Source of the DNA: Branchiostoma lanceolatum
Lineage: Eukaryota > Chordata > Leptocardii > Amphioxiformes > Branchiostomatidae
Assembly (NCBI RefSeq): GCF_035083965.1
Contig: NC_089738.1
Span: forward strand, 14,658,734 to 14,722,733
DNA: 64,000 nucleotides
Reading direction: 5' to 3'
Below the pieces are notes generated by a model. It made no database searches. It worked only from the letters and a program-made list of their open reading frames with translations, and was not told where the DNA came from. Shown here one piece after another: positions 1 to 64,000 of this stretch; position 1 is the stretch's first letter; each line of letters opens with the position of its first letter. The translations under genes and the position numbers were made by a program.

Positions 1-23
1 CAGTTGTGTGTGTTTATCTTCAG

Positions 24-1967
24 GCGGAGTTGCGACCTATGTCACAGTATCGCTTACCGACTGGCCGTACACCGCTGCCATGAGGGACCCACTGTCTGAA
101 GACTCCCGGAGACTCTCTCAGTACCTGGAGCCACCTGTAAGACAATGTTATTCCAATTAGGCATCTTGCAATCATTCACTGATTATCAGAATTTCTCAGT
201 GGCTAAGGGGATTTATCCTTGGCAGTCAGAAGTATAAGGGCTTTTGTGCAGATAGAACTTGATATGTATTGACCTACATATACGTATACATCAGTACAAT
301 ATGAACACAAGGCAAGAAGTGCCCTAAACAACCCAAACAACAACACCAACATACAAGTAGCCTGGCACATTTCGTCTCTTACATTGTTTGTCTTCTATTA
401 CAACAATCTTTCGTAAGTAGTGAGAGAGAGGGACCAATTATAGCAATCTGATCAGGAAGTTTATCGTCTGTTCCTTTTCTTACAGACCGTCGCCTTGCTC
501 AGGAACTTCAATGGTTTTCGCTATTCATTTGCTGTTGACTACAAACCCCTGTAAGACAACCCTTTAAGTATTTATCTAATAACTTTCAGAATCTGTATTA
601 AGACTTATTTTTATTGTAAATTGTAACATCAAGCCACCGGGTTACATAAATCCACCACTCTGAAAAACAGTGGGTTTGAGAGATCTCTAGTGCAGCACCC
701 CCCAGCTACGCACAGTTTAGATATACAAGAGTGCATTATACTGGAGGGCATTGTGTTAGAGGTCTGTTTGGACGTATCTTTTCAGGGTGGCAGAATTATG
801 TACCCCGGTGGAATTATGTTGAAGCCCTGTTCCTGGGGTTGACATTGAAGCCCTGTTCCTGGGGTTGAAATTGAAGCCCTGTTCCTGGGGTTGAAATTGA
901 AGCCCTGTTCCTGGGGTTGAAATTGAAGCCCTGTTCCTGGGGTTGAAATTGAAGCCCTGTTCCTGGGGTTGAAATTGAAGCCCTGTTCCTGGGGTTGAAA
1001 TTGAAGCCCTGTTCCTGGGGTTGAAATTGAAGCCCTGTTCCTGGGGTTGAAATTGAAGCCCTGTTCCTGGGGTTGAAATTGAAGCCCTGTTCCTGGGGTT
1101 GAAATTGAAGCCCTGTTCCTGGGGTTGAAATTGAAGCCCTGTTCCTGGGGTTGAAATTGAAGCCCTGTTCCTGGGGTTGAAATTGAAGCCCTGTTCCTGG
1201 GGTTGAAATTGAAGCCCTGTTCCTGGGGTTGAAATTGAAGCCCTGTTCCTGGGCTTCAAGATGAAGCCCTGTTCCTTGGGTTGAAATTGAAGCCCTGTTC
1301 CTTGGGTTGAAATTGAAGCCCTGTTCCTGGGGTTGAAATTGAAGCCCTGTTCCTGGGGTTGAAATTGAAGCCCTGTTCCTGGGGTTGAAATTGAAGCCCT
1401 GTTCCTGGGCTTCAAGATGAAGCCCTGTTCCTTGGGTTGAAATTGAAGCCCTGTTCCTGGGGTTGAAATTGAAGCCCTGTTCCTGGGGTTGAAATTGAAG
1501 CCCTGTTCCTGGGGTTGAAATTGAAGCCCTGTTCCTGGGCTTCAAGATGAAGCCCTGTTCCTTGGGTTGAAATTGAAGCCCTGTTCCTGGGGTTGAAATT
1601 GAAGCCCTGTTCCTTGGGTTGAAATTGAAGCCCTGTTCCTGGGGTTGAAATTGAAGCCCTGTTCCTGGGGTTCAAATTGAAGCCATGTTCCTGGGGTTCA
1701 AATTGAAGGCCTGGTCCTGGGCTTCAAATTGAAGGCCTGGTCCTGGAAGATTACACTGTATCGGTCACAGAAGATTTCATTTTTTAGTGCATTTCTGTAG
1801 CTGTCTCAAGCACAAAATTGTTAAGGTTTGTTGTTTTGTTTTTATTTTGTTGTTGTTTAGGGATTCCAGCAGTGGAAGTGGCACCCTGGCTGTATGTAGC
1901 TTTGACCTGGCTCATTACACTAACTACAGCCTCCTCAAGTCTTTCGTCGAGAATGCTGACCCTAGGG
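24..1967 (+). CDS. SEA-like module, C-terminal SEA of triad 0 (exons 1-3)
   Basis: Exons 24-136, 486-550 and 1861-1967 with phases 1-0, 0-2 and 2-1, about window residues 1-95. The first exon reads [20 protein letters not shown], the typical SEA opening (beta strand, aromatic, acidic-Pro-Leu-Ser). The third exon has a hydrophobic strand after a Gly-Ser stretch ([13 protein letters not shown]). The second intron is enlarged by a 26-bp minisatellite. The exon-3 donor at 1968 is chosen because it alone gives the phase needed by the next exon. Family knowledge: SEA domains occur in mucins and matrix proteins and some self-cleave at G-SVVV; that motif is not clean here. Confidence 0.7.
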
Positions 1968-4900
1968 GTGGGTTCACTTACAAGAGACATTGTCATGATG
2001 CTGTCTGCTTTCATGTAGTATGATTAAGATGCTGTGTGTGCAGGGCTCGAAATTCGTTTTTTGGAAAAAGGTGCACTGGTGCGCCCAACTAAAAAAATTA
2101 GGTGCACAGAAAGAATTTTGGGTGTTCTACATAAGATAAAGTTGAATGTCAGCAAAACATATTTAAGTTTAACGCTCTTGAGAGCTTCAATCTGTAATTC
2201 TAAAGATTATTTCAAACAAGTAGTACATCAACTTAAGAACAACAAAAGGTTTTTCTGATACTTACATAAAAAATCAAGAATATTCTGTATACAAGTGCAC
2301 AATACCTTCACCCTATAGCATACAAAAATATCTAGGTGCAATGGTGCACCCACAGTCAAGAATTAGGTGCACACAGGTGCACATGCACCCAGTATTTCGA
2401 GCCCTGGTGTGTATGTGTGTCTGTATGTGCGTGTGTCTGTGTGTGCATGTATCACCGTCACTGTGTATGTGTGTGTTTTAGGTTATGTCCTTGTGTTAGG
2501 GAGCAGGAATTTCTGTTTGTGTCAAAACATTTAGGCTTTCCTGGCTAGTTTTGTCCTTAACTCACAAACAATCACAAAAAAAAACTAATCCTTATAATAC
2601 CCTAATCTTACAGCCACATACGAGGGCCCCACCTGGAATCAGAACATCACCTGGGCATCTGTGGCATCTGGCTTTGGAGATCCAAGCCTTTCTGTCGACG
2701 GTGACCTTTCAACTTACTGGTACCCCGAAGGCCCGACTTCAGGAGACGCCTACATTGTCTTTGATCTTCAGGCTGTGTACACCCTGTCTGCATTCAGCAT
2801 TGCTGCTACAGGAAACGGCACCAACGACCCCATCGGCTTTAAACTCCAGGTCTCAGCCTCGCCATGGCCATACGACTGGCAGGACGTTGGTAGCTTCACA
2901 GGGATACAAGGTATTACAGTCTTGTCAAAGGAGTATATCTTCCAAGAAATGAATTTTGATTGGGCTAGTGCATCTTTCCTCAGCATATTGCATCGCAACC
3001 ATGAACAGCTGACAACATAAGACAACATAAGATGTATTCTTCCAATAACTAAACAAGAATGATAATCTGGGGAATGAACTTGCCAACAGCAGGGAGACTG
3101 TAAAAGAAGTTTTTACATTCTGCTTATCTGCTGTGTTTGTTGTTATTGATTTCAATCAATTCCCTATGAAATAAACTGTAGTGCAGAAAATGATATTGAA
3201 ACATGCAGTAGGTTAGGGATCTTGAATTGACGGTACCTTTCCACGGTGCTGATTCTGGTGTTGTGCATAGTAAGGTCTGTTATAGTCCGTCTACATAACT
3301 TCATGAGGTACTTTTTGTCACTTGATTTTCTTATAGATCTGGTTCTCTAAGTACAGGTCATCCATTTCCAAGGTATACATAGGTTACAATGTAAAAGTGT
3401 ATCTGTCTGTATCTTGTGTTGAAATTTGCAGGCACGGACCAGCAGCAGATCTTAGCTGGTTTCATTGAGACATCGCAGTACTGGCGCCTGTACATCACAG
3501 CGACCGGAGGTGGTGGCAAACCAGCTGTTTCTGAGATCCAGTTCTTTGGACAAGAAGGTACTGACCAACTTGGGGGGAAAATTGCTTTCCATTCAAGCAT
3601 TAGAAACAGATCTGTTATGTATGGCTTTATTACAGCAAAGGAAGCCAAGATGATAAAACTATATACTATAGTCAGCTTCTTATGCACTACTTTGAATGCT
3701 GGCTAAATAAAATGATTATGATTTATTAAGTAAATGAAACTGAACTATGAATCACTGTCACTTACAAAAGGTTGTGAATGTTGTCTGAAACGTCTGACCG
3801 TTTATCGTCCAGTTGCTTGAGTAACTTTTGTATTGTGTATCTTATTACCTGGTTGTCTAACCTATATCAATGAGCTGTATGTAGCCAAAAGTCATAACTT
3901 AATCTGCAGACATTGCTTGCATTGTATGTACCTTGGTTCACAGTGTAACAACTACAGAATGGCAAATCTAAGTTTTTTACCATACTGAAACATCATGAAA
4001 ACTTCATCCAATGCGTACTGTCTCTCCCTGGTGTTTAATCTGCAGCTATTACAACTCGGTACACATCCCTGGAGCTGCCCCTCCCAGCAGGGTACTGGCC
4101 TCAGGTCTTCACCAGGGACTCTCCCCAGGCTGTCAGTGTTGCTCAGGAGGTTGAGAATGGGGTGAGTAATACTCCTAGTAGTTAAGTACTGTAGTAGTAG
4201 TGGTAGTAGTCTACTGTGTATTCTGTTGCTGCAGTGGTCTTAACACCCTGCAGCTGCAATCAGTCTTTCTTCAAATCTCTCCACCTTGCCCAATTCATCG
4301 CAAGCTTCTTTAGCTCCCATAGTTTTCTTTGTGACCACAACGGTCCTAGTCCTCATTCTTTCGGGTCAGCCCTCAATAGACCTAAAGTAGTAGTAGTAGT
4401 GTCATACTCTACAGAGTTGGAGCAAATACAAAGTTCTTTTTACTGTATTTTTTGTCAATTAGTATCACCATACACCCCAGGTGACTGCAAAAGTGCCATG
4501 GTTTTTTGGAAGTAAAAGTAAACTGGTTGAAACGTTGTTTTTAATGGTTGTCTTTAATGTAGCCCCACTTTTATGCTGAAATTCCATCTTTTATGCACAA
4601 ATTCCATCTTTCAACCTATGGATTAAGCTTTCAGTTATAGCCAAGATATTTGTTGGTAGACAATACTGCCATCCCAAGATGTGTATTATCTGTTTATTAA
4701 GGATGTTTCTTATCATTTTGCAGGTGGTTGACCTCTTAGTGAATGATAGCCTGTTCGTGCATGCAATCCAGGCTCTTTGGATCAGGCCTGGGTGAGTATT
4801 CAATGAATTAAGCTGGTGTGTTACGCCTAATGGTGGTTATACCGGCTATATAGATACAGATACAGAATCAATTGATTATTCATTTATCGATTATCATTGG

Positions 4901-7900
4901 TGAATTGATTGATCAATTATTCATTGATTGACTTCAAGCCTTCTGTTAGACTAGCTCAGTTCATTGATACAGTTGGTGCTTTGACCAAAAATGTCAGTCT
5001 TAGTTCCGTCTACCGAGGACAGTTATTGGATTGACAATTGGGAAGACTAGCACTACCTGACAGTATCTTCTGACTGCTTCTTATATTCATATATTTGCCC
5101 TTGCAGTTATAGACTTTGTAATTTACACAAACATGTCTGAATAAACTGGGAGCAAGGCATTTGAAACCGTGTGAGCTGATGAAGGTTTCAACCTATTACT
5201 TCATTCTGCAGAGTTAATTCCATCATTGTGCAGCTGCGAATGATCATAGCCTACTCAGACATGCCGGCTGTGCGGAACACCCTCGCTGCTTCCATCACAG
5301 AGGGGGACCTGCCAGGGTCTGCTGTCTACCCAGAATTCAGCGGGTTTAGCATAGCAGGTATGAACTATGACCCTTTAACCTTCAGCCAGCTGAGGTACCC
5401 AAATGGCACCAAAATTGTATTCTTTTTGGTTAATATGGGTTTAGGAGGTAAGGAGAAGGTTAACATTAAGATTAGTGCTCACATGTCTTCCCTGGTCAAG
5501 ACCTACATGTATGTGTTATGCCAAAGGGTGGTTGTATCACATACACTGCCTGAACAATATAGATACAGATACCTGGTACAATTTTAAGCATTTTGATTTC
5601 TAATCAATGTTCACTGACTTATAATTGAGAATAGCCACAAAGCACTGAAGGCTAGTGGTTATAACGTTACATGTATTAAGTAAAGATCAGTGTGTAAGGT
5701 ATCATAGAAAACTGCACAGATACTTTATTCCATTGTCTGAGAAAAGCTTCATCTCCCATTTGATATGTATTTATTCATTCCAAGATAATGATAACAATTA
5801 CTGTGAAATCCTTCTCATTTCACCCTAGCTCCTGTATCCCCTGCCCCTGTGGACCTTGCCTTTGTAATCGATGGTTCCAGTACTCTGGGACAGGACGGCT
5901 TCCAGCAAACAAAACTGCTGATGACCAAGATAGTCCAGGAGCTGAACATTGGAACAGCAGGGTCAAGGGTGACAGTGGTGCAGTATTGTCACAACGGATG
6001 GCAGGAGTTTGGATTGGATACGTATACCAGGTAATATTATATATTACTGTAAATGCAGAAATATTTGCGGTGGTTTTATTGTTCACGGTTTTTGCGGTGA
6101 ACTTTCAGCGCGAACTTAAAGCCACCGCGATACTTTTTGCCCACCTATGATTGTAGCGCTGCTATTGTTTCCAACGCAAACTTAAAACCCCCGCGAACAC
6201 TCCATCTTCTTCCTATCGCGAAATAAAATCATGCAATACATACCTATATGTATTTGTCTACTGTTCTTTGTCCATTGCAAACTTGGCATATGTTTGATAA
6301 TGAAAGCAACAGATGAAGATATGTTACATAGTACATGTACATCATGTGCATGTATTCAATTAATTTTAATCAATTCAAGGTTACCATCAATTTTGCTTGA
6401 AAAGTTGTATGCCAAAATGCTGTATGGGTGATTGATGATATCCAGCTGGACTCTGTCATTGAAGCTGGCATGCATGAGCTTTTTCTCTCCATGAAAAATG
6501 GAGATATAGTTTTGGGTGTGTCTGTCTGTGGGTGTGGGTGTGTTTGTGTTTCCACACTACTGTAGTCAGCATAACTCAAGAACCTCTTGATGGATTACAA
6601 TGATATCTTGTATGTGGGCGGGTGTTGTGAAGCCAAAATTCAAGGTCGATTTTGGGCCCCCTGGTGTGTGACCTTGGTACTGCAGCAGAACTTCTGTTTT
6701 TGTATCTTTTGACCTGGACGTGCTATGGTCTTGATTTTTAGGTGGCAGCTTGTGATGTGATAAAGAAGTGGTGTAGGTTTGGGCCCCCTAGCAGCTTGTT
6801 TCTTTTAGAGCTTTCATCTAATTGTCAACTCATACTTTTCTCTTTAAGCTCAAGAACACTACAACAGGCTATCAACAACCTTGAGTTTATGGATGGGGGC
6901 AGCAACCTTGCAGATGGTCTGAATGTGCTGTACAAGTTTGGTTTCATCAGGAGGAATGGAGGAAGGCCAGGCATTAAAAAGGTCACGGGCTGTATATTAT
7001 TACTTTTCATTGTTGTTATAACAATATTGCTGCACTGCTCTTAGTATTATCCATTTTGAAAACTTGTTACTTTCAGGTGATGTTGCAACTGACAATAATA
7101 CTGAGTCTCTTAAACCCAGTCTAGTAATTCTATTTTTTTGATTTTATCCTTTCTCAGAATTTCTCACTTCTGCCAGTTTGCAAAATCGAAATAATTCTTG
7201 GGGTACAAACAAGAATTGTTTGGGTATAACTTACTTATAGCACCTTGGTGTAGCTATGAGCATCAGCTGTGTATAAAATACGCACTTGCTCATACCAAGT
7301 GGCCTGGAATTATCCATCCGTTTTGACTGGCAAAAAGTTTTCATGAAAGGTTTTTGGCATCTATTCTGTAGGGTGCAATAGTGATTGCAGAGGAAGGTGC
7401 TGCCAGGGACCCAGCGGGTGCCGCGCGAGCTGCCGCCCAACTCCATCTCTCAGGACTGACTGTCATGGCAGTAGGTGTCGGCCCTGGAGCAGCTGGACTC
7501 TCTATGAAGATTTCCTCAGACCCGCAGTTTGCCTTTTCTGTGAGAACGGCCAGCGAACTGTTTCTCCTCAGGAATGGCTTGGCAGACATGCTCTGGGAAG
7601 GTAGATAGCAAACATCATCAAGTGATTATAAATAAGTGATCAGGATAGTTGTTATTGCTTTCATAAAGTCTCAATTTGAGACTGGAATTGTTACGATGTG
7701 TGACACATCGTAACAATTCCAGTCTCAATTTGAGATCATGTGTGTGTGTTGCTTGACTGCATTATTTGTTGTTTGGCAAAAGGTTTGCTGAAAATAACCG
7801 CCTTCTCTCAACTTAGATAAAATCAATTTTAAGTAATATGTGCCTGTCTTCATTTTTTGTAGCTGGACTCAACGAAAGGCTGTATGGAAGCTTCAAACCT

Positions 7901-10900
7901 AGACCCGGAATTCCATTCAACGACACAACGGCCACAGCCTTCCTTCACCCAGAGAGTGCAGAGTATGCCAGTGTATTGGAAAAAGAAGCCGTGGTGAGAA
8001 GGAAATGTATTGACTTGTTGGACACAATAAAATTTCCTAAAAAGATACAAGTTTACTTAGATTAACATACAGACTGTGGCTCTGAAGAGTACAATGTGCT
8101 GACAAAAATTTTTACTGACAAAAATTTTTACTAGATAAAAAATGTTGTTTCTCAGGTTCATGCAAAACTGCAGCCTCTTGCTGGGAAGTTGGTTGTAAAC
8201 ACCATCGGCTTTGGAGCAAAGCGGGGAGAGTTACGAATCAACTTCCAAGTAGACCTCTCAGTTTCTGTGAACATCACAGCTGTCAAGGAAGCTCTAAATG
8301 ACTTAAGTGGCTTGGGTAAGTTTTTTTTGTTATAACAGCGTTTTGTAATGGGTGATGTTGCAAAGATGACACAATTCATGCATTGTATATAATGTATTTC
8401 TATCCTTATCTGCATTGATCATGAAAGGTTGATTGGCTAGAAGGACAGAAGTTAAAACATGTTGGGCTACATGTATGTCCGTGTAATGTTAAGTAGGTAA
8501 TTCTATGTTGCCGCAATTCTGGTCTTGAACTAGACTGGCAGAATCACTTGAATGTCTATCTTGGTAATACAGAGTCATGTGAGTTCAACTTTCTGTCACA
8601 ACTCCACAGCAAAGGAAAATGACAACAAATAAAGGAATCATGTATTATTACATGATACGTCTGATAAACATCAGCCAAGCTGCAAGCCATAGATGGATAA
8701 ATATGTAATCTGAGGTAACACAGAATACCATTACTGTTACATAGATGTACCTACATGTAATCTGTCACATTGGATCTTCAGAACTGGTGGGATTTCAGTA
8801 CCCCCTCTGGCTGACTAACTCTGGCTGGACAATCTCTGCATCACACAATGTCAACAACACCGCCCTCACTGTGGATGGGGACCCAGCAACCGTCTGGAGT
8901 CCTGGAGACGATGCCATCAACGACACCTGGTACCTGACATATGATCTCCAAAATGTCCACACATTAACAAAACTGGAACTTGTGTCATCTGAAGTCAAGC
9001 TTTTCAAGTTACAGGTGTGTACAGATTTTGCTAACTATTGTAATCCTCTTCAGAATGCATAGATTGCATGTAAAGTTAACCCAAAGTATGTGGTGTTAAA
9101 CTTTTTGTACTTCTAATCAAGGTATGCATTCACACCTAATAATCCAAGGAACCAGTAAATTGTAGAACTCTTGTAAGTTAAACCCTGATTCTGTAACATA
9201 GATGTAGAACCTTTTTCTAGACTAGCAAGTTAGTTTAATCTTCATTGTCTGTCTCACAATGTATTATTATTCACTAAATCTCTTTATGCTTATACACTGT
9301 CATTAATTGTGATTCACTTGTAATTAGCCTATGCCATGGGTACAAATTCACAATAAACTTTATACACTGTATTGTCCAGGTGTCACGTGGAGTTTCCCCG
9401 GGAGGCGTCTGGCGCTGGAGGGATGTGAAGACGTTTGCAGCCAGGCAGGGGGTCGGTACAAACCAGTTCAGTGGCTTCAGGATGAGGAGCCGATACTGGC
9501 GCCTACAGATCTTGAGCACGTATGGTGGACTCTCCCCAGTCGTTGGTGAAGTGAACTTTTTTGGACAAGCAGGTAATTTTTGATTGATCTTTGTATTGTT
9601 TTACTGCTATAATGTCTAACATATCCTAAACCATTTGCAGGAATATATACTATTTTGACCATAGTTTGCCGATAGATTCTGACCAATATAAAAAAGATAC
9701 TTAGTTCTTATTTCATGCATGCATTGCAAGTTGTGCCCTATGAATTAGCAAGTACAATGTCGTATAACCAAGGCAGTCATGTTGATGTAATGATGGGATA
9801 TGGTAAATAGGAGCTTACTCTATTACAGTATGTACATACATACAGCTTCTAAACTTATATCTTACAATTTCAACATTAATGCTTCTCTGTTTTCTCCAGC
9901 TGTGGACACTACTTACCTGACAGTGGAAACCCTGGACACGTTCATGCCTTCCATGAACAATGTGGCTTCCGAAGAGTTCGTCAACTTCAAACTGGTTCCA
10001 GAATGGGCTGTGAGTAACAGTTGAAGTCTTACTGAAGTCCTTCAATATTTAGATGCTGGTCTTGATTTTGACTTAATGTTCTTTTTCCCATTTTATGGTC
10101 TTGTATACTGCTTATTCTGATATGTTTTTTTATGTGTACACCTAGGCAACCTTCCTAGCAGAAGACATCACAAGAGTTTACAGCATGGTCGTTTATGATG
10201 TGCGCAACAGGTGAGGCACACTTTCATTATCATGTAAATATATAGTGCATTACCATTGAGCATAAAGATAATTATTTGGTTATCATATAATGAAGAAGGT
10301 TTGCACTCATGATTGTTTGATGTGATTGTAATGAGCTACATCATAGAAAACTGCGCTATCACACTTGACATGCATGATAAAGAGGTAACATTACTTCCAC
10401 TATCTGCCATAGGTCAAAGTTGTGTAATTGTTGCAGTGACATTTGTATATGGTCAAGAGATGATATGTAATAAGATAAGTTTTCTTACATGTGTATTTGC
10501 GTTGTCTTCTGAATTCAGCTATGGAAACACAGCGATAGTGATGCAAATATTGGCAGACACAACAGCCATCCCAGCTCTTCAGGCATCCCTCGAGGATTTC
10601 TACAGTTTCAACGACACCTTCAACATCCCCATTTTCAACCCAGTTGTTTTGACAATGTTGCCAGGATACCAGTTCACTGCTGACGGTAAGCACATTATAG
10701 ATTGATGTTGAGGTTAGAATTTAGTACAATGAGTAAAAGGGGTGTTGAAATTTTTCAGACAAAGATGAAAGCTTTGGTTAAGAGGGATAGGTTAACAGCA
10801 CACAGCAGATAAAAAATTGTACATTCAAGTGATTGAATTAAGATAAATCCTTTGACAGCCAAATTCGAATGCAACTTGTGAAGGAAGTTCACTTTGCTGT

Positions 10901-13900
10901 GGTTTTATCACGACATAATCTTGTATAAAGATTCATCATTTGGTGCTGTTAATATGAAGTTATAATTATCTCCATGAAAAATGGAGATATAGTTTTGAAG
11001 GTGTCTGTCTGTCTGTCTGTTTGTCTGTTTGTGTTTCCGCACCACTTCAGTCAGCATAACTCAAGAGCCTCTTGATGGATTACAATGATATTTGGTATGT
11101 AGGCAGGTGTTGCGACGCCGAAATTCAAGGTCGATTTTGGGCCCCCTGGTATGTGACCGAATTGCTAAAAATTTTCACCATGAAATGTTTAACTGTACTA
11201 TCATATTTTACTGTATTGTATTTTGCTGTACTTCACAGCGCAATTCAGGCATCCAATTCATCATCATAGCTTGTCGCAATGTATCTCATTTGTAAACTTA
11301 AGTAAACTTTAGTAAACTTTTGTGAACTTTTGTAAACGTTTGTAAACATTTGTAAACTTTTGTGAACTTTTGTAAACGTTTGTAAACATTTGTAAACTTT
11401 TGTAAAGTTTTGTAAAGTTTTGTAAACTTTTGTAAACTTTTGTAAACATTTGTAAACTTTTGTAAACTTTTGTAAACTTTTGTAAACATTTGTAAACTTT
11501 TGTAAACTTTTGTAAACATTTGTAAACTTTTGTTAACTTTTGTAAACTTTTGTAAACTTTTGTAAAGTTTTGTAAACTTTGTAAACATTTGTTAACTTTT
11601 GTAAACTTTTGTAAACTTTTGTAAACTTTTGTAAACTTTTGTAAACTTTGTTAACATTTGTAAACTTTTGTAAACTTTTGTAAACTTTTGTAAACAGTTG
11701 TAAACTTTTGTAAACTTTTGTAAACTTTTGTAAACTTTTGTAAACTTTTGTTAACTTTTGTAAACTTTTGTAAACTTTTGTAAACATTTGTTAACATTTG
11801 TAAACTTTTGTAAACTTTTGTAAACTTTTGTAAACTTTTGTAAACTTTGTAAACATTTGTCAACTTTTGTAAACTTTTGTAAACTTTTGTAAACTTTTGT
11901 AAACTTTTGTAAACTTTGTAAACTTTTGTAAACTTTCGTTAACTTTTGTAAACTTTTGTAAACTTTTGTAGACGTGAGCCTTCCCATTAGTGGGAGGTAC
12001 TGTCGGTCTAGTAGGAAACAGAGAAAAACACAGTTAGTATCACTCATAATAAGAGTTTTTCTTATGTATCATGGTTTCAATCTTCAACCACAACTGAATA
12101 CTAGAATTTCAGTTTCTTGACTTTATCTATCTTTAGTCTGGTATCTGTCAGTATAAAGCATAAGGGCAATGAATGTAATACAACGGGTTCAGACAATGGC
12201 ACTTAAGGCGGGGTTACATTGGTCGTAGGTCATGGCATGACTTTGATTTCCAAGCAGGCTGAGACAGAACCAACAAGAATCTGATATACAGTATTTTCCA
12301 TGACAAGACAGCTGACTTCTTCAGGACACGTGTAATACATGTAACATGTGTAGTTTATGGCAAGTGGAGTATCAAACCAATTATGCAAATAAATTCATAA
12401 TATATTGCGACATGTGTAAGTTTGTTGAAGGTGTTTATGACCAAGCATATATTATGTAACTGTGTAAGTCATTTGCATAAACAGAATAGTTCATGGAGAA
12501 ATGAGGTCTACGAACTCTTGTTTTAACTGTTTTCATCCATGTATGCATGTAGTGCCTGTGTTCTCACGGTCGATGGACGTGGCACTGTTGCTGGATGGGG
12601 CAACTGCCACCACACAGGCCAGCTTTGATGCCTCCAAGACCTTGGTGAAGAAAGTGGCTGGTAGTCTGGACATCCCGAATGCTGCACGGCTCAGCGTTTA
12701 TCAGTTTGGCTCAACGGCTTGGCAAGAACTGGGGTATAGATTCTACAGAAACTATCGTGAGGTACGATGTTGCTTCAGATGATTGTCAACGTTTTCTGAC
12801 ATTGTGCGATAATCTAGTATCATGGTGATATCGCATACTTAGGGTTTTAGAGATGGACTTGCCATGATAATCAAAGAATACGTTGATTCAGTAAAACCAT
12901 TAGAAAAGATAACACCAATTATATTTTGCCAAATTTTTTCCATTTGCACATCTCTGTATGACCTCAAGGTGAACAGTGAAAATGGTAATATTCAAACAAT
13001 AGAAAAGGACTTGTATCTCAGTGTATGTTGTAAAATGTAATTGATCCAGGCTAAGCACACTGGAGTTAATTTTAGATTCATACGTGAAAGTTAAGTTGCA
13101 CCCATTCTCTGCATGGCTGGGTAGATACATGTATGGCTGATAAAACATACAGTTGAACATGAACATGTTTATATATGGTAATCAAGTCTGATGATTTACT
13201 ATGGCTGTAATCGCTTCAGGTAGGGGAAGCCATGGACATGCTACAGCAGAAGAATGGAGACAGAAACACGGGAGCAGCCCTACAGAGTGTGTACCAGACC
13301 GCCTTTAATGACCCACAACGGGCCGGAGTTCAGAAGGTGACAAGTCCAAGATTTACCAATATGGCTGCTCTCTTTTTATAACTTAATATATGGTCAGCAG
13401 TTTTCATTGAGTGTCGACCATGAACCTTTTTAGATAGCATTTGGTTGAATTGCACGCCATCAAGATTTGATTCAGATGGAATGTAAAAAGAAGTTAGACT
13501 CCTTGGTGTGACATCTTTAGTGTTTTCTTTCAGAAATGAGAGAAGTTTAATGCGGATACAAGAAATGTAAAAGTAATAGGATCATAATTTTTTGACAAAC
13601 ATTTAATCCTTACACACAACGTACATAAATTGCTACGGGGAGCTTTCGAGACGAACTCTGTCTCTTCGTCAACCCGGTGTTGCTATGAGGTCTCAGCCAG
13701 GATCATAATTGTTTGTCTCTTTTGTTGATACATTGCTTTCTGATTAGGGATTGTGCTGAGAGCATGTATGAAACATATGAGACTTTTGAAATCACTGCTG
13801 ACTTTGCCTCCTTAGAACTCATCAATCTGCAATAGAAATTGAGGAAGAGCAGTTTGAGCTTGTTGCATTTACTAACAGTATTTTATTAACCCTCCAGGTT

Positions 13901-16900
13901 GCTATGGTGGTGACATCAGGAGCTTCTGATGACAACACCCTCTACGCATTAACTGCAATGCGGAGTGCAGGCATCATCGTGTATGGGCTGGGTGTTGGCT
14001 ATGAGTTTGGGAATGCTGGAAGCACAGCATCCGGATTCAGTCATACCTTTTCGTCATCCGGATTCATCAGCAACCCGGGCAGGCTGTACCATCTTGGAAA
14101 CATGCTACCAGAAATGGTCAACAATGGTGTATATTTTTCTGTAAATCCTCACTGATTCTGGTCCACTAGCAGTAAATGGTGTATGTTGAAAGTAGCTTTA
14201 ATGTTGTGGCTTGATTTAATGTCTAATTTTGTGGTTCCCTTTTTCTTAACAGTTGGAAGTACCACTCATGTCTCCTTCAGTCTAAGTGGAGATTATGGCC
14301 CTAGTTTAAGGAACCCAGCCTCTGTGTCTTACTCTGGAGTTGTTCAGTCCTTAGATGCTGGGGTAAGATATCTACATTCAGCTTTTGCGTCTCAGTTTTC
14401 TAATGTTATAGTTGTTGTTAAAGTTCAACAGGTGTTTATGTCAGAAAAGCAGCCTTCTATTGATGTCCCTGTTACTTCTAAAAGGACTTACTTTATCAAT
14501 TGTTTCGAAAGCATTGTAATTTTCTAAACTGTCAAGTGAATCCTTCATCCATCCTTGCAACTGGCAATTTTTTTCTTGTCAGCATTCAGGGAACATGTGA
14601 TGAGGCATGTGGTTGAAAGAATTGTGAGAATTTGTAAAAATAGTGGTGAAAATTCAGAATTCTTAACTGTCAAATTATGTTTGAATTATCACAACTTCAG
14701 AAATATCAAGCATCTAGAATCATTCTTAGTATAGAGTAGATGAACATTATTTTACCTACAGATGACTATTTTGTAAGAAATTGATGTTCTTGTGTCAACT
14801 TTAGGTTGGGCCGCTTCTTCGATCTATCACTGGATTGCAGACCTCCACACTCTCAGATATCCAACCCTGGTAAGTACCAGAGTACACAGGCCTTTTTTCC
14901 ATAACTCTCTGCGACATTGAAATATTAATCATACTCAACTTTCAGCACCAGGGACAGTACCTCTCTTTGCTATTTTAATAAGACTGGTTTATTTCAATGA
15001 TCTCATTAGCAGCTGTGAGGCTGAATTGCCGAGACACAATTACATTTCATTTAAAACAACTACTTTATCAATTTAGTACTTTTGATATGAATGATATTTG
15101 TTTTCTATCAATTTAGCATCAGGAGAGCAACTGCGATTGTGATACTTTTTGTTTTGCACAAGATTAGTATTAATGTTTCTTGTGTGCTCTAGCTGCATTC
15201 CAAGAAATAAACAAGTGTTTTTTATACTACCAGGTAGCTTTAAGGAGATGATACCTGATATATTGATTGCCTAGCACCAAGGACAGGTCCCATGTAACTT
15301 TACAACAGTTTCAGCACTAAGAACAGGTCGGACCACAATGCTTTCACCATTACTTTAGGAACAATTTTGCTTCACTATTGTTTCAGCACCACAGACAGGA
15401 CTGTTGTATCTCATACCATCAATGCGTAGTACCTATTTTCACTTCCAAAGGTAGAATTTTTGTCAAACCTGTTTGTCACCTGTTAGCATTGCCCATACTT
15501 GAGCAATTTGCCTGTGTGACACCACTACCTTCTGTCTTATTGTATAGGACGGAAGGCTCAGTGTTAGCAGTGTTTGCTTTAACTGTGGCAGACTCCAGCG
15601 AAGTGAATCTTGAGGACTCCTTTACCACCGGGGGTGGCAGTGTTGGAAGTCAAGACAATTTCACAGGTAACATGTTACATCTCAACTAATTCATGTGCTG
15701 CTTGTTTAGTCCCGGCCGATGGCCGATAGATAGATAGAATTCATGTGCAAGAGGCAAAATTAACATAACCATAAAAGTTGACAAAGAAGTAGTAACCCCA
15801 ATGAATTTTTGTGAAAGGAGGAACTTTCTTGTAAAACTTCAAAATTCAAGCTAATATCATATTCATATTTTATGTACCTCCCATTGCATGTGTCTTGTCC
15901 TTCAGTCTGCAGCCATTCAGTCTGCATTGGCTGTTGTGTTTCTATGATAACCTGATAACTGCTGGAATGTGCAAAAGCCTGCACTGCCTTTAAAGCCACA
16001 CCAAACTGAATCATGTTCTCAAATTTCTACACTGTACAGCAAAGATTCTAATATTACTTTAGAGGCTCTTCTAGCAACACAAATCAGCAGTAGTGAGTAC
16101 AACTTTGGTGATTACAACATGGAAGAAGTTGGATTAAACTGTAGCACTTTTTGTGTGGCAGTTGTATTTTGCTTGGCAATTAATCTGAATCTATTTTATT
16201 TTTTCATTTCTAGCACCATCAAACCCTGACTACAGAGGAACGGAATTCATTGTTGGCTTCCCAGAGAACAATGGTCCTGACGATGCCAATCCTCAGCTCT
16301 TTGTTGTTGGCATGACGAAAACAACCAATGTCACCGTCCAGTCCAGGAGTGCTGACTTTTACCAGAGAGTGACTGTGGAGGCAGGGACAGTGCAGGTCGG
16401 TAAAGTTCATTATCTGCCAGACACTGTTTTTCTAGAATTAAAACTGTTTATCTGAACTTTGCTATTTTGTTGTTAGGTTAACTATCATGACGAACACTCA
16501 CATAACATTGCTTGAAGAACCATCCTTACATGATCTTCCTTCATGTTTGTTGAAATGCTAAGACTTGGCATTGCTTAAACATAAAGGATTTGAATTGACT
16601 ATGTAGTAGATGCTCTGAAAGATTCAGTCTTGTCACCTTCTGTCTCAAATTGTAGATAATCATTAGAAAGAGAAAGTGCAATATGTTCCTGTTTCCTTTT
16701 TCCAACATAATGTTGATATTGTCAAACAGCTAGAAATATGCATACAGTAGTGAGACTCACTTTTATGAGCTGTTGATATGTTGTTTGGATACAGTGTTAC
16801 AACAAACAGACAAACAAACCAAATTTATTAAACAATTATTTTCTATAGGCCATTGCAATTCCAAAGAGGTATGAGATCCAAGGATATGCTCTGGATGCAT

Positions 16901-19900
16901 TTGGGTTAAAGGTCACCTCAGATGAAGAGATTGCGCTGTATGGACTTTACTCCAAAACATCAGCTGCCGACGGCTTCTTGGCTTATCCTCTCGATACCCT
17001 TGGAACAGAGTACTATGCCGTCTGCCTGCCGCCATCAGCTTCAGAACCTTCCTTGATCACAGTCATCGGCACAGTTGATGGTACGGCAGTGTATGTGACT
17101 GTCTCTGCCCCTGCAACTTTCACTGGCATCATGTATCAACCTGGGCAGATCATCAGGTTCTTCCTGAATGCCCAACAGACGGCACAGATCCAAAGTTCTG
17201 GTGACCTCACAGGCTCCTACATCACTGTAAGTTCTGTGTCGGTTTAAACTTTTGGGAGATGAGTCACTTCAGAAGAGGTATAGAAGATGTCAGATGGATC
17301 ATCAAAAACGTGTCTGCTGTTTGCATAGTTTAGAGATAATCTTTTGTGGAATTGTAAAAGATCTGTTATGATTTATTTAAAAGTTGATAAACCAAGTGTT
17401 AGTATTGTATCTATTTTGACAGTTTTGTTGTCAAAGTTCCTCTTAAACCCCAAATCTGGCGACCTTTCTTCATTTTTGATGTCCTTTTGTTGTTTCAGGC
17501 CGATTCAGACATTGTGGTGTACAGTGGCAATAAGTTCACCCAGATTGCCGGTGCAGCCGATGACGGAGGCTACCTGATTCAGCAAATTCCTCCTGTAGAA
17601 ACCTGGGGGAGGGAATTTGTCACAGTTCCCATCGCTGGACGTACTGTTGGGGATATCTACCGCTTTGTGGCTGCCAGCGACAACACAGTAGTCACCATCA
17701 GTGGCCAGGATTATAACCTCAATAGGGGGGAATTTTACGACTACCTTCCAACCACGGAGGAATTCCAGTACATCAATTCCTCTGCTCCCGTCATGGCAGT
17801 GTTGTTTGGGGATCCAGGCCATAATGAGTATGCAGCCTCAGGCCCGTTCATGATGGTCGTTGCGCCACTGGAGCAGACTGCCTCGGATTACACCTTCACC
17901 GCAGCAGCTTTCAACACCACTTCCTCAGCCACGTACATGGCCAGCATTGCTGTAAAGGACAGTGAGAGGTTAGGGATGTACGTAGATGGCAACAACATTG
18001 GCAGTTTACCAGGTAAGGATTGCATAAGTACACTTATGATTTCCTGGGATCAAAATTATTCTTACACTGCCAGGCACGATTGTGTGAGTGTCATAACAGA
18101 TCAAAATGTTAGAAGTGAATCAACTTGATTTGTCTCTGATGGCAATTTCAGAAGTCATCTTTAAAAATGTTGGAGTTGACTTCAACTAAGTTGCCAGCAG
18201 ATCTTAGATCCTCCCACAATATTGTTGAACAGTGATGTTTCTGATTTAGGGAGAAAAGATTTGCTGTTCCTGTTTTCAGAGCTTAGTTAAGTGCCCAGAA
18301 GTGGTCTGTTGCCTTTCTCTGAGGAACAACAGCTAAAAAATAAAAATTGGAAAAATGTTTTTCCATAGGATATGGTCCTTGTTAAGCTGTGGCTATGTTA
18401 GATGAATGATTTTGAAATTAGTAATTTCTTGCACTCAAGTCAATCCATGTTTCTCCTCAGGTTGGCAGTCTGTGCAGGGCAGGGACTTGGCGGCTGTGTC
18501 CTTTGAGATCACTCCTGGTCCCCACCGTGTCCGCCATCTCTCCCCAAATGTCCACTTTGCCGTGTACGTCACTGGCTTCACTGACATGGAGTCATACGGC
18601 TACCCTGCTGGAATGCTGCTGGCTGACTTATCTGGTGTGTTAAAAGAATCGTTATTGATGTTCCTCTTTCTGTGTTTATTTCTTTTAAAAATGCCAAGTT
18701 TCATTTTACCTGGACTATTGTAAATGTAAATATTATAGTGCTTTGGGGGTTCTGAAGCTGTTTTTTTAATGCAGCAGTGATAAAGGAAGGCTTTGTAATA
18801 CAAAAATCTCTAAGAATCCAAGAATGACATTAGTTCTTATTATTATATAGTAACCAGTACTGTACCAAGCTCTCTTTGTGGTTGATTTTGACCTTCTCCC
18901 TTCTGCCTAACTCTGTAACCAATAGAGAATGGGGTGCCAAATGGCCACTTCAGTGTGCCTGTTGGTTCAAAATCTGATGATTCTTAATTTTTTTATGAAA
19001 TGACCTTTTCTTCAGCTTGCACAAACACAACACCAGCAATCAATGATGGTGTGGATAATGACTGTGATGGACGAACAGATGAGGAGATCCCAAATGGCCT
19101 GGATGATGATCAGGATGGGATGGTTGATGAGGACACCTCAGTATATCTGGTGAGCTTCATGCAACTTAAGAATCAGAAGAATTTCAAAGATTACTGTACA
19201 TTAGAAAACTGGAGAATGTTTTTGTTTTTCTGGCTGAATCTCTTGTTTGAACTTTGTAAATTCTTCAACAACTTTCTCTTCTCCATTCCTCCGTACTCAA
19301 TTGTAAGTTTAACACCTTTGGATAAAGTTCTATTCAATGGTTTAGACAGGTTATAAATAATACACTTGACTTTGACATGTCTGTTGCTTGTAATGAAATT
19401 TGTCAGTCTATGACTATAACAGATAATCTATTGTCCCTCCTGAGTTTATAAAGAGCTGCATGTTCATATAATTCTGTTCCCCAGTGCTCCCCCAACCCTT
19501 GTGAGAACGGAGGTGTGTGCACAGAGTCAGTTGACCAACGTTCCCCTGAATGTGATTGCAGACCAGGATTTGTAGGGACTTTCTGCCATGTTCAGCTTGG
19601 TGAGTATTTTTTAACACATACATTTGCTGCTGGATAAACTTGCAGCTTTACTTGTATGCAATTGATCCTGATGTTTGTGAAGACTCATATTTTTATCTTC
19701 ATCGAATGAGCAAGTCTTCACACGCTCCAATTATTTCACCTGTTTTGGAAGTTTTACCTGGTACAGTGCACATGTCCATGCTTTTAACATGTACACAATG
19801 TACATTTGTAATAATGCTTAATGTTTAATGTGTGCTGCTGTTGATCTTCTATTGAAGTAAAGAGTAGATATCTGGGTGCTTAGTCAAGTAGGTGAACCTC

Positions 19901-22900
19901 AACTGCTTGCATACTGGGAAGTTCTGGCCTCACTCTGTTTGTCTTAGTTTGTGTGGATAGAAAAATTGCTTTAATTTGTTTTCAAATTTGCAAAGCACAC
20001 ATTTTTGGGCTTTGAATTTGGCATTCATTTTTTTGGGTATTCTTGCTCTCTTCCAGCCCTGCAGTCAGTAGAGGGCCCCACCTGGTTGAACACCAGTGGC
20101 TGGGTGGTGGTGAGTTCTGTGGGTGGTGAAGCTAACCTGACCATTGATGGGAACAATGCCAGCTACTGGGAGCCAGACCCAGTCCAACTGATGTCTGCTC
20201 GAGCCACAGGATCTTTCTACCTGGAGTTGGATCTGGAAGAGGTACATTTGTATGCATGCTCGTATTTTCTTTAGGATATTCATGATGATTGTTCCTGGTG
20301 TTTAACTTCTATACAACATGTAGTACTACATAATCGTCATGATTTGTGCTGTACAGTGGATTGTCTTTGACTGTGGCTTGAATATTTATGCTACTTTAGT
20401 CTGGTAACCATACCTTTGGGAGCTTTTTGGTACCTCTATAGTACTGAGAGTGTTCCCCACCTGCCCAGTTCATTAGCACATTACGGCATTGGTTTCAATT
20501 ACTTCGCGGCAGTCATTAGAGAGGCCGACTGGAAAGATAGGCTGACAGAGAAAGACCAATGCTTAGTAGAACATAGGTGGGTAAAACTAAGATAGCCCAT
20601 AGAGAATAGTTACCTGAAGCTAACATGATTTCAACTTTTCTTTTGTTAGCACTACCAACTGGACAGGTTAAGCCTCACCATCCCAGCCTTGTCAGGAGGT
20701 TCCACTGACATCAGTTTCCAGCTGTGGATGCTGCAGTATGGGATGGCAGGAGCAGATGGAGTCGTCTGGAGGGATGCAAGAACCTTCTTCTTATCACGAG
20801 AACAAAGTTCCTGGACATGGGAGTTTAGAGGCAAGTAATCTTTTATCATGAGATGCCTAGCAATTTATTCACCAGTCCTGTACTTGATGTATCTGATGCA
20901 AATTGAATGGTTATCATTTTTATACCAGAACAAGGAAAAAGTATCACCCTTTCTAAGAAAACTTCTAGAATTATGTTAAAAGATAACTTAGAAGCAGCTG
21001 TTGTCTTTATTTGAAGTGACCAAAATCTTCTGAATCTTGTCATGAACAACTAAATGGTTTTTTTCCAATACATAAGTGTTGTATGCAACTTTGTGATGAA
21101 AGAGGCCTATCAGAGCAAACAGCCCTGAAGATTTGGTTGCTTTTGGTCGCTTAACATTTTTACACAGGATACCAAGTTATGGTCAGTTATGGCCTTTATC
21201 TTTGTTGTCACTTCACTGTGTGATACCTGTTACCTCTCTGTAGGTTTCCGTGCGACTGGAAGGTACTGGAGACTGGTGATGCCGTTGGACAGGCAGAGTG
21301 GCTCCCTGGCTGCAATCGCTGAGGTTCAGTTGAGGGGACAAGTTGGTATGTGCAGTAACTTATGCGGTGTATCTATGAGGATAATAAACTTCAAGTCATT
21401 CTGTTGCTCTCTTCCACCCGTCTCATCGGATTATAAGCAAAACATAGAAGTTTTCCACAGCCTACTTTCACAAGCATGGTTTTTGTTCTGCATGAACTTC
21501 CAAAAAAGACCTTGTTAGCTTAGCAAGCACTTCTACATGTATACAAGTCCAACAGATGTGGTAATATGGTTGAATGATATACTAAACTCTTTTGTTCTCA
21601 TATTTATGATATGCATTATTAGCATCAAATAGTGACATTTATTTGTTTCCATTCCTGAAGTTGTGGCCCAGCAGACGAGCATGCTTGAACTGCCCCGGAG
21701 CCTGGTTCCCCGGCTTCATGACATATCACCCATGCAGTTCATCAACGTGAAGACAATGGTGGAGACCAATGTATGTTTCATTCCCTTGATGTTATACAAT
21801 TATGACTAGTTCCTATATGTATTCTCACATTTTGTTCAAGGTAAGATCCGTACAAAAAAGCTCCAGGCTTATACAAAATGTACGTCATGCTGTTGTTTTC
21901 ATGCATTATAATATCAAATTCATTTTGTGTTTGTGTAGCTGATGGAGCTGTTTGGAACAGATGCGGGCCTGTGCTGCCAGATTTACTCTATCCAGGTCTT
22001 CAAAGCCAATGTCAGGTGGGTTAATGGAATGTCACAGAGAAAGTGATGAAAGTTATAGCCTCTGAATGAAGATACTATAAGATTGCATTTTCATGAACAT
22101 TCTTGCATAAAGACTTAGTAAACCTTTACTGTGAGTTGCTTATGTGTCAATTGTCAAGTAAAACTGAGTTTGAAAGGGTACATGGTTGAATGGATTTCTA
22201 AAAAAAAACAGATGTTACATTGACTCATTAAATCTCTTGTAATACACCCGTTTTCAACAGAAGGACTCTAATGCAAGTCCAGATTGAAGATGGCAGAGAG
22301 AATTTTCTTAAGCACTCAAATTGCTTTACACAATCCTTATCTATTATCCTCTATATTTGTCCTTGCAGATATGCCAATGCAGTGAATGTCCAGATCCGCC
22401 TGACCTACCGTGCCACCATGACCAACTTCCTGACTGTGTCCAGCCAGCTGCAAACTGCTGCCTCCACCGGGGCTGTCGGTTCTCTGACTGTTACTGGCTA
22501 CCAGGCATCCATGCCAGGACAAAACAGTAGGTTCAATGACTACTAGTCTAGTGACACACCTTACAAACCACTCATAACCGATAATTTCATTCAAAAGCAA
22601 AGAATTTACTGATCAGACAAGATAACTTTGAAATTCCTGCTTTCTGGTTATTTTCTCATGGTTTGTGTACTATTGAATAATCTTTTAAATTGAACTGAAG
22701 AAATGTCTTCTGTACTTCAATTGGCTGAAATTTAGAATTTTCAGTACCATACAGTATCATGTATCTTGAGTTGTAACCTTTGAAGATTTTAATCAGCTAT
22801 CAGTAACCTATTACATGTGAATTAATGCAACTTGTTTTACTCAGTGTTTTATCTCATTTGATCTCATTTGATCCGTTAGTCATTGAAGGGTTTCAATTAG

Positions 22901-25900
22901 CTGTCATAATTAATTTATTATGGGTAGCTTGATATAACTTGTCATTGACTGTTCTGCTCAGTGTGTCATCTCACTTGGTCTGTTCCATACAGTCAACTTG
23001 GTGTCCACACCTCTGGATCTGGTGTTCATGTTGGATGGATCTGACAGTGTGACTCCACAGAGCTTTTGGAGGGCAAAGGCATTCTTGAGAAGTGTTATTG
23101 GGGAGTTCCGGCTAGGGCCTCAGTATACACAGGTTTGGGAATTTACCTCCTTTACCTATCAAATCCCGCCAGCAGAATTTTCCAATTACTCATTAAATCT
23201 GATTGTTCAATATGCGTTAGCCTCAATGGAATAGGAAATTGCTGGAATGGTTCAAGAATGCAAAATTCATCTGGGCACAGCAATGCCACTGTACAGTTGA
23301 ACTATTGCAGTACAGTTATGTTCAAATTACAAAGAATATTCTAGACTTGCATTCATGGGATGTTTTTTCTAACATGATAATTGTATGCAATCATATGGCC
23401 ATTCTGAAATAGAAAAGGTGATTATACAGAAGTTTAGCATTAAATGTGTTGATTGTGTTTCAACAAAATCCAGGTGTCAGTTTTCCAGTACGGTGGTGAA
23501 GTTCGCCAGGAGTTCACTCTGAGCTCATACCAAGACCACAGAGCTCTTGCTGCCGGGCTTGCAGCCATAACACAACTGTCAGGTCCCAGGCGAACTGGGG
23601 CTGCTCTGCAGTATGCTGTCAGGAATGGATTCTCAGCACCAAATGGTGGCGGACGGAATGTTGGGAAGGTTCTTATCTTTTTTTTGTGGCAATATCAGAT
23701 TATCACTTTCTAACTTTTGTTTTGTGTTCTTTATTCTGTAAGGGGATATATACAAATGGACCTTGAACCTTGGATGTAGTGTTAGCAGTTACTGTAAATC
23801 ACTTTGATATAGCGGCAGGAAAATATAGCGGTTGGGGGAAAATGGAGTAGGTCACGGCACTTCATTTTAATGGTGGGAACAAATTACTGGCTTGAATATT
23901 AGTGATCAAATATTAGCGATGATGAAATTTTAGCTGTTAACTAGTGACAGTTAAATCAGCTAAAATTAAGTTACAGTTAACAAATCAAGAATTACAGTAT
24001 TTCAGGTCCTCTCTTGAAGAGCTGTTTGTTTGTTTGTTTTGCATGACTGTACCTTTAGTTGAAACACACTGTTTTGTAAGTACTAGCTGTGTAAGACTGG
24101 ACAGTAAGGTTTGATTCACTCACACCGGGAAGGAACCCCACTCTTTTCAGTAGGTGTGGCGGAATCTTTGATGTGCTCAAGGTGTACATTTACTAATAGT
24201 TGTACTAATCAAAACTTTCCCCCTGTAGGTTCTGGTCCTTCTTTCAACCGGAGTGTCTGCAGATTCAGTGCAGCAGGCAGCTAACGATGCTGCCCGGGCT
24301 GGCATTGTTGTCTACGCCATTGGAGTTGGAGTGGGACCATCCATCAACATGTATCAACTGCAGGGAATAGCACTGAGTGCCTCCACTGTGTACACAGTCA
24401 ACAACTTCTACTCACTTGCAGGCTTTAGGGATGAGCTATCAAGAAGATTCTATGCTGGTAGGTCATTTACATTCATGCGTGGAGTGTTTTGAGTTTGATA
24501 GCAGATTACCAGACCCTTCAAAGAGGGTATAATCCCCAAATTTGGATAAGATAATTTCTGAATTGACATATTCAAGTTGTGTAAGGTGAAAAGAGTCAGT
24601 TAGATGTCACAGGCCAGTACTCTCATCTCCCAAATAAACGTACCGGTACGTTTATTTTTTTCAGCCTCAAAATCCACCCAGTACGTTCTTATTTTGGACG
24701 GTACGTTTATTGTTTTTTTGAAAATCCATCGGGGCTTTGCTTACCAGAGATCCCCTTTATATCGAAAGTTTAGTTTTTTTTTCATATTCCCCCGATATTT
24801 TTGCTCCTAAATCGCTATTTTTCGACCAAATGACGTGGATTTCCCCGCCGATACAATGACCCGGCATTTGTGAAACCCTGGCGGTACTAACATATCAGTC
24901 GATCTCGCTACAAAGTAACGTTGTTATTAGGAGAAAATAAGACGGCACACTGAAGTTTTGAAATGTATTTTTCATATAAACAACTTTGACAGTCTCTGTT
25001 TACATCGTAAACCAAAGCACGCTGATCAGAAAACAAATTACATGTATATGTTGCCAGCGGCACACAATGTTTCAATTCAAGTACACATGTAAAATTACTC
25101 ACGTGAGATCAAGGAGGTTAAAATACAGCCTTTCCCAAAAACTTTGAAACGCTAAAAACAACACCTTGTAAAAATTGTGTCTAAGCATTAGAAACTGTAT
25201 AATCACTTTAAAAATATACTAAAACATTTCAATCCTACCACAAACATGTACATTTAGTCCTTCGAAATCGCCACAGTAAAGACGCAGGGCAGTGATAGTC
25301 CGTGGGAATGTTTCTCATGCATGGCAGAGCTCACCTCGAAGAAGGGGAAACAACTTTTTTTGATCTATAAATAAAACTCTTTTGCCTCAGTCAGAAATGT
25401 GCATGACAATTTAACAAAAATAATTTTCCATAGTTAAGTCTATACACAAAATTAGATTGCAATCTGGTCACCGTTCTTATGACATAAAAATGCTTTTAAA
25501 AAGATCACTCCTCTACAGAGAGAGTGCCGAGGCTTTCCAAGAAATTTGCGTGTAAGCCCCGCCCCTTACTGTGTTGGTGCCGCTACCATGGCTACTGTCT
25601 GGCTCACCCTTTCACAGGCCCTTTGATGTGTAACATGAGAACCCTGTGGTTTGTTGCCACCAAACCTCCATGTTGCAACATTGTACAAGCCTGAGGCATC
25701 TAATTAACAAATTTGTTGACAATTTAGTCTCTCAAAATGAAAGTTTTTTTCTACATACAAGGGTAATTTTTGGATTTGAAATTATTTGCATTGCAACAAC
25801 ACTGAACCAAGGACAATATATGATAATGTCCTTAACATTATATAATAATGTGATTTTGTTCTATATGCAATGCATGACACGATAAATGGCAAGTTCCTCC

Positions 25901-28900
25901 TTTTCTATATGGCTTTTACATATAAGTAATACTTTCACTGAGCATATATTCAGGATATTGTAATTTTCTGTTCAAGTTCTAGATGTTGATACATATCTGA
26001 AAAAAGAGTAGACTCTGAGTCTGAAGGTGTGAAGTGAACTGAGAAGTTTGGCGACTACTTGTGTTTGATGATGTCACTTTATGCAATTTTCCTTGATCAC
26101 TTGCTTCAATTTCCAAGTAGAAAATGCATGTATCATGTACATTTTCACTTGTTGAAAATTGAAAGCACCGTTGGCCCCCGGTTAGGGGTCAAAGCGGGGA
26201 ACCTATGCCCAATTTTTCCAAACATTTTGCATACTATACATTTACGTGTTACAAAGAGTAGGGGTCCTTTCCAGTGTGAGTGTATCAAACCTTACAGTCT
26301 AGTCAGGGTTGACATCTTGAAAATGTGATAGTCACCTGTTATGTCAATCTTTCCACAAATGTGGTAAATCTCAATAAGTAAATCAGGCATAAACGAATAA
26401 AAAGAACCTACCTGCTTATCATCTCGTTTCCCGAGGACAGATTATTAGTAGCATGGACACAGTTTATGTGTCAATTTGGTCATTTTCCAGGGGGTATGTT
26501 TATTCCGGGGGGTACGTTTATTAGATTTTGAAGATTTGTCCGGGGGGTATGTTTATTCCGGGGGGTATGTTTATTTGGGAGATGAGAGTACATTAAGCCT
26601 GAGTGATAGACCTTTTCCACTATTCTGGCTACTGTCACTTTATAGATAACCACATGCTAAATACTAGTCGCTCTTTTTGTTTTTGAAGCAATCATAAATC
26701 ATCTACATGCACTGGTTGCACTGGTTTTTGAGGTAGTCTTCATGTTTATGATAAGTTCTTTTTTAATGAATTTGGGGCATTGTGACAGTCAATTTCTCCA
26801 TTTTGTTTCAGATTTGCTGCCCTCCTACACTACTGTCAGCCTGTCAGTGAACTCATCGCTTGGACTCACACGCAACCCTACCACCCTGAACTATGCTGTG
26901 GCTCAGGCTACTTTGATTTCTGCTGTAAGTTTCATGTTTCAGTATTCAATTCTATTCAATTTAGTTCTAATCAATGCCTTTATTTAGATGCCATAGTTCA
27001 TGATTTGGTTATATAGCCACTTTTTAAAGAGCTAACGGTAATGAGTTATACAATGCAGTTACTTACTTGAGGACAACCAACAATGCAAAATATTGATCTT
27101 ATGGAAAGAAGATATAGTCTATAAAGTTTTTTCAACCTTCTCCCTGCTAAGGCAGCCTATTGGTGCTTTTTTTACTGTGCTAGGTAGACTTAGTAGAAAG
27201 ATTTGACATCTTGGTTTCTGTATGATTCTGCACAGTCCTGTACTGCAGTGCATGGATGACGATATTGAACCTGACTTGAGTTGGAAACTGTGCACTATCA
27301 CAGTTGTAGTCTTGGATATCTTCAAGTTGACAGTTTTATTTTCACTCCTCCGATCCAAATGTCTTCCACAGGTGCACACACAGCTCATGGGTGTGGCTGG
27401 TGTACGGGCTGTCCAGCTTGTGGACCTCACTGAGAAGTAAGTCGTACAAATGTATTATGAACTAATGATATGGATCTTTTGGTGTTCAGCTTTGTTAATG
27501 ATCAATTAATTTTGTTACTTTGATAATCTACAATGTCATCTACTAATCATAATCATAATAAACCTACTTGCCATAGTTGCAAGAAATGATTCAGGATACC
27601 ATTTACTGAATGACAGATAAGTTACATGAGGTGGGAATGAAAAGAAGGAAGAAAATCATGATGTGCAAAGTTAGAGATTGTTGTAGATCAAACAGGTGAT
27701 TGTGTTTTGAATACAACTTCAATTTGGCAACGGTTACAACAAAATGTACATGTTGTATTGCTGCAGTGCAATGGGTGGGAGTGCTGTGTTCAGACTCTAC
27801 ACAACATACTACACAGACTTCACAGCACTGCGTGCACGTCTGGCAGGTGGGGGTGTGACGGGTGGTCGCACTGTGGGCAGCAGCATGGCAATGTCCAAAG
27901 GTGAGTCGTAACACATGTTGTACTGAAAAAACAACAGTCTCAAGATACACTTCAAATGTTTGTCAGGTTTTCATTTTTTCTAAAACTTTGATGTGATAAT
28001 GGATAGGATATGATTTCATCATCGTCATTCCAGGATGGTATCGCTCCTATGAAGAAACACCTCCCTTGACTGACTCCAGTCTTTTCTGAGTCTCACAGGT
28101 CTTGGCCATGATATGATTCAGGCAATGCTAAAGCATTGTTAGTAAGAGACCATATTAGACTCACTCCCCCCCCCCCTGTTGTATATATATAGACTCTTTC
28201 AGGGACCTCCGAGGAGGTGACGGATTTATGACGAGTACAGACATGAATTTACTTAAGACCTCATGGTACTGTCTGCATGGTCTGTGAGCGCTCCTTGATC
28301 TAAGACTGGAGATTCACCTAGGGGTGAGGGACAGGCTAGAAATGGCTCGTTACAGTATGATATTTGAATACCTTTCCCTTTCTAATCTAAGGTCTATTTC
28401 TTGGTTCCACAGCATTGAGTACATCTGGCCGGGAGTTTCTGGTGGCCTTCACAGGGAATGATCCTGCAGACATGACAAACCCTCGTTTGTACATTTCAAG
28501 TAGCGGTGGACGAAACACCTCAGTCACTGTCTCTGCAGACCTTGGAGGCTTCCAGGTATTTTTTATACAACAATGTATGTTTTTATGAAAGAGTGCAGCA
28601 GCCCTAGAAATCTACCCACATTAATGTTAAATTTTGTATTATTTGATCTTGGACTTATCAAATGTGCTGAAATTGAATGTAAGTAGCTGTTGCTGTCAGA
28701 CATTGTAAAGAGCTGCTGTAAAAAAATAAATAAAAAATTCTGTGTTATGAATTCTTTATCACACTTTCTTTACTTAAACTTGATGTTGTACATACCCAAA
28801 AGGAACAATATTATTTAGCCCAATTTTCTCCCCTTTTTAGACCACTGTGACTGTGTCTGGGAGCCAGGTTGTCATGGTGGAGGTTCCAAATGATCTTGTG

Positions 28901-29987
28901 ATGGTCGGAAGTACAACACATTCCGACAGAGTGATCTCTGTGACATCAACCGAGGTACCTGTCACTGTGTACGGACTTGTCAAAGAGCTCTACACCATCC
29001 AGCCATTCATTGCTCTCCCCAAATCCAGTCTTGGTACAGAGTATGTGGCTGTGATGTACACACCAACCAACGGATATCCCAGTCAGTTCACCATCGCAGC
29101 TACAGAGGATGACACCACGGTTACCATCAGATCAATGGTGACAATTGAGTATGCAGGTTTAGCTCCGGTTACCCCAGCAGAGGATCTTACTCTTACAATC
29201 GGGCCCAGTACCATCGGTGCCGTACAGATAGTGGATCAAGAGGATCTAAGTGGTATGTTCAGAATTTTAACAAAATATAAGTTATTCTTGAACTCAGTCA
29301 TAGACTTAAGTTGATAACCTTATTTGTTTTTAGTATTTTACATCTACATGCAGTTTCATTGCCACCATATTAATCTATATGACTTCAAGTTGTTAGTGCA
29401 TCACATATATATGTATAATTATATAAAAAGTTGATGAAGTATTCCAAAAGGATATCATGGGAGATACCTGCTGATAAAAGACTTTGAAAGCAGTTTTTTC
29501 CATGATACCCTGTTGGAATACACATTAAGTTTTTATTTTAGCTACTAACGTTATATGGGATGCACTAACAGATGCTTTTTTATTCTATTTTAGTTCACTT
29601 CATTTTATTACTGCCTTATGTCATACAAACTGCCATTCACACTAACAACGAGAATGTCTCCATTGACAGGAACCTACATCACATCGAACAAGCCCATTGC
29701 TGTGTACTCTGGCAACCAGTTTGCTGAGTTCCCGGGGAGCCCTCCCGGGGGACACATCCAGCAGCAGCTAACACCTGTCAGCAGCTGGGGCAAGACCTTC
29801 ATCATCCATGCAACTTCTGCAAATGTCTTCAGGTACAGCATGTAGATACCTACACATGGCTAGCAGCATTTCATTATGTTTTGAAAAATTTAGTGACTGC
29901 ATTCTTCAAGCATGCTGAGAAAGTGTTTTGTTGAATGTGTAGCTTAGGTTAGAAAACTGTTAGAAGTTGAGTTAGTGACTAAACCAC

Positions 29988-30053
<66 letters not shown>

Positions 30054-30090
30054 TGTGTGTGTACATATATGTATGTGTATATACATATTT

Positions 30091-30129
<39 letters not shown>

Positions 30130-33100
30130 TGTGTGTGTATGCAGAAAGAGGGTGGGAGGAGGAAGGATTCTTGGCATTCTATTTTTGTGAACTCTGGCAA
30201 TGAGAATGCGATGTTTCCATCACTGTCTTGATTCAGTCACATTGTCGATTTCTTCACCATTGTTTTCTTTGTTTCTGTTGCTAGGGTGACAGCAGCCTTT
30301 GAATTCACAACAGTCACTCTCAGCAATGGAATGACACAGAATATTGATGTTCTGTCCATGTGGGAGTTTGACTTCAGTGAGACGACGTCATTTGATCAGT
30401 ACTTCATTATGACATCCACGCAGCCAATTCAGGTTGTTGTGTTCCAAAAGGGAAGATCGGTGAACAACATTCAGATGGGACCAACCATGCTGGTAAACCA
30501 TTCACAGTGATAGCTGTTGTACCCTAATTTGCTTCCTATGAGTATATTTAGATACCTATGAAATATTTGAAATACTGATAATTGAAATTCTCATAAAATA
30601 AGAAGATCATAGTAATTTTGTTTTTTGGTATCTTTAATTCCTGTTTGGCTTGGAGCAGTCTGTTGTTTCTTTGTGAAAATAATCGTAATAGTAGCTGATA
30701 GATGTCAATGGACTGGGACATGTGCTTGATTTTTTGCATTAATGATAATACTATAACAGTAACTGTTATTCTCGAATGATGATATAATATTTGGGAGTGT
30801 ACCTACTTGTACTTGTTGAGGTCTTCTCATCAATCATTTGAGTGACCTGTGCCAAAATGAATGTTTCTCCATCTTTGGAAGTGACTCAATGAAAATGTAT
30901 AATTTTGTTATTGTATCCCAACTCAACATTAAAAGTTTTTGTTTATTTGTTTGTAGACCTTGTCCCCTACTGAGCAGTGGGCGTCAACATACAGCCTCAC
31001 TACCTTAGAACTCCCAGGAGTCTCCAGCACACCCAATCTAGTCCTCTTTGTGAGAAGTGCCGACATCAGCGGTCTTCGTTTTGAAGGTGAAACTTCAGAA
31101 TTTCCTTAACCCGCCATGGAGAGAGAATGTCCACTTGTACTTAATGTACTTATTGTAATTGTTCACTTTTGAAAATACATGTGACCTGAAGTCAGTGTAA
31201 TATATTGTTGCATTTGACAATAGATGAATTGATAATCTCACTGTATTCATTCAACGTTGTATTCTGCTACATGCATTTCACTTTCCACAAATCGGAGCAC
31301 CAAAACATTTTTGTTGTTGTTGTTAGTAGAGTCCTAACACATTCAAAAGGAGGATCTTAGAAATCAAAATTGATATACAAAACATATATTTCCAAATGGA
31401 TATTGTGTTTTGCATGCTAAAGGCAGACCTCAAACACAGTGGACTAGGTCCCACAACAACAGAAAAGAAACTCTAGGTCCCACTACAAAGATATGAGAGC
31501 TTAAAGATTGCAAGACGCAGTGGAAGTCTCCACAACTGCAGATGCAGAAACCAGTATATGATGATGATTCATTGGTTGGCAAAGTTGCTCCCTGTGGTCT
31601 TACACGATGCCTGTTAATTTTGTACCAGGTGGGCGACTGCCACTAGGCACCGCGTGGAGGAACATTCCCAACTCTGATCTGTCCTGGGTGATGATGCAGA
31701 TATCTTCTGGCACTTCCAGAATCTGGCACGTCAGTCCGCTGGCCAGATTTGGAGCTTTCGTCTACAGCTTGGCAGCTGATGGGTCAACTTATGTTGTTCC
31801 AGGTACAGTATTGTGAAGACTGTAGATTGCTTGTGATCTTAATAGTGTCTGTAATGCTGTTGCTTAAGCCACTCCTATTTCCTTTGTTCCCATGCATCTT
31901 AAAGCAGAAACCAGGCAAAAGATTAACATGAAAACAGTCAGAGGTCTAAGCTTTCAAGTTTTCAAAAAGATTTGTATTGATATTCTTCTTCCTTTTTCAG
32001 CATTGTTTCTTTCAAGAAAATAAATCGGTTTCTAGTTCTTATGTAACAAACATAAAGAATGTTTGTCATGCTGTCCTTCTTTAGAATATACAGAATGGCT
32101 GTGCTCTCCTCTCAATTTCTCAATCATATACGGTATCATGTTTTATTAGGATTTTGCTGAGTGCAATTGTCTTGGATTCAAAGTCAGCTTTTATGTTCAT
32201 CACTATGATCTAATTACAAAATGTGGAATAGATTTTCTCAACAACTGTAAATTGTATGATCCAAAGTGGTATATATACACTATGTATGAGTTTGTTACAA
32301 CTTCTTTCCATTCCATCTTTGTTGCAGCTGGATACCACCTGTCCCCACTGGCAGTGTGTGACCGAGGCAACAGCACAGCAGGAGATGGGAAGGACAATGA
32401 CTGCGACGGCCTCTTTGATGAGGAGCTGCCCAATGGCATCGATGACGACATGGACGGGACTATTGATGAGGCTGACATGGCACTTAATCCCGTAAAAGTC
32501 TTTTTTTAATATTTCCATTATCTATTTTGCACCAATAAAAACAATATATAATTTTTTACCTGTTTACTCTTAACACTGTTGATACAACTGTCAATGGCAG
32601 ATGTATGGAAGGCAGACTTATGCTAGTTTGGACAATATTCAGATTTCTGTTCTTATGTTTATTGAATTCTTTCCCTTTATTATGTTGTTTCTGTAGTGTG
32701 ACAGAAACCCTTGCAGCAATGGTGTTTGTGAGGTGACCAGGGGAGGGTACCAGTGCCGCTGTGACGAAGGCTTCTCAGGCTTCTCCGGTGATATTAGTAA
32801 GCCTTTTAATATCCTTGATGACTGCTGTCATTAAGTATATAGCATTACAGTTATACTTAAAAGAAGATGTCACTGGTGAATTTTTTAAATTTTTTGATAT
32901 AGCATCAACAAAGTCTGATGGTGAAAGAGTCTTAGAACTGTTTGCATGTTTTATTGGTGAATGATGTCTAGTCTAGTACCAAGGATAGTTTCTTCATAGT
33001 ATTTTAAGAGGAATACTGATGGATAATAATGTGTATGGGTGGCGATTTATATAAAGATACAATAAAATGGTTTATTTGAATTATTTGCCATTACTCCATG

Positions 33101-36100
33101 TGTTTGCATTGTTTGCTGATGGTATCAACAGACAAAATAGCACTTAAGTGTTACAACAAATGGCATTCAGCACCAAGGACAGATGCTATTGTATGGATTT
33201 TGAAGCAGGAATGTATTTTTACGTGCTTTAGATGCTTGATATGAATCAGATAACTTTGATTCCTTTTAACAGAACCATAAACGAACACAGCTGCTGTATG
33301 AAATGGCAGACAGTCGAATGTCTTAACTGACTACCTAGTACAGTGTGCAAAGTGCTACGGAATGTCAATGAGCAAGTATCACAGCAGTACTTTTTCTTTG
33401 AGAGCAACATTCATTCTGCATACTGAAATGAACACTTCTATTCTCAGGCCTTGGTGGGCTGGATGGACCAACATGGCTACTCAGTGAACCAGGTTGGATT
33501 GCAGAGGAGGACATGGCTTGGGAGACTGCAGCAAATCTTACTCTGGATGATGACAACGCGACCTGCTGGAATCCCGGCAGTGGAACCCGGTACCTGACTT
33601 TCAACCTCGGCAGTCCCCATACAATCTTCCAGGTATCAAGAAATTTTGTTCATTGACAATTTTGTCTTTTTTATATAACGTTACGGAGCCACTAGTAATC
33701 TTTTCATATTGACAAGACTGCTGACACATCTTGAACAGCACATTGTGAACTATGCTCATATATAATTGGCCATTCAGTGTAATATAACCAGCTGCTCCCG
33801 CGCAGCGTGCCTGCAAAGCTGGTGTGTTACGCCGAAGGGCGGTTATACCGGCTATAGTATACAGATATAATGTACATGTATCAACAGACAATGTGCCAAC
33901 AGAACTAAAATCAATTCATGACTGTATGGTAATTTTGTCTCTCTTTCACAGGTTCGTTTCACTGGTAAGATGCCATCAGACTTTGTTCCCAAATCTGTCA
34001 TGCTACAAGTGCACAGAGGCCCCGCTGGCAACTGGACAGATGTCAAGAGAGTGGCAGTACCAGAAATTCTGAATGGTCCGATAAGTTTTGGCGGTTTCTC
34101 TGCAACTGGTCGTCTCTGGAGGCTGCAAGTTTCTGACACTCACTCTGAACTTTACAACCCTCAAGTGTGTGAACTGCAGTTTTTTGGACAAGAAGGTTTG
34201 TATCACTAACTCACTCACTCACTCCAATTTATTGCCTGTTGTACTTAATGTCACAAAGCTCAGATGTGATTGAAAATTAACAATCTTAGAATTAGATGAT
34301 TTAGACAAACTGCCAAAGAAGAGAAATTGCTCTTTGAAATGATTTTCTAAGGAAAGTGGCAAATAGCTTTGATAATTTAAAGTTGCATTACCTGTACAGT
34401 TAAGTCCAATGAAGTGTCGTTTCTGAATATGTGTCATCATCCACTGAGCTAAAAGCAATTCACTGCTTCAGGTTTTCTGTTTATCAGAATATTGTTTGAA
34501 ACTTAAACTGTGACTTTTAATTGTGACTTGCACTGACTTTGAGTTGTTAGTTTAAAGTTGCATTACCTGTACAGTACTGTGAGTCCCTTGAAATGAAGTT
34601 TCTACCTAAGATGTGTCTTCATCCACTGAGCTACAAGTAATCCACTGCCTCACTTTTTGGTTATCAAAATATCGTTTAAACTTAATTGTGATCTGCACTG
34701 ATTATTTTAATGAACTGTTTCAGTTGTCTCCACGAGCTACACACTACTACCACTGCAGGAGACTTACACAGAGAACCTAGTCAGCACACAGGGCAAGACA
34801 GCACTGGCTGTTAACGTGGAAACTAATGTAAGCTGCTTATTTGTACATCTTGATACCTTCAGCTAAAACATTTGCTAGCCTACATTGGACACTTCTAAAT
34901 CGAAAAGCTTGTCATATTTCTGGCTCACTTTGACCACACTTGTCACAGCTATCCGGTATTTCAGGCAAAAGCTACATTTTTATCTTTTTGTCAGATTTCT
35001 ATAGTTATAAAGATTGTATAATTGTCTTTCACCTACTAGGTGCTTAACTACTACAGCATGAGACCAGATTTTTTGGGCCTGTATGGTCTGCAAGTTACAG
35101 ACATCAAGCCTTTGTAAGTACTTTTCAAATAACTAGAGATACATGAAGGAGTACTCAATTCTGAAGGAAAAGGATGTCAACCTGGAAGAGGCCTAGAAAT
35201 TGACAAACGTAGCACATCCTTTATACATTAAGTTCAGTATCATAGAATGATAGCTTGATGTCTCTTGATCATTTGTAGGTATGTTGTTCTATGGTCCTGG
35301 TGGGACATCCTGGTTCTAGAGCTCATTATGCAATTTTATGCAAATGAGGTAGTTATGCCATGAATTGAGAAGAAAACAGCATATAACGGATAACATTCCT
35401 GTTTGATCTGTCATGAAATATGGAATGACCTCCATCGTAAAAACCAGTCAGGCACAGTTATGTAACTCAAGTAGTGTATTTTGATATTATAGCTGTGAAA
35501 ATTTGAATGACATTAATCACATAAGCCTATGTTTTCTACAACTTACAATTTAATGTCTGGTATCAGGCAGGGATGTTTAAAGCAGATGTAAGCTTCTCAG
35601 TATCATGTTTGACTTTTGTTCATACACCACCACACAGGGGTGCCTATGTGGCTGCAGAGGTGTCCTTCATTTCCTCTGCCAGTCAAGTCATGTACCAGGA
35701 GATGGCTCTTCAAAATGCTGTTGCTATGGGAATGGTCAACAACTTAGCTGTCACCAATGACACTGGGATAACGCTAACACCAAGAGGTAAAGGAAGGCAT
35801 TTCTGTATTGCAATAGGATCAGTCATGTACTTGAAGTTTCTATGCACAAAGAGTATTTTGCTTCACCACATTGAAGCTTTGAACAAAAGACATGCGTGTC
35901 TGATTGATTTCAATACAAGTCCTAGTTTTTATGCTTAGTGGTACCTGCTTACTGAATGATATCATCACATAAGTCCATAGAGAACAAATCTAAACTAAAA
36001 GTAATTTGTGTTTGGCCATCTTCAATTTCTGCTTTCGATCATGTTTGACTGCTCTAGTTGTCTGACTCCCCCTGTACTATTCTCTTTCAGTTCCTCCATG

Positions 36101-39100
36101 CACTGTCCCAACAGACCTTGTTTTTGCTATTGATGGCACTGTGTCCCCCAGCACCTTCAGTGCCATAGTGGCCTTCATCAAGAGAGTTGTGCACACTTTC
36201 ACCATTGGGCCTGAAGCAACCCAAGTGTCTGTGGCACAGGGAGGCAGTTCACCAAGGCTAGATTTCCCTCTGAACCAGTTCCAAAGCCTGCAAGGGCTGA
36301 TACAAGGTCTTGATGCCATACAGCAGACAGACATGCCAGGAGAAGGCAGGAGGTTTAGCCATCTTGGAGTTTTCTTGCAAGGGAATGGAGGAAGGACAGG
36401 AGTTAACAGGTGGGATGAATTATATGTAGAGGCTATGGGCGATGATGGAGTCAGTTATAGATATTTTTATTAGATATTGTTTCCATGTTGAACTTCATGA
36501 GTGGGTACATTGTATGCTAATTTGATAAGTCTACCACAATTAGTAGAGATTAAATATTGTCAAACAAAAAGTTTATCATGCATTTAGTTCTGCTTAAAAT
36601 GAAAGTAATTACATTGACTGTAGTACTGATACTCTTTCTTTAGAAATCATGGGAGCTGTACTTTTAAGCAGATTCTGCTCATATACTTCTGCTCTTGTAA
36701 ACTTTAAAATAAGATTTTATTACTCTTACACAGGCTGGCAGTTTTTGTCACTGATGGTGTGACGGATGCAGCAGATTTCCAACGTGCATCTGAAAATGGT
36801 GTTGTCACGTTCACTGTTGCCATTGGTGATGATGCTGACCTGGGTAGCTTAGAAGCATTCAGTCCATCCACTAACTTTGTGTTCCGCGTGAGTGACTCAT
36901 ACGGGCTGGTAGATCTGGGCAACAGATTGCCAAGGAAGCTGTGTGAAGGTATGTTTTCCATATGAAATTCTACATCTTAAAAATTCTGATGTAACATTAG
37001 ATTGTAAGAAAAAGCTTAGATGGTTGATTACTTGAGCAGATGCCTGCAAATTTTGTGAGACAATTACGTTAAGAATTGCAATGTACAACCTAACACTAAG
37101 ATTGTATATTTCGTTAACTACTAGATTGTATATAATGTTACTTTAATTTATGCTTTTAGAGCTTGTAAAATGTAAAGAGAGAATCATGCATCAAGGAAAC
37201 ATACTTGTAAAATGTATATAATGATATTTTGTCTGTCCAATGATTCAAGATTGTCTGTACTTTTGACAGTTGGTGTGACTAGCTACATGACCGTGACCTT
37301 GGATGTGAACTACACCGCCGAGTTCCTGACTGCAGCTTCACCGGGATTTACTGCGCTCAACCTTGCTGTTAAGACCACCGTGTGTTCCATATTCTTACCT
37401 GCTGTATTATAACATCTTATTTCTTTATGGAAAATCCTGTTTATGATAATTTGCTTTCCTGTGGCTAAGCTTTTGCATGCATTTTACCCGTAGTTCACTA
37501 TTGTGTGGGCATTCTAAACCTGGTAAAAAGTCAACAGTGAATCACGCAGAGTGAATCAAAAACAATATCTGTACAGAAGACTGAGTAGTTAATTGTCTCA
37601 CATTGATATGTTTATTGAACAATAGTTGAGCAAAGGTATGACTACTATATTGTTAGGATTATCTTCAGGCAGAACTTATCTAAAGATATTCAGTGCTACT
37701 TACATTTTTGTCAATGTCAATACTAAAACAGAGCTAGCAGTTTGGTTGTGACTGTGATACAAGACTATGGAACTAGTGTTTCTACCCTGGTATCTCATTG
37801 TTTTGAAACTTTCCATGCAGTTTTTGACGGGCCTTCAAGATATGTTTGGTTTCCAAGCTGCACAAGTCGTCAACCTCATGCCTGGGTATGCAATGCTCCC
37901 TGTATTAACATTTTCATTTTGATTTGGATTTATCCATTATATTGTGTAGCACATTTCATATACTGAATCATGTTTTGTGAGGAAAAAATGGCCAAAGTTC
38001 ACTTTTCATATCATGTTTTTTCCATGTTTTCCCCATGATGTAATAGTCCCATGTATAGCACACGTGCTAATATCCGGGTGATTGCCGGGGCCTATGCTTT
38101 GGATGCCATTCAACAGAAGGTCTTGAACATCTCTGCAGCTGGACAGTTTGGTTCCTACAGCTTTGACACAGCAACCATCACATATGACCAGATTGGTATG
38201 GCTACTGTCTTAGTTGTAGTTGTGGTTCCTAACTTATAGGCATTAGTTATCACACTTGCACTTGATAGGATGTCTTAAAACTTACAAAAATTTTTATGAT
38301 TTTCAACAGCTCTGTTAATTATTCAATTCAAAAAGTTTACAGAAGATTCACTTTGATGAGATAAAGAAAATTAATTGATTGATTGATTAAAATTGATAGA
38401 AAATCTATATACTAAAAAACTAACAAAAGAGTCCTTGAAATAGATACTCATTAATAGGGAGTAATGAGCTGTTTGCATGACACATTCATTTCTCTGCCTG
38501 TAGCAAATCAGTTCCTGTATGGCTACATTCAAGTCCGCACAGTGTTCATGCAGAGCTACAGAGACCAGTTTTCAGCATCATACAGAATGCTAGCCAGCAG
38601 TGTTAAACTGAATGTAAGAGTAATACGTTTTTTCTTCTTTTCCAAATATGCAACTGTTTTGAGTGCCTGTAAAAGAGGAATATGTATATCATCTCATCAC
38701 AATGTTTGTAAAGTTTTTTATTCGTTGCTACTATAATATAACTAATTCAAGGTGTACCTACCTCGGCCTTTGTTTAAAATGAAAAAGCCTGCAAAATAGT
38801 TTTCCTTTGAGCTTATCACATAAAAACAGTTGATTCTAAGAAAATGTTATTTTGTAGGTTCTCCGTATCTTCAGTAGTCTCTACGGGGTTCGATCAATGG
38901 CAGTTACAAATATCAAGCCAGGGTGAGTAACATATTGTTTTGTTTAACTTTTCTGAAGAAGAACTGCTAATGACCACATATTGTGCAGAGTCTAACCATA
39001 ATCATATCTTTATGGGGAACAGAAACTCTCACCAGGAAGTAGAATTGTTGCTTACAAATGAATGTGCTTAAGAAGCCAAATTGGTGAAGAGGAATGCCTT

Positions 39101-42100
39101 TTTTCACCTTAAAACAAAATCAATGTACAACCATTATGCTTTCCAAATGGCTATAAGTCGTAGATGAAATGAATGTGTCTAAAAAGCCAAATTGGTGAAG
39201 AGGAATCCCTTTTTTCACCTTGAAACCAAATCAATGTACAACAATTCTGTTTTCAGCACCATGGCTACAACAACCTGGGTTGACTTCCAGATGAACTGTG
39301 CTCAAACAGCTGTACCCAGCATCGTCACCTCCTACCTGAATGTCACTGATTCATATCCGATGGTTGGAACTCTGGATATCCTCCCTGGGTCTGGGTATCT
39401 ATCCATTGAAGGTTAGTATCACATTCTAAATATTTACAAGATCAGTTGTTGATATGAACATAGTTAAGAATGTTTGCCTGCTATAAGTTTTTAATTCAGT
39501 AACCTGTCTCCTTCAAATGCGCCTTGCAGATAAAAACTTTTCCAACAAAATGTATTGTACTTTGGACTTACATCAAGCGTTAAGGTGCAATTGATGATGT
39601 AGCATAACTTGAAGAATGATCTTGTAGGACATTATGGTAATGTTTGCTTATTTATCCATCTGAAGATGGATACAACTTAAGCACAGGTTAGGACATAGAT
39701 GATGGTTTATCAATTTTACCTTGTCTTTCTTTTGATATTTGGCCATATGGATCTTCATATCTTGGTTTTGTTCCAGATAATGTGTGTGAGTCATGCTACA
39801 TTGTACTTTTCTGGTGAATTTTAATAGAATTATTATCCAAAAATGTGTTGCAGCGCCCCAGTGTGGAGTGGAGGTCGACCTGGTGCTTGTACTTGATGAC
39901 TCAGGCAGTGTTGGGGCTGATAACTTCAATAAGTTAAAGGGATTTGTCAAGAGGCTCACCACCCAATTTGAGTTTGGACAAGACGCAACAAGGTAATGGC
40001 TGCAGACAAATGTGACATACGTGTCTGTGACTGTGATATTGCTGAGCAATAGTATAGTTCCCTCATATGGATGTCATAATGGATTGTGTATATGCAGTGA
40101 GGGAGTCTCTGACTGGAGTACTGCTTCTCTCCGCTATAAGTAGCCAAGAACACAATCCCCAAAGTAACTGTCAGTGAGAGGCTTACAAGCTATATCTTGA
40201 TATCTGATGTAATGATAGGGGCTTATTGAATGATTTTTTGGTTTGCTTATGTCAACAGATACTAGTTGTTGATTTAATAATTGATACCCTGTTTACCCAA
40301 TCAATGTTGTGTAGAATTGATTGATAATCCTTTTTTCCAAATAAGATGTGACCTGTGTTTTCTTTCCGACTCTAGACTTGGCATCCTTCAGTATTCAACC
40401 GATGTAAAAACTGTCTTCAGTCTGAATTCTTATGGCACTTTGGATGACATCAACACAGCAATTGATGGCATGATGTACAAGGGTGGAGGCACCAACACTC
40501 ACCTGGCCCTCTACGAACTGGTCAACAATGCATTCAGGTAAATAAACCCATTGTGTTTGTCATAATGTGTTCTTTCTGTATAATGAATGACCTTTCTGGC
40601 CACAATATAGTAAGTCTTAAAGATGATCAAAAGAGAGGATTCACTGAGAAGCCTTAACAAATCTGATATTGAATGATTTAAACGATTAAGCACAGAGAAG
40701 GACCAAAATACCCCTTAGAAGAATTCTGGCTTGTCAATAGCTGATGTTACTACAATGTCTTTGTTGTTTCTCGATATGATATATTAGGAATATCCAAAGG
40801 ATACACAATACTTATTTGTGGAATACCTACCTGAAACTGTTGCAAACAGTTGTTTTTATCTAAAATTTACATATGACTGTTCAGCTTGCAGAATGGTGCT
40901 CGGCCCACAGCCAGCAAGGTTGCAGTCATCATCACGGATGGGAAGTCCTCCCAGTCCATCACCAGGGCTGTACAGGAGGTCAAGACTGCAGGAATCATCG
41001 TGTACGCCATGGGTGTTGGCAGTGGCGCTGACCAATCAGAGCTGCAGGAGATTGCAAGTTCTTCAGACAGAGTTTTCAGTGCACCAAACTATGACTCCCT
41101 GCTCTCCCTGACAGGGGGTCTAGCCAATAGGTTCTGTGATGGTGAGAAACTGCCTGCATTTTTTTTACTTTCCTTCCTTGTTCTCTTTCAAAATATATGA
41201 TTGTGTGATATGTGTTTCTTTCTTTCTGTCTCAATGTAAACGTCTATCTATTTTACTGGGCAAAGCCCTCATTCAGGGGCACCCTGCCCAGGTGCATGGC
41301 AATAGTGTGGCCACTGGCCAGTGGTGGTGGTGCTGAAATAGAAAAGAATTTATATTGATTCTGAAAATTCTGGTAACAAAACTCTGACAGTTATAGTTTC
41401 ACATCTTACATCCCATTTCACTTCGTCTTCTTCAAAAGGACACCAGTTTCTTCCATCCTTCTTGGTCTCCTGATAGTCTTATTGTGTCTCAATAAAATGA
41501 TAAATCTAGACAATGATGTAACCTGTTGATATATGTATATTGATATGCTTAGAATCATTCTGTATGATCCATTGCAAAATTATTAGGTGTATATTTTCCT
41601 TTTACTCCATCTATGAACTTAATTGTTTGTCTCTCCTAAATTACAAATTATTGATGTGATAAACTTTGTTGATTAATGGATTCATCACATTGGACCACAT
41701 TATGTTTATCAGAGACTGAGTCATTAATGTTTTGCTAATGTTATGATTGTCACAATCAGATGGCAGCAGTGTAATAAGTGTGGCCACAATAGATGTTGAC
41801 GAGGACTTCAATATTGAATTGTTGAATGTGACATCAGACACCTTCATCAGTCTCCGAGCAACAGTGCTTTATCAGGTAATGCACTGATTAGTTGAGCTGT
41901 TTAAGCAAAATTTCATAAATCATATGTTTGCTTAGCATGTAGTTTGCTTGAAGAAGACATAAAAATGTTTGTAAATTGAATATATATTTTCTCAAAACGA
42001 ATATAGATCTATTTACAAAATCCCTTGCAAATGTTTGTGAACATGGGAATGTTCACATGGGAATGTTCACATTATTTCTTTTTACTTACTCTTGATTCAG

Positions 42101-45100
42101 CTGAACTTTGTGCTTGGAAGTTTTGCCAACCTCATCCTTGTGAACGTCAACTTCCAGCCGAGGTGAGCATACTGAACTTTTGGCAGGCTAGCTAAGAAAA
42201 TTTCACGTAGACAATATTTTCAATAATGTAGGTTTTGAGACACAATATGTAATTTATGTAATGCGAAATTGAATATGTTTTATTCCCCATAGCATAAACG
42301 ACAAAGTCAGAGTGGTCTTTACCATGAACTCTCTGGGATACATTGTCAATGACCTGCAAGTCATCATCAACCAAGTTGCTTTATCTGGGACCATTGGTAA
42401 CATGACTGTCACTGGTGCTACCTTCGATGCTCAAGGTAATATTGAATGTGATGATGAGTTTCGACTTTGTACAGCTACTATAGCCAGTTTATCTGTCAGG
42501 CTTCTGATTGTTATGTAGGTAACTTATTTGCTTAAAATGGAAGCATATAATTTGGAAGGATAGCCACCAGACTGAGTTTGATGAGTAAGAACACCATAAT
42601 CTTAAATGCTACTCAACAGTGCAACCAATTATACAACACAAATTTTTCCTGAAAGTACTTTGAAAATCATCTAAAGAATCGGTATATTTTGGAGTTGTTA
42701 ATAATATTGTATAACTGTAACAGGGATGCTGTTGTACTACATTTTGGGGAATAACAGCAACATTTCTCCCTATGTATTTATAGGTCCTACAGTTCTCTAT
42801 GGCATTATGGAGGTGAATAGAACATTCACATCAGAGCTCCGAGGCATTTCCAGCTATGAGGCTGCTGCATTAAGTATCACTTTCAAGTACCAGGTGAGCT
42901 GATGTCACTGTTCATTATGACACTCTAAATCAGTAAAATTAAAGGCTCAATGTATAGCTTTTTCTCTATCTTTTAGGACAAAATTGAAGGATAAGTCCAC
43001 CAGGGTATATTTATAGTTTTTCCTTAGTAACACCTTTTCGTATTTTGTATAGTATATTAGATACAATTTTCAATAATGCTGTCTTTCTCCGTGGTACTGA
43101 TACCTCTATGTACTATAGTGTTATGTCTAAAGACTTTCTGTGAGCTGTGATGCTTTAGCTGTTATAAAATGAATATCCTGGTTGATAAAGATTTTTTTGT
43201 AACAACAGTGAACAATTCCAAACAACATGTACATGTAAGTGCTGTACATAAAAGGTTTTAAGGTTACCCACATCAACTAATGGCTCCTACATTTCACAGT
43301 TGCTGCAAAGCTTGACTATCAGTGTCAACTTTGCCAGGATCACCAACATCTCTCCTGGGTAGGTCTCATCAGAACTTTGCATGAAGACTAGGTCTACGTC
43401 CTTGTAATGTTAAAAATGTTTCTGAGGATGTGCCATGTGACACAATATCCTTAATATTTGGTTTCTTATCTAGACATGCTCATTAACCTCCATGTATAGT
43501 AGAGAAAGGCCAAAATTTTAACACAGTTGATCATTTAACAAGTGGAATCTGATTAAATGACATACATGCCACTTGGAGATGTTGATTTATAAAGTCCAGT
43601 ATGACACAGAACAACAACTCCAGAACTTGACAATTCAATGGCATTTTTTTGCTTTCATTCATAAGAAGTTGTCCATTATTAACAGCCATTTCATTTTCTA
43701 TAGCTTGAGGACAGATCTATGTAGAAAGATGGATAATTTGTCCCTATCTTGGGTCCTATGCATCCCCTTGTGATCATCACAATAGCTGGTAAATGTAACG
43801 TCCAAGTTGGGTACATGTACAGGAGTGCAGGAAAATAGGGAATATCTGAGCGATTTTCTTGCCTGTTTCATTACAGATATGCAGCGACGACGACACTTGT
43901 GTCCTTTGTTACTTCAGTGAGTGCTAATGTCTCGGATGCGGTCCTCACCAACTTCAACACTTCTGTGGCTGCTACCCCAATGTTCCTTCAAGGATCACTC
44001 AGTCCAGAATGTAAGACTGTTGTAGCAACTTTTAGATGAGCACTATTATATAAAACAAAACTTTCTCACACCCTACCCTACACTATATTTTATGTGTAAT
44101 TTGAGCTACCTTGATTATCATTGTTAGTGTATGATTCGTTAAGTTAATGTTAAGTAATTTCCTTTGTGATTTGTTATGATTTTGTAAGGGCTCCTTTGGA
44201 AATCCGTTACTCATCTAACTGAAGAGATTACCTTAAAGAATATATAATTTAATAGAAAAACCATACTGTACAACTACTTATAGTCACTTGAAAATAGTTT
44301 AGTTGCTGTGGGTACACTGTAACATTCATGACAAGGAAATCAAAATTATCAAACTTCATACATTTGCAAGAGATTTTTATATCGGATGCATTTGTCATTA
44401 CCATGGGATGGAACTACTCATCATGTTTTATTTGCCAGCAATTTTCTAAATCGTCTTCTTCTTCTGCAACAGTCCCCTTGTGTACTGCAAAGATGGATGT
44501 GGTTTTTGTCCTGGATGGTTCTGGTAGTGTCGGCTACGACAATTTCCAACGGATGAAGTCTTTTGTGAAGAGAGTTGCTGGCAGCTTTGCTATCAGACCG
44601 TCAGCCACCCAGATAAGTCTATTCCAGTACAGCAGCTTTGTCATGCAGGAATTCGCCCTGGACACCTACGGATCCATTGGTGAGATCAACCAGGCCGTTG
44701 ATGCTGTCATGTACCAAGGCGGGGGGACAGCCACAGGACTGGCACTGTACGAAATGAGACAGTATGGCTTCTCCTTTGGTAATGGTGGCCGTCCTGGTAC
44801 ACGGAGGGTTGCCATTCTCTTGACGGATGGCATGTCATCTGACAGTGTTGACAAACATGCGATGGCAGCCTGGCAGGCTGGGATCAGCTTGTATGTTGTT
44901 GGGATTGGATCAAACGTGGACATGGATGAGCTACTGGCAATTGGAGGCACTCCGGACAACGTCTTCGGTCTGAGCAACTTTGGGCAGCTACAGGATCTCA
45001 GCAACCGCCTACCAAACCGTCTGTGTGAACGTATGTACCTGGTCCAGTATATGCTAGATATATTCATCTGCCAATAGATCATTACACTTTGACAAATATT

Positions 45101-48100
45101 CAATACCTTGAGCTGATTTTGATATACAATGTTCAAATTTTCAAACAGAAAAATGATGACATTCTACTGAGAAACAGATTTAAGAATTTCAGGAAGCATT
45201 GCAAGCAATGATTCTGACAATTGTAGGCACTCTGGGCAACTTTGGGCAGTTACAGGATCTGTAAAATTTGAAGATAATGCAAGAAAGATTTGACAAAACC
45301 TATTTTTAACTGGATTCGACTTTTATGGCTTTCTTTCAGTCGGAAGAAGTACCAATCTAATCCTGTCTCTTGATGTTACATCTGTGCCCTGCTCTTCCAT
45401 TTTACGACAGCAGTTTGCCTGCCTTCAGACAGCGGTAAGAAAAAAGACAAAATTCCAAAGTAGTGCTAAATGTACCATTAATTTTGGTGTAATAATGTCA
45501 GATCTAAACCTTTTACTTTTTGGGATAGAAATTTTGTCAAGCATATTGCACAATGATATAATAAGATAATATTGTATCTTAATAACTGCAAAAACTTTTA
45601 CGCCATAAACTACTGCATGTAGTTAATCTATATGTAAGAATTTGTATTGGCTAAAGCGGCTCACTGTTATCTGAAATACATCTATTTTGGGTTCATAGCT
45701 CAACCAGGCTGGACTTTCCTACCAGAATGGAATTCTTTCAGTGGCACCGATTAATCTTGTTCGGTACGTAGAAGATTACACAAGTTAAACTAACAATGAA
45801 TAAGACTTTGTAATGGAGCGTAAATCACAAAGGTTTATCACAGGAAAGTACACGCTATATAGTTTCATTTAATAAATCCAGAGTGGGAAGTAAATGATAA
45901 AGGTTTCAATTTCTGTTGAAGTGGAGAAATAGGGTTTTACTTAATTTTTTCAATGTTTGAAATTATGTTTTTCAAGATAAAAATTGAAAAGATGAATTGA
46001 ATGAAGTATATATATATATCCCAAGACCAGGAGTTTGGCAGCTGTGAACGCTTGTATAACGTTAATACCATAAGACTGTCTTTCAACAGACCACTGGAGT
46101 ACAGCTATCTTTTCCGGTTGGTTTTCTCCCAATATGCTCGAGCTGGCATCACAAGTACCGTAAATCCGTCCACAACTCAGCTTGGAAATCTGACAGTCGC
46201 ATCAGTGAATGTCAGAGATGATGGTAAGAATGCAGGTTTCATGTGGCTGATCTGTGCAATATAAAGATTTGCCAGAATCTTTAATTTGTTTTTTGTTTGC
46301 TGTTTATTGTACATATGAGAACGACACATCATTGCCATTGTTGGTCTGTATTTTCGGGCATGTCAATTTTCCTGTTATACATGATAAGATGTACTCATAA
46401 GATATGTTGATTACTGTGCTCTAATTGTATGTGTAGTTTGTAATCCATCTATGGCTTTTCTTTAGACTCCCTGCCGCTCTTTGTGATGGTTGAGGTCAAC
46501 TACACTTACATCCCTGGAATGGATCAGCCAAACTCTGCAGTGTTTGCCTACTGGACAAACGTTTTTGAAACAAAGGTACACTTCATTGATAATGGTTGAA
46601 TAAAAAAAGTGTCATTGCTTTGTCCTAAACAAGCATAATCATTGTATTTCCAGATCTGTACATTTCACATCGGTCATTATGGTTATGGCGTACACACATG
46701 TGTAGGTTACTAGTAATTCATGGGAACAATTTAATGTATAAAAGTCAGTACTCATCTGATGAATTGAATTGTGTCTTCTATTATACATTGTGATTTGTAC
46801 ATGTAACTCTATCATTTAGTGACTTTTACCTAAAGTTTGCTAATGTATTTTTCAGGAACAGAATCATATTCAAAATGAACAAATCCTTCTTTTTCCTCCA
46901 ACAGTTAACTGGGCTAGAAAATGTCACTGGAATTTTGTCCGTCATTCCAACAGCCTTCAGACCAGGGTAACTATCTCTTTAGTGCAATTTTCCAGACTTT
47001 TTTCATGCATCATAGCCTGTAGTTGATGAATGCTGTTTAAAGAACTGTACCATACAATGAATGTTAAAAGCACATCTTCAAGATAAATAAATGTCAAGGA
47101 TATGGTTACATACATGTGTCTTAAGCAGTAAAATTGTTTACTGGTATCAGTATTTCAGTCCTACATTGGCCGGGATTCAAACTCTTGTCCTCTATAGGTC
47201 CAAAGGCAGAGTTGTGTACTCTAAGACCGTGCACACAGGCTACTCAAAGTTAAACTGAACATGTAAGGCAGCAAAGTATGTTGCTTTTTAGGCATAGAAC
47301 AAGATGATTTACCTTTTTAGTGTATATTGGATTGTTAGAAAGTGACTTTTTACATGGCAACAATTGTGCTTTTTCAGGAATACAGCCACGAGTACCATTG
47401 CAGACGTAACATTGGTAGTCTCCCAAACAGCCAGAAGCTTTGTCCAAACTGCACTGGTGGCAGGGTTCAGGTCTGGGGACATCGATGGTCATCCAGTCAT
47501 TGATGGGACTGTTTCCACAACAGGTAAGATAGACACAGCATATACCATACACCATACAACAATATATAAAATATACAAAACTAAACTTTCTCGCACCCTA
47601 CCCTGTTATGATTTTGTAAGGGCTCCTTTGGAAATACGTAACTCATTTTACTGAAGAGATTACCTTAAAGAATATATAATTTAATAGAAAAACCATACAA
47701 CTACTTATAATAATGTTATAACTTCCGACATTCAACAGAATTTGCCCTGAAAATAGTTTAGTTGCTGTGAGTACACTAACATTCATGACAAGGCAATCAA
47801 AATTATCAAACTTCATACATTTTTGCAAGAGATTTTTATTTCATGCATTTGCCATAACCACGGGTAACGTTACTACTCATCATGTTTCATTTGTCAGCAA
47901 TTTTCTAAATCGTCTTCTTCTTCTGCAACAGTCCCCTTGTGTCCTGCAAAGATGGAAGTGGTTTTTGTCCTGGATGGTTCTGGTAGTGTTGGCTACGACA
48001 ACTTCCAACGGATGAAGTCTTTTGTGAAGAGAGTTGCTGGCAGCTTTGCTATCAGACCGTCAGCAACCCAGATAAGTCTGTTCCAGTACAGCAGCTTTGT

Positions 48101-51100
48101 CATGCAGGAATTCGCCCTGGACACCTACGGATCCATTGGTGAGATCAACCAGGCTATTGATGTTGTCATGTACCAAGGCGGGGGGACAGCCACAGGACTG
48201 GCACTGTACGAAATGAGACAGTATGGCTTCTCCTTTGGTAATGGTGGCCGTCCTGGTACACGGAGGGTTGCCATTCTCTTGACAGATGGCATGTCATCTG
48301 ACAGTGTTGACAAACATGCGATGGCAGCTTGGCAGGCTGGGATCAGCTTGTATGTTGTTGGGATTGGATCAAACGTGGACATGAATGAGCTACTGGCAAT
48401 TGGAGGCACTCCGGACAACATCTTTGGTCTGAGCAACTTTGGACAGCTACAGGATCTCAGCAACCGCCTACCAAACCGTCTGTGTGAACGTATGTACCTG
48501 GTCCGGTATTTGTTGATCTACTCATCTGCCTGAACGCCATTACACTGTGACAAATATTCAATCGGTTGTCCTACTTTTGATTTACAATGTGCAAATTTAC
48601 ATATCAACAGACAGAAAACCAGAGTCAGCTAAAGGGTTGCTACTAAATAAGAGATAAGCATTGCAAATACTGATTCATACATGATCTGTAAATTTTGATG
48701 AGTTTTTTTCTTGTTGATGATGCTCAATTTTCACATTTTCTGGCTTTATTTCAGTTGGAAGAAGTATGAGTCTAATCGTGTCTCTAGATGTCGCATCTAT
48801 GCCCTGTTCTCCCATTTTACGACAGCAGTTTATCTGCCTACAGACAGCGGTAAGAAAAAAGACAAAATTCCAAAATAGTGCTAAATGTATAACATCAATT
48901 TTGGTGTAATAATATCAGATCTAAACCTTTTACTTTTTTGGATAGTTATATCACAGGAGTATGTATGACCTTAGACTTTTACCTGAGGAAATTTTGTCTA
49001 GCACATCGCACAATGAAATAATGAGATAATCTTGTATCTTAATAACTGAAAAAACTTTTATGCCATAAACTGCTAAATGTGAATCTACATGTAAGAATTT
49101 TCATTGATTAAGTTTGCTTACTGTGATTCTATCTATTTTGGTTTCATAGCTCAACCAGGCTGGACTTTCCTACGAGAATGGAATTCTTTCAGTGGCACCG
49201 ATTAATCTTGTTCGGTACGTAGAAGATTACACAAGTTTAACACTAACAATGAATAAGACTTTGTAATGGAGGGTAAATCGCAAAGGTTTAGCACAGGAAA
49301 GTACACAGTAGTTTAAATTGATACCAATCCGGAGTAGTATGTATATGTACATGTAGGTGATAAAGGTTTTAATTTCTGGTGAAAAGTGAAGAAATTGGGC
49401 TTTGCTAATTTTTTGTTCAATGTTTGAAATCATATTTTTCAAGATAAAGATTGAAAACATGAATTGAATTAAGTATATATCCCAAGACCATGAACACTTG
49501 TATGATACCATAAAACAATCTGTTAACAGACCACTGGAGTACAGCTACATTTTCCGGTTGGTTTTCTCCCAATATGCTCGAGCTGGCATCACAAGTACCG
49601 TAAATCCGGCCACAACTCAGCTAGGAAATCTGACGGTCGCATCAGTGAATGTCAGAGATGATGGTAAGAATGCAGGTTTCATGTGGCTGATCTGTGCAAT
49701 ATAAAGATTTGCCAGAATCTTTAATTTGTTTTTTGTTTGCTGTTTATTGTACATATGAGAACGACACATCATTGCCATTGTTGGTCTGTATTTTCGGGCA
49801 TGTCAATTTTCCTGTTATACATGATAAGATGTACTCATAAGATATGTTGATTACTGTGCTCTAATTGTATGTGTAGTTTGTAATCCATCTATGGCTTTTC
49901 TCTAGACTCCCTGCCACTCTTTGTGATGGTTGAGGTCAACTACACTTACATCCCTGGAATGGATCAGCCAAACTCTGCAGTGTTTACCTACTGGACAAAC
50001 GTTTTTGAAACAAAGGTACACTTCATTGATAATGGTTGAATAAAAAAAGTGTCATTGCTTTGTCCTAAACAAGCACAATCATTGTATTTCTAGATCTGTA
50101 CATTTCACATCGGTCATTATGGTTATGCCGTACACACGTGTAGGTTACTAGTAATTCATGGGAACAATTTAATGTATATCAGTCAGTACTCATCTGATGA
50201 ATTGAATTGTGTCTTCTATTGTACATTGTAATTTGTACATGTAACTCTATCATTTAGTGGCTAATTTACCTAAAGTTTGCTAATAATTTTTCAGGAACAG
50301 AATCATAATATTCAAAATGAACAAATCCTTCTTTTTCCTCCAACAGTTAACTGGGCTTGAAAATGTCACTGGAATTCTGTCTGTCATTCCAACAGCCTTC
50401 AGACCTGGGTAACTATCTCTTAACAATTTTTGTGGACTCCATGACTCATAACCTGTAGTTTATGAATGAACTGCACCATACAATGTTAAAATCCCATCTT
50501 CAAGATGAAAAAATGTCAAGGATATGGTAACATGTGTCTTAAGCAGTAAAATGTTTACTGGTATCAGTATTTCAGTCCTACATAGGCTGGGATTCAAACT
50601 CTTGACCTCTTGGTTGTTTACTCTTAGACCATGCACACAAGAGAGTTAATCTGAACATGTAAGGCAGCTAAGAATGTTGCTTTCTAAGCACAGGACAAGA
50701 TGATTTACCTTTTTGGTGTATATTGTTAAAAAGTGACGTTTTACATGGCAACAATTGTGCATTTCAGGAATACAGCCACAAGTACCATTGCAGACGTAAC
50801 ATTAGTCGTCTCCCAAACAGCGAGCATGTTTGTCCAAACTGCACTGGTGGCAGGATTCAGGTCTGGGGACATCGATGGTCATCCAGTCATCGGTGGGACT
50901 GTTTCCACAACAGGTAAGATAGACACAGCATATACCATACACCATACACCAATATATGAAATATACAAAACTAAACTTTCTCGCACCCTACCCTGTTATG
51001 ATTTTGTAAGGGCTCCTTTGGAAATACGTAATTCATTTTACTGAAGAGATTACCTTAAAGAATATATAGTTTAATAGAAAAACCATACAACTACTTATAA

Positions 51101-54100
51101 TCACTTCCTACATTCAACAGAATGTGCCCTGAAAATAGTTAAGTTGCTGTGAGTACACTGTATTATTCATGACAAGGAAATCAAAATTATCAAACTTCAT
51201 ACATTTTTGCAAGAGATTTTTATTTCATGCATTTGCCATAACCACGGGTAACATTACTACTCATCATGTTTTATTTGTCAGCAATTTTCTAAATCGTCTT
51301 CTTCTTCTGCAACAGTGCCCTTGTGTCCTGCAAAGATGGAAGTGGTTTTCATCCTTGATGGTTCTGGTAGTGTCGGCTACGACAATTTCCAACGGATGAA
51401 GTCTTTTGTGAAGAGAGTTGCTGGCAGCTTTGCTATCGGACCGTCAGCCACCCAGATAAGTCTGTTCCAGTACAGCCACTTTGTCATGCAGGAATTTGCC
51501 CTGGACACCTACGGATCCATTGGTGAGATCAACCAGGCTGTTGATGTTGTCATGTACCAAGGCGGGGGGACAGCCACAGGACTGGCACTGTACGAAATGA
51601 GACAGTATGGCTTCTCCTTTGGTAATGGTGGCCGCCCTGGTACACGGAGGGTTGCCATTCTCTTGACGGATGGCATGTCATCTGACAGTGTTGACAAACA
51701 TGCGATGGCAGCCTGGCAGGCTGGGATCAGCTTGTATGTTGTTGGGATTGGATCAAACGTGGACATGAATGAGCTACTGGCAATTGGAGGCACTCCGGAC
51801 AACATCTTTGGTCTGAGCAACTTTGGACAGCTACAGGATCTCAGCAACCGCCTACCAAACCGTCTGTGTGAACGTATGTACCTGGTCCGGTTTTTGCTAG
51901 ATATATTCATCTGCCAAGAGATCATTACACTTTGACAAATATTCAATACCTTGAGCTGATTTTGATATACAATGTTCAAATTTTCAAACAGAAAAATGAT
52001 GACATTCTACTGAGAAAGAGATTTAAGAATTTCAGGAAGCATTGCAAGCAATGATTGTGACAATTGTAGGCACTCTGGGCAACTTTGGGCAGTTACAGGA
52101 TCTGTAAAATTTGAAGATAATGCAAGAAAGATTTGACAAAACCTATTTTTAACTGGATTCGACTTTTATGGCTTTCTTTCAGTCGGAAGAAGTACCAATC
52201 TAATCCTATCTCTTGATGTTACATCTGTGCCCTGCTCTTCCATTTTACGACAGCAGTTTGCCTGCCTTCAGACAGCGGTAAGAAAAAAAACCAAAATTCC
52301 AAAGTAGTGCTAAATGTACCATTAATTTTGGTGTAATAATGTCAGATCTAAACCTTTTACTTTTTGGGATAGAAATTTTGTCAAGCATATTGCACAATGA
52401 TATAATAAGATTATCTTATTATATCATTGTGCAATATGCTTGACAAAATTTCTAATATTGTATCTTAATAACTGCAAAAACTTTAAAATTTACGCCATAA
52501 ACTACTGCATGTAGTTAATCTACATGTAAGAATTTGTATTGGCTAAAGCGGCTCACTGTTATTTAAAGTACATGTACATCTATTTTGGGTTCATAGCTCA
52601 ACCTGGCTGGACTTTCCTACCAGAATGGAATTCTTTCAGTGGCACCGATTAATCTTGTTCGGTATGTAGAAGATTACACAAGTTTAACACTTGACAAGAC
52701 GTGGTGGAGGGTAAATCATTAAGGTTTAGCACAGGAAAGTACACACTAGTTTCATTTGATACTAATCCAGATTGGGGAGTAAATGATAAAGCTTTCAATT
52801 ACTGTTGAAGAGTGGAGAAATTAAGTTTTACGCAGACATGTCATTCAAGATAATAATTGAAAAAATGAATTAAAGGAAGTAAGACAGGATATTTGGCAGC
52901 CGTGAACACTTGCATAATACCATAAAACTGTCTTTCAACAGACCACTGGAGTACAGCTATGTTTTCCGGTTGGTTTTCTCCCAATATGCTCGAGATGGCA
53001 TCGCAAGTGCTGTAAATCCAGCCACAACTCAGCTAGGAAATCTGACGGTCGCATCAGTGAATGTCAGAGATGATGGTAAGAATGCATGTTTCATGTGGCT
53101 GATACTAGGTAAATTCATGCAATATATAAATTTGCCAAATTTGCCATTTTAAATTACACCTGCAGGACCTGGTGTAATATATGTTAATTGTACATAAAGT
53201 CATACAACATATCATTACTATTGTTGGTCAGCTCTGTATTTTCGGGCATGCATGTTAATTTTCTTGTTATACATGATGATATTTACTCTGAGATATCTTG
53301 ATGACTGTGCTATTGTTGTATGACGAAGTTTGTAATACATCTATTGCTTATATCTAGACTCGCTGCCACTCTTTGTGATGGTTGAGGTCAACTACACTTA
53401 CATCCCTGGAATGGATCAGCCAAACTCTGCAGTGTTTGCCTATTGGACAAACGTTTTTGAAACAAAGGTAGAATTTTATTTAAATTTAAATTTTGCCATT
53501 GCTTTGTCCAAAATGAGGATTGTTTTTCTTTAAAAATTCACATCGGTCATTATGGTTATGACCAGATGCATAATGAAGGTTACTGTAACAGTTAGTAATC
53601 TATAGCTAGTAAAATCCTCTGTTTAATGTACTAAATGATAGAAAGCAGCACTATGAATTAAATTATGACATGTAGCCATTGATATATAATTATAGCAAAA
53701 TTGCAAGTGGCTTTGTTGCAAATTTTACATCAAGCCAAGACATGATTTTACAATGCTTCAGGAGCACAAAGTACAAAATTAACAAACTTCTTTTTCTTCC
53801 TACAGTTAACAGGGCTAGAAAATGTCACTGGAATACTGTCCGTCATTCCAACAGCCTTCAGACCAGGGTACTATCTCTTAAGAACAATTTTCTAGACTCC
53901 ATGACTATAACCTGTAGTTTATGAATGAACTGCACCATACAATGTTAATTAGAAGCACATCTTCAAGATGAACAAATGTCAGGGATATGGTTGCATGTGT
54001 CTTAAGCAGTAATAAAAATGTATACTGGTATCAGTATTTCAGTCCTACATTGGTCGGGATTCAAACTCTGGACCTGACACAGACCATGCACACCAACTTA

Positions 54101-57100
54101 CTTAGAGTTCAACAGAACTTGTAAGGCATGAACTAAGTATGTCGCTTTTTAAGCATAGAAAAAGATGATTTTTGGTGTTCATTGTATATTGAAGAGTTTA
54201 TAGGTAACGTTTTACATGGCAACAATTGTGCTTTTTTCAGGAATACAGCAACGAGTACCATTGCAGACGTAACATTGGTAGTCTTGCAAACAGCCAGAAG
54301 CTTTGTCCAAACTGCACTGGTGGCAGGATTCAGGTCTGGGGACATCGATGGTCACCCAGTCATCGGTGGGACTGTATCCCCCACAGGTTAGATAGATACA
54401 GCATACACCACGTAGGTGCATGTTTTGTTTTACAAAGTTACCCCACGTTTCCCAAGGATATTTTGCTTAAGCTGCTCTAAAGTGCAGCTTTAGTTATGTA
54501 AAGGTTGCGCTCTGTGCATGGTATATCCATGGAAGCAATTTTGTAATAATTTTTAACTGGACCAGGAAAATATTTGCGCTAGTCTGATACATGTATTATG
54601 TTCTGTGAAATTAGTAATGAGTTCTTTTTTACTAAATCAGGGGCCAAATATTTCATTTTGCTAGTCACTATACTGCATAATTATGTAGTTTAGATTGTTT
54701 CTAGTAGTCACTTGACTGTTAGGTATTGGTTTTGTTACCACATGACATATTTCTTGGTTAAATAGATCTTTAACGAAAATCTACTTGCTGAATCAATTGG
54801 TCTTGGCAGCTTCATGTTGAAAGTTTATTGCAAATTCTTGCCTGTAGGCTAATTACAAGTACATGTAACTTGAAAAGGACAGACATTGATGAAAAGTATA
54901 GCATGTGACTACTATAGTCTTTATTCAAACATATACTTCTTACAGTTCTCACCTGCCCTGTCAAGTTGGACCTGGTGTTTGTCCTGGACAGTAGTGATAG
55001 TGTCGGCTTGCAAGATTTTGAAATGATGAGGCAGTTCCTCCTGAAAACCTTGGGAGACTTCAACATTGGACCTGATGCAACACAGATTGGACTGGTGCAG
55101 TATGCAGACGCCGCTGAAACGAAATTTGCCCTAGATTCCTTCAGCAGTCCAACCTCATTGATGGATACCATCAGAACCGTTCAACACACTGGGGGTACAA
55201 CCAACACCGGTAATGCTTTGGACTACACGGTACAGTATATGTTTGCCAGCAGGACCGGGGCACGGCAGGATTCAACCAAGATAGCCATAGTGCTGACTGG
55301 TGGGGCATCATCTGATGAGGTCAGAGCAGCAGCGCAGAGGATGCGGAAATCAAATGTGATCACCTACGCCATTGGAATTGGCAGTGGGATTGACTATGCC
55401 CAGCTGGATTATATCGCAGGAGCACCAACAAGTCTGACTATACTGCAGGCGTTTACTGGTCTCATACAGCTACGTAACACCCTCCCAAGACAGTTATGTC
55501 AAGGTGTGTAGTGTATTGCAAGACTGAAATTTAATGTGTTTCAAATAAAACATTATTCTACTTAGTATGCTTTTGAACTCAAGACAATTTTTTTGTTGCT
55601 TTGGTCACCAGTTACTACAGTAAAACACCTGTAAAATGTGTATGTACATTGAACTGTATTTTTAGGTAAATGTTAGACTATACTGAAAAAACATGAATTA
55701 AAGTTACTGCAAAATTCCTGACAATTGTAAGCTGAGTCTAATACAAATAGTAGATAAGACTTATGACATTTGATGCTACTCAAAGTTTACATGAAAAATA
55801 AAAGATTTACAAGTACAGTGAGCCTATTGATTAAAAGGCTTCCTCCAATCATGTTACAGTCAGCTCCAGTGTGCCATACATTGTGAACATCCCCATCAGC
55901 ACATACAACTATTCCGTTGACTACCTGGATGCCAACACTTCCACATCCCTGCAGTTGTTCACCCAGCTGAATGAGGCCGTAAGTACACATTTCAATATTG
56001 GATATATATAAATGTATAGCAATCTCTTCAACAATTTGAATGACTGTGATATTTGATATGATAGCTCTATGATGTTTTGCTGTGTTAACCAACATGTACA
56101 CTGGCAGATACATAATGGTGACAAGTGTATTGCTATTTGCAATTACCATGGTTTGCAGTCTATAGCTACATTTGAAAAGCATATTTTTCATTGCCAAAGC
56201 TTTCATTTGACTGCCTAAACATAATTGGTAGCATTAGTCAGTAGTAATATTGATAAAACATATGGGTTGAAATACAGAGATGCTTTTGAAGAAAACAATT
56301 CTGCAAATTTTATGGATCTTGCTGCTTAATGATTTTATTGATGATGTATTGTATAATGCATACACAGTGGATGTTTTATCTCAAGATATATTATGTATAT
56401 ATACTTACATGTATTTCATTCTTTTTCAGGTCAACTTCAGCTTTACAGGTGTTCCAGGATTTATTGTGCAGCCGATGGCCTTTGCACCTGGGTAAGAAGT
56501 TTGTCAAACATTCCTTGACTTGTAAATGTTATGTGTACAAAATGTTAATCCCCAGAACATAATGTCTGCAGTATTTTGGACACAATGATATAGCAGTGGC
56601 AACAAGAAGATATTACATTGTAATCAGTGTTTCTATTGGTGACTAGTAGGAATCATCATAATGCTTCAGGGAAACAGAATGCTTCAGGTTCAGACAACCC
56701 ACGCATCAAATATTTAGCCCAGTTCCAGCACAGGCCACCTAGCTAGGTTTTACACAAAGAACTCAAGGACCTGTAATGTAAAATCTAGATCTACCTGCAT
56801 TTGTTTATTTAACAGGTTGATATTCTAAACAATGATGATAAGAAGGAATGTGATCAGGTATAGTTCCTTCTCCCTTAAAATGTTTACCTGATGCATATCT
56901 TACATCATGGCATGTCAAACTCCCCAGCATATTGCAACCATAGTCCATGAAGGAAGAACAATTTTGCAAATTAATTTGATGATAATAAATCATCTTCAAC
57001 AATTGGTGTTTTGTTACAGACCTGACAATTCTGTCTCAGCTGTATGCCAGATGTCCATCTCCCCTTATGCCGTCACTGATGTCACTACCAGATTCCAAAG

Positions 57101-60100
57101 TTTCAACCCACAGGGGGGTGTTATACAGATCAACACGGCCCAAGTTAGAGTGATTAAAGGGCGTAAGTATGGCCTTAGTACATGTATGGTAAATAAAATA
57201 CATACATCTACATCCTAAGCTACACCATAACCGGTGCAATGGCCTATAGTAATGGGTAGAGTGTTTGCCTTGCATATTGGTAGGTCGTGAGTTTGATCCC
57301 CGGGTTGGGTCATTCCTAAGACTAGAAAAGATACAAAGAATGGTATACATACTGCTTTCTCTGCTTAGCGCTCAGCATTTGGGAAAGAGTATGGAAGTTA
57401 AACAAACATCACTACCAGCGGACTAGCCCCCTGATATAGAGACTTCCACAAAGTTGTTTGGACCAAGGGCTGCGAATCGGGGATGGGTAAAGCCATAAGC
57501 TCCATCAAGTGGCGCAGGAGGACTTTTTTTAACATCATAAGGGGTACCACCCACGTAGACACAAACATGTATATTAATCATATATGTACATTTACAAATG
57601 ACTAGTTGTGTAATAAAACAGTGTATGCCATTTTGTTTGCTGGGTATTGTCCTTGACTGTATCTAAATTAGATATGATACTGAGCTAAGAATATCTTTCA
57701 TGCTTTCAGGAGTCAGACCTCTATACCTGCAGTTGCAGCTTGTCTACAACTTCACCCAGGATCTTCGACTCAAGGGATCAGCAGCATTCGTAGATCTATC
57801 CCTGCAGCTGGAAAATGTGGTATTAAGACATAATGATTATACTCCAAAATTAAATGCTGTAGTCCATTTTAATGACACTACTGGCTGTGTGTACTTTTTT
57901 TTAACAGATATACCAATTAAAAGTAGATGCATTGGGAAAAGATGTTGGACATTTGCTGTGCAGAAAAGTTTGCCGTTTATGTGTTATGATTACCACACAA
58001 TTAAAAATGTGACATGAGAAAGAAGGTGTATTCTGTTTTCAGTTTTACCTTCTGTTTGCTGGAGACCAGGATTCAATTGCTTCGATCTCTGTTGGCCAAA
58101 TAGGACCAGGGTAAGAACAAAAAGTATAATTATTACCTAGTAGTACAGTAAATGCTCTAATAACAACATTATTCACAAACTAGATATCTTCATGGTGGAA
58201 GGCAAGCTTGCATAAACAGAAACTGGCTACGCACTTACTTTGCCACACCTGAAACCGTTTAGCAATCATGCTAGGTACTTGTGCAATGCATCTGCATGAC
58301 TTTATATACATACTAGAACTAACCTAACCATTCAACAACATTTGATCAATAACGGATCAATAACGAAATACTGCCAAAATAATCCAGACATTGAATCTCG
58401 AATGATGCCCGGTAACCCATGAGCCAACGAGGGTAGTGTTCGCAGATAGAGCCCAAACGTCTTGTCAAGGCTTGCGAATAGAATTGTTTTGTATTTGCTG
58501 TTTATGATTTCATTGTAAGGAAATTGATCGTTTTTCCCCAATGAAAGCCGCACTGCAACCACAATCACAGTGGATGTGGAGTTCCAAGGATTCGCTGCTG
58601 CAATACCGTCTGTCATTGCCATCATTGATAATACCACAGCAACTGGAGTACTGGGGCAATTTGAAGTCATTGATTATATCATCCAAGAAACGGGTTCGTA
58701 TATAGAAACTTTGTGTCAGCATAATTTATTCAATCAGGACTAATTTCATCTTAAATGTTTATTAAGCTGTCACACTCTTCATGAAATTAGAGCTCTGATC
58801 ATTATACAATGTAGTCTACAGTACACACTCGCTAAACAGATTTTGAAGTGGTGGTAAAGGTACATATTAAATAGCTTTTGTATCATAATAAAACATGACG
58901 TTTTACGTACTTAGGGTACCATAAACCATTTAAAATCATTTCAGCTCCAACTTGCCGAGCACAGCTGGATCTTGTTTTCGTGCTGGTTGGTACAGAAAGC
59001 GTGGGGGAGGAAAACTTTGAAAAGCAGAAAAGGTTCGTCCAAAAGGTCATCAGTGGTTTTGACATAGGCCCCCAAAGTACCCAAATCAGCATCATACAGT
59101 ATGCGGAAGATGCACAATTGGAGGTTGCTCTAGATACCTACTGGGATTCTGAGTCCATACAACGGAGGGTAGATGCAATCAGGTACATTGGAGGATATGG
59201 ACGGACGATGACAGGAAAAGCCATCGACTATGCTGCAAGATTCGGATTCTCGACAAGAAACGGGGCCCGGGCCGGGGCTACCAAGGTGGCGGTTCTGTTT
59301 ACGCATGGTACTTCAAATGACGACGTTGCTGGTCCTGCTCTTAACATGCGGAAAGGGAGTGTCTTCATTTACGCAGTTGATATTGAAAGCAATGTTGATC
59401 CTGACCGTCTAATCAGCATAGCTGGGTCGTCCAACAACCTGAGACGGCTTGCCGACTTCAATGGCCTTAATGAGTTAAGAAATACATTGCCGACTGAGGT
59501 CTGCGGAGGTATTTATCGTATTGTTATCTGCTCAATTATGAATAATGCACGTTCTAGTTTTGAATATTATCCGTTTACTTTAAACCTTAACTATTAATAC
59601 AATGTGCAATATCAAGAATTGCTTTAAAAACTCACACTCAATTCACTCATCCTCTTTATTCCTATCGGCGGCCGCTGCAAAACTACTGAGTTAAAATTGA
59701 TTATTATATTGTATAGACCAAAAATTGTTCGCGAATTATTACTTTGTATGTTGCATCAAAATTCTTCATGACTACTATCTTGTTTTATAAGCCAGGTGTT
59801 AAAGGGTAAAAGATTCACCAATATATATAAAAGCGTTAGATATCAATTTAGATGTTCTTGCTCCTACAATATATCTATCAATTCATGCCATGTGGTTGAT
59901 GTGCAACTGCACTGAAACATCAATGAAGATGAATTTTCTGGCATTTACAGTTGGAAACAGCGTGCAACGGATCGTCAACATCAACGTCATTTCTGCCAAC
60001 TTCAGCGTCGATCTTCTCAATACCAACACGTCAGCCTGGTTTGGGCTCTTCACCCAACTTGATGATTCTGTGAGTTTGTAGATTAGAGTAGAACATTTTT

Positions 60101-63100
60101 CTCAGAGCTATTTTTCGCCTCTGTCAACTGTCTCGTCTTATTCGTTCCTCTTGTGAAACTTCGCATCGCCTTTTCTGCGTAGCGCATGCGCATGCGCAGC
60201 GCAACTTGTACACTCTTTAGACTGCATTGCGACAGTGCTTCATTTTTCATGGCTAATATGTTGCTGGTACGAGCGTGAAGGTGAGATTCATAATTGTCAC
60301 TACAAGACGTTCCTGAAACTTAATGTTTCAGATAATGTTGTGTGACAGAATATTCTTCAGGGTTGCGCGTTTAGGGCCCTGTCACACTTGTGCGAATATT
60401 CAAGTGCGCGTGAGTTGCGCATTAACATTTTTTTTGTTTAAAGGTAAGGTTTGCGGGGAAAAAGTTGTTTTCTACTTTGGCCCACCGTTGTGCAGCCTAG
60501 TGATCGAACCTAAGAAATCACTTATTAGGCTGGAAACTTAACCTAAACTAAAAACATGTTGATACGCAACCCATGCGGGCGTGTATATACACACAAGTGT
60601 GACAGGGGCTTTAGCAAAGGTGCGCATCTGCTGCGATGCTGGTTGAGATAACATTGCAACTGTACACTTGCTGATCATGACCCTCATGGGATTGCTGGAG
60701 AATGAGGCAACAGCTGATTGACATTTCTATACGTTGCCACTACAAAGGACAAGGTTACGTCAATGGTATTGTACTGCATACTCACACTCACACATTTCAC
60801 TGTTGCGGAAGGTACAAATCATCTAATCCATCGTTTGCTCGCTGCATATGAGCGTGCATGAGGGTATGCTTTGGTTAGGCAATTGCTCGGTTATGAACTG
60901 AAGGCTATTTCCCTAAAAGAAAAAGGGGCCTAGATGGCAAGCAAAGTGGTCATAAGGCATGCAAAATGACGTTGGCTGGGTGTAGTTGACTCCGATGTGT
61001 TTGTCTGGAGCAACCCTTCTCTGGATGATCTGACAGTTCCACTCTTTTATATGTGCTTGTTTCAGTTGTTTTCTATTTTTGTGTCCCATTCATATCAATC
61101 CTTGTCCGAAAGACTGATGACTTACAGCCGTAAACTGTAGTCACCGTGATTAATTTGCATTGTTCTGGAAGGCAACCCTTCTACTGCCTTCTTGACTAAA
61201 TGATTTTGATGCTTGGTTGATGATTCGTCATCTCTCTTCGCGCTTCATGATTAAAAACATATGCGAAATAGCCGGCAGGCGGGCGCTCGCTCTTCAGTGA
61301 AGTTACAAATGCCACGGGTGGCCCACATAGTCACCAAAATGCAAGGTCATGCAGTGAACGGAATCCCTATCCGCATACGTTCAATGTTAGAATTCATCGA
61401 TGTTATAATCACAATTCTTGCCCGAACAGCTATCAACCTTCTTTGGAAACATCCCACAACCCGTCACGCAGCTTGTGTCATTATCTCCTGGGTAAGCAAA
61501 TATTCATTTTTTTTAATGTAACAAATGTATAAAGACTAACACACAAAGTTTGTCGACGTTTATTGTCATAGTAGTAAACATGAAGACACCGATTTAAGTC
61601 TGGTGTATTGGACGTGAGTTAATTGCTTACTGATCTTCATAATTCGTCGTTCAAACATGATTTGCTATCACATTTCAGACCAAGAAGCTCAGTTTCAGCA
61701 GTTTACCAAATGGCACTGCAGTTATGGCAGCAAACAGTCGTAACAAGACTATATTCAAATGTTCCAACTGATTTTGGAGACGTCACTGTCGACTCCACGT
61801 CAACAGGTCTTACGTCTGAGCGTAAGTATTTATTTAATACCCACCCAAATGTAGTCCCTGTAGATTTCCCAGGCGGCAATTAGCAGAAGCTACATTTTGA
61901 GAATCGACGGCTCATAAAACGTTATCAGTGTATGCACAGAGTTCAGATGAACATATGAAAACCGTACGCGCATGTTCACGAGTAAGTCGCGCACACATTT
62001 CAGTGGTAACTATATGTATATATATGCATACAACTCAACATCATAAATCCTACGACTACAGATAGGGCAAAGAACTTTCCTTATCAAACAGACTTTCAAC
62101 TGCAATTTAAGTTAAATCGTTTTTTTTAACATAATGCTAAGCTGTTATCATGACGGATCAAGTGTTTTTGTGTCTTTTATGGAGCAGCGACTGCCAGCAT
62201 CTTTATCAGGCTAAGCCTGAATTTTACCTACAGCGTGGAATATCGGGTTCTTGGATCTTCTACTTATAACAACTTGGTGTCCCATATTGAATATCAGGTA
62301 AACGGCCAGTTTGAACCTTGACATAATATTGGTAGTAGCTTGAATATGTATGTATATATTGTATGTTAATACTCCAGGAAGAGTAGTGATGTATTTATAC
62401 AGTCACTAATGGAGATCTTTAAAATACTTAACAACAATAAACAAGAATATTGTTTCAACTTGTATCTGTTTTTGAGTGCTTTACGCAAGTATACTTAGTC
62501 CTCAAGTTTCTAAATTTATTCATTAAAGATATATCTTTACGCATGATACTGACTTATGATGCAGACTCCTGATACTGTGTTATTTGTAGCTTCTCAACGA
62601 GTTCTCTACAAGCCCAGGGTTTCTAGTGTTCCTGCGCGTGACACGGATCCTTCCGGAGTAAGTTACTTTAATATGTGCAATGGCTGTCTCATGTGATAAT
62701 GATGATGTTGATTATATAAAAGTAACAGAAAAGAAAATATATATAATTTTCGACGCCATTATCGACTTTTAAGTTTTTCTGTACCTGTTAAAGAAAATAT
62801 AATCCGTGCTTTATGTGACAGTTCGACGGCAGCAACTACTACAGTCGACGTTGAGGTAGTGACCACGACATCCGAAGTATCGAACGTCCAAACGAGCCTG
62901 ACCAACATTACCGCAGCCGGCCGGACACTTGGTGGTGCATCTATCATCACTTCACAAGTGGCGTTATCAGGTAAACTCTGCAATCGATTCTGCTTCGACA
63001 ATGGCTTTAAGAAAAGGCAGGGCAAATGTAAGGCAAAGACAAGTGCACCAACGGTTGCTTGTCTTTCTTCGATTTTTTATTAGCATATTCAGAAGATGCC

Positions 63101-63955
63101 CATTGATTCTCTCGACTCTCTACTTCAGCTCCAGTTTGCAGCGTCCGAGTGGATCTTGTCTTCGTCTTGGACGGTACTGGTAGCGTGGGAGCCGAGAACT
63201 TTGGGAGGATGAAGACCTTTGTGCAGAAGATGATCAGCGACTTTGACATTGGGCGGGAGGCAACTCGCATTGGTGTGGTCGTCTACTCCAGCCGAGCAGA
63301 GCTGGTCATCAGCTTGGACGCCTTTGATGATCAAGGATCGCTGGAAGATGCGGTCGCTGACATCGCATATCCCGGCGGTTACACTCGGACAGGGGCAGCC
63401 ATCGACTACACCACAAAGTTTGCCTTCTCTACCAGAAACGGTGCCCGGGAAGGAGTGAAGAGAGTAGCCATCATCTTGACCGATGGCATATCATATGATG
63501 ATCCTTCGGAGCCGGCTCAGAGTATGCGCCAAGCGGCCATCATCACCTACGCCGTGGGCATCGGAAGCAATCTTGACAGCAATCAGCTGGACGTTATTGC
63601 CGGAGTGCCAGAGAACCTGGTGGTACTGGACGACTTCAGCAAGCTGGACAACCTGCGAACCATCCTGCCCAACCAAGTCTGTGACGGTCAGTATGAAGTC
63701 GGAAGTGCCTATAGCTTGGACTCTGAAAAGAAGGTTTCGAAGGGTGGATCTTTTCTCGGCAACGGTCGTCTTCATGGAAGGAAAGGGTAGTCGTTGCGAT
63801 AGATGTTTGACCGTGTTTGTGTCCTTCTTTCCACAGCCGCTACCAGTGAACAGATTCTCATCAGAATCGTCATCACATCAAGGCGGTTCGATGTTTCTCT
63901 GTTGAACGGCAACTCTACAGCATTCCAGAGCGTGTTTTACCAAATCAACCGTGCC
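24..63955 (+). CDS. giant modular extracellular protein, partial at both ends (109 exons)
   Basis: A single coding chain is followed through 109 exons, each bounded by AG and GT (one GC donor) and each phase-compatible with its neighbours. The product fragment is about 5,975 residues made only of extracellular modules: SEA-like, von Willebrand factor A, F5/8 type C, IgGFc-binding type, Asp-rich DNDCDG motif and EGF. The invariant unit is SEA/vWFA/SEA, repeated 11 times. No initiator exon, signal peptide, membrane span or stop exon lies in the window, so both ends are missing. Many Asn-X-Ser/Thr sequons fit secretion. Families suggest adhesion, matrix or mucus function; the specific role is unknown. 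Because all module joints are phase 1, adjacent genes of the same family could in principle be strung together here, but no internal start or stop was seen. No gene symbol is recognised. Confidence 0.85.
551..1860 (+). other. intron 2, expanded by minisatellite
   Basis: This 1.3 kb intron separates the second and third exons of the first SEA module. Apart from the 26-bp tandem array (about 821-1746) it holds unremarkable AT-rich sequence. The open frames on the - strand across the array are a by-product of a stop-free repeat unit. Confidence 0.8.
821..1746. repeat. 26-bp minisatellite, about 35 copies
   Basis: The unit carries GAAGCCCTGTTCCTGGGG followed by TTGAAATT; successive starts of GTTCCTGGGG lie 26 bases apart (for example 855 and 881). 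Most units are identical. A variant pair with GGGCTTCAAGATGAAG and then TTCCTTGGG recurs near 1251, 1407 and 1537, a higher-order pattern spaced by multiples of 26. Units near 1675-1746 are decayed (AAGGCCTGGTCCTGG), as expected at the edge of an array. Confidence 0.95.
2041..2406. mobile_element. hAT-like MITE (366 bp, non-autonomous)
   Basis: Perfect 13-bp terminal inverted repeats: CAGGGCTCGAAAT at 2041-2053 and ATTTCGAGCCCTG at 2394-2406. The CAGGG terminus is typical of hAT elements. Subterminal regions on both sides repeat GGTGCAC and GGTGCACCC motifs. It sits in a GT-rich tract, so the expected 8-bp target duplication cannot be judged (left flank TGTGTGTG, right flank GTGTGTAT). There is no transposase frame, so it would depend on a partner elsewhere. 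It lies in the intron between SEA-0 and F5/8C-1. Confidence 0.7.
2614..3557 (+). CDS. F5/8 type C (discoidin-like) module 1 (exons 4-5)
   Basis: Exons 2614-2910 and 3432-3557, both phase 1-1, about residues 95-236. Visible hallmarks are an opening [26 protein letters not shown], a lipid- or glycan-binding type loop region, and the closing [12 protein letters not shown] and EIQFFGQEG. The paired cysteines that close classical F5/8C domains are absent, as in all four copies here. Family knowledge: such jelly-roll modules bind lipids, glycans or proteins at cell surfaces. It sits between SEA-0 and triad 1. Confidence 0.82.
4046..5357 (+). CDS. SEA-like module, N-terminal SEA of triad 1 (exons 6-8)
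   Basis: Exons 4046-4161 (phase 1-0), 4724-4791 (0-2) and 5212-5357 (2-1), residues about 236-346. The fold pattern shows as [20 protein letters not shown], an amphipathic helix region, then [15 protein letters not shown] and a C-terminal helix. NSIIV stands where self-cleaving SEA domains have GSVVV, so the Gly is missing. The exon pattern matches every other SEA in the gene, which supports the call even where identity is low. Confidence 0.68.
4810..4868. repeat. dispersed repeat fragment
   Basis: AGCTGGTGTGTTACGCC, then GGTTATACCGGCTATA and a short GATACA run. A close second copy lies at 33817-33868 and a more diverged one near 5509-5577. The recurrence inside one window shows it is interspersed; I recall similar sequence from amphioxus, but the family is not identified. 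Confidence 0.6.
5829..7600 (+). CDS. von Willebrand factor A module 1 (exons 9-11), degenerate MIDAS
   Basis: Exons 5829-6030 (phase 1-2), 6849-6981 (2-0) and 7372-7600 (0-1), residues about 346-534. The start reads [20 protein letters not shown] and the middle [20 protein letters not shown], both diagnostic of vWFA. MIDAS residues are only partly kept: DGSST for DxSx[10 protein letters not shown] where a Thr is expected, and IAEEG in place of TDG. Metal-dependent ligand binding is therefore doubtful for this copy (inference). Its first two introns hold dispersed repeats. Confidence 0.9.
6045..6228. repeat. dispersed repeat, GCGG-rich, MITE-like
   Basis: The block begins TACTGTAAATGCAG and contains several GCGGTG, CCACCGCG and CGCGAA motifs in both orientations, ending near CGCGAAATAAAATC. 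The inverted motif arrangement and abrupt composition change against the flanking intron suggest an old inserted element. No target duplication is clear. Confidence 0.45.
6487..6680 (+). repeat. dispersed repeat family R, copy 1
   Basis: Starts at CTCCATGAAAAATGGAG, itself a small hairpin, followed by a TCTG/GTGT-rich stretch, then GTCAGCATAACTCAAGA, TGATGGATTACAATGATAT and TTTTGGGCCCCCTGG. Copy 2 at 10970-11160 matches through all these blocks in order. It lies in a vWFA-1 intron and has no coding capacity. Confidence 0.75.
7670..7734. repeat. near-perfect 32-bp hairpin with 1-base loop
   Basis: Arms 7670-7701 and 7703-7734 are reverse complements with one mismatch and a single intervening base. 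The core is CTGGAATTGTTACGATGTG opposite CACATCGTAACAATTCCAG. It lies 70 bases downstream of the vWFA-1 exon donor. No flanking direct repeat is evident, so a transposon is not proven. Confidence 0.85.
7863..8315 (+). CDS. SEA-like module, C-terminal SEA of triad 1 (exons 12-13)
   Basis: Only two exons: 7863-7993 (phase 1-0) and 8156-8315 (0-1), residues about 534-631. The linker [16 protein letters not shown] is unusual for the series. The second exon fuses what are separate second and third exons elsewhere ([20 protein letters not shown]) and is shorter than their usual sum, so the phase-2 intron appears lost and the C-terminal part trimmed. This is the most divergent SEA-like unit; the call rests on position, phase and weak pattern. 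Confidence 0.55.
8782..9572 (+). CDS. F5/8 type C module 2 (exons 14-15)
   Basis: Exons 8782-9014 (phase 1-0) and 9380-9572 (0-1), residues about 631-773. Key features are [55 protein letters not shown] and the closing [11 protein letters not shown]. The intron position inside the module differs from F5/8C-1. Sequons are present (NNTA, NDT). It joins triad 1 to triad 2. Confidence 0.83.
9900..10685 (+). CDS. SEA-like module, N-terminal SEA of triad 2 (exons 16-18)
   Basis: Exons 9900-10009 (1-0), 10146-10210 (0-2) and 10519-10685 (2-1), residues about 773-887. It shows [20 protein letters not shown], then [14 protein letters not shown] and a strand [16 protein letters not shown]. The third exon is longer than usual by about 20 bases. 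There is no GSVVV-type cleavage site. Confidence 0.66.
10970..11160 (+). repeat. dispersed repeat family R, copy 2
   Basis: Same block order as the copy at 6487-6680: CTCCATGAAAAATGGAG, a TCTG-rich stretch, GTCAGCATAACTCAAGAG, TGATGGATTACAATGATAT and GGTCGATTTTGGGCCCCC. Two copies 4.5 kb apart in different introns show an interspersed family rather than a local duplication. Confidence 0.75.
11291..11970. repeat. 10-bp minisatellite (TGTAAACTTT)n
   Basis: About 67 copies of TGTAAACTTT over 680 bases. Variants replace the TTT with ATT, GTT or GTGAAC forms, and a 40-bp higher-order block (GTGAACTTTTGTAAACGTTT and following) repeats near 11318 and 11358. Occasional 9-bp units slip the register. 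The long - strand open frames here are repeat artefacts. Confidence 0.95.
12553..14126 (+). CDS. von Willebrand factor A module 2 (exons 19-21), MIDAS lost
   Basis: Exons 12553-12761 (1-0), 13220-13336 (0-0) and 13898-14126 (0-1), residues about 887-1072. vWFA pattern: [52 protein letters not shown] and [14 protein letters not shown]. The first MIDAS motif is D-G-A-T-A, lacking both serines, and the third is VTSGAS in place of TDG. A Ser/Gly-rich insertion ([14 protein letters not shown]) enlarges the last exon. Ion-dependent binding is unlikely (inference). Confidence 0.88.
13628..13700. repeat. possible dispersed repeat in vWFA-2 intron
   Basis: The segment GGGGAGCTTTCGAGACGAAC, followed by CTGTCTCTTCGTCAACCC, is CpG-rich against its AT-rich surroundings and has a GACGAA/TTCGTC inverted pair. 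I associate similar sequence with amphioxus interspersed repeats, but only one copy is present here, so support is weak. Confidence 0.3.
14253..15666 (+). CDS. SEA-like module, C-terminal SEA of triad 2 (exons 22-24), with GSV motif
   Basis: Exons 14253-14362 (1-0), 14805-14869 (0-2) and 15548-15666 (2-1), residues about 1072-1170. The opening is [20 protein letters not shown]. The third exon begins [13 protein letters not shown], the best match in the window to the G-S-V-x-V self-cleavage site of SEA domains. The C-terminal part is short and Gly/Ser-rich. It precedes the first IgGFc cassette. Confidence 0.72.
14941..15402 (+). promoter_or_regulatory. cluster of four RE1/NRSE-like sequences in an intron
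   Basis: Four same-strand sites resemble the vertebrate REST operator, whose first 17 bases are TTCAGCACCACGGACAG. They start at 14941 (18 of 21 matches), 15270 (15), 15310 (15) and 15382 (17), by my hand count. 15270 and 15310 are 40 bases apart and may be units of an old tandem repeat. Whether the organism has a REST-like factor, and whether these are bound, is unknown. Confidence 0.4.
16214..18634 (+). CDS. IgGFc-binding-protein-type N-terminal domain 1 (exons 25-28)
   Basis: Exons 16214-16395 (1-0), 16849-17226 (0-0), 17499-18012 (0-1) and 18461-18634 (1-1), residues about 1170-1586. Diagnostic blocks in order: [105 protein letters not shown] and the terminal ESYGYPAGM. This is the full-length arrangement of the FCGBP N-terminal domain family, found in secreted mucus and immune-associated proteins. 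It sits between triad 2 and the Asp-rich motif. Confidence 0.85.
19016..19149 (+). CDS. Asp-rich DNDCDG metal-binding motif module 1 (exon 29)
   Basis: One phase 1-0 exon, residues about 1586-1630. It reads [15 protein letters not shown] and then [14 protein letters not shown], two successive Asp-rich loops. The first is the classic DG-x-DNDCDG form of the MopE-type putative metal-binding motif; the pattern resembles calcium loops of thrombospondin type 3 repeats. Calcium binding is inferred. It links IgGFc-1 to EGF-1, and the same linker recurs at 32328. Confidence 0.78.
19485..19599 (+). CDS. EGF-like module 1 (exon 30)
   Basis: One phase 0-1 exon, residues about 1630-1669, opening [12 protein letters not shown] and closing [13 protein letters not shown]. 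All six EGF cysteines are present with standard spacing. The calcium-binding N-terminal Asp-x-Asp/Asn is absent. The preceding Asp-rich exon and this exon together form one symmetric phase 1-1 cassette. Confidence 0.9.
20057..21345 (+). CDS. F5/8 type C module 3 (exons 31-33)
   Basis: Exons 20057-20241 (1-0), 20650-20830 (0-1) and 21244-21345 (1-1), residues about 1669-1825. Features: [62 protein letters not shown] and [10 protein letters not shown]. The middle exon ends at a GC donor (20831), the only choice that keeps frame with the next exon. Both sequons NLT and NAS lie in the ligand-side loop. Confidence 0.84.
20831..20832 (+). other. GC splice donor of a GC-AG intron
   Basis: The exon end GAGTTTAGAG is followed by GCAAGT, the normal donor context with GC in place of GT. 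The nearest GT, four bases further at 20835, would leave phase 2 and break the frame with the next exon, whose first two bases complete a Gly codon. The intron runs 20831-21243. Confidence 0.8.
21661..22526 (+). CDS. SEA-like module, N-terminal SEA of triad 3 (exons 34-36)
   Basis: Exons 21661-21770 (1-0), 21939-22015 (0-2) and 22369-22526 (2-1), residues about 1825-1940. The pattern is clear: [18 protein letters not shown], then [11 protein letters not shown], then [18 protein letters not shown] and a closing strand GSLTVTGYQ. The second exon is 77 bases, longer than the usual 62-68, adding a CC pair (GLCCQIYS). Confidence 0.72.
22993..24457 (+). CDS. von Willebrand factor A module 3 (exons 37-39)
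   Basis: Exons 22993-23132 (1-0), 23474-23668 (0-0) and 24229-24457 (0-1), residues about 1940-2128. It reads [54 protein letters not shown] and [14 protein letters not shown]. The DxSxS motif (DGSDS) and a Thr are kept, but the third motif is LSTG, lacking the Asp. The last exon is 229 bases, the same length as in modules 1 and 2. Confidence 0.92.
23788..24000. repeat. possible short inverted-repeat element
   Basis: Bounded by TACTGTAA at the left and TTACAGTA at the right, with AT-rich interior containing several TTAGC/GCTAA motifs. The left end resembles the start of the repeat at 6045. Eight-base ends alone are weak evidence. Confidence 0.35.
24458..26811 (+). other. largest intron of the window, filled by a transposable element
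   Basis: A 2.35 kb phase-1 intron between vWFA-3 and its C-terminal SEA. About 1.98 kb of it is the terminal-inverted-repeat element at 24617-26591. The remaining flanks show no exon. Confidence 0.8.
24617..26591. mobile_element. about 2 kb non-autonomous DNA transposon, family not identified
   Basis: Perfect 23-bp terminal inverted repeats: GTACTCTCATCTCCCAAATA plus AAC at 24617-24639, and the reverse complement at 26569-26591. Inside both ends a GTAYGTTTATT motif recurs (GGGGGTATGTTTATTCC twice at the right, GGTACGTTTATT at the left). No frame longer than about 90 residues is present, so it has no transposase. The GTAC at each end is palindromic, so the target duplication (TA or GTAC) cannot be fixed. 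Confidence 0.75.
26812..27900 (+). CDS. SEA-like module, C-terminal SEA of triad 3 (exons 40-42)
   Basis: Exons 26812-26924 (1-0), 27372-27436 (0-2) and 27767-27900 (2-1), residues about 2128-2232. Opening [18 protein letters not shown], middle [11 protein letters not shown], third exon [23 protein letters not shown] is a partial match to the SEA cleavage motif. It precedes the second IgGFc cassette just as the GSV-bearing SEA precedes the first. Confidence 0.7.
28413..31802 (+). CDS. IgGFc-binding-protein-type N-terminal domain 2 (exons 43-48)
   Basis: Exons 28413-28555, 28841-29252, 29670-29832, 30285-30492, 30957-31086 and 31629-31802, residues about 2232-2642. Blocks match copy 1: [47 protein letters not shown] then [35 protein letters not shown] and [17 protein letters not shown]. 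It has two extra introns and lacks the terminal YGYPAG, which is replaced by STYVVPG. The phases still open and close at 1. Confidence 0.84.
29439..29521. repeat. imperfect foldback in IgGFc-2 intron
   Basis: Arms GTATTCCAAAAGGATATCAT (from 29439) and ATGATACCCTGTTGGAATAC (to 29521) pair over about 22 bases with three differences by my reading, around a 38-40 base centre. It is too short to name an element. Confidence 0.5.
29989..30142. repeat. (GT)n microsatellite
   Basis: Long nearly pure GT runs at about 29989-30050 and 30090-30140, broken by an AT-rich TACATATATGTATG block. It is intronic, in IgGFc-2, and the CVCV and HTHT frames over it are artefacts. Confidence 0.97.
32328..32491 (+). 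CDS. Asp-rich DNDCDG metal-binding motif module 2 (exon 49)
   Basis: One phase 1-0 exon, residues about 2642-2696. It reads [15 protein letters not shown] and then [15 protein letters not shown], closely parallel to module 1, with a longer N-terminal lead ([14 protein letters not shown]). The same position between IgGFc and EGF shows the cassette was duplicated as a block. Confidence 0.78.
32697..32796 (+). CDS. EGF-like module 2 (exon 50), sixth cysteine missing
   Basis: One phase 0-1 exon, residues about 2696-2730. It reads [13 protein letters not shown], then [16 protein letters not shown]. Cysteines 1 to 5 are in place; where EGF-1 ends GTFC this copy has GFSGD, so the last disulfide cannot form unless a partner lies outside the exon. 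The donor GTAAGC directly follows, so the Cys is not hidden by a misplaced splice. Confidence 0.86.
33166..33186 (+). promoter_or_regulatory. isolated RE1/NRSE-like sequence
   Basis: TTCAGCACCAAGGACAG followed by ATGC matches 17 of 21 bases of the vertebrate RE1 consensus by hand count, with a perfect left half-site. A more decayed relative (TCTAGTACCAAGGATAG) lies at 32972. It sits in the intron before F5/8C-4. The TTACAACA shared upstream of this site and of the one at 15310 hints at a common repeat origin. Confidence 0.35.
33448..34195 (+). CDS. F5/8 type C module 4 (exons 51-52)
   Basis: Exons 33448-33632 (1-0) and 33952-34195 (0-1), residues about 2730-2873. Features: [61 protein letters not shown] and [10 protein letters not shown]. 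Two cysteines occur, but not at the classical terminal positions. It follows the EGF-2 exon exactly as F5/8C-3 follows EGF-1. Confidence 0.84.
33817..33868. repeat. dispersed repeat fragment, second copy
   Basis: GCTGGTGTGTTACGCCGAAG and GGTTATACCGGCTATAG match the copy at 4810-4868 closely. It lies within the F5/8C-4 intron. Confidence 0.6.
34377..34723. repeat. 175-bp intronic tandem duplication reaching a splice acceptor
   Basis: Two copies begin AGTTGCATTACCTGTACAG at 34381 and 34556 and share TCATCCACTGAGCTA and CACTGCTTC/CACTGCCTC in order. The second copy ends at the working acceptor of the next SEA exon (34722-34723); the first ends in a similar GAGTTGTTAG that is apparently not used. 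Confidence 0.8.
34724..35786 (+). CDS. SEA-like module, N-terminal SEA of triad 4 (exons 53-55)
   Basis: Exons 34724-34827 (1-0), 35040-35113 (0-2) and 35638-35786 (2-1), residues about 2873-2982. Opening [19 protein letters not shown], middle [11 protein letters not shown], then [18 protein letters not shown] and the end [12 protein letters not shown]. No cleavage motif. The three-exon phase pattern is the standard one. Confidence 0.68.
36091..36948 (+). CDS. von Willebrand factor A module 4 (exons 56-57)
   Basis: Exons 36091-36409 (1-2) and 36734-36948 (2-1), residues about 2982-3160, 534 bases in all and the shortest vWFA. It reads [55 protein letters not shown] and [13 protein letters not shown]. 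First motif DGTVS and third VTDG are kept in conservative form, but the Thr-bearing GGGT loop is replaced by [12 protein letters not shown]. Only one intron remains. Confidence 0.88.
37270..38195 (+). CDS. SEA-like module, C-terminal SEA of triad 4 (exons 58-60)
   Basis: Exons 37270-37379 (1-0), 37821-37885 (0-2) and 38047-38195 (2-1), residues about 3160-3268. Opening [20 protein letters not shown] is textbook SEA; then [11 protein letters not shown] and [19 protein letters not shown] with a closing SYSFDTATI. It is followed directly by another SEA, the first direct triad-triad joint. Confidence 0.75.
38504..39411 (+). CDS. SEA-like module, N-terminal SEA of triad 5 (exons 61-63)
   Basis: Exons 38504-38613 (1-0), 38858-38922 (0-2) and 39257-39411 (2-1), residues about 3268-3378. 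Opening [19 protein letters not shown], middle [11 protein letters not shown], then [18 protein letters not shown]. The ATTTxVDF strand recurs in later N-terminal SEAs (43877, 58548, 62822) and separates them from the post-vWFA type. Confidence 0.72.
39057..39273. repeat. 111-bp tandem duplication spanning a splice acceptor
   Basis: GCCAAATTGGTGAAGAGGAA occurs at 39075 and 39186, followed in each by CCTTTTTTCACC and TCAATGTACAAC. Copy 2 ends in the functional TTTTCAG and exon start CACCATGGCTACAA; copy 1 has the decayed CTTTCCAAATGGCTATAAG at the same place. Confidence 0.82.
39854..41141 (+). CDS. von Willebrand factor A module 5 (exons 64-66), complete MIDAS
   Basis: Exons 39854-39992 (1-2), 40376-40537 (2-2) and 40885-41141 (2-1), residues about 3378-3564, 558 coding bases. 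[64 protein letters not shown] and [14 protein letters not shown]. DxSxS, the Thr in GGGT and TDG are all present, so this copy should bind a divalent ion (family knowledge). It is the closest spliced relative of the intronless 558-base modules that follow. Confidence 0.94.
41760..42435 (+). CDS. SEA-like module, C-terminal SEA of triad 5 (exons 67-69)
   Basis: Exons 41760-41875 (1-0), 42101-42162 (0-2) and 42293-42435 (2-1), residues about 3564-3671. Opening [19 protein letters not shown], middle [11 protein letters not shown], then [15 protein letters not shown] and closing NMTVTGATF. This is the most compact SEA in genomic terms (under 700 bases). Confidence 0.7.
42784..44010 (+). CDS. SEA-like module, N-terminal SEA of triad 6 (exons 70-72)
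   Basis: Exons 42784-42893 (1-0), 43300-43358 (0-2) and 43877-44010 (2-1), residues about 3671-3772. Opening [19 protein letters not shown], middle [16 protein letters not shown], then [19 protein letters not shown]. The second exon is 59 bases, the shortest of the class. Confidence 0.7.
44473..45030 (+). CDS. von Willebrand factor A module 6 (exon 73), intronless, complete MIDAS
   Basis: A single 558-base phase 1-1 exon, residues about 3772-3958. [67 protein letters not shown] and [20 protein letters not shown]. All three MIDAS motifs are canonical. Upstream in-frame bases from 44328 are intron, as the polypyrimidine tract and CAACAG acceptor at 44461-44472 show. First of three near-identical copies. 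Confidence 0.97.
45215..45262 (+). pseudogene. relic of a vWFA exon end inside intron
   Basis: GACAATTGTAGGCACTCTGG then CAACTTTGGGCAGTTACAGGATCT matches, with small gaps, the exon stretch GGCAATTGGAGGCACTCC to CAACTTTGGGCAGCTACAGGATCT of the preceding vWFA exon. It is a decayed partial duplicate and is not in the spliced frame. The same relic lies in the unit-3 intron. Confidence 0.65.
45340..46223 (+). CDS. SEA-like module, C-terminal SEA of triad 6 (exons 74-76)
   Basis: Exons 45340-45434 (1-0), 45699-45763 (0-2) and 46090-46223 (2-1), residues about 3958-4056. [53 protein letters not shown] and [13 protein letters not shown]. The first exon is 95 bases, 15 shorter than usual, and carries two Cys (PCSS, FACLQ). 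The three copies in the triplication are nearly the same. Confidence 0.72.
46466..47523 (+). CDS. SEA-like module, N-terminal SEA of triad 7 (exons 77-79)
   Basis: Exons 46466-46575 (1-0), 46905-46966 (0-2) and 47378-47523 (2-1), residues about 4056-4162. [54 protein letters not shown] and a closing [15 protein letters not shown] and NVT sequons are conserved in all three copies. Confidence 0.72.
47169..47238 (-). repeat. tRNA-like SINE relic, copy 1
   Basis: Read on the - strand the segment ends GAGTTTGAATCCCGG, a B-box-like sequence, with GGTCTTAGAGTA upstream in A-box position. Related copies lie at 50585-50640 and 54049-54094, carried along by the triplication. It is too short and degenerate to be a tRNA gene. 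Confidence 0.3.
47932..48489 (+). CDS. von Willebrand factor A module 7 (exon 80), intronless, complete MIDAS
   Basis: A single 558-base exon, residues about 4162-4348, second copy of the triplication. It differs from module 6 at few residues: MEVVF for [14 protein letters not shown] for [16 protein letters not shown] for DMDELLA and PDNIFG for PDNVFG. DGSGS, GGGTATG and LLTDG are intact. Same CAACAG acceptor context. Confidence 0.97.
48755..49663 (+). CDS. SEA-like module, C-terminal SEA of triad 7 (exons 81-83)
   Basis: Exons 48755-48849, 49150-49214 and 49530-49663, residues about 4348-4446, same lengths (95, 65, 134) as in units 1 and 3. [20 protein letters not shown] shows the most changes of the three copies in the first exon, in line with the divergent intron on its left (48490-48754). 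Confidence 0.72.
49906..50913 (+). CDS. SEA-like module, N-terminal SEA of triad 8 (exons 84-86)
   Basis: Exons 49906-50015, 50347-50408 and 50768-50913, residues about 4446-4552. Almost identical to 46466-47523, with FTYWTNVF for FAYWTNVF and [10 protein letters not shown] for [10 protein letters not shown]. Flanking introns are nearly the same as in unit 1. Confidence 0.72.
51316..51873 (+). CDS. von Willebrand factor A module 8 (exon 87), intronless, complete MIDAS
   Basis: A single 558-base exon, residues about 4552-4738, third copy. Distinguishing residues are [19 protein letters not shown] (Gly for Arg) and QYSHFVM (His for Ser). The three MIDAS motifs are canonical. The acceptor has GCAACAG followed by TG in place of TC, changing the joint residue from Ser to Val. 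Confidence 0.97.
52058..52106 (+). pseudogene. relic of a vWFA exon end inside intron, unit 3 copy
   Basis: The same decayed exon fragment as at 45215-45262 (ACAATTGTAGGCACTCTGG, CAACTTTGGGCAGTTACAGG). In unit 2 the corresponding intron (48490-48754) is shorter and lacks it. Confidence 0.6.
52183..53075 (+). CDS. SEA-like module, C-terminal SEA of triad 8 (exons 88-90)
   Basis: Exons 52183-52277, 52597-52661 and 52942-53075, residues about 4738-4836. The first exon encodes the same residues as unit 1 ([20 protein letters not shown]). The second has LNLAGLSYQ for LNQAGLSYQ and the third [14 protein letters not shown]. The intron between exons 88 and 89 carries a new inverted duplication. Confidence 0.72.
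52370..52454. repeat. 41-bp perfect inverted duplication, 3-base loop
   Basis: Left arm 52370-52410 begins TAGAAATTTTGTCAAGCATA; right arm 52414-52454 is its exact reverse complement. The matching intron of unit 1 (45529 onward) has only the left arm, then continues TAATATTGTATC as this copy does after the right arm. The extra arm is therefore a recent insertion in unit 3. Confidence 0.95.
53358..54386 (+). CDS. SEA-like module, N-terminal SEA of triad 9 (exons 91-93)
   Basis: Exons 53358-53467, 53806-53867 and 54241-54386, residues about 4836-4942. [19 protein letters not shown] and [18 protein letters not shown] match the two earlier copies. The donor of exon 92 is GTACTA, weaker than GTAACT in the sister copies. 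It is the last SEA of the triplicated block. Confidence 0.72.
54946..55503 (+). CDS. von Willebrand factor A module 9 (exon 94), intronless, third MIDAS Asp lost
   Basis: A single 558-base exon, residues about 4942-5128. [69 protein letters not shown] and [18 protein letters not shown] and the Thr are kept, but LTGG replaces LTDG, removing a residue that helps hold the ion. Clearly more diverged than modules 6-8. Confidence 0.95.
55860..57162 (+). CDS. SEA-like module, C-terminal SEA of triad 9 (exons 95-97)
   Basis: Exons 55860-55978 (1-0), 56430-56491 (0-2) and 57020-57162 (2-1), residues about 5128-5236. [32 protein letters not shown], then [24 protein letters not shown] aligns with the self-cleavage site but has Asn for Gly. 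The donor of exon 97 lies after GGGC (57163); the phase supports it. Confidence 0.72.
57230..57530 (+). mobile_element. tRNA-related SINE
   Basis: An A-box-like TATAGTAATGGGTAGAG at 57245 and a B-box-like GTGAGTTTGATCCC at 57287 are spaced as in tRNA-derived promoters. A body of about 230 bases follows, ending in GGAGGACTTTTTTT. The tRNA fold itself is not maintained, so it is a SINE and not a tRNA gene. It lies in the intron between the two SEAs. Confidence 0.6.
57710..58693 (+). CDS. SEA-like module, N-terminal SEA of triad 10 (exons 98-100)
   Basis: Exons 57710-57819 (1-0), 58043-58110 (0-2) and 58548-58693 (2-1), residues about 5236-5344. [54 protein letters not shown]. It carries the ATTxTVDV strand typical of pre-vWFA SEAs. 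Confidence 0.72.
58945..59508 (+). CDS. von Willebrand factor A module 10 (exon 101), MIDAS lost
   Basis: A single 564-base exon, residues about 5344-5532. [73 protein letters not shown] and [13 protein letters not shown]. The leading Asp is Val (VGTES), TDG is THG and the usual IGIGS is VDIES. This fold should no longer coordinate an ion as standard vWFA does (inference). Confidence 0.94.
59951..61821 (+). CDS. SEA-like module, C-terminal SEA of triad 10 (exons 102-104)
   Basis: Exons 59951-60069 (1-0), 61430-61491 (0-2) and 61679-61821 (2-1), residues about 5532-5640. [29 protein letters not shown] and [18 protein letters not shown]. The middle exon was found by phase, length (62) and acceptor/donor match after a 1.36 kb intron that has been invaded by a MITE. 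Confidence 0.7.
60182..60197. promoter_or_regulatory. two overlapping NRF-1-type palindromes
   Basis: GCGCATGCGCATGCGC contains GCGCATGCGC at 60182 and again at 60188. This is the core of the NRF-1 recognition sequence known from bilaterian promoters. No transcription start signal is visible nearby, so function is speculative. Confidence 0.35.
60374..60610. mobile_element. Harbinger/Tourist-like MITE (237 bp)
   Basis: Terminal inverted repeats GGGCCCTGTCACACTTGTG at the left and ACACAAGTGTGACAGGGGCT at the right share a perfect CCCTGTCACACTTGTG core. They are flanked by TTA on both sides (60371-60373 and 60611-60613), the 3-base target duplication of PIF/Harbinger elements. No coding capacity. 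Confidence 0.7.
62188..62970 (+). CDS. SEA-like module, N-terminal SEA of triad 11 (exons 105-107)
   Basis: Exons 62188-62297 (1-0), 62590-62657 (0-2) and 62822-62970 (2-1), residues about 5640-5749. [54 protein letters not shown] and [14 protein letters not shown]. Standard exon pattern and the pre-v[10 protein letters not shown] strand. Confidence 0.72.
63129..63686 (+). CDS. von Willebrand factor A module 11 (exon 108), intronless
   Basis: A single 558-base exon, residues about 5749-5935. [71 protein letters not shown] and [18 protein letters not shown] is a conservative form of DxSxS, the Thr loop is present as GGYTRTG, and LTDG is intact, so ion binding is plausible. The exon is CpG-richer than modules 1-5. 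Confidence 0.96.
63837..63955 (+). CDS. SEA-like module, first exon of C-terminal SEA of triad 11 (exon 109), cut by window edge
   Basis: One 119-base phase 1-0 exon, residues about 5935-5975. [20 protein letters not shown] and [15 protein letters not shown] match the first exon of the C-terminal SEAs of triads 9 and 10 (both also 119 bases). The two partner exons lie beyond the window, so the gene continues. Confidence 0.75.
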
Positions 63956-64000
63956 GTAAGTTGTTTCCTGGTCTTGCTCTCGGCTCGTTTTCAAAGGGTG

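What the first reader, a model, noticed from the sequence alone, without database searches (positions are those of the whole stretch)
24..63955. Giant mosaic protein built from a repeated SEA/vWFA/SEA triad
Reading the exons in order shows every complete vWFA (10 of 11) flanked by a SEA-like module on both sides, and the eleventh is cut at its C-terminal SEA. Triads are linked directly, by F5/8C, or by IgGFc + DNDCDG + EGF + F5/8C. I do not know a described protein with this architecture. Roughly 6,000 residues are visible and neither end is reached. If SEA domains pair or self-associate, a vWFA clamped between two SEAs could be a spaced, stiff adhesive filament (inference).
Basis: partly seen in the sequence, partly recalled or inferred. 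Interest (0 to 1): 0.85.

Follow-up and report, generated by a model that had tools for sequence, protein, structure and literature searches.

The report
Giant SEA-VWA-SEA repeat protein gene
This stretch of animal DNA holds part of one gene for a giant, probably extracellular protein built mostly by repeating one three-part unit: a putative binding module with a putative sugar-carrying spacer on each side.

Summary
A gene finder written here, curated by hand, gives 109 coding exons at 24-63955 (+): 17,951 nt, 5,984 codons, no in-frame stop. All 11 VWA modules have a SEA-like module before and after; the last is cut by the window end. Nine non-redundant VWAs pass Pfam. SEA rests on weak-to-moderate profile matches; single modules miss Pfam's cut-off.

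New here: (1) SEAs before and after a VWA form two lineages (18 of 21 by leave-one-out), and the four linker blocks lie only between triads. (2) VWAs carry 0 N-glycosylation sequons against 12.6 expected; SEAs 35 against 24.7. (3) VWA4-11 have terminal cysteines; the full MIDAS is in VWA5-8. (4) VWA6-8 units are recent copies under purifying selection. (5) The IgGFc-DNDCDG block recurs in two giant bacterial proteins.

Likeliest: a multivalent adhesive or matrix protein. Closed VWAs suggest pendant heads rather than a stiff filament. The parts are known; the architecture was not found in print by my searches.

The parts
24..1967 (+). SEA01 (3 exons); groups with the SEA-C lineage, so probably the end of an upstream triad
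2614..3557 (+). F5/8 type C domain 1 (2 exons)
   Evidence: Pfam PF00754 E 1.3e-10
4046..5357 (+). SEA02, SEA-N of triad 1 (3 exons)
5829..7600 (+). VWA1 (3 exons); MIDAS Thr and Asp lost; no terminal Cys pair
   Evidence: Pfam VWA 2e-30
7863..8315 (+). SEA03, SEA-C position of triad 1 (2 exons); weakest SEA call, mainly by position
   Evidence: at most 2.6 bits
8782..9572 (+). F5/8 type C domain 2
   Evidence: Pfam 6.8e-7
9900..10685 (+). SEA04, SEA-N of triad 2
12553..14126 (+). VWA2 (3 exons); DxSxS and Asp lost
14253..15666 (+). SEA05, SEA-C of triad 2; keeps a G-S-V turn
   Evidence: scores better with the SEA-N profile
16214..18634 (+). IgGFc_binding domain 1
   Evidence: Pfam PF17517 E 1e-62
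19016..19149 (+). DNDCDG (MopE-like putative metal-binding) motif 1
   Evidence: PF11617 E 2.2e-4, below cut-off
19485..19599 (+). EGF-like domain 1
   Evidence: Pfam PF00008 7.6e-6
20057..21345 (+). F5/8 type C domain 3
   Evidence: Pfam 3.8e-4, below cut-off
21661..22526 (+). SEA06, SEA-N of triad 3
   Evidence: 28.7 bits to SEA-N profile
22993..24457 (+). VWA3 (3 exons); DxSxS kept, Asp lost
26812..27900 (+). SEA07, SEA-C of triad 3
28413..31802 (+). IgGFc_binding domain 2 (start of exon 30237-30492 uncertain)
   Evidence: Pfam PF17517 E 1.5e-48
32328..32491 (+). DNDCDG motif 2
   Evidence: PF11617 E 0.057, below cut-off; aligned with copy 1
32697..32787 (+). EGF-like domain 2
   Evidence: Pfam 2.9e-6
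33448..34195 (+). F5/8 type C domain 4
   Evidence: Pfam 1.3e-6
34724..35786 (+). SEA08, SEA-N of triad 4
   Evidence: 24.1 bits to SEA-N profile
36091..36948 (+). VWA4 (2 exons); terminal Cys pair, MIDAS incomplete
37270..38195 (+). SEA09, SEA-C of triad 4
   Evidence: scores better with the SEA-N profile
38504..39411 (+). SEA10, SEA-N of triad 5
39854..41141 (+). VWA5 (3 exons); full MIDAS, terminal Cys pair
41760..42435 (+). SEA11, SEA-C of triad 5
   Evidence: 30.5 bits to SEA-C profile
42784..44010 (+). SEA12, SEA-N of triad 6
44473..45030 (+). VWA6 (1 exon); full MIDAS, terminal Cys pair
   Evidence: Pfam VWA 1.3e-45
45340..46223 (+). SEA13, SEA-C of triad 6
46466..47523 (+). SEA14, SEA-N of triad 7
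47932..48489 (+). VWA7 (1 exon); full MIDAS; recent copy of the VWA6 type
48755..49663 (+). SEA15, SEA-C of triad 7
49906..50913 (+). SEA16, SEA-N of triad 8
51316..51873 (+). VWA8 (1 exon); full MIDAS; recent copy of the VWA6 type
52183..53075 (+). SEA17, SEA-C of triad 8
53358..54386 (+). SEA18, SEA-N of triad 9
54946..55503 (+). VWA9 (1 exon); DxSxS and Thr kept, Asp lost
55860..57162 (+). SEA19, SEA-C of triad 9
57710..58693 (+). SEA20, SEA-N of triad 10
   Evidence: 42.5 bits to SEA-N profile
58945..59508 (+). VWA10 (1 exon); DxSxS and Asp lost
59951..61821 (+). SEA21, SEA-C of triad 10
   Evidence: 38.3 bits to SEA-C profile
62188..62970 (+). SEA22, SEA-N of triad 11
63129..63686 (+). 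VWA11 (1 exon); near-canonical MIDAS (DGTGS), terminal Cys pair
63837..63955 (+). SEA23, first exon only, SEA-C of triad 11; cut by the window end
   Evidence: 12.0 bits to SEA-C profile against -0.5 to SEA-N; no hit
44172..54410 (+). recent tandem triplication of the VWA/SEA-C/SEA-N unit, introns included

Best explanation
The window holds the middle of one animal gene for a giant, very probably extracellular mosaic protein (at least 5,984 residues; both ends lie outside). Its repeating unit is SEA-N/VWA/SEA-C.

Shown by computation: the exon model, the order, two SEA lineages, linkers only between triads, recent tandem growth of the array under purifying selection, sequon-free VWAs with sequon-bearing SEAs, and terminal cysteines in VWA4-11.

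Inferred: it works as a multivalent adhesive or matrix (possibly mucus) protein. VWA heads bind ligands, with metal at VWA5-8 and perhaps VWA11. The SEA pairs, probably glycosylated, act as spacers holding each head away from its neighbours. F5/8C and IgGFc modules add glycan or surface binding in the N-terminal half. Because a disulfide-closed VWA has adjacent termini, SEA-N and SEA-C of one triad probably lie side by side under a protruding VWA.
For: Gene model and controls. Pfam: VWA in 9 of 9 non-redundant copies; F5/8C in 3 of 4, IgGFc in 2 of 2 and EGF in 2 of 2 above cut-off. SEA by profile and by profile-profile comparison with three SEA segments: probability 84.9 for all 22 modules, 63.4 for SEA-N, 39.8 for SEA-C, against 0.1 and 0.2 for the VWA and F5/8C controls. 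Two SEA lineages: one label change on the tree against 7.2 in shuffles, 0 of 500 as low, support 77/91; leave-one-out 18 of 21; the cut SEA23 scores as SEA-C. Sequons: VWA 0 against 12.6 expected, 0 of 2000 shuffles as low; SEA 35 against 24.7; F5/8C 10 against 3.5. dN 0.021-0.030 against dS 0.094-0.129 between VWA6-8 units. Top PDB chains for the VWA profile: collagen VI alpha-3, mussel proximal thread matrix protein 1, other collagen VI chains, von Willebrand factor. VWA termini geometry: PMC3919171, passages.
Against: No expression, protein or structural evidence exists here; the genome is not held and the species is unknown. No signal peptide or membrane anchor can be judged because both ends are missing. 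Six of 11 VWAs lack part of the MIDAS, so many heads may be structural. The sequon gap in VWAs could be inherited from one sequon-free ancestor; IgGFc shows no enrichment (4 against 5.7). Single SEA modules fail Pfam's cut-off (2 of 22 match at all, best E 0.011), the SEA-C profile alone is not significant against the PDB (E 0.17), and SEA03 is weak. Three SEA-C modules score better as SEA-N. The disulfide is inferred from cysteine positions, and collagen VI alpha-4 to alpha-6 show that such VWAs also occur in plain arrays (PMC3919171).
Confidence: 0.6

Rival explanations
1. Linear stiff filament: SEA and VWA domains follow each other end to end and SEA-SEA contacts stiffen the chain.
For: Triads 4-11 are joined directly with no predicted spacer exons. 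The top PDB chain for the VWA profile, collagen VI alpha-3 (whole-chain scores favour chains with many VWAs), is described as beads on a string (PMC3919171, passages).
Against: The linear arrangement is described as an exception that needs a C-terminal extension; VWA4-11 here carry the terminal cysteine pair of closed domains. Nothing tested here shows stiffness or SEA self-association.
Confidence: 0.25
2. Recognition molecule of innate immunity: VWA, F5/8C and IgGFc modules bind microbial glycans, and tandem turnover of triads varies the array between individuals.
For: VWA6-8 units are recent copies whose introns are 61-99.6% identical in patches, the pattern of conversion or unequal exchange. 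The IgGFc-DNDCDG block is shared with bacterial proteins.
Against: The recent repeats evolve under purifying, not diversifying, selection (dN/dS about 0.23). No population or expression data.
Confidence: 0.2
3. Force- or protease-sensitive sheath: SEA modules cleave themselves, as in MUC1 (recalled), so that parts of the chain shed under load.
For: SEA01, SEA05 and SEA07 keep a G-S at or near the expected turn (GSGTL, GSVLA, GSAVF).
Against: Only 3 of 22 complete modules have it there. The motif and its place are recalled, not from a call.
Confidence: 0.08
4. Not one functional gene: several neighbouring genes, a pseudogene, or an assembly artefact that repeats one unit.
For: No transcript is available, and three units are near copies. 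The gene finder forbids stops, so an interrupted exon would have been trimmed or skipped.
Against: 5,984 codons read open, phases fit at all 108 introns, no intron over 2,354 bp. The copies differ by 3.8-5.2% in coding DNA and by up to 39% in single introns, with dN/dS about 0.23, so they look neither like duplicated haplotypes nor like decay. The other triads are far diverged.
Confidence: 0.04

Closest known systems
Collagen VI alpha-3 N-terminal VWA array
   Same: Many tandem extracellular VWA domains; best PDB chain for the VWA profile (9han_C, 10 stretches).
   Different: No collagen repeat in view (longest Gly-X-Y run 5); a pair of SEA modules separates consecutive VWAs in triads 4-11; VWA4-11 have the terminal cysteine pair, whereas alpha-3 N5 uses a C-terminal extension (PMC3919171).
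Mussel proximal thread matrix protein 1 (PTMP1)
   Same: Invertebrate extracellular protein with more than one VWA; second PDB chain (4cn8).
   Different: 454-residue chain with two VWA stretches, against a giant with SEA spacers.
SEA proteins (MUC16, ADGRF1, transmembrane serine protease)
   Same: SEA profile matches; MUC16 carries tandem SEA repeats (recalled).
   Different: Here SEAs alternate in two lineages around VWAs and mostly lack the G-S turn.
FCGBP / zonadhesin-like mucus proteins
   Same: IgGFc_binding domain, extracellular mosaic (recalled).
   Different: No VWD, C8 or TIL domain among the Pfam hits of the pieces scanned; the IgGFc domain is part of a linker between triads.
Giant bacterial proteins with IgGFc-DNDCDG (L001, 3,983 aa; L036/L040, open frame of 2,628 aa)
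   Same: Same IgGFc then DNDCDG order, about 30% identical over the IgGFc domain; L001 also has F5/8C.
   Different: Bacterial and intron-free; L001 has RHS and PKD repeats and neither VWA nor SEA among its Pfam hits (L036/L040 not scanned with Pfam).

Membership tests
VWA domain (PF00092) | Pfam match | tested here: met
   9 of 9 non-redundant copies match at E<=0.001; the two shown in full score 106.7 and 156.1 bits against a cut-off of 23.8
VWA domain (PF00092) | complete MIDAS (DxSxS, Thr, Asp) | tested here: inconclusive
   complete in 4 of 11 (VWA5-8), near-canonical in VWA11, incomplete in 6, read by eye from the alignment; the motif is recalled; not needed for membership
SEA domain (PF01390) | Pfam gathering score for single modules | tested here: not met
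   2 of 22 modules match, best E 0.011; so filed as SEA-like
SEA domain (PF01390) | profile similarity to SEA domains of known structure | tested here: met
   top 4 of 8 PDB sequences (three proteins; that they are SEA domains, and 1ivz MUC16, is recalled), E 2.7e-4, 0.012, 0.019, 0.078; SEA-N profile best E 0.0035, top 3 of 6; SEA-C top hit only 0.17; hhalign 84.9 against 0.1 and 0.2 for controls
SEA domain (PF01390) | SEA fold | not testable with these tools
Autoproteolytic SEA | G-S at the cleavage turn | tested here: not met
   G-S at the turn in 3 of 22 modules (SEA01, SEA05, SEA07)
F5/8 type C (PF00754) | Pfam gathering score | tested here: met
   3 of 4 above 28.2 bits; copy 3 at 21.0 is below
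IgGFc_binding (PF17517) | Pfam gathering score | tested here: met
   2 of 2, 212.6 and 166.1 bits against 25.6
EGF (PF00008) | Pfam gathering score | tested here: met
   2 of 2, 26.5 and 27.9 bits against 21.5
Cu-binding_MopE (PF11617) | Pfam gathering score | tested here: not met
   21.9 and 14.1 bits against 27
Collagen VI | triple-helical Gly-X-Y region | tested here: not met
   longest Gly-X-Y run in the 5,984 residues is 5; both ends of the protein are missing
FCGBP / gel-forming mucin | VWD-C8-TIL units (recalled) | tested here: not met
   not among the Pfam hits of the pieces scanned; both ends are missing

The most novel reading that the evidence does not exclude
A class of giant animal adhesive protein whose chain is a comb: two diverged SEA lineages (SEA-N and SEA-C) pair with each other at the base of each disulfide-closed VWA and turn it into a glycan-free pendant head at fixed intervals. 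The array lengthens by tandem duplication of whole triads, and insertions are tolerated only between triads. The IgGFc-DNDCDG linker came by exchange with giant bacterial surface proteins.
Probability: 0.3. Interest if true: 0.7.

Novelty: new variant of a known kind. Interest (0 to 1): 0.52.

Why it matters
It would be a clear case of a composite unit (SEA-N/VWA/SEA-C), not a single domain, acting as the currency of growth in a giant matrix or adhesive protein. Two SEA lineages fixed by side make a concrete prediction of a heterotypic SEA pair that can be tested on one triad of about 400 residues. The IgGFc-DNDCDG block shared with two bacterial giants is a lead on exchange of surface modules between bacteria and animals.

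Tried and rejected
Rejected: bacterial or viral origin (109-exon spliced gene; also no tRNA and no Rfam family at its gathering score). Several separate genes (introns short, phases fit). Other genes in the window were looked for only in part: 10 of the 39 ORFs listed were scanned; only the satellite ORF 817-1671(-) has hits below E 0.001, to unrelated families, as expected of a 26-bp repeat.

Led nowhere: Pfam on single SEA modules; IgGFc against the PDB, best E 0.6; the VWA tree, unresolved except for VWA6-8 and, less surely, VWA5 with them (88/91). No architecture like this appears in the listings of the paper searches that bear on it (one search listed 12 of 556, one of 2). Searches asked about IgGFc (48 listed 10 of 65). 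Passages seen: limpet shell PMC3374290, a protein with several SEA domains and other proteins with VWA, none with both in those passages; echinoderm matrix review PMC10381214 (12 of 34 places), SEA in agrin and syndecan; limpet adhesion PMC7333891, 0 occurrences of 'SEA domain' and of 'VWA'. I guessed amphioxus from memory and could not test it.

Results against my reading: SEA03, SEA05 and SEA09 score better with the SEA-N profile; the lineage split has 77/91 support, the tree program warns of long branches meeting (SEA03, SEA07), and near copies make labels look clustered; the SEA-C profile alone is not significant against the PDB; in the HMMER ranking the two DNDCDG-bearing bacterial proteins are 1st and 4th, not 1st and 2nd as by tblastn.
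Full report
WHAT IS THERE. I compared all open frames of the window with each other, trained a splice- and codon-based gene finder on the diverged repeats, added homology between modules and then curated by hand. The result is 109 exons at 24-63955 on the + strand, 17,951 coding bases and 5,984 codons without a stop. Introns run from 126 to 2,354 bp, median 366. Three long introns are lengthened by repeats: a 26-bp satellite at 819-1746, a 10-bp satellite at 11289-11970, and an element with 28-bp inverted termini at 24617-26591. Of the 44 module starts, 42 are in phase 1 and the two EGF exons in phase 0, as is usual for shuffled extracellular modules (recalled). The last exon ends at a GT donor and the first begins at an acceptor, so the gene continues on both sides.

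IS IT MORE THAN CHANCE. Without homology bonus the finder scores 2087 on the + strand, 346 on the - strand and 92-125 on 10 simulated sequences; its tables were trained on the + strand model, which favours +. A VWA profile built from six single-exon copies hits 19 stretches (E<0.5), all on +, and recovers five VWAs that were not in its training set. A SEA profile built from 12 modules hits 50 stretches (E<1), all on +. Between the three recent units the coding sequence is 94.8-96.2% identical with dN 0.021-0.030 and dS 0.094-0.129, while introns are 75-88% identical overall. That is selection on the protein.

THE MODULES. Nine of nine non-redundant VWAs match Pfam. F5/8C passes in three of four copies, IgGFc in two of two and EGF in two of two; the DNDCDG motifs resemble the MopE metal-binding motif below its cut-off. 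SEA is the delicate call: two of 22 single modules match Pfam SEA, the better at E 0.011. The profile of all 22 against the PDB returns eight sequences, of which the first four are ADGRF1 (2.7e-4 and 0.012), a transmembrane protease (0.019) and 1ivz (0.078), all SEA domains as far as I recall; the other four are the bacterial ring protein PrgK. The SEA-N profile alone finds ADGRF1 and the protease first (best 0.0035); the SEA-C profile has ADGRF1 first but only at 0.17. Profile-profile comparison with those three SEA segments gives 84.9 (all), 63.4 (SEA-N) and 39.8 (SEA-C) against 0.1 and 0.2 for the VWA and F5/8C controls; SEA-N and SEA-C match each other at 95.5. Of 22 complete modules 21 have three exons of about 110, 65 and 140 nt in phases 1-0-2; SEA03 has two and is weak.

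THE TRIAD IS A UNIT. Each of the 11 VWAs has a SEA-like module immediately before and after, the last only in its first exon. The tree of 22 SEA modules separates those before a VWA from those after it with one change; shuffled labels need 7.2 on average and none of 500 is as low, though support is 77/91, long branches are flagged and near copies help. Leaving each module and its near copies out, 18 of 21 are assigned to the right side; SEA03, SEA05 and SEA09 are not. SEA01, whose upstream neighbour is outside the window, scores as SEA-C (20.3 against 7.3 bits), which predicts a further triad upstream; the cut SEA23 also scores as SEA-C (12.0 against -0.5 bits). All four inserted blocks lie between SEA-C and SEA-N: 4 of 11 such junctions, 0 of 22 SEA/VWA junctions (order).

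TWO HALVES. VWA1-3 sit among the linkers, lack the terminal cysteine pair and have incomplete MIDAS. VWA4-11 all have the pair (8 of 8); the full MIDAS, read by eye, is in VWA5-8 and nearly in VWA11, and six VWAs lack part of it. VWA6-11 have no internal introns, VWA1-5 one or two. VWA6-8 with their SEAs are recent tandem copies whose introns are 61 to 99.6% identical in patches, the pattern of conversion or unequal exchange. The copies most recently multiplied are thus ones with a complete metal site.

GLYCAN PATTERN. The 11 VWAs contain no N-glycosylation sequon in 2,043 residues against 12.6 expected from shuffles (0 of 2000 as low); the 22 SEAs contain 35 against 24.7, the four F5/8C domains 10 against 3.5, and the two IgGFc domains 4 against 5.7. 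The copies are related, so these are not independent events, but the pattern fits bare binding heads on glycosylated spacers.

HOW IT MAY WORK. The modules are of extracellular types, so a secreted or surface protein is the natural reading (knowledge of the families; no signal peptide is in view). The top PDB chains for the VWA profile are collagen VI alpha-3 and mussel PTMP1, then other collagen VI chains and von Willebrand factor; whole-chain scores favour chains with several VWAs. VWA domains usually have adjacent termini, often closed by a disulfide; collagen VI alpha-3 N5 has an extension that makes beads on a string possible, while most N-terminal VWAs of alpha-4 to alpha-6 have the cysteine pair and are still in arrays (PMC3919171, abstract and passages). 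With the pair in VWA4-11, the SEA-N and SEA-C of one triad would emerge side by side, with the VWA as a protruding head. This is an inference, and it differs from the stiff linear filament proposed first.

A BACTERIAL LINK. IgGFc_binding is found in 111 of 187 genomes of the phylum reached through L001, a contig titled Deltaproteobacteria MAG, and in none of 14 control genomes. With the window's IgGFc1 alone as query, 102 of 187 genomes match. Of 29 loci fetched there, 28 give a tblastn match, and DNDCDG follows the domain directly in two; these rank first and second by tblastn bits (168 and 135, the third has 134), and the same two lead among 39 loci, but in the HMMER ranking they are first and fourth. 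One is a 3,983-residue protein with F5/8C, PKD, IgGFc, DNDCDG and RHS repeats. So the block is shared as a block; the direction of exchange is not determined, and no other animal sequence could be compared.

NOVELTY. Of ten full-text searches, the eight that bear on the architecture show no such protein in their listings. No general protein database was available and the species is unknown, so unannotated relatives may well exist. Giant extracellular mosaics are a known kind (recalled); this repeating unit appears to be a new variant.

Noticed in passing
16214-19149 and 28413-32491; L001, L036, L040, L043: The IgGFc-DNDCDG block occurs in the same order in two giant bacterial proteins (2 of 28 loci), which are among the bacterial IgGFc domains closest to the animal ones: ranks 1 and 2 by tblastn, 1 and 4 by HMMER.
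   Followed up: partly
24617-26591: Intron element with 28-bp inverted termini, 96% complementary, 1,919 bp apart: probably a DNA transposon remnant.
   Followed up: partly
819-1746 and 11289-11970: Intronic satellites, 26-bp unit x 35.7 and 10-bp unit x 68.6; the first keeps long reading frames open on the - strand by periodicity alone.
   Followed up: partly
44172-54410: Three recent tandem units with patchy intron identity (61-99.6%), suggesting conversion or unequal exchange.
   Followed up: yes
VWA exons across the window: No N-glycosylation sequon in any of 11 VWAs, while SEA and F5/8C modules are enriched.
   Followed up: yes
VWA1-5 against VWA6-11: VWA1-5 have one or two internal introns, VWA6-11 none: one intron-loss step before the array expanded is the simple reading.
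   Followed up: no
6485-6685 and 10968-11170: Pair of similar intronic repeats, open in several frames on both strands, probably a dispersed element.
   Followed up: no
SEA profile A1: After three SEA proteins, the profile's remaining four PDB hits are the bacterial secretion ring protein PrgK, at E 0.1 to 0.67.
   Followed up: no
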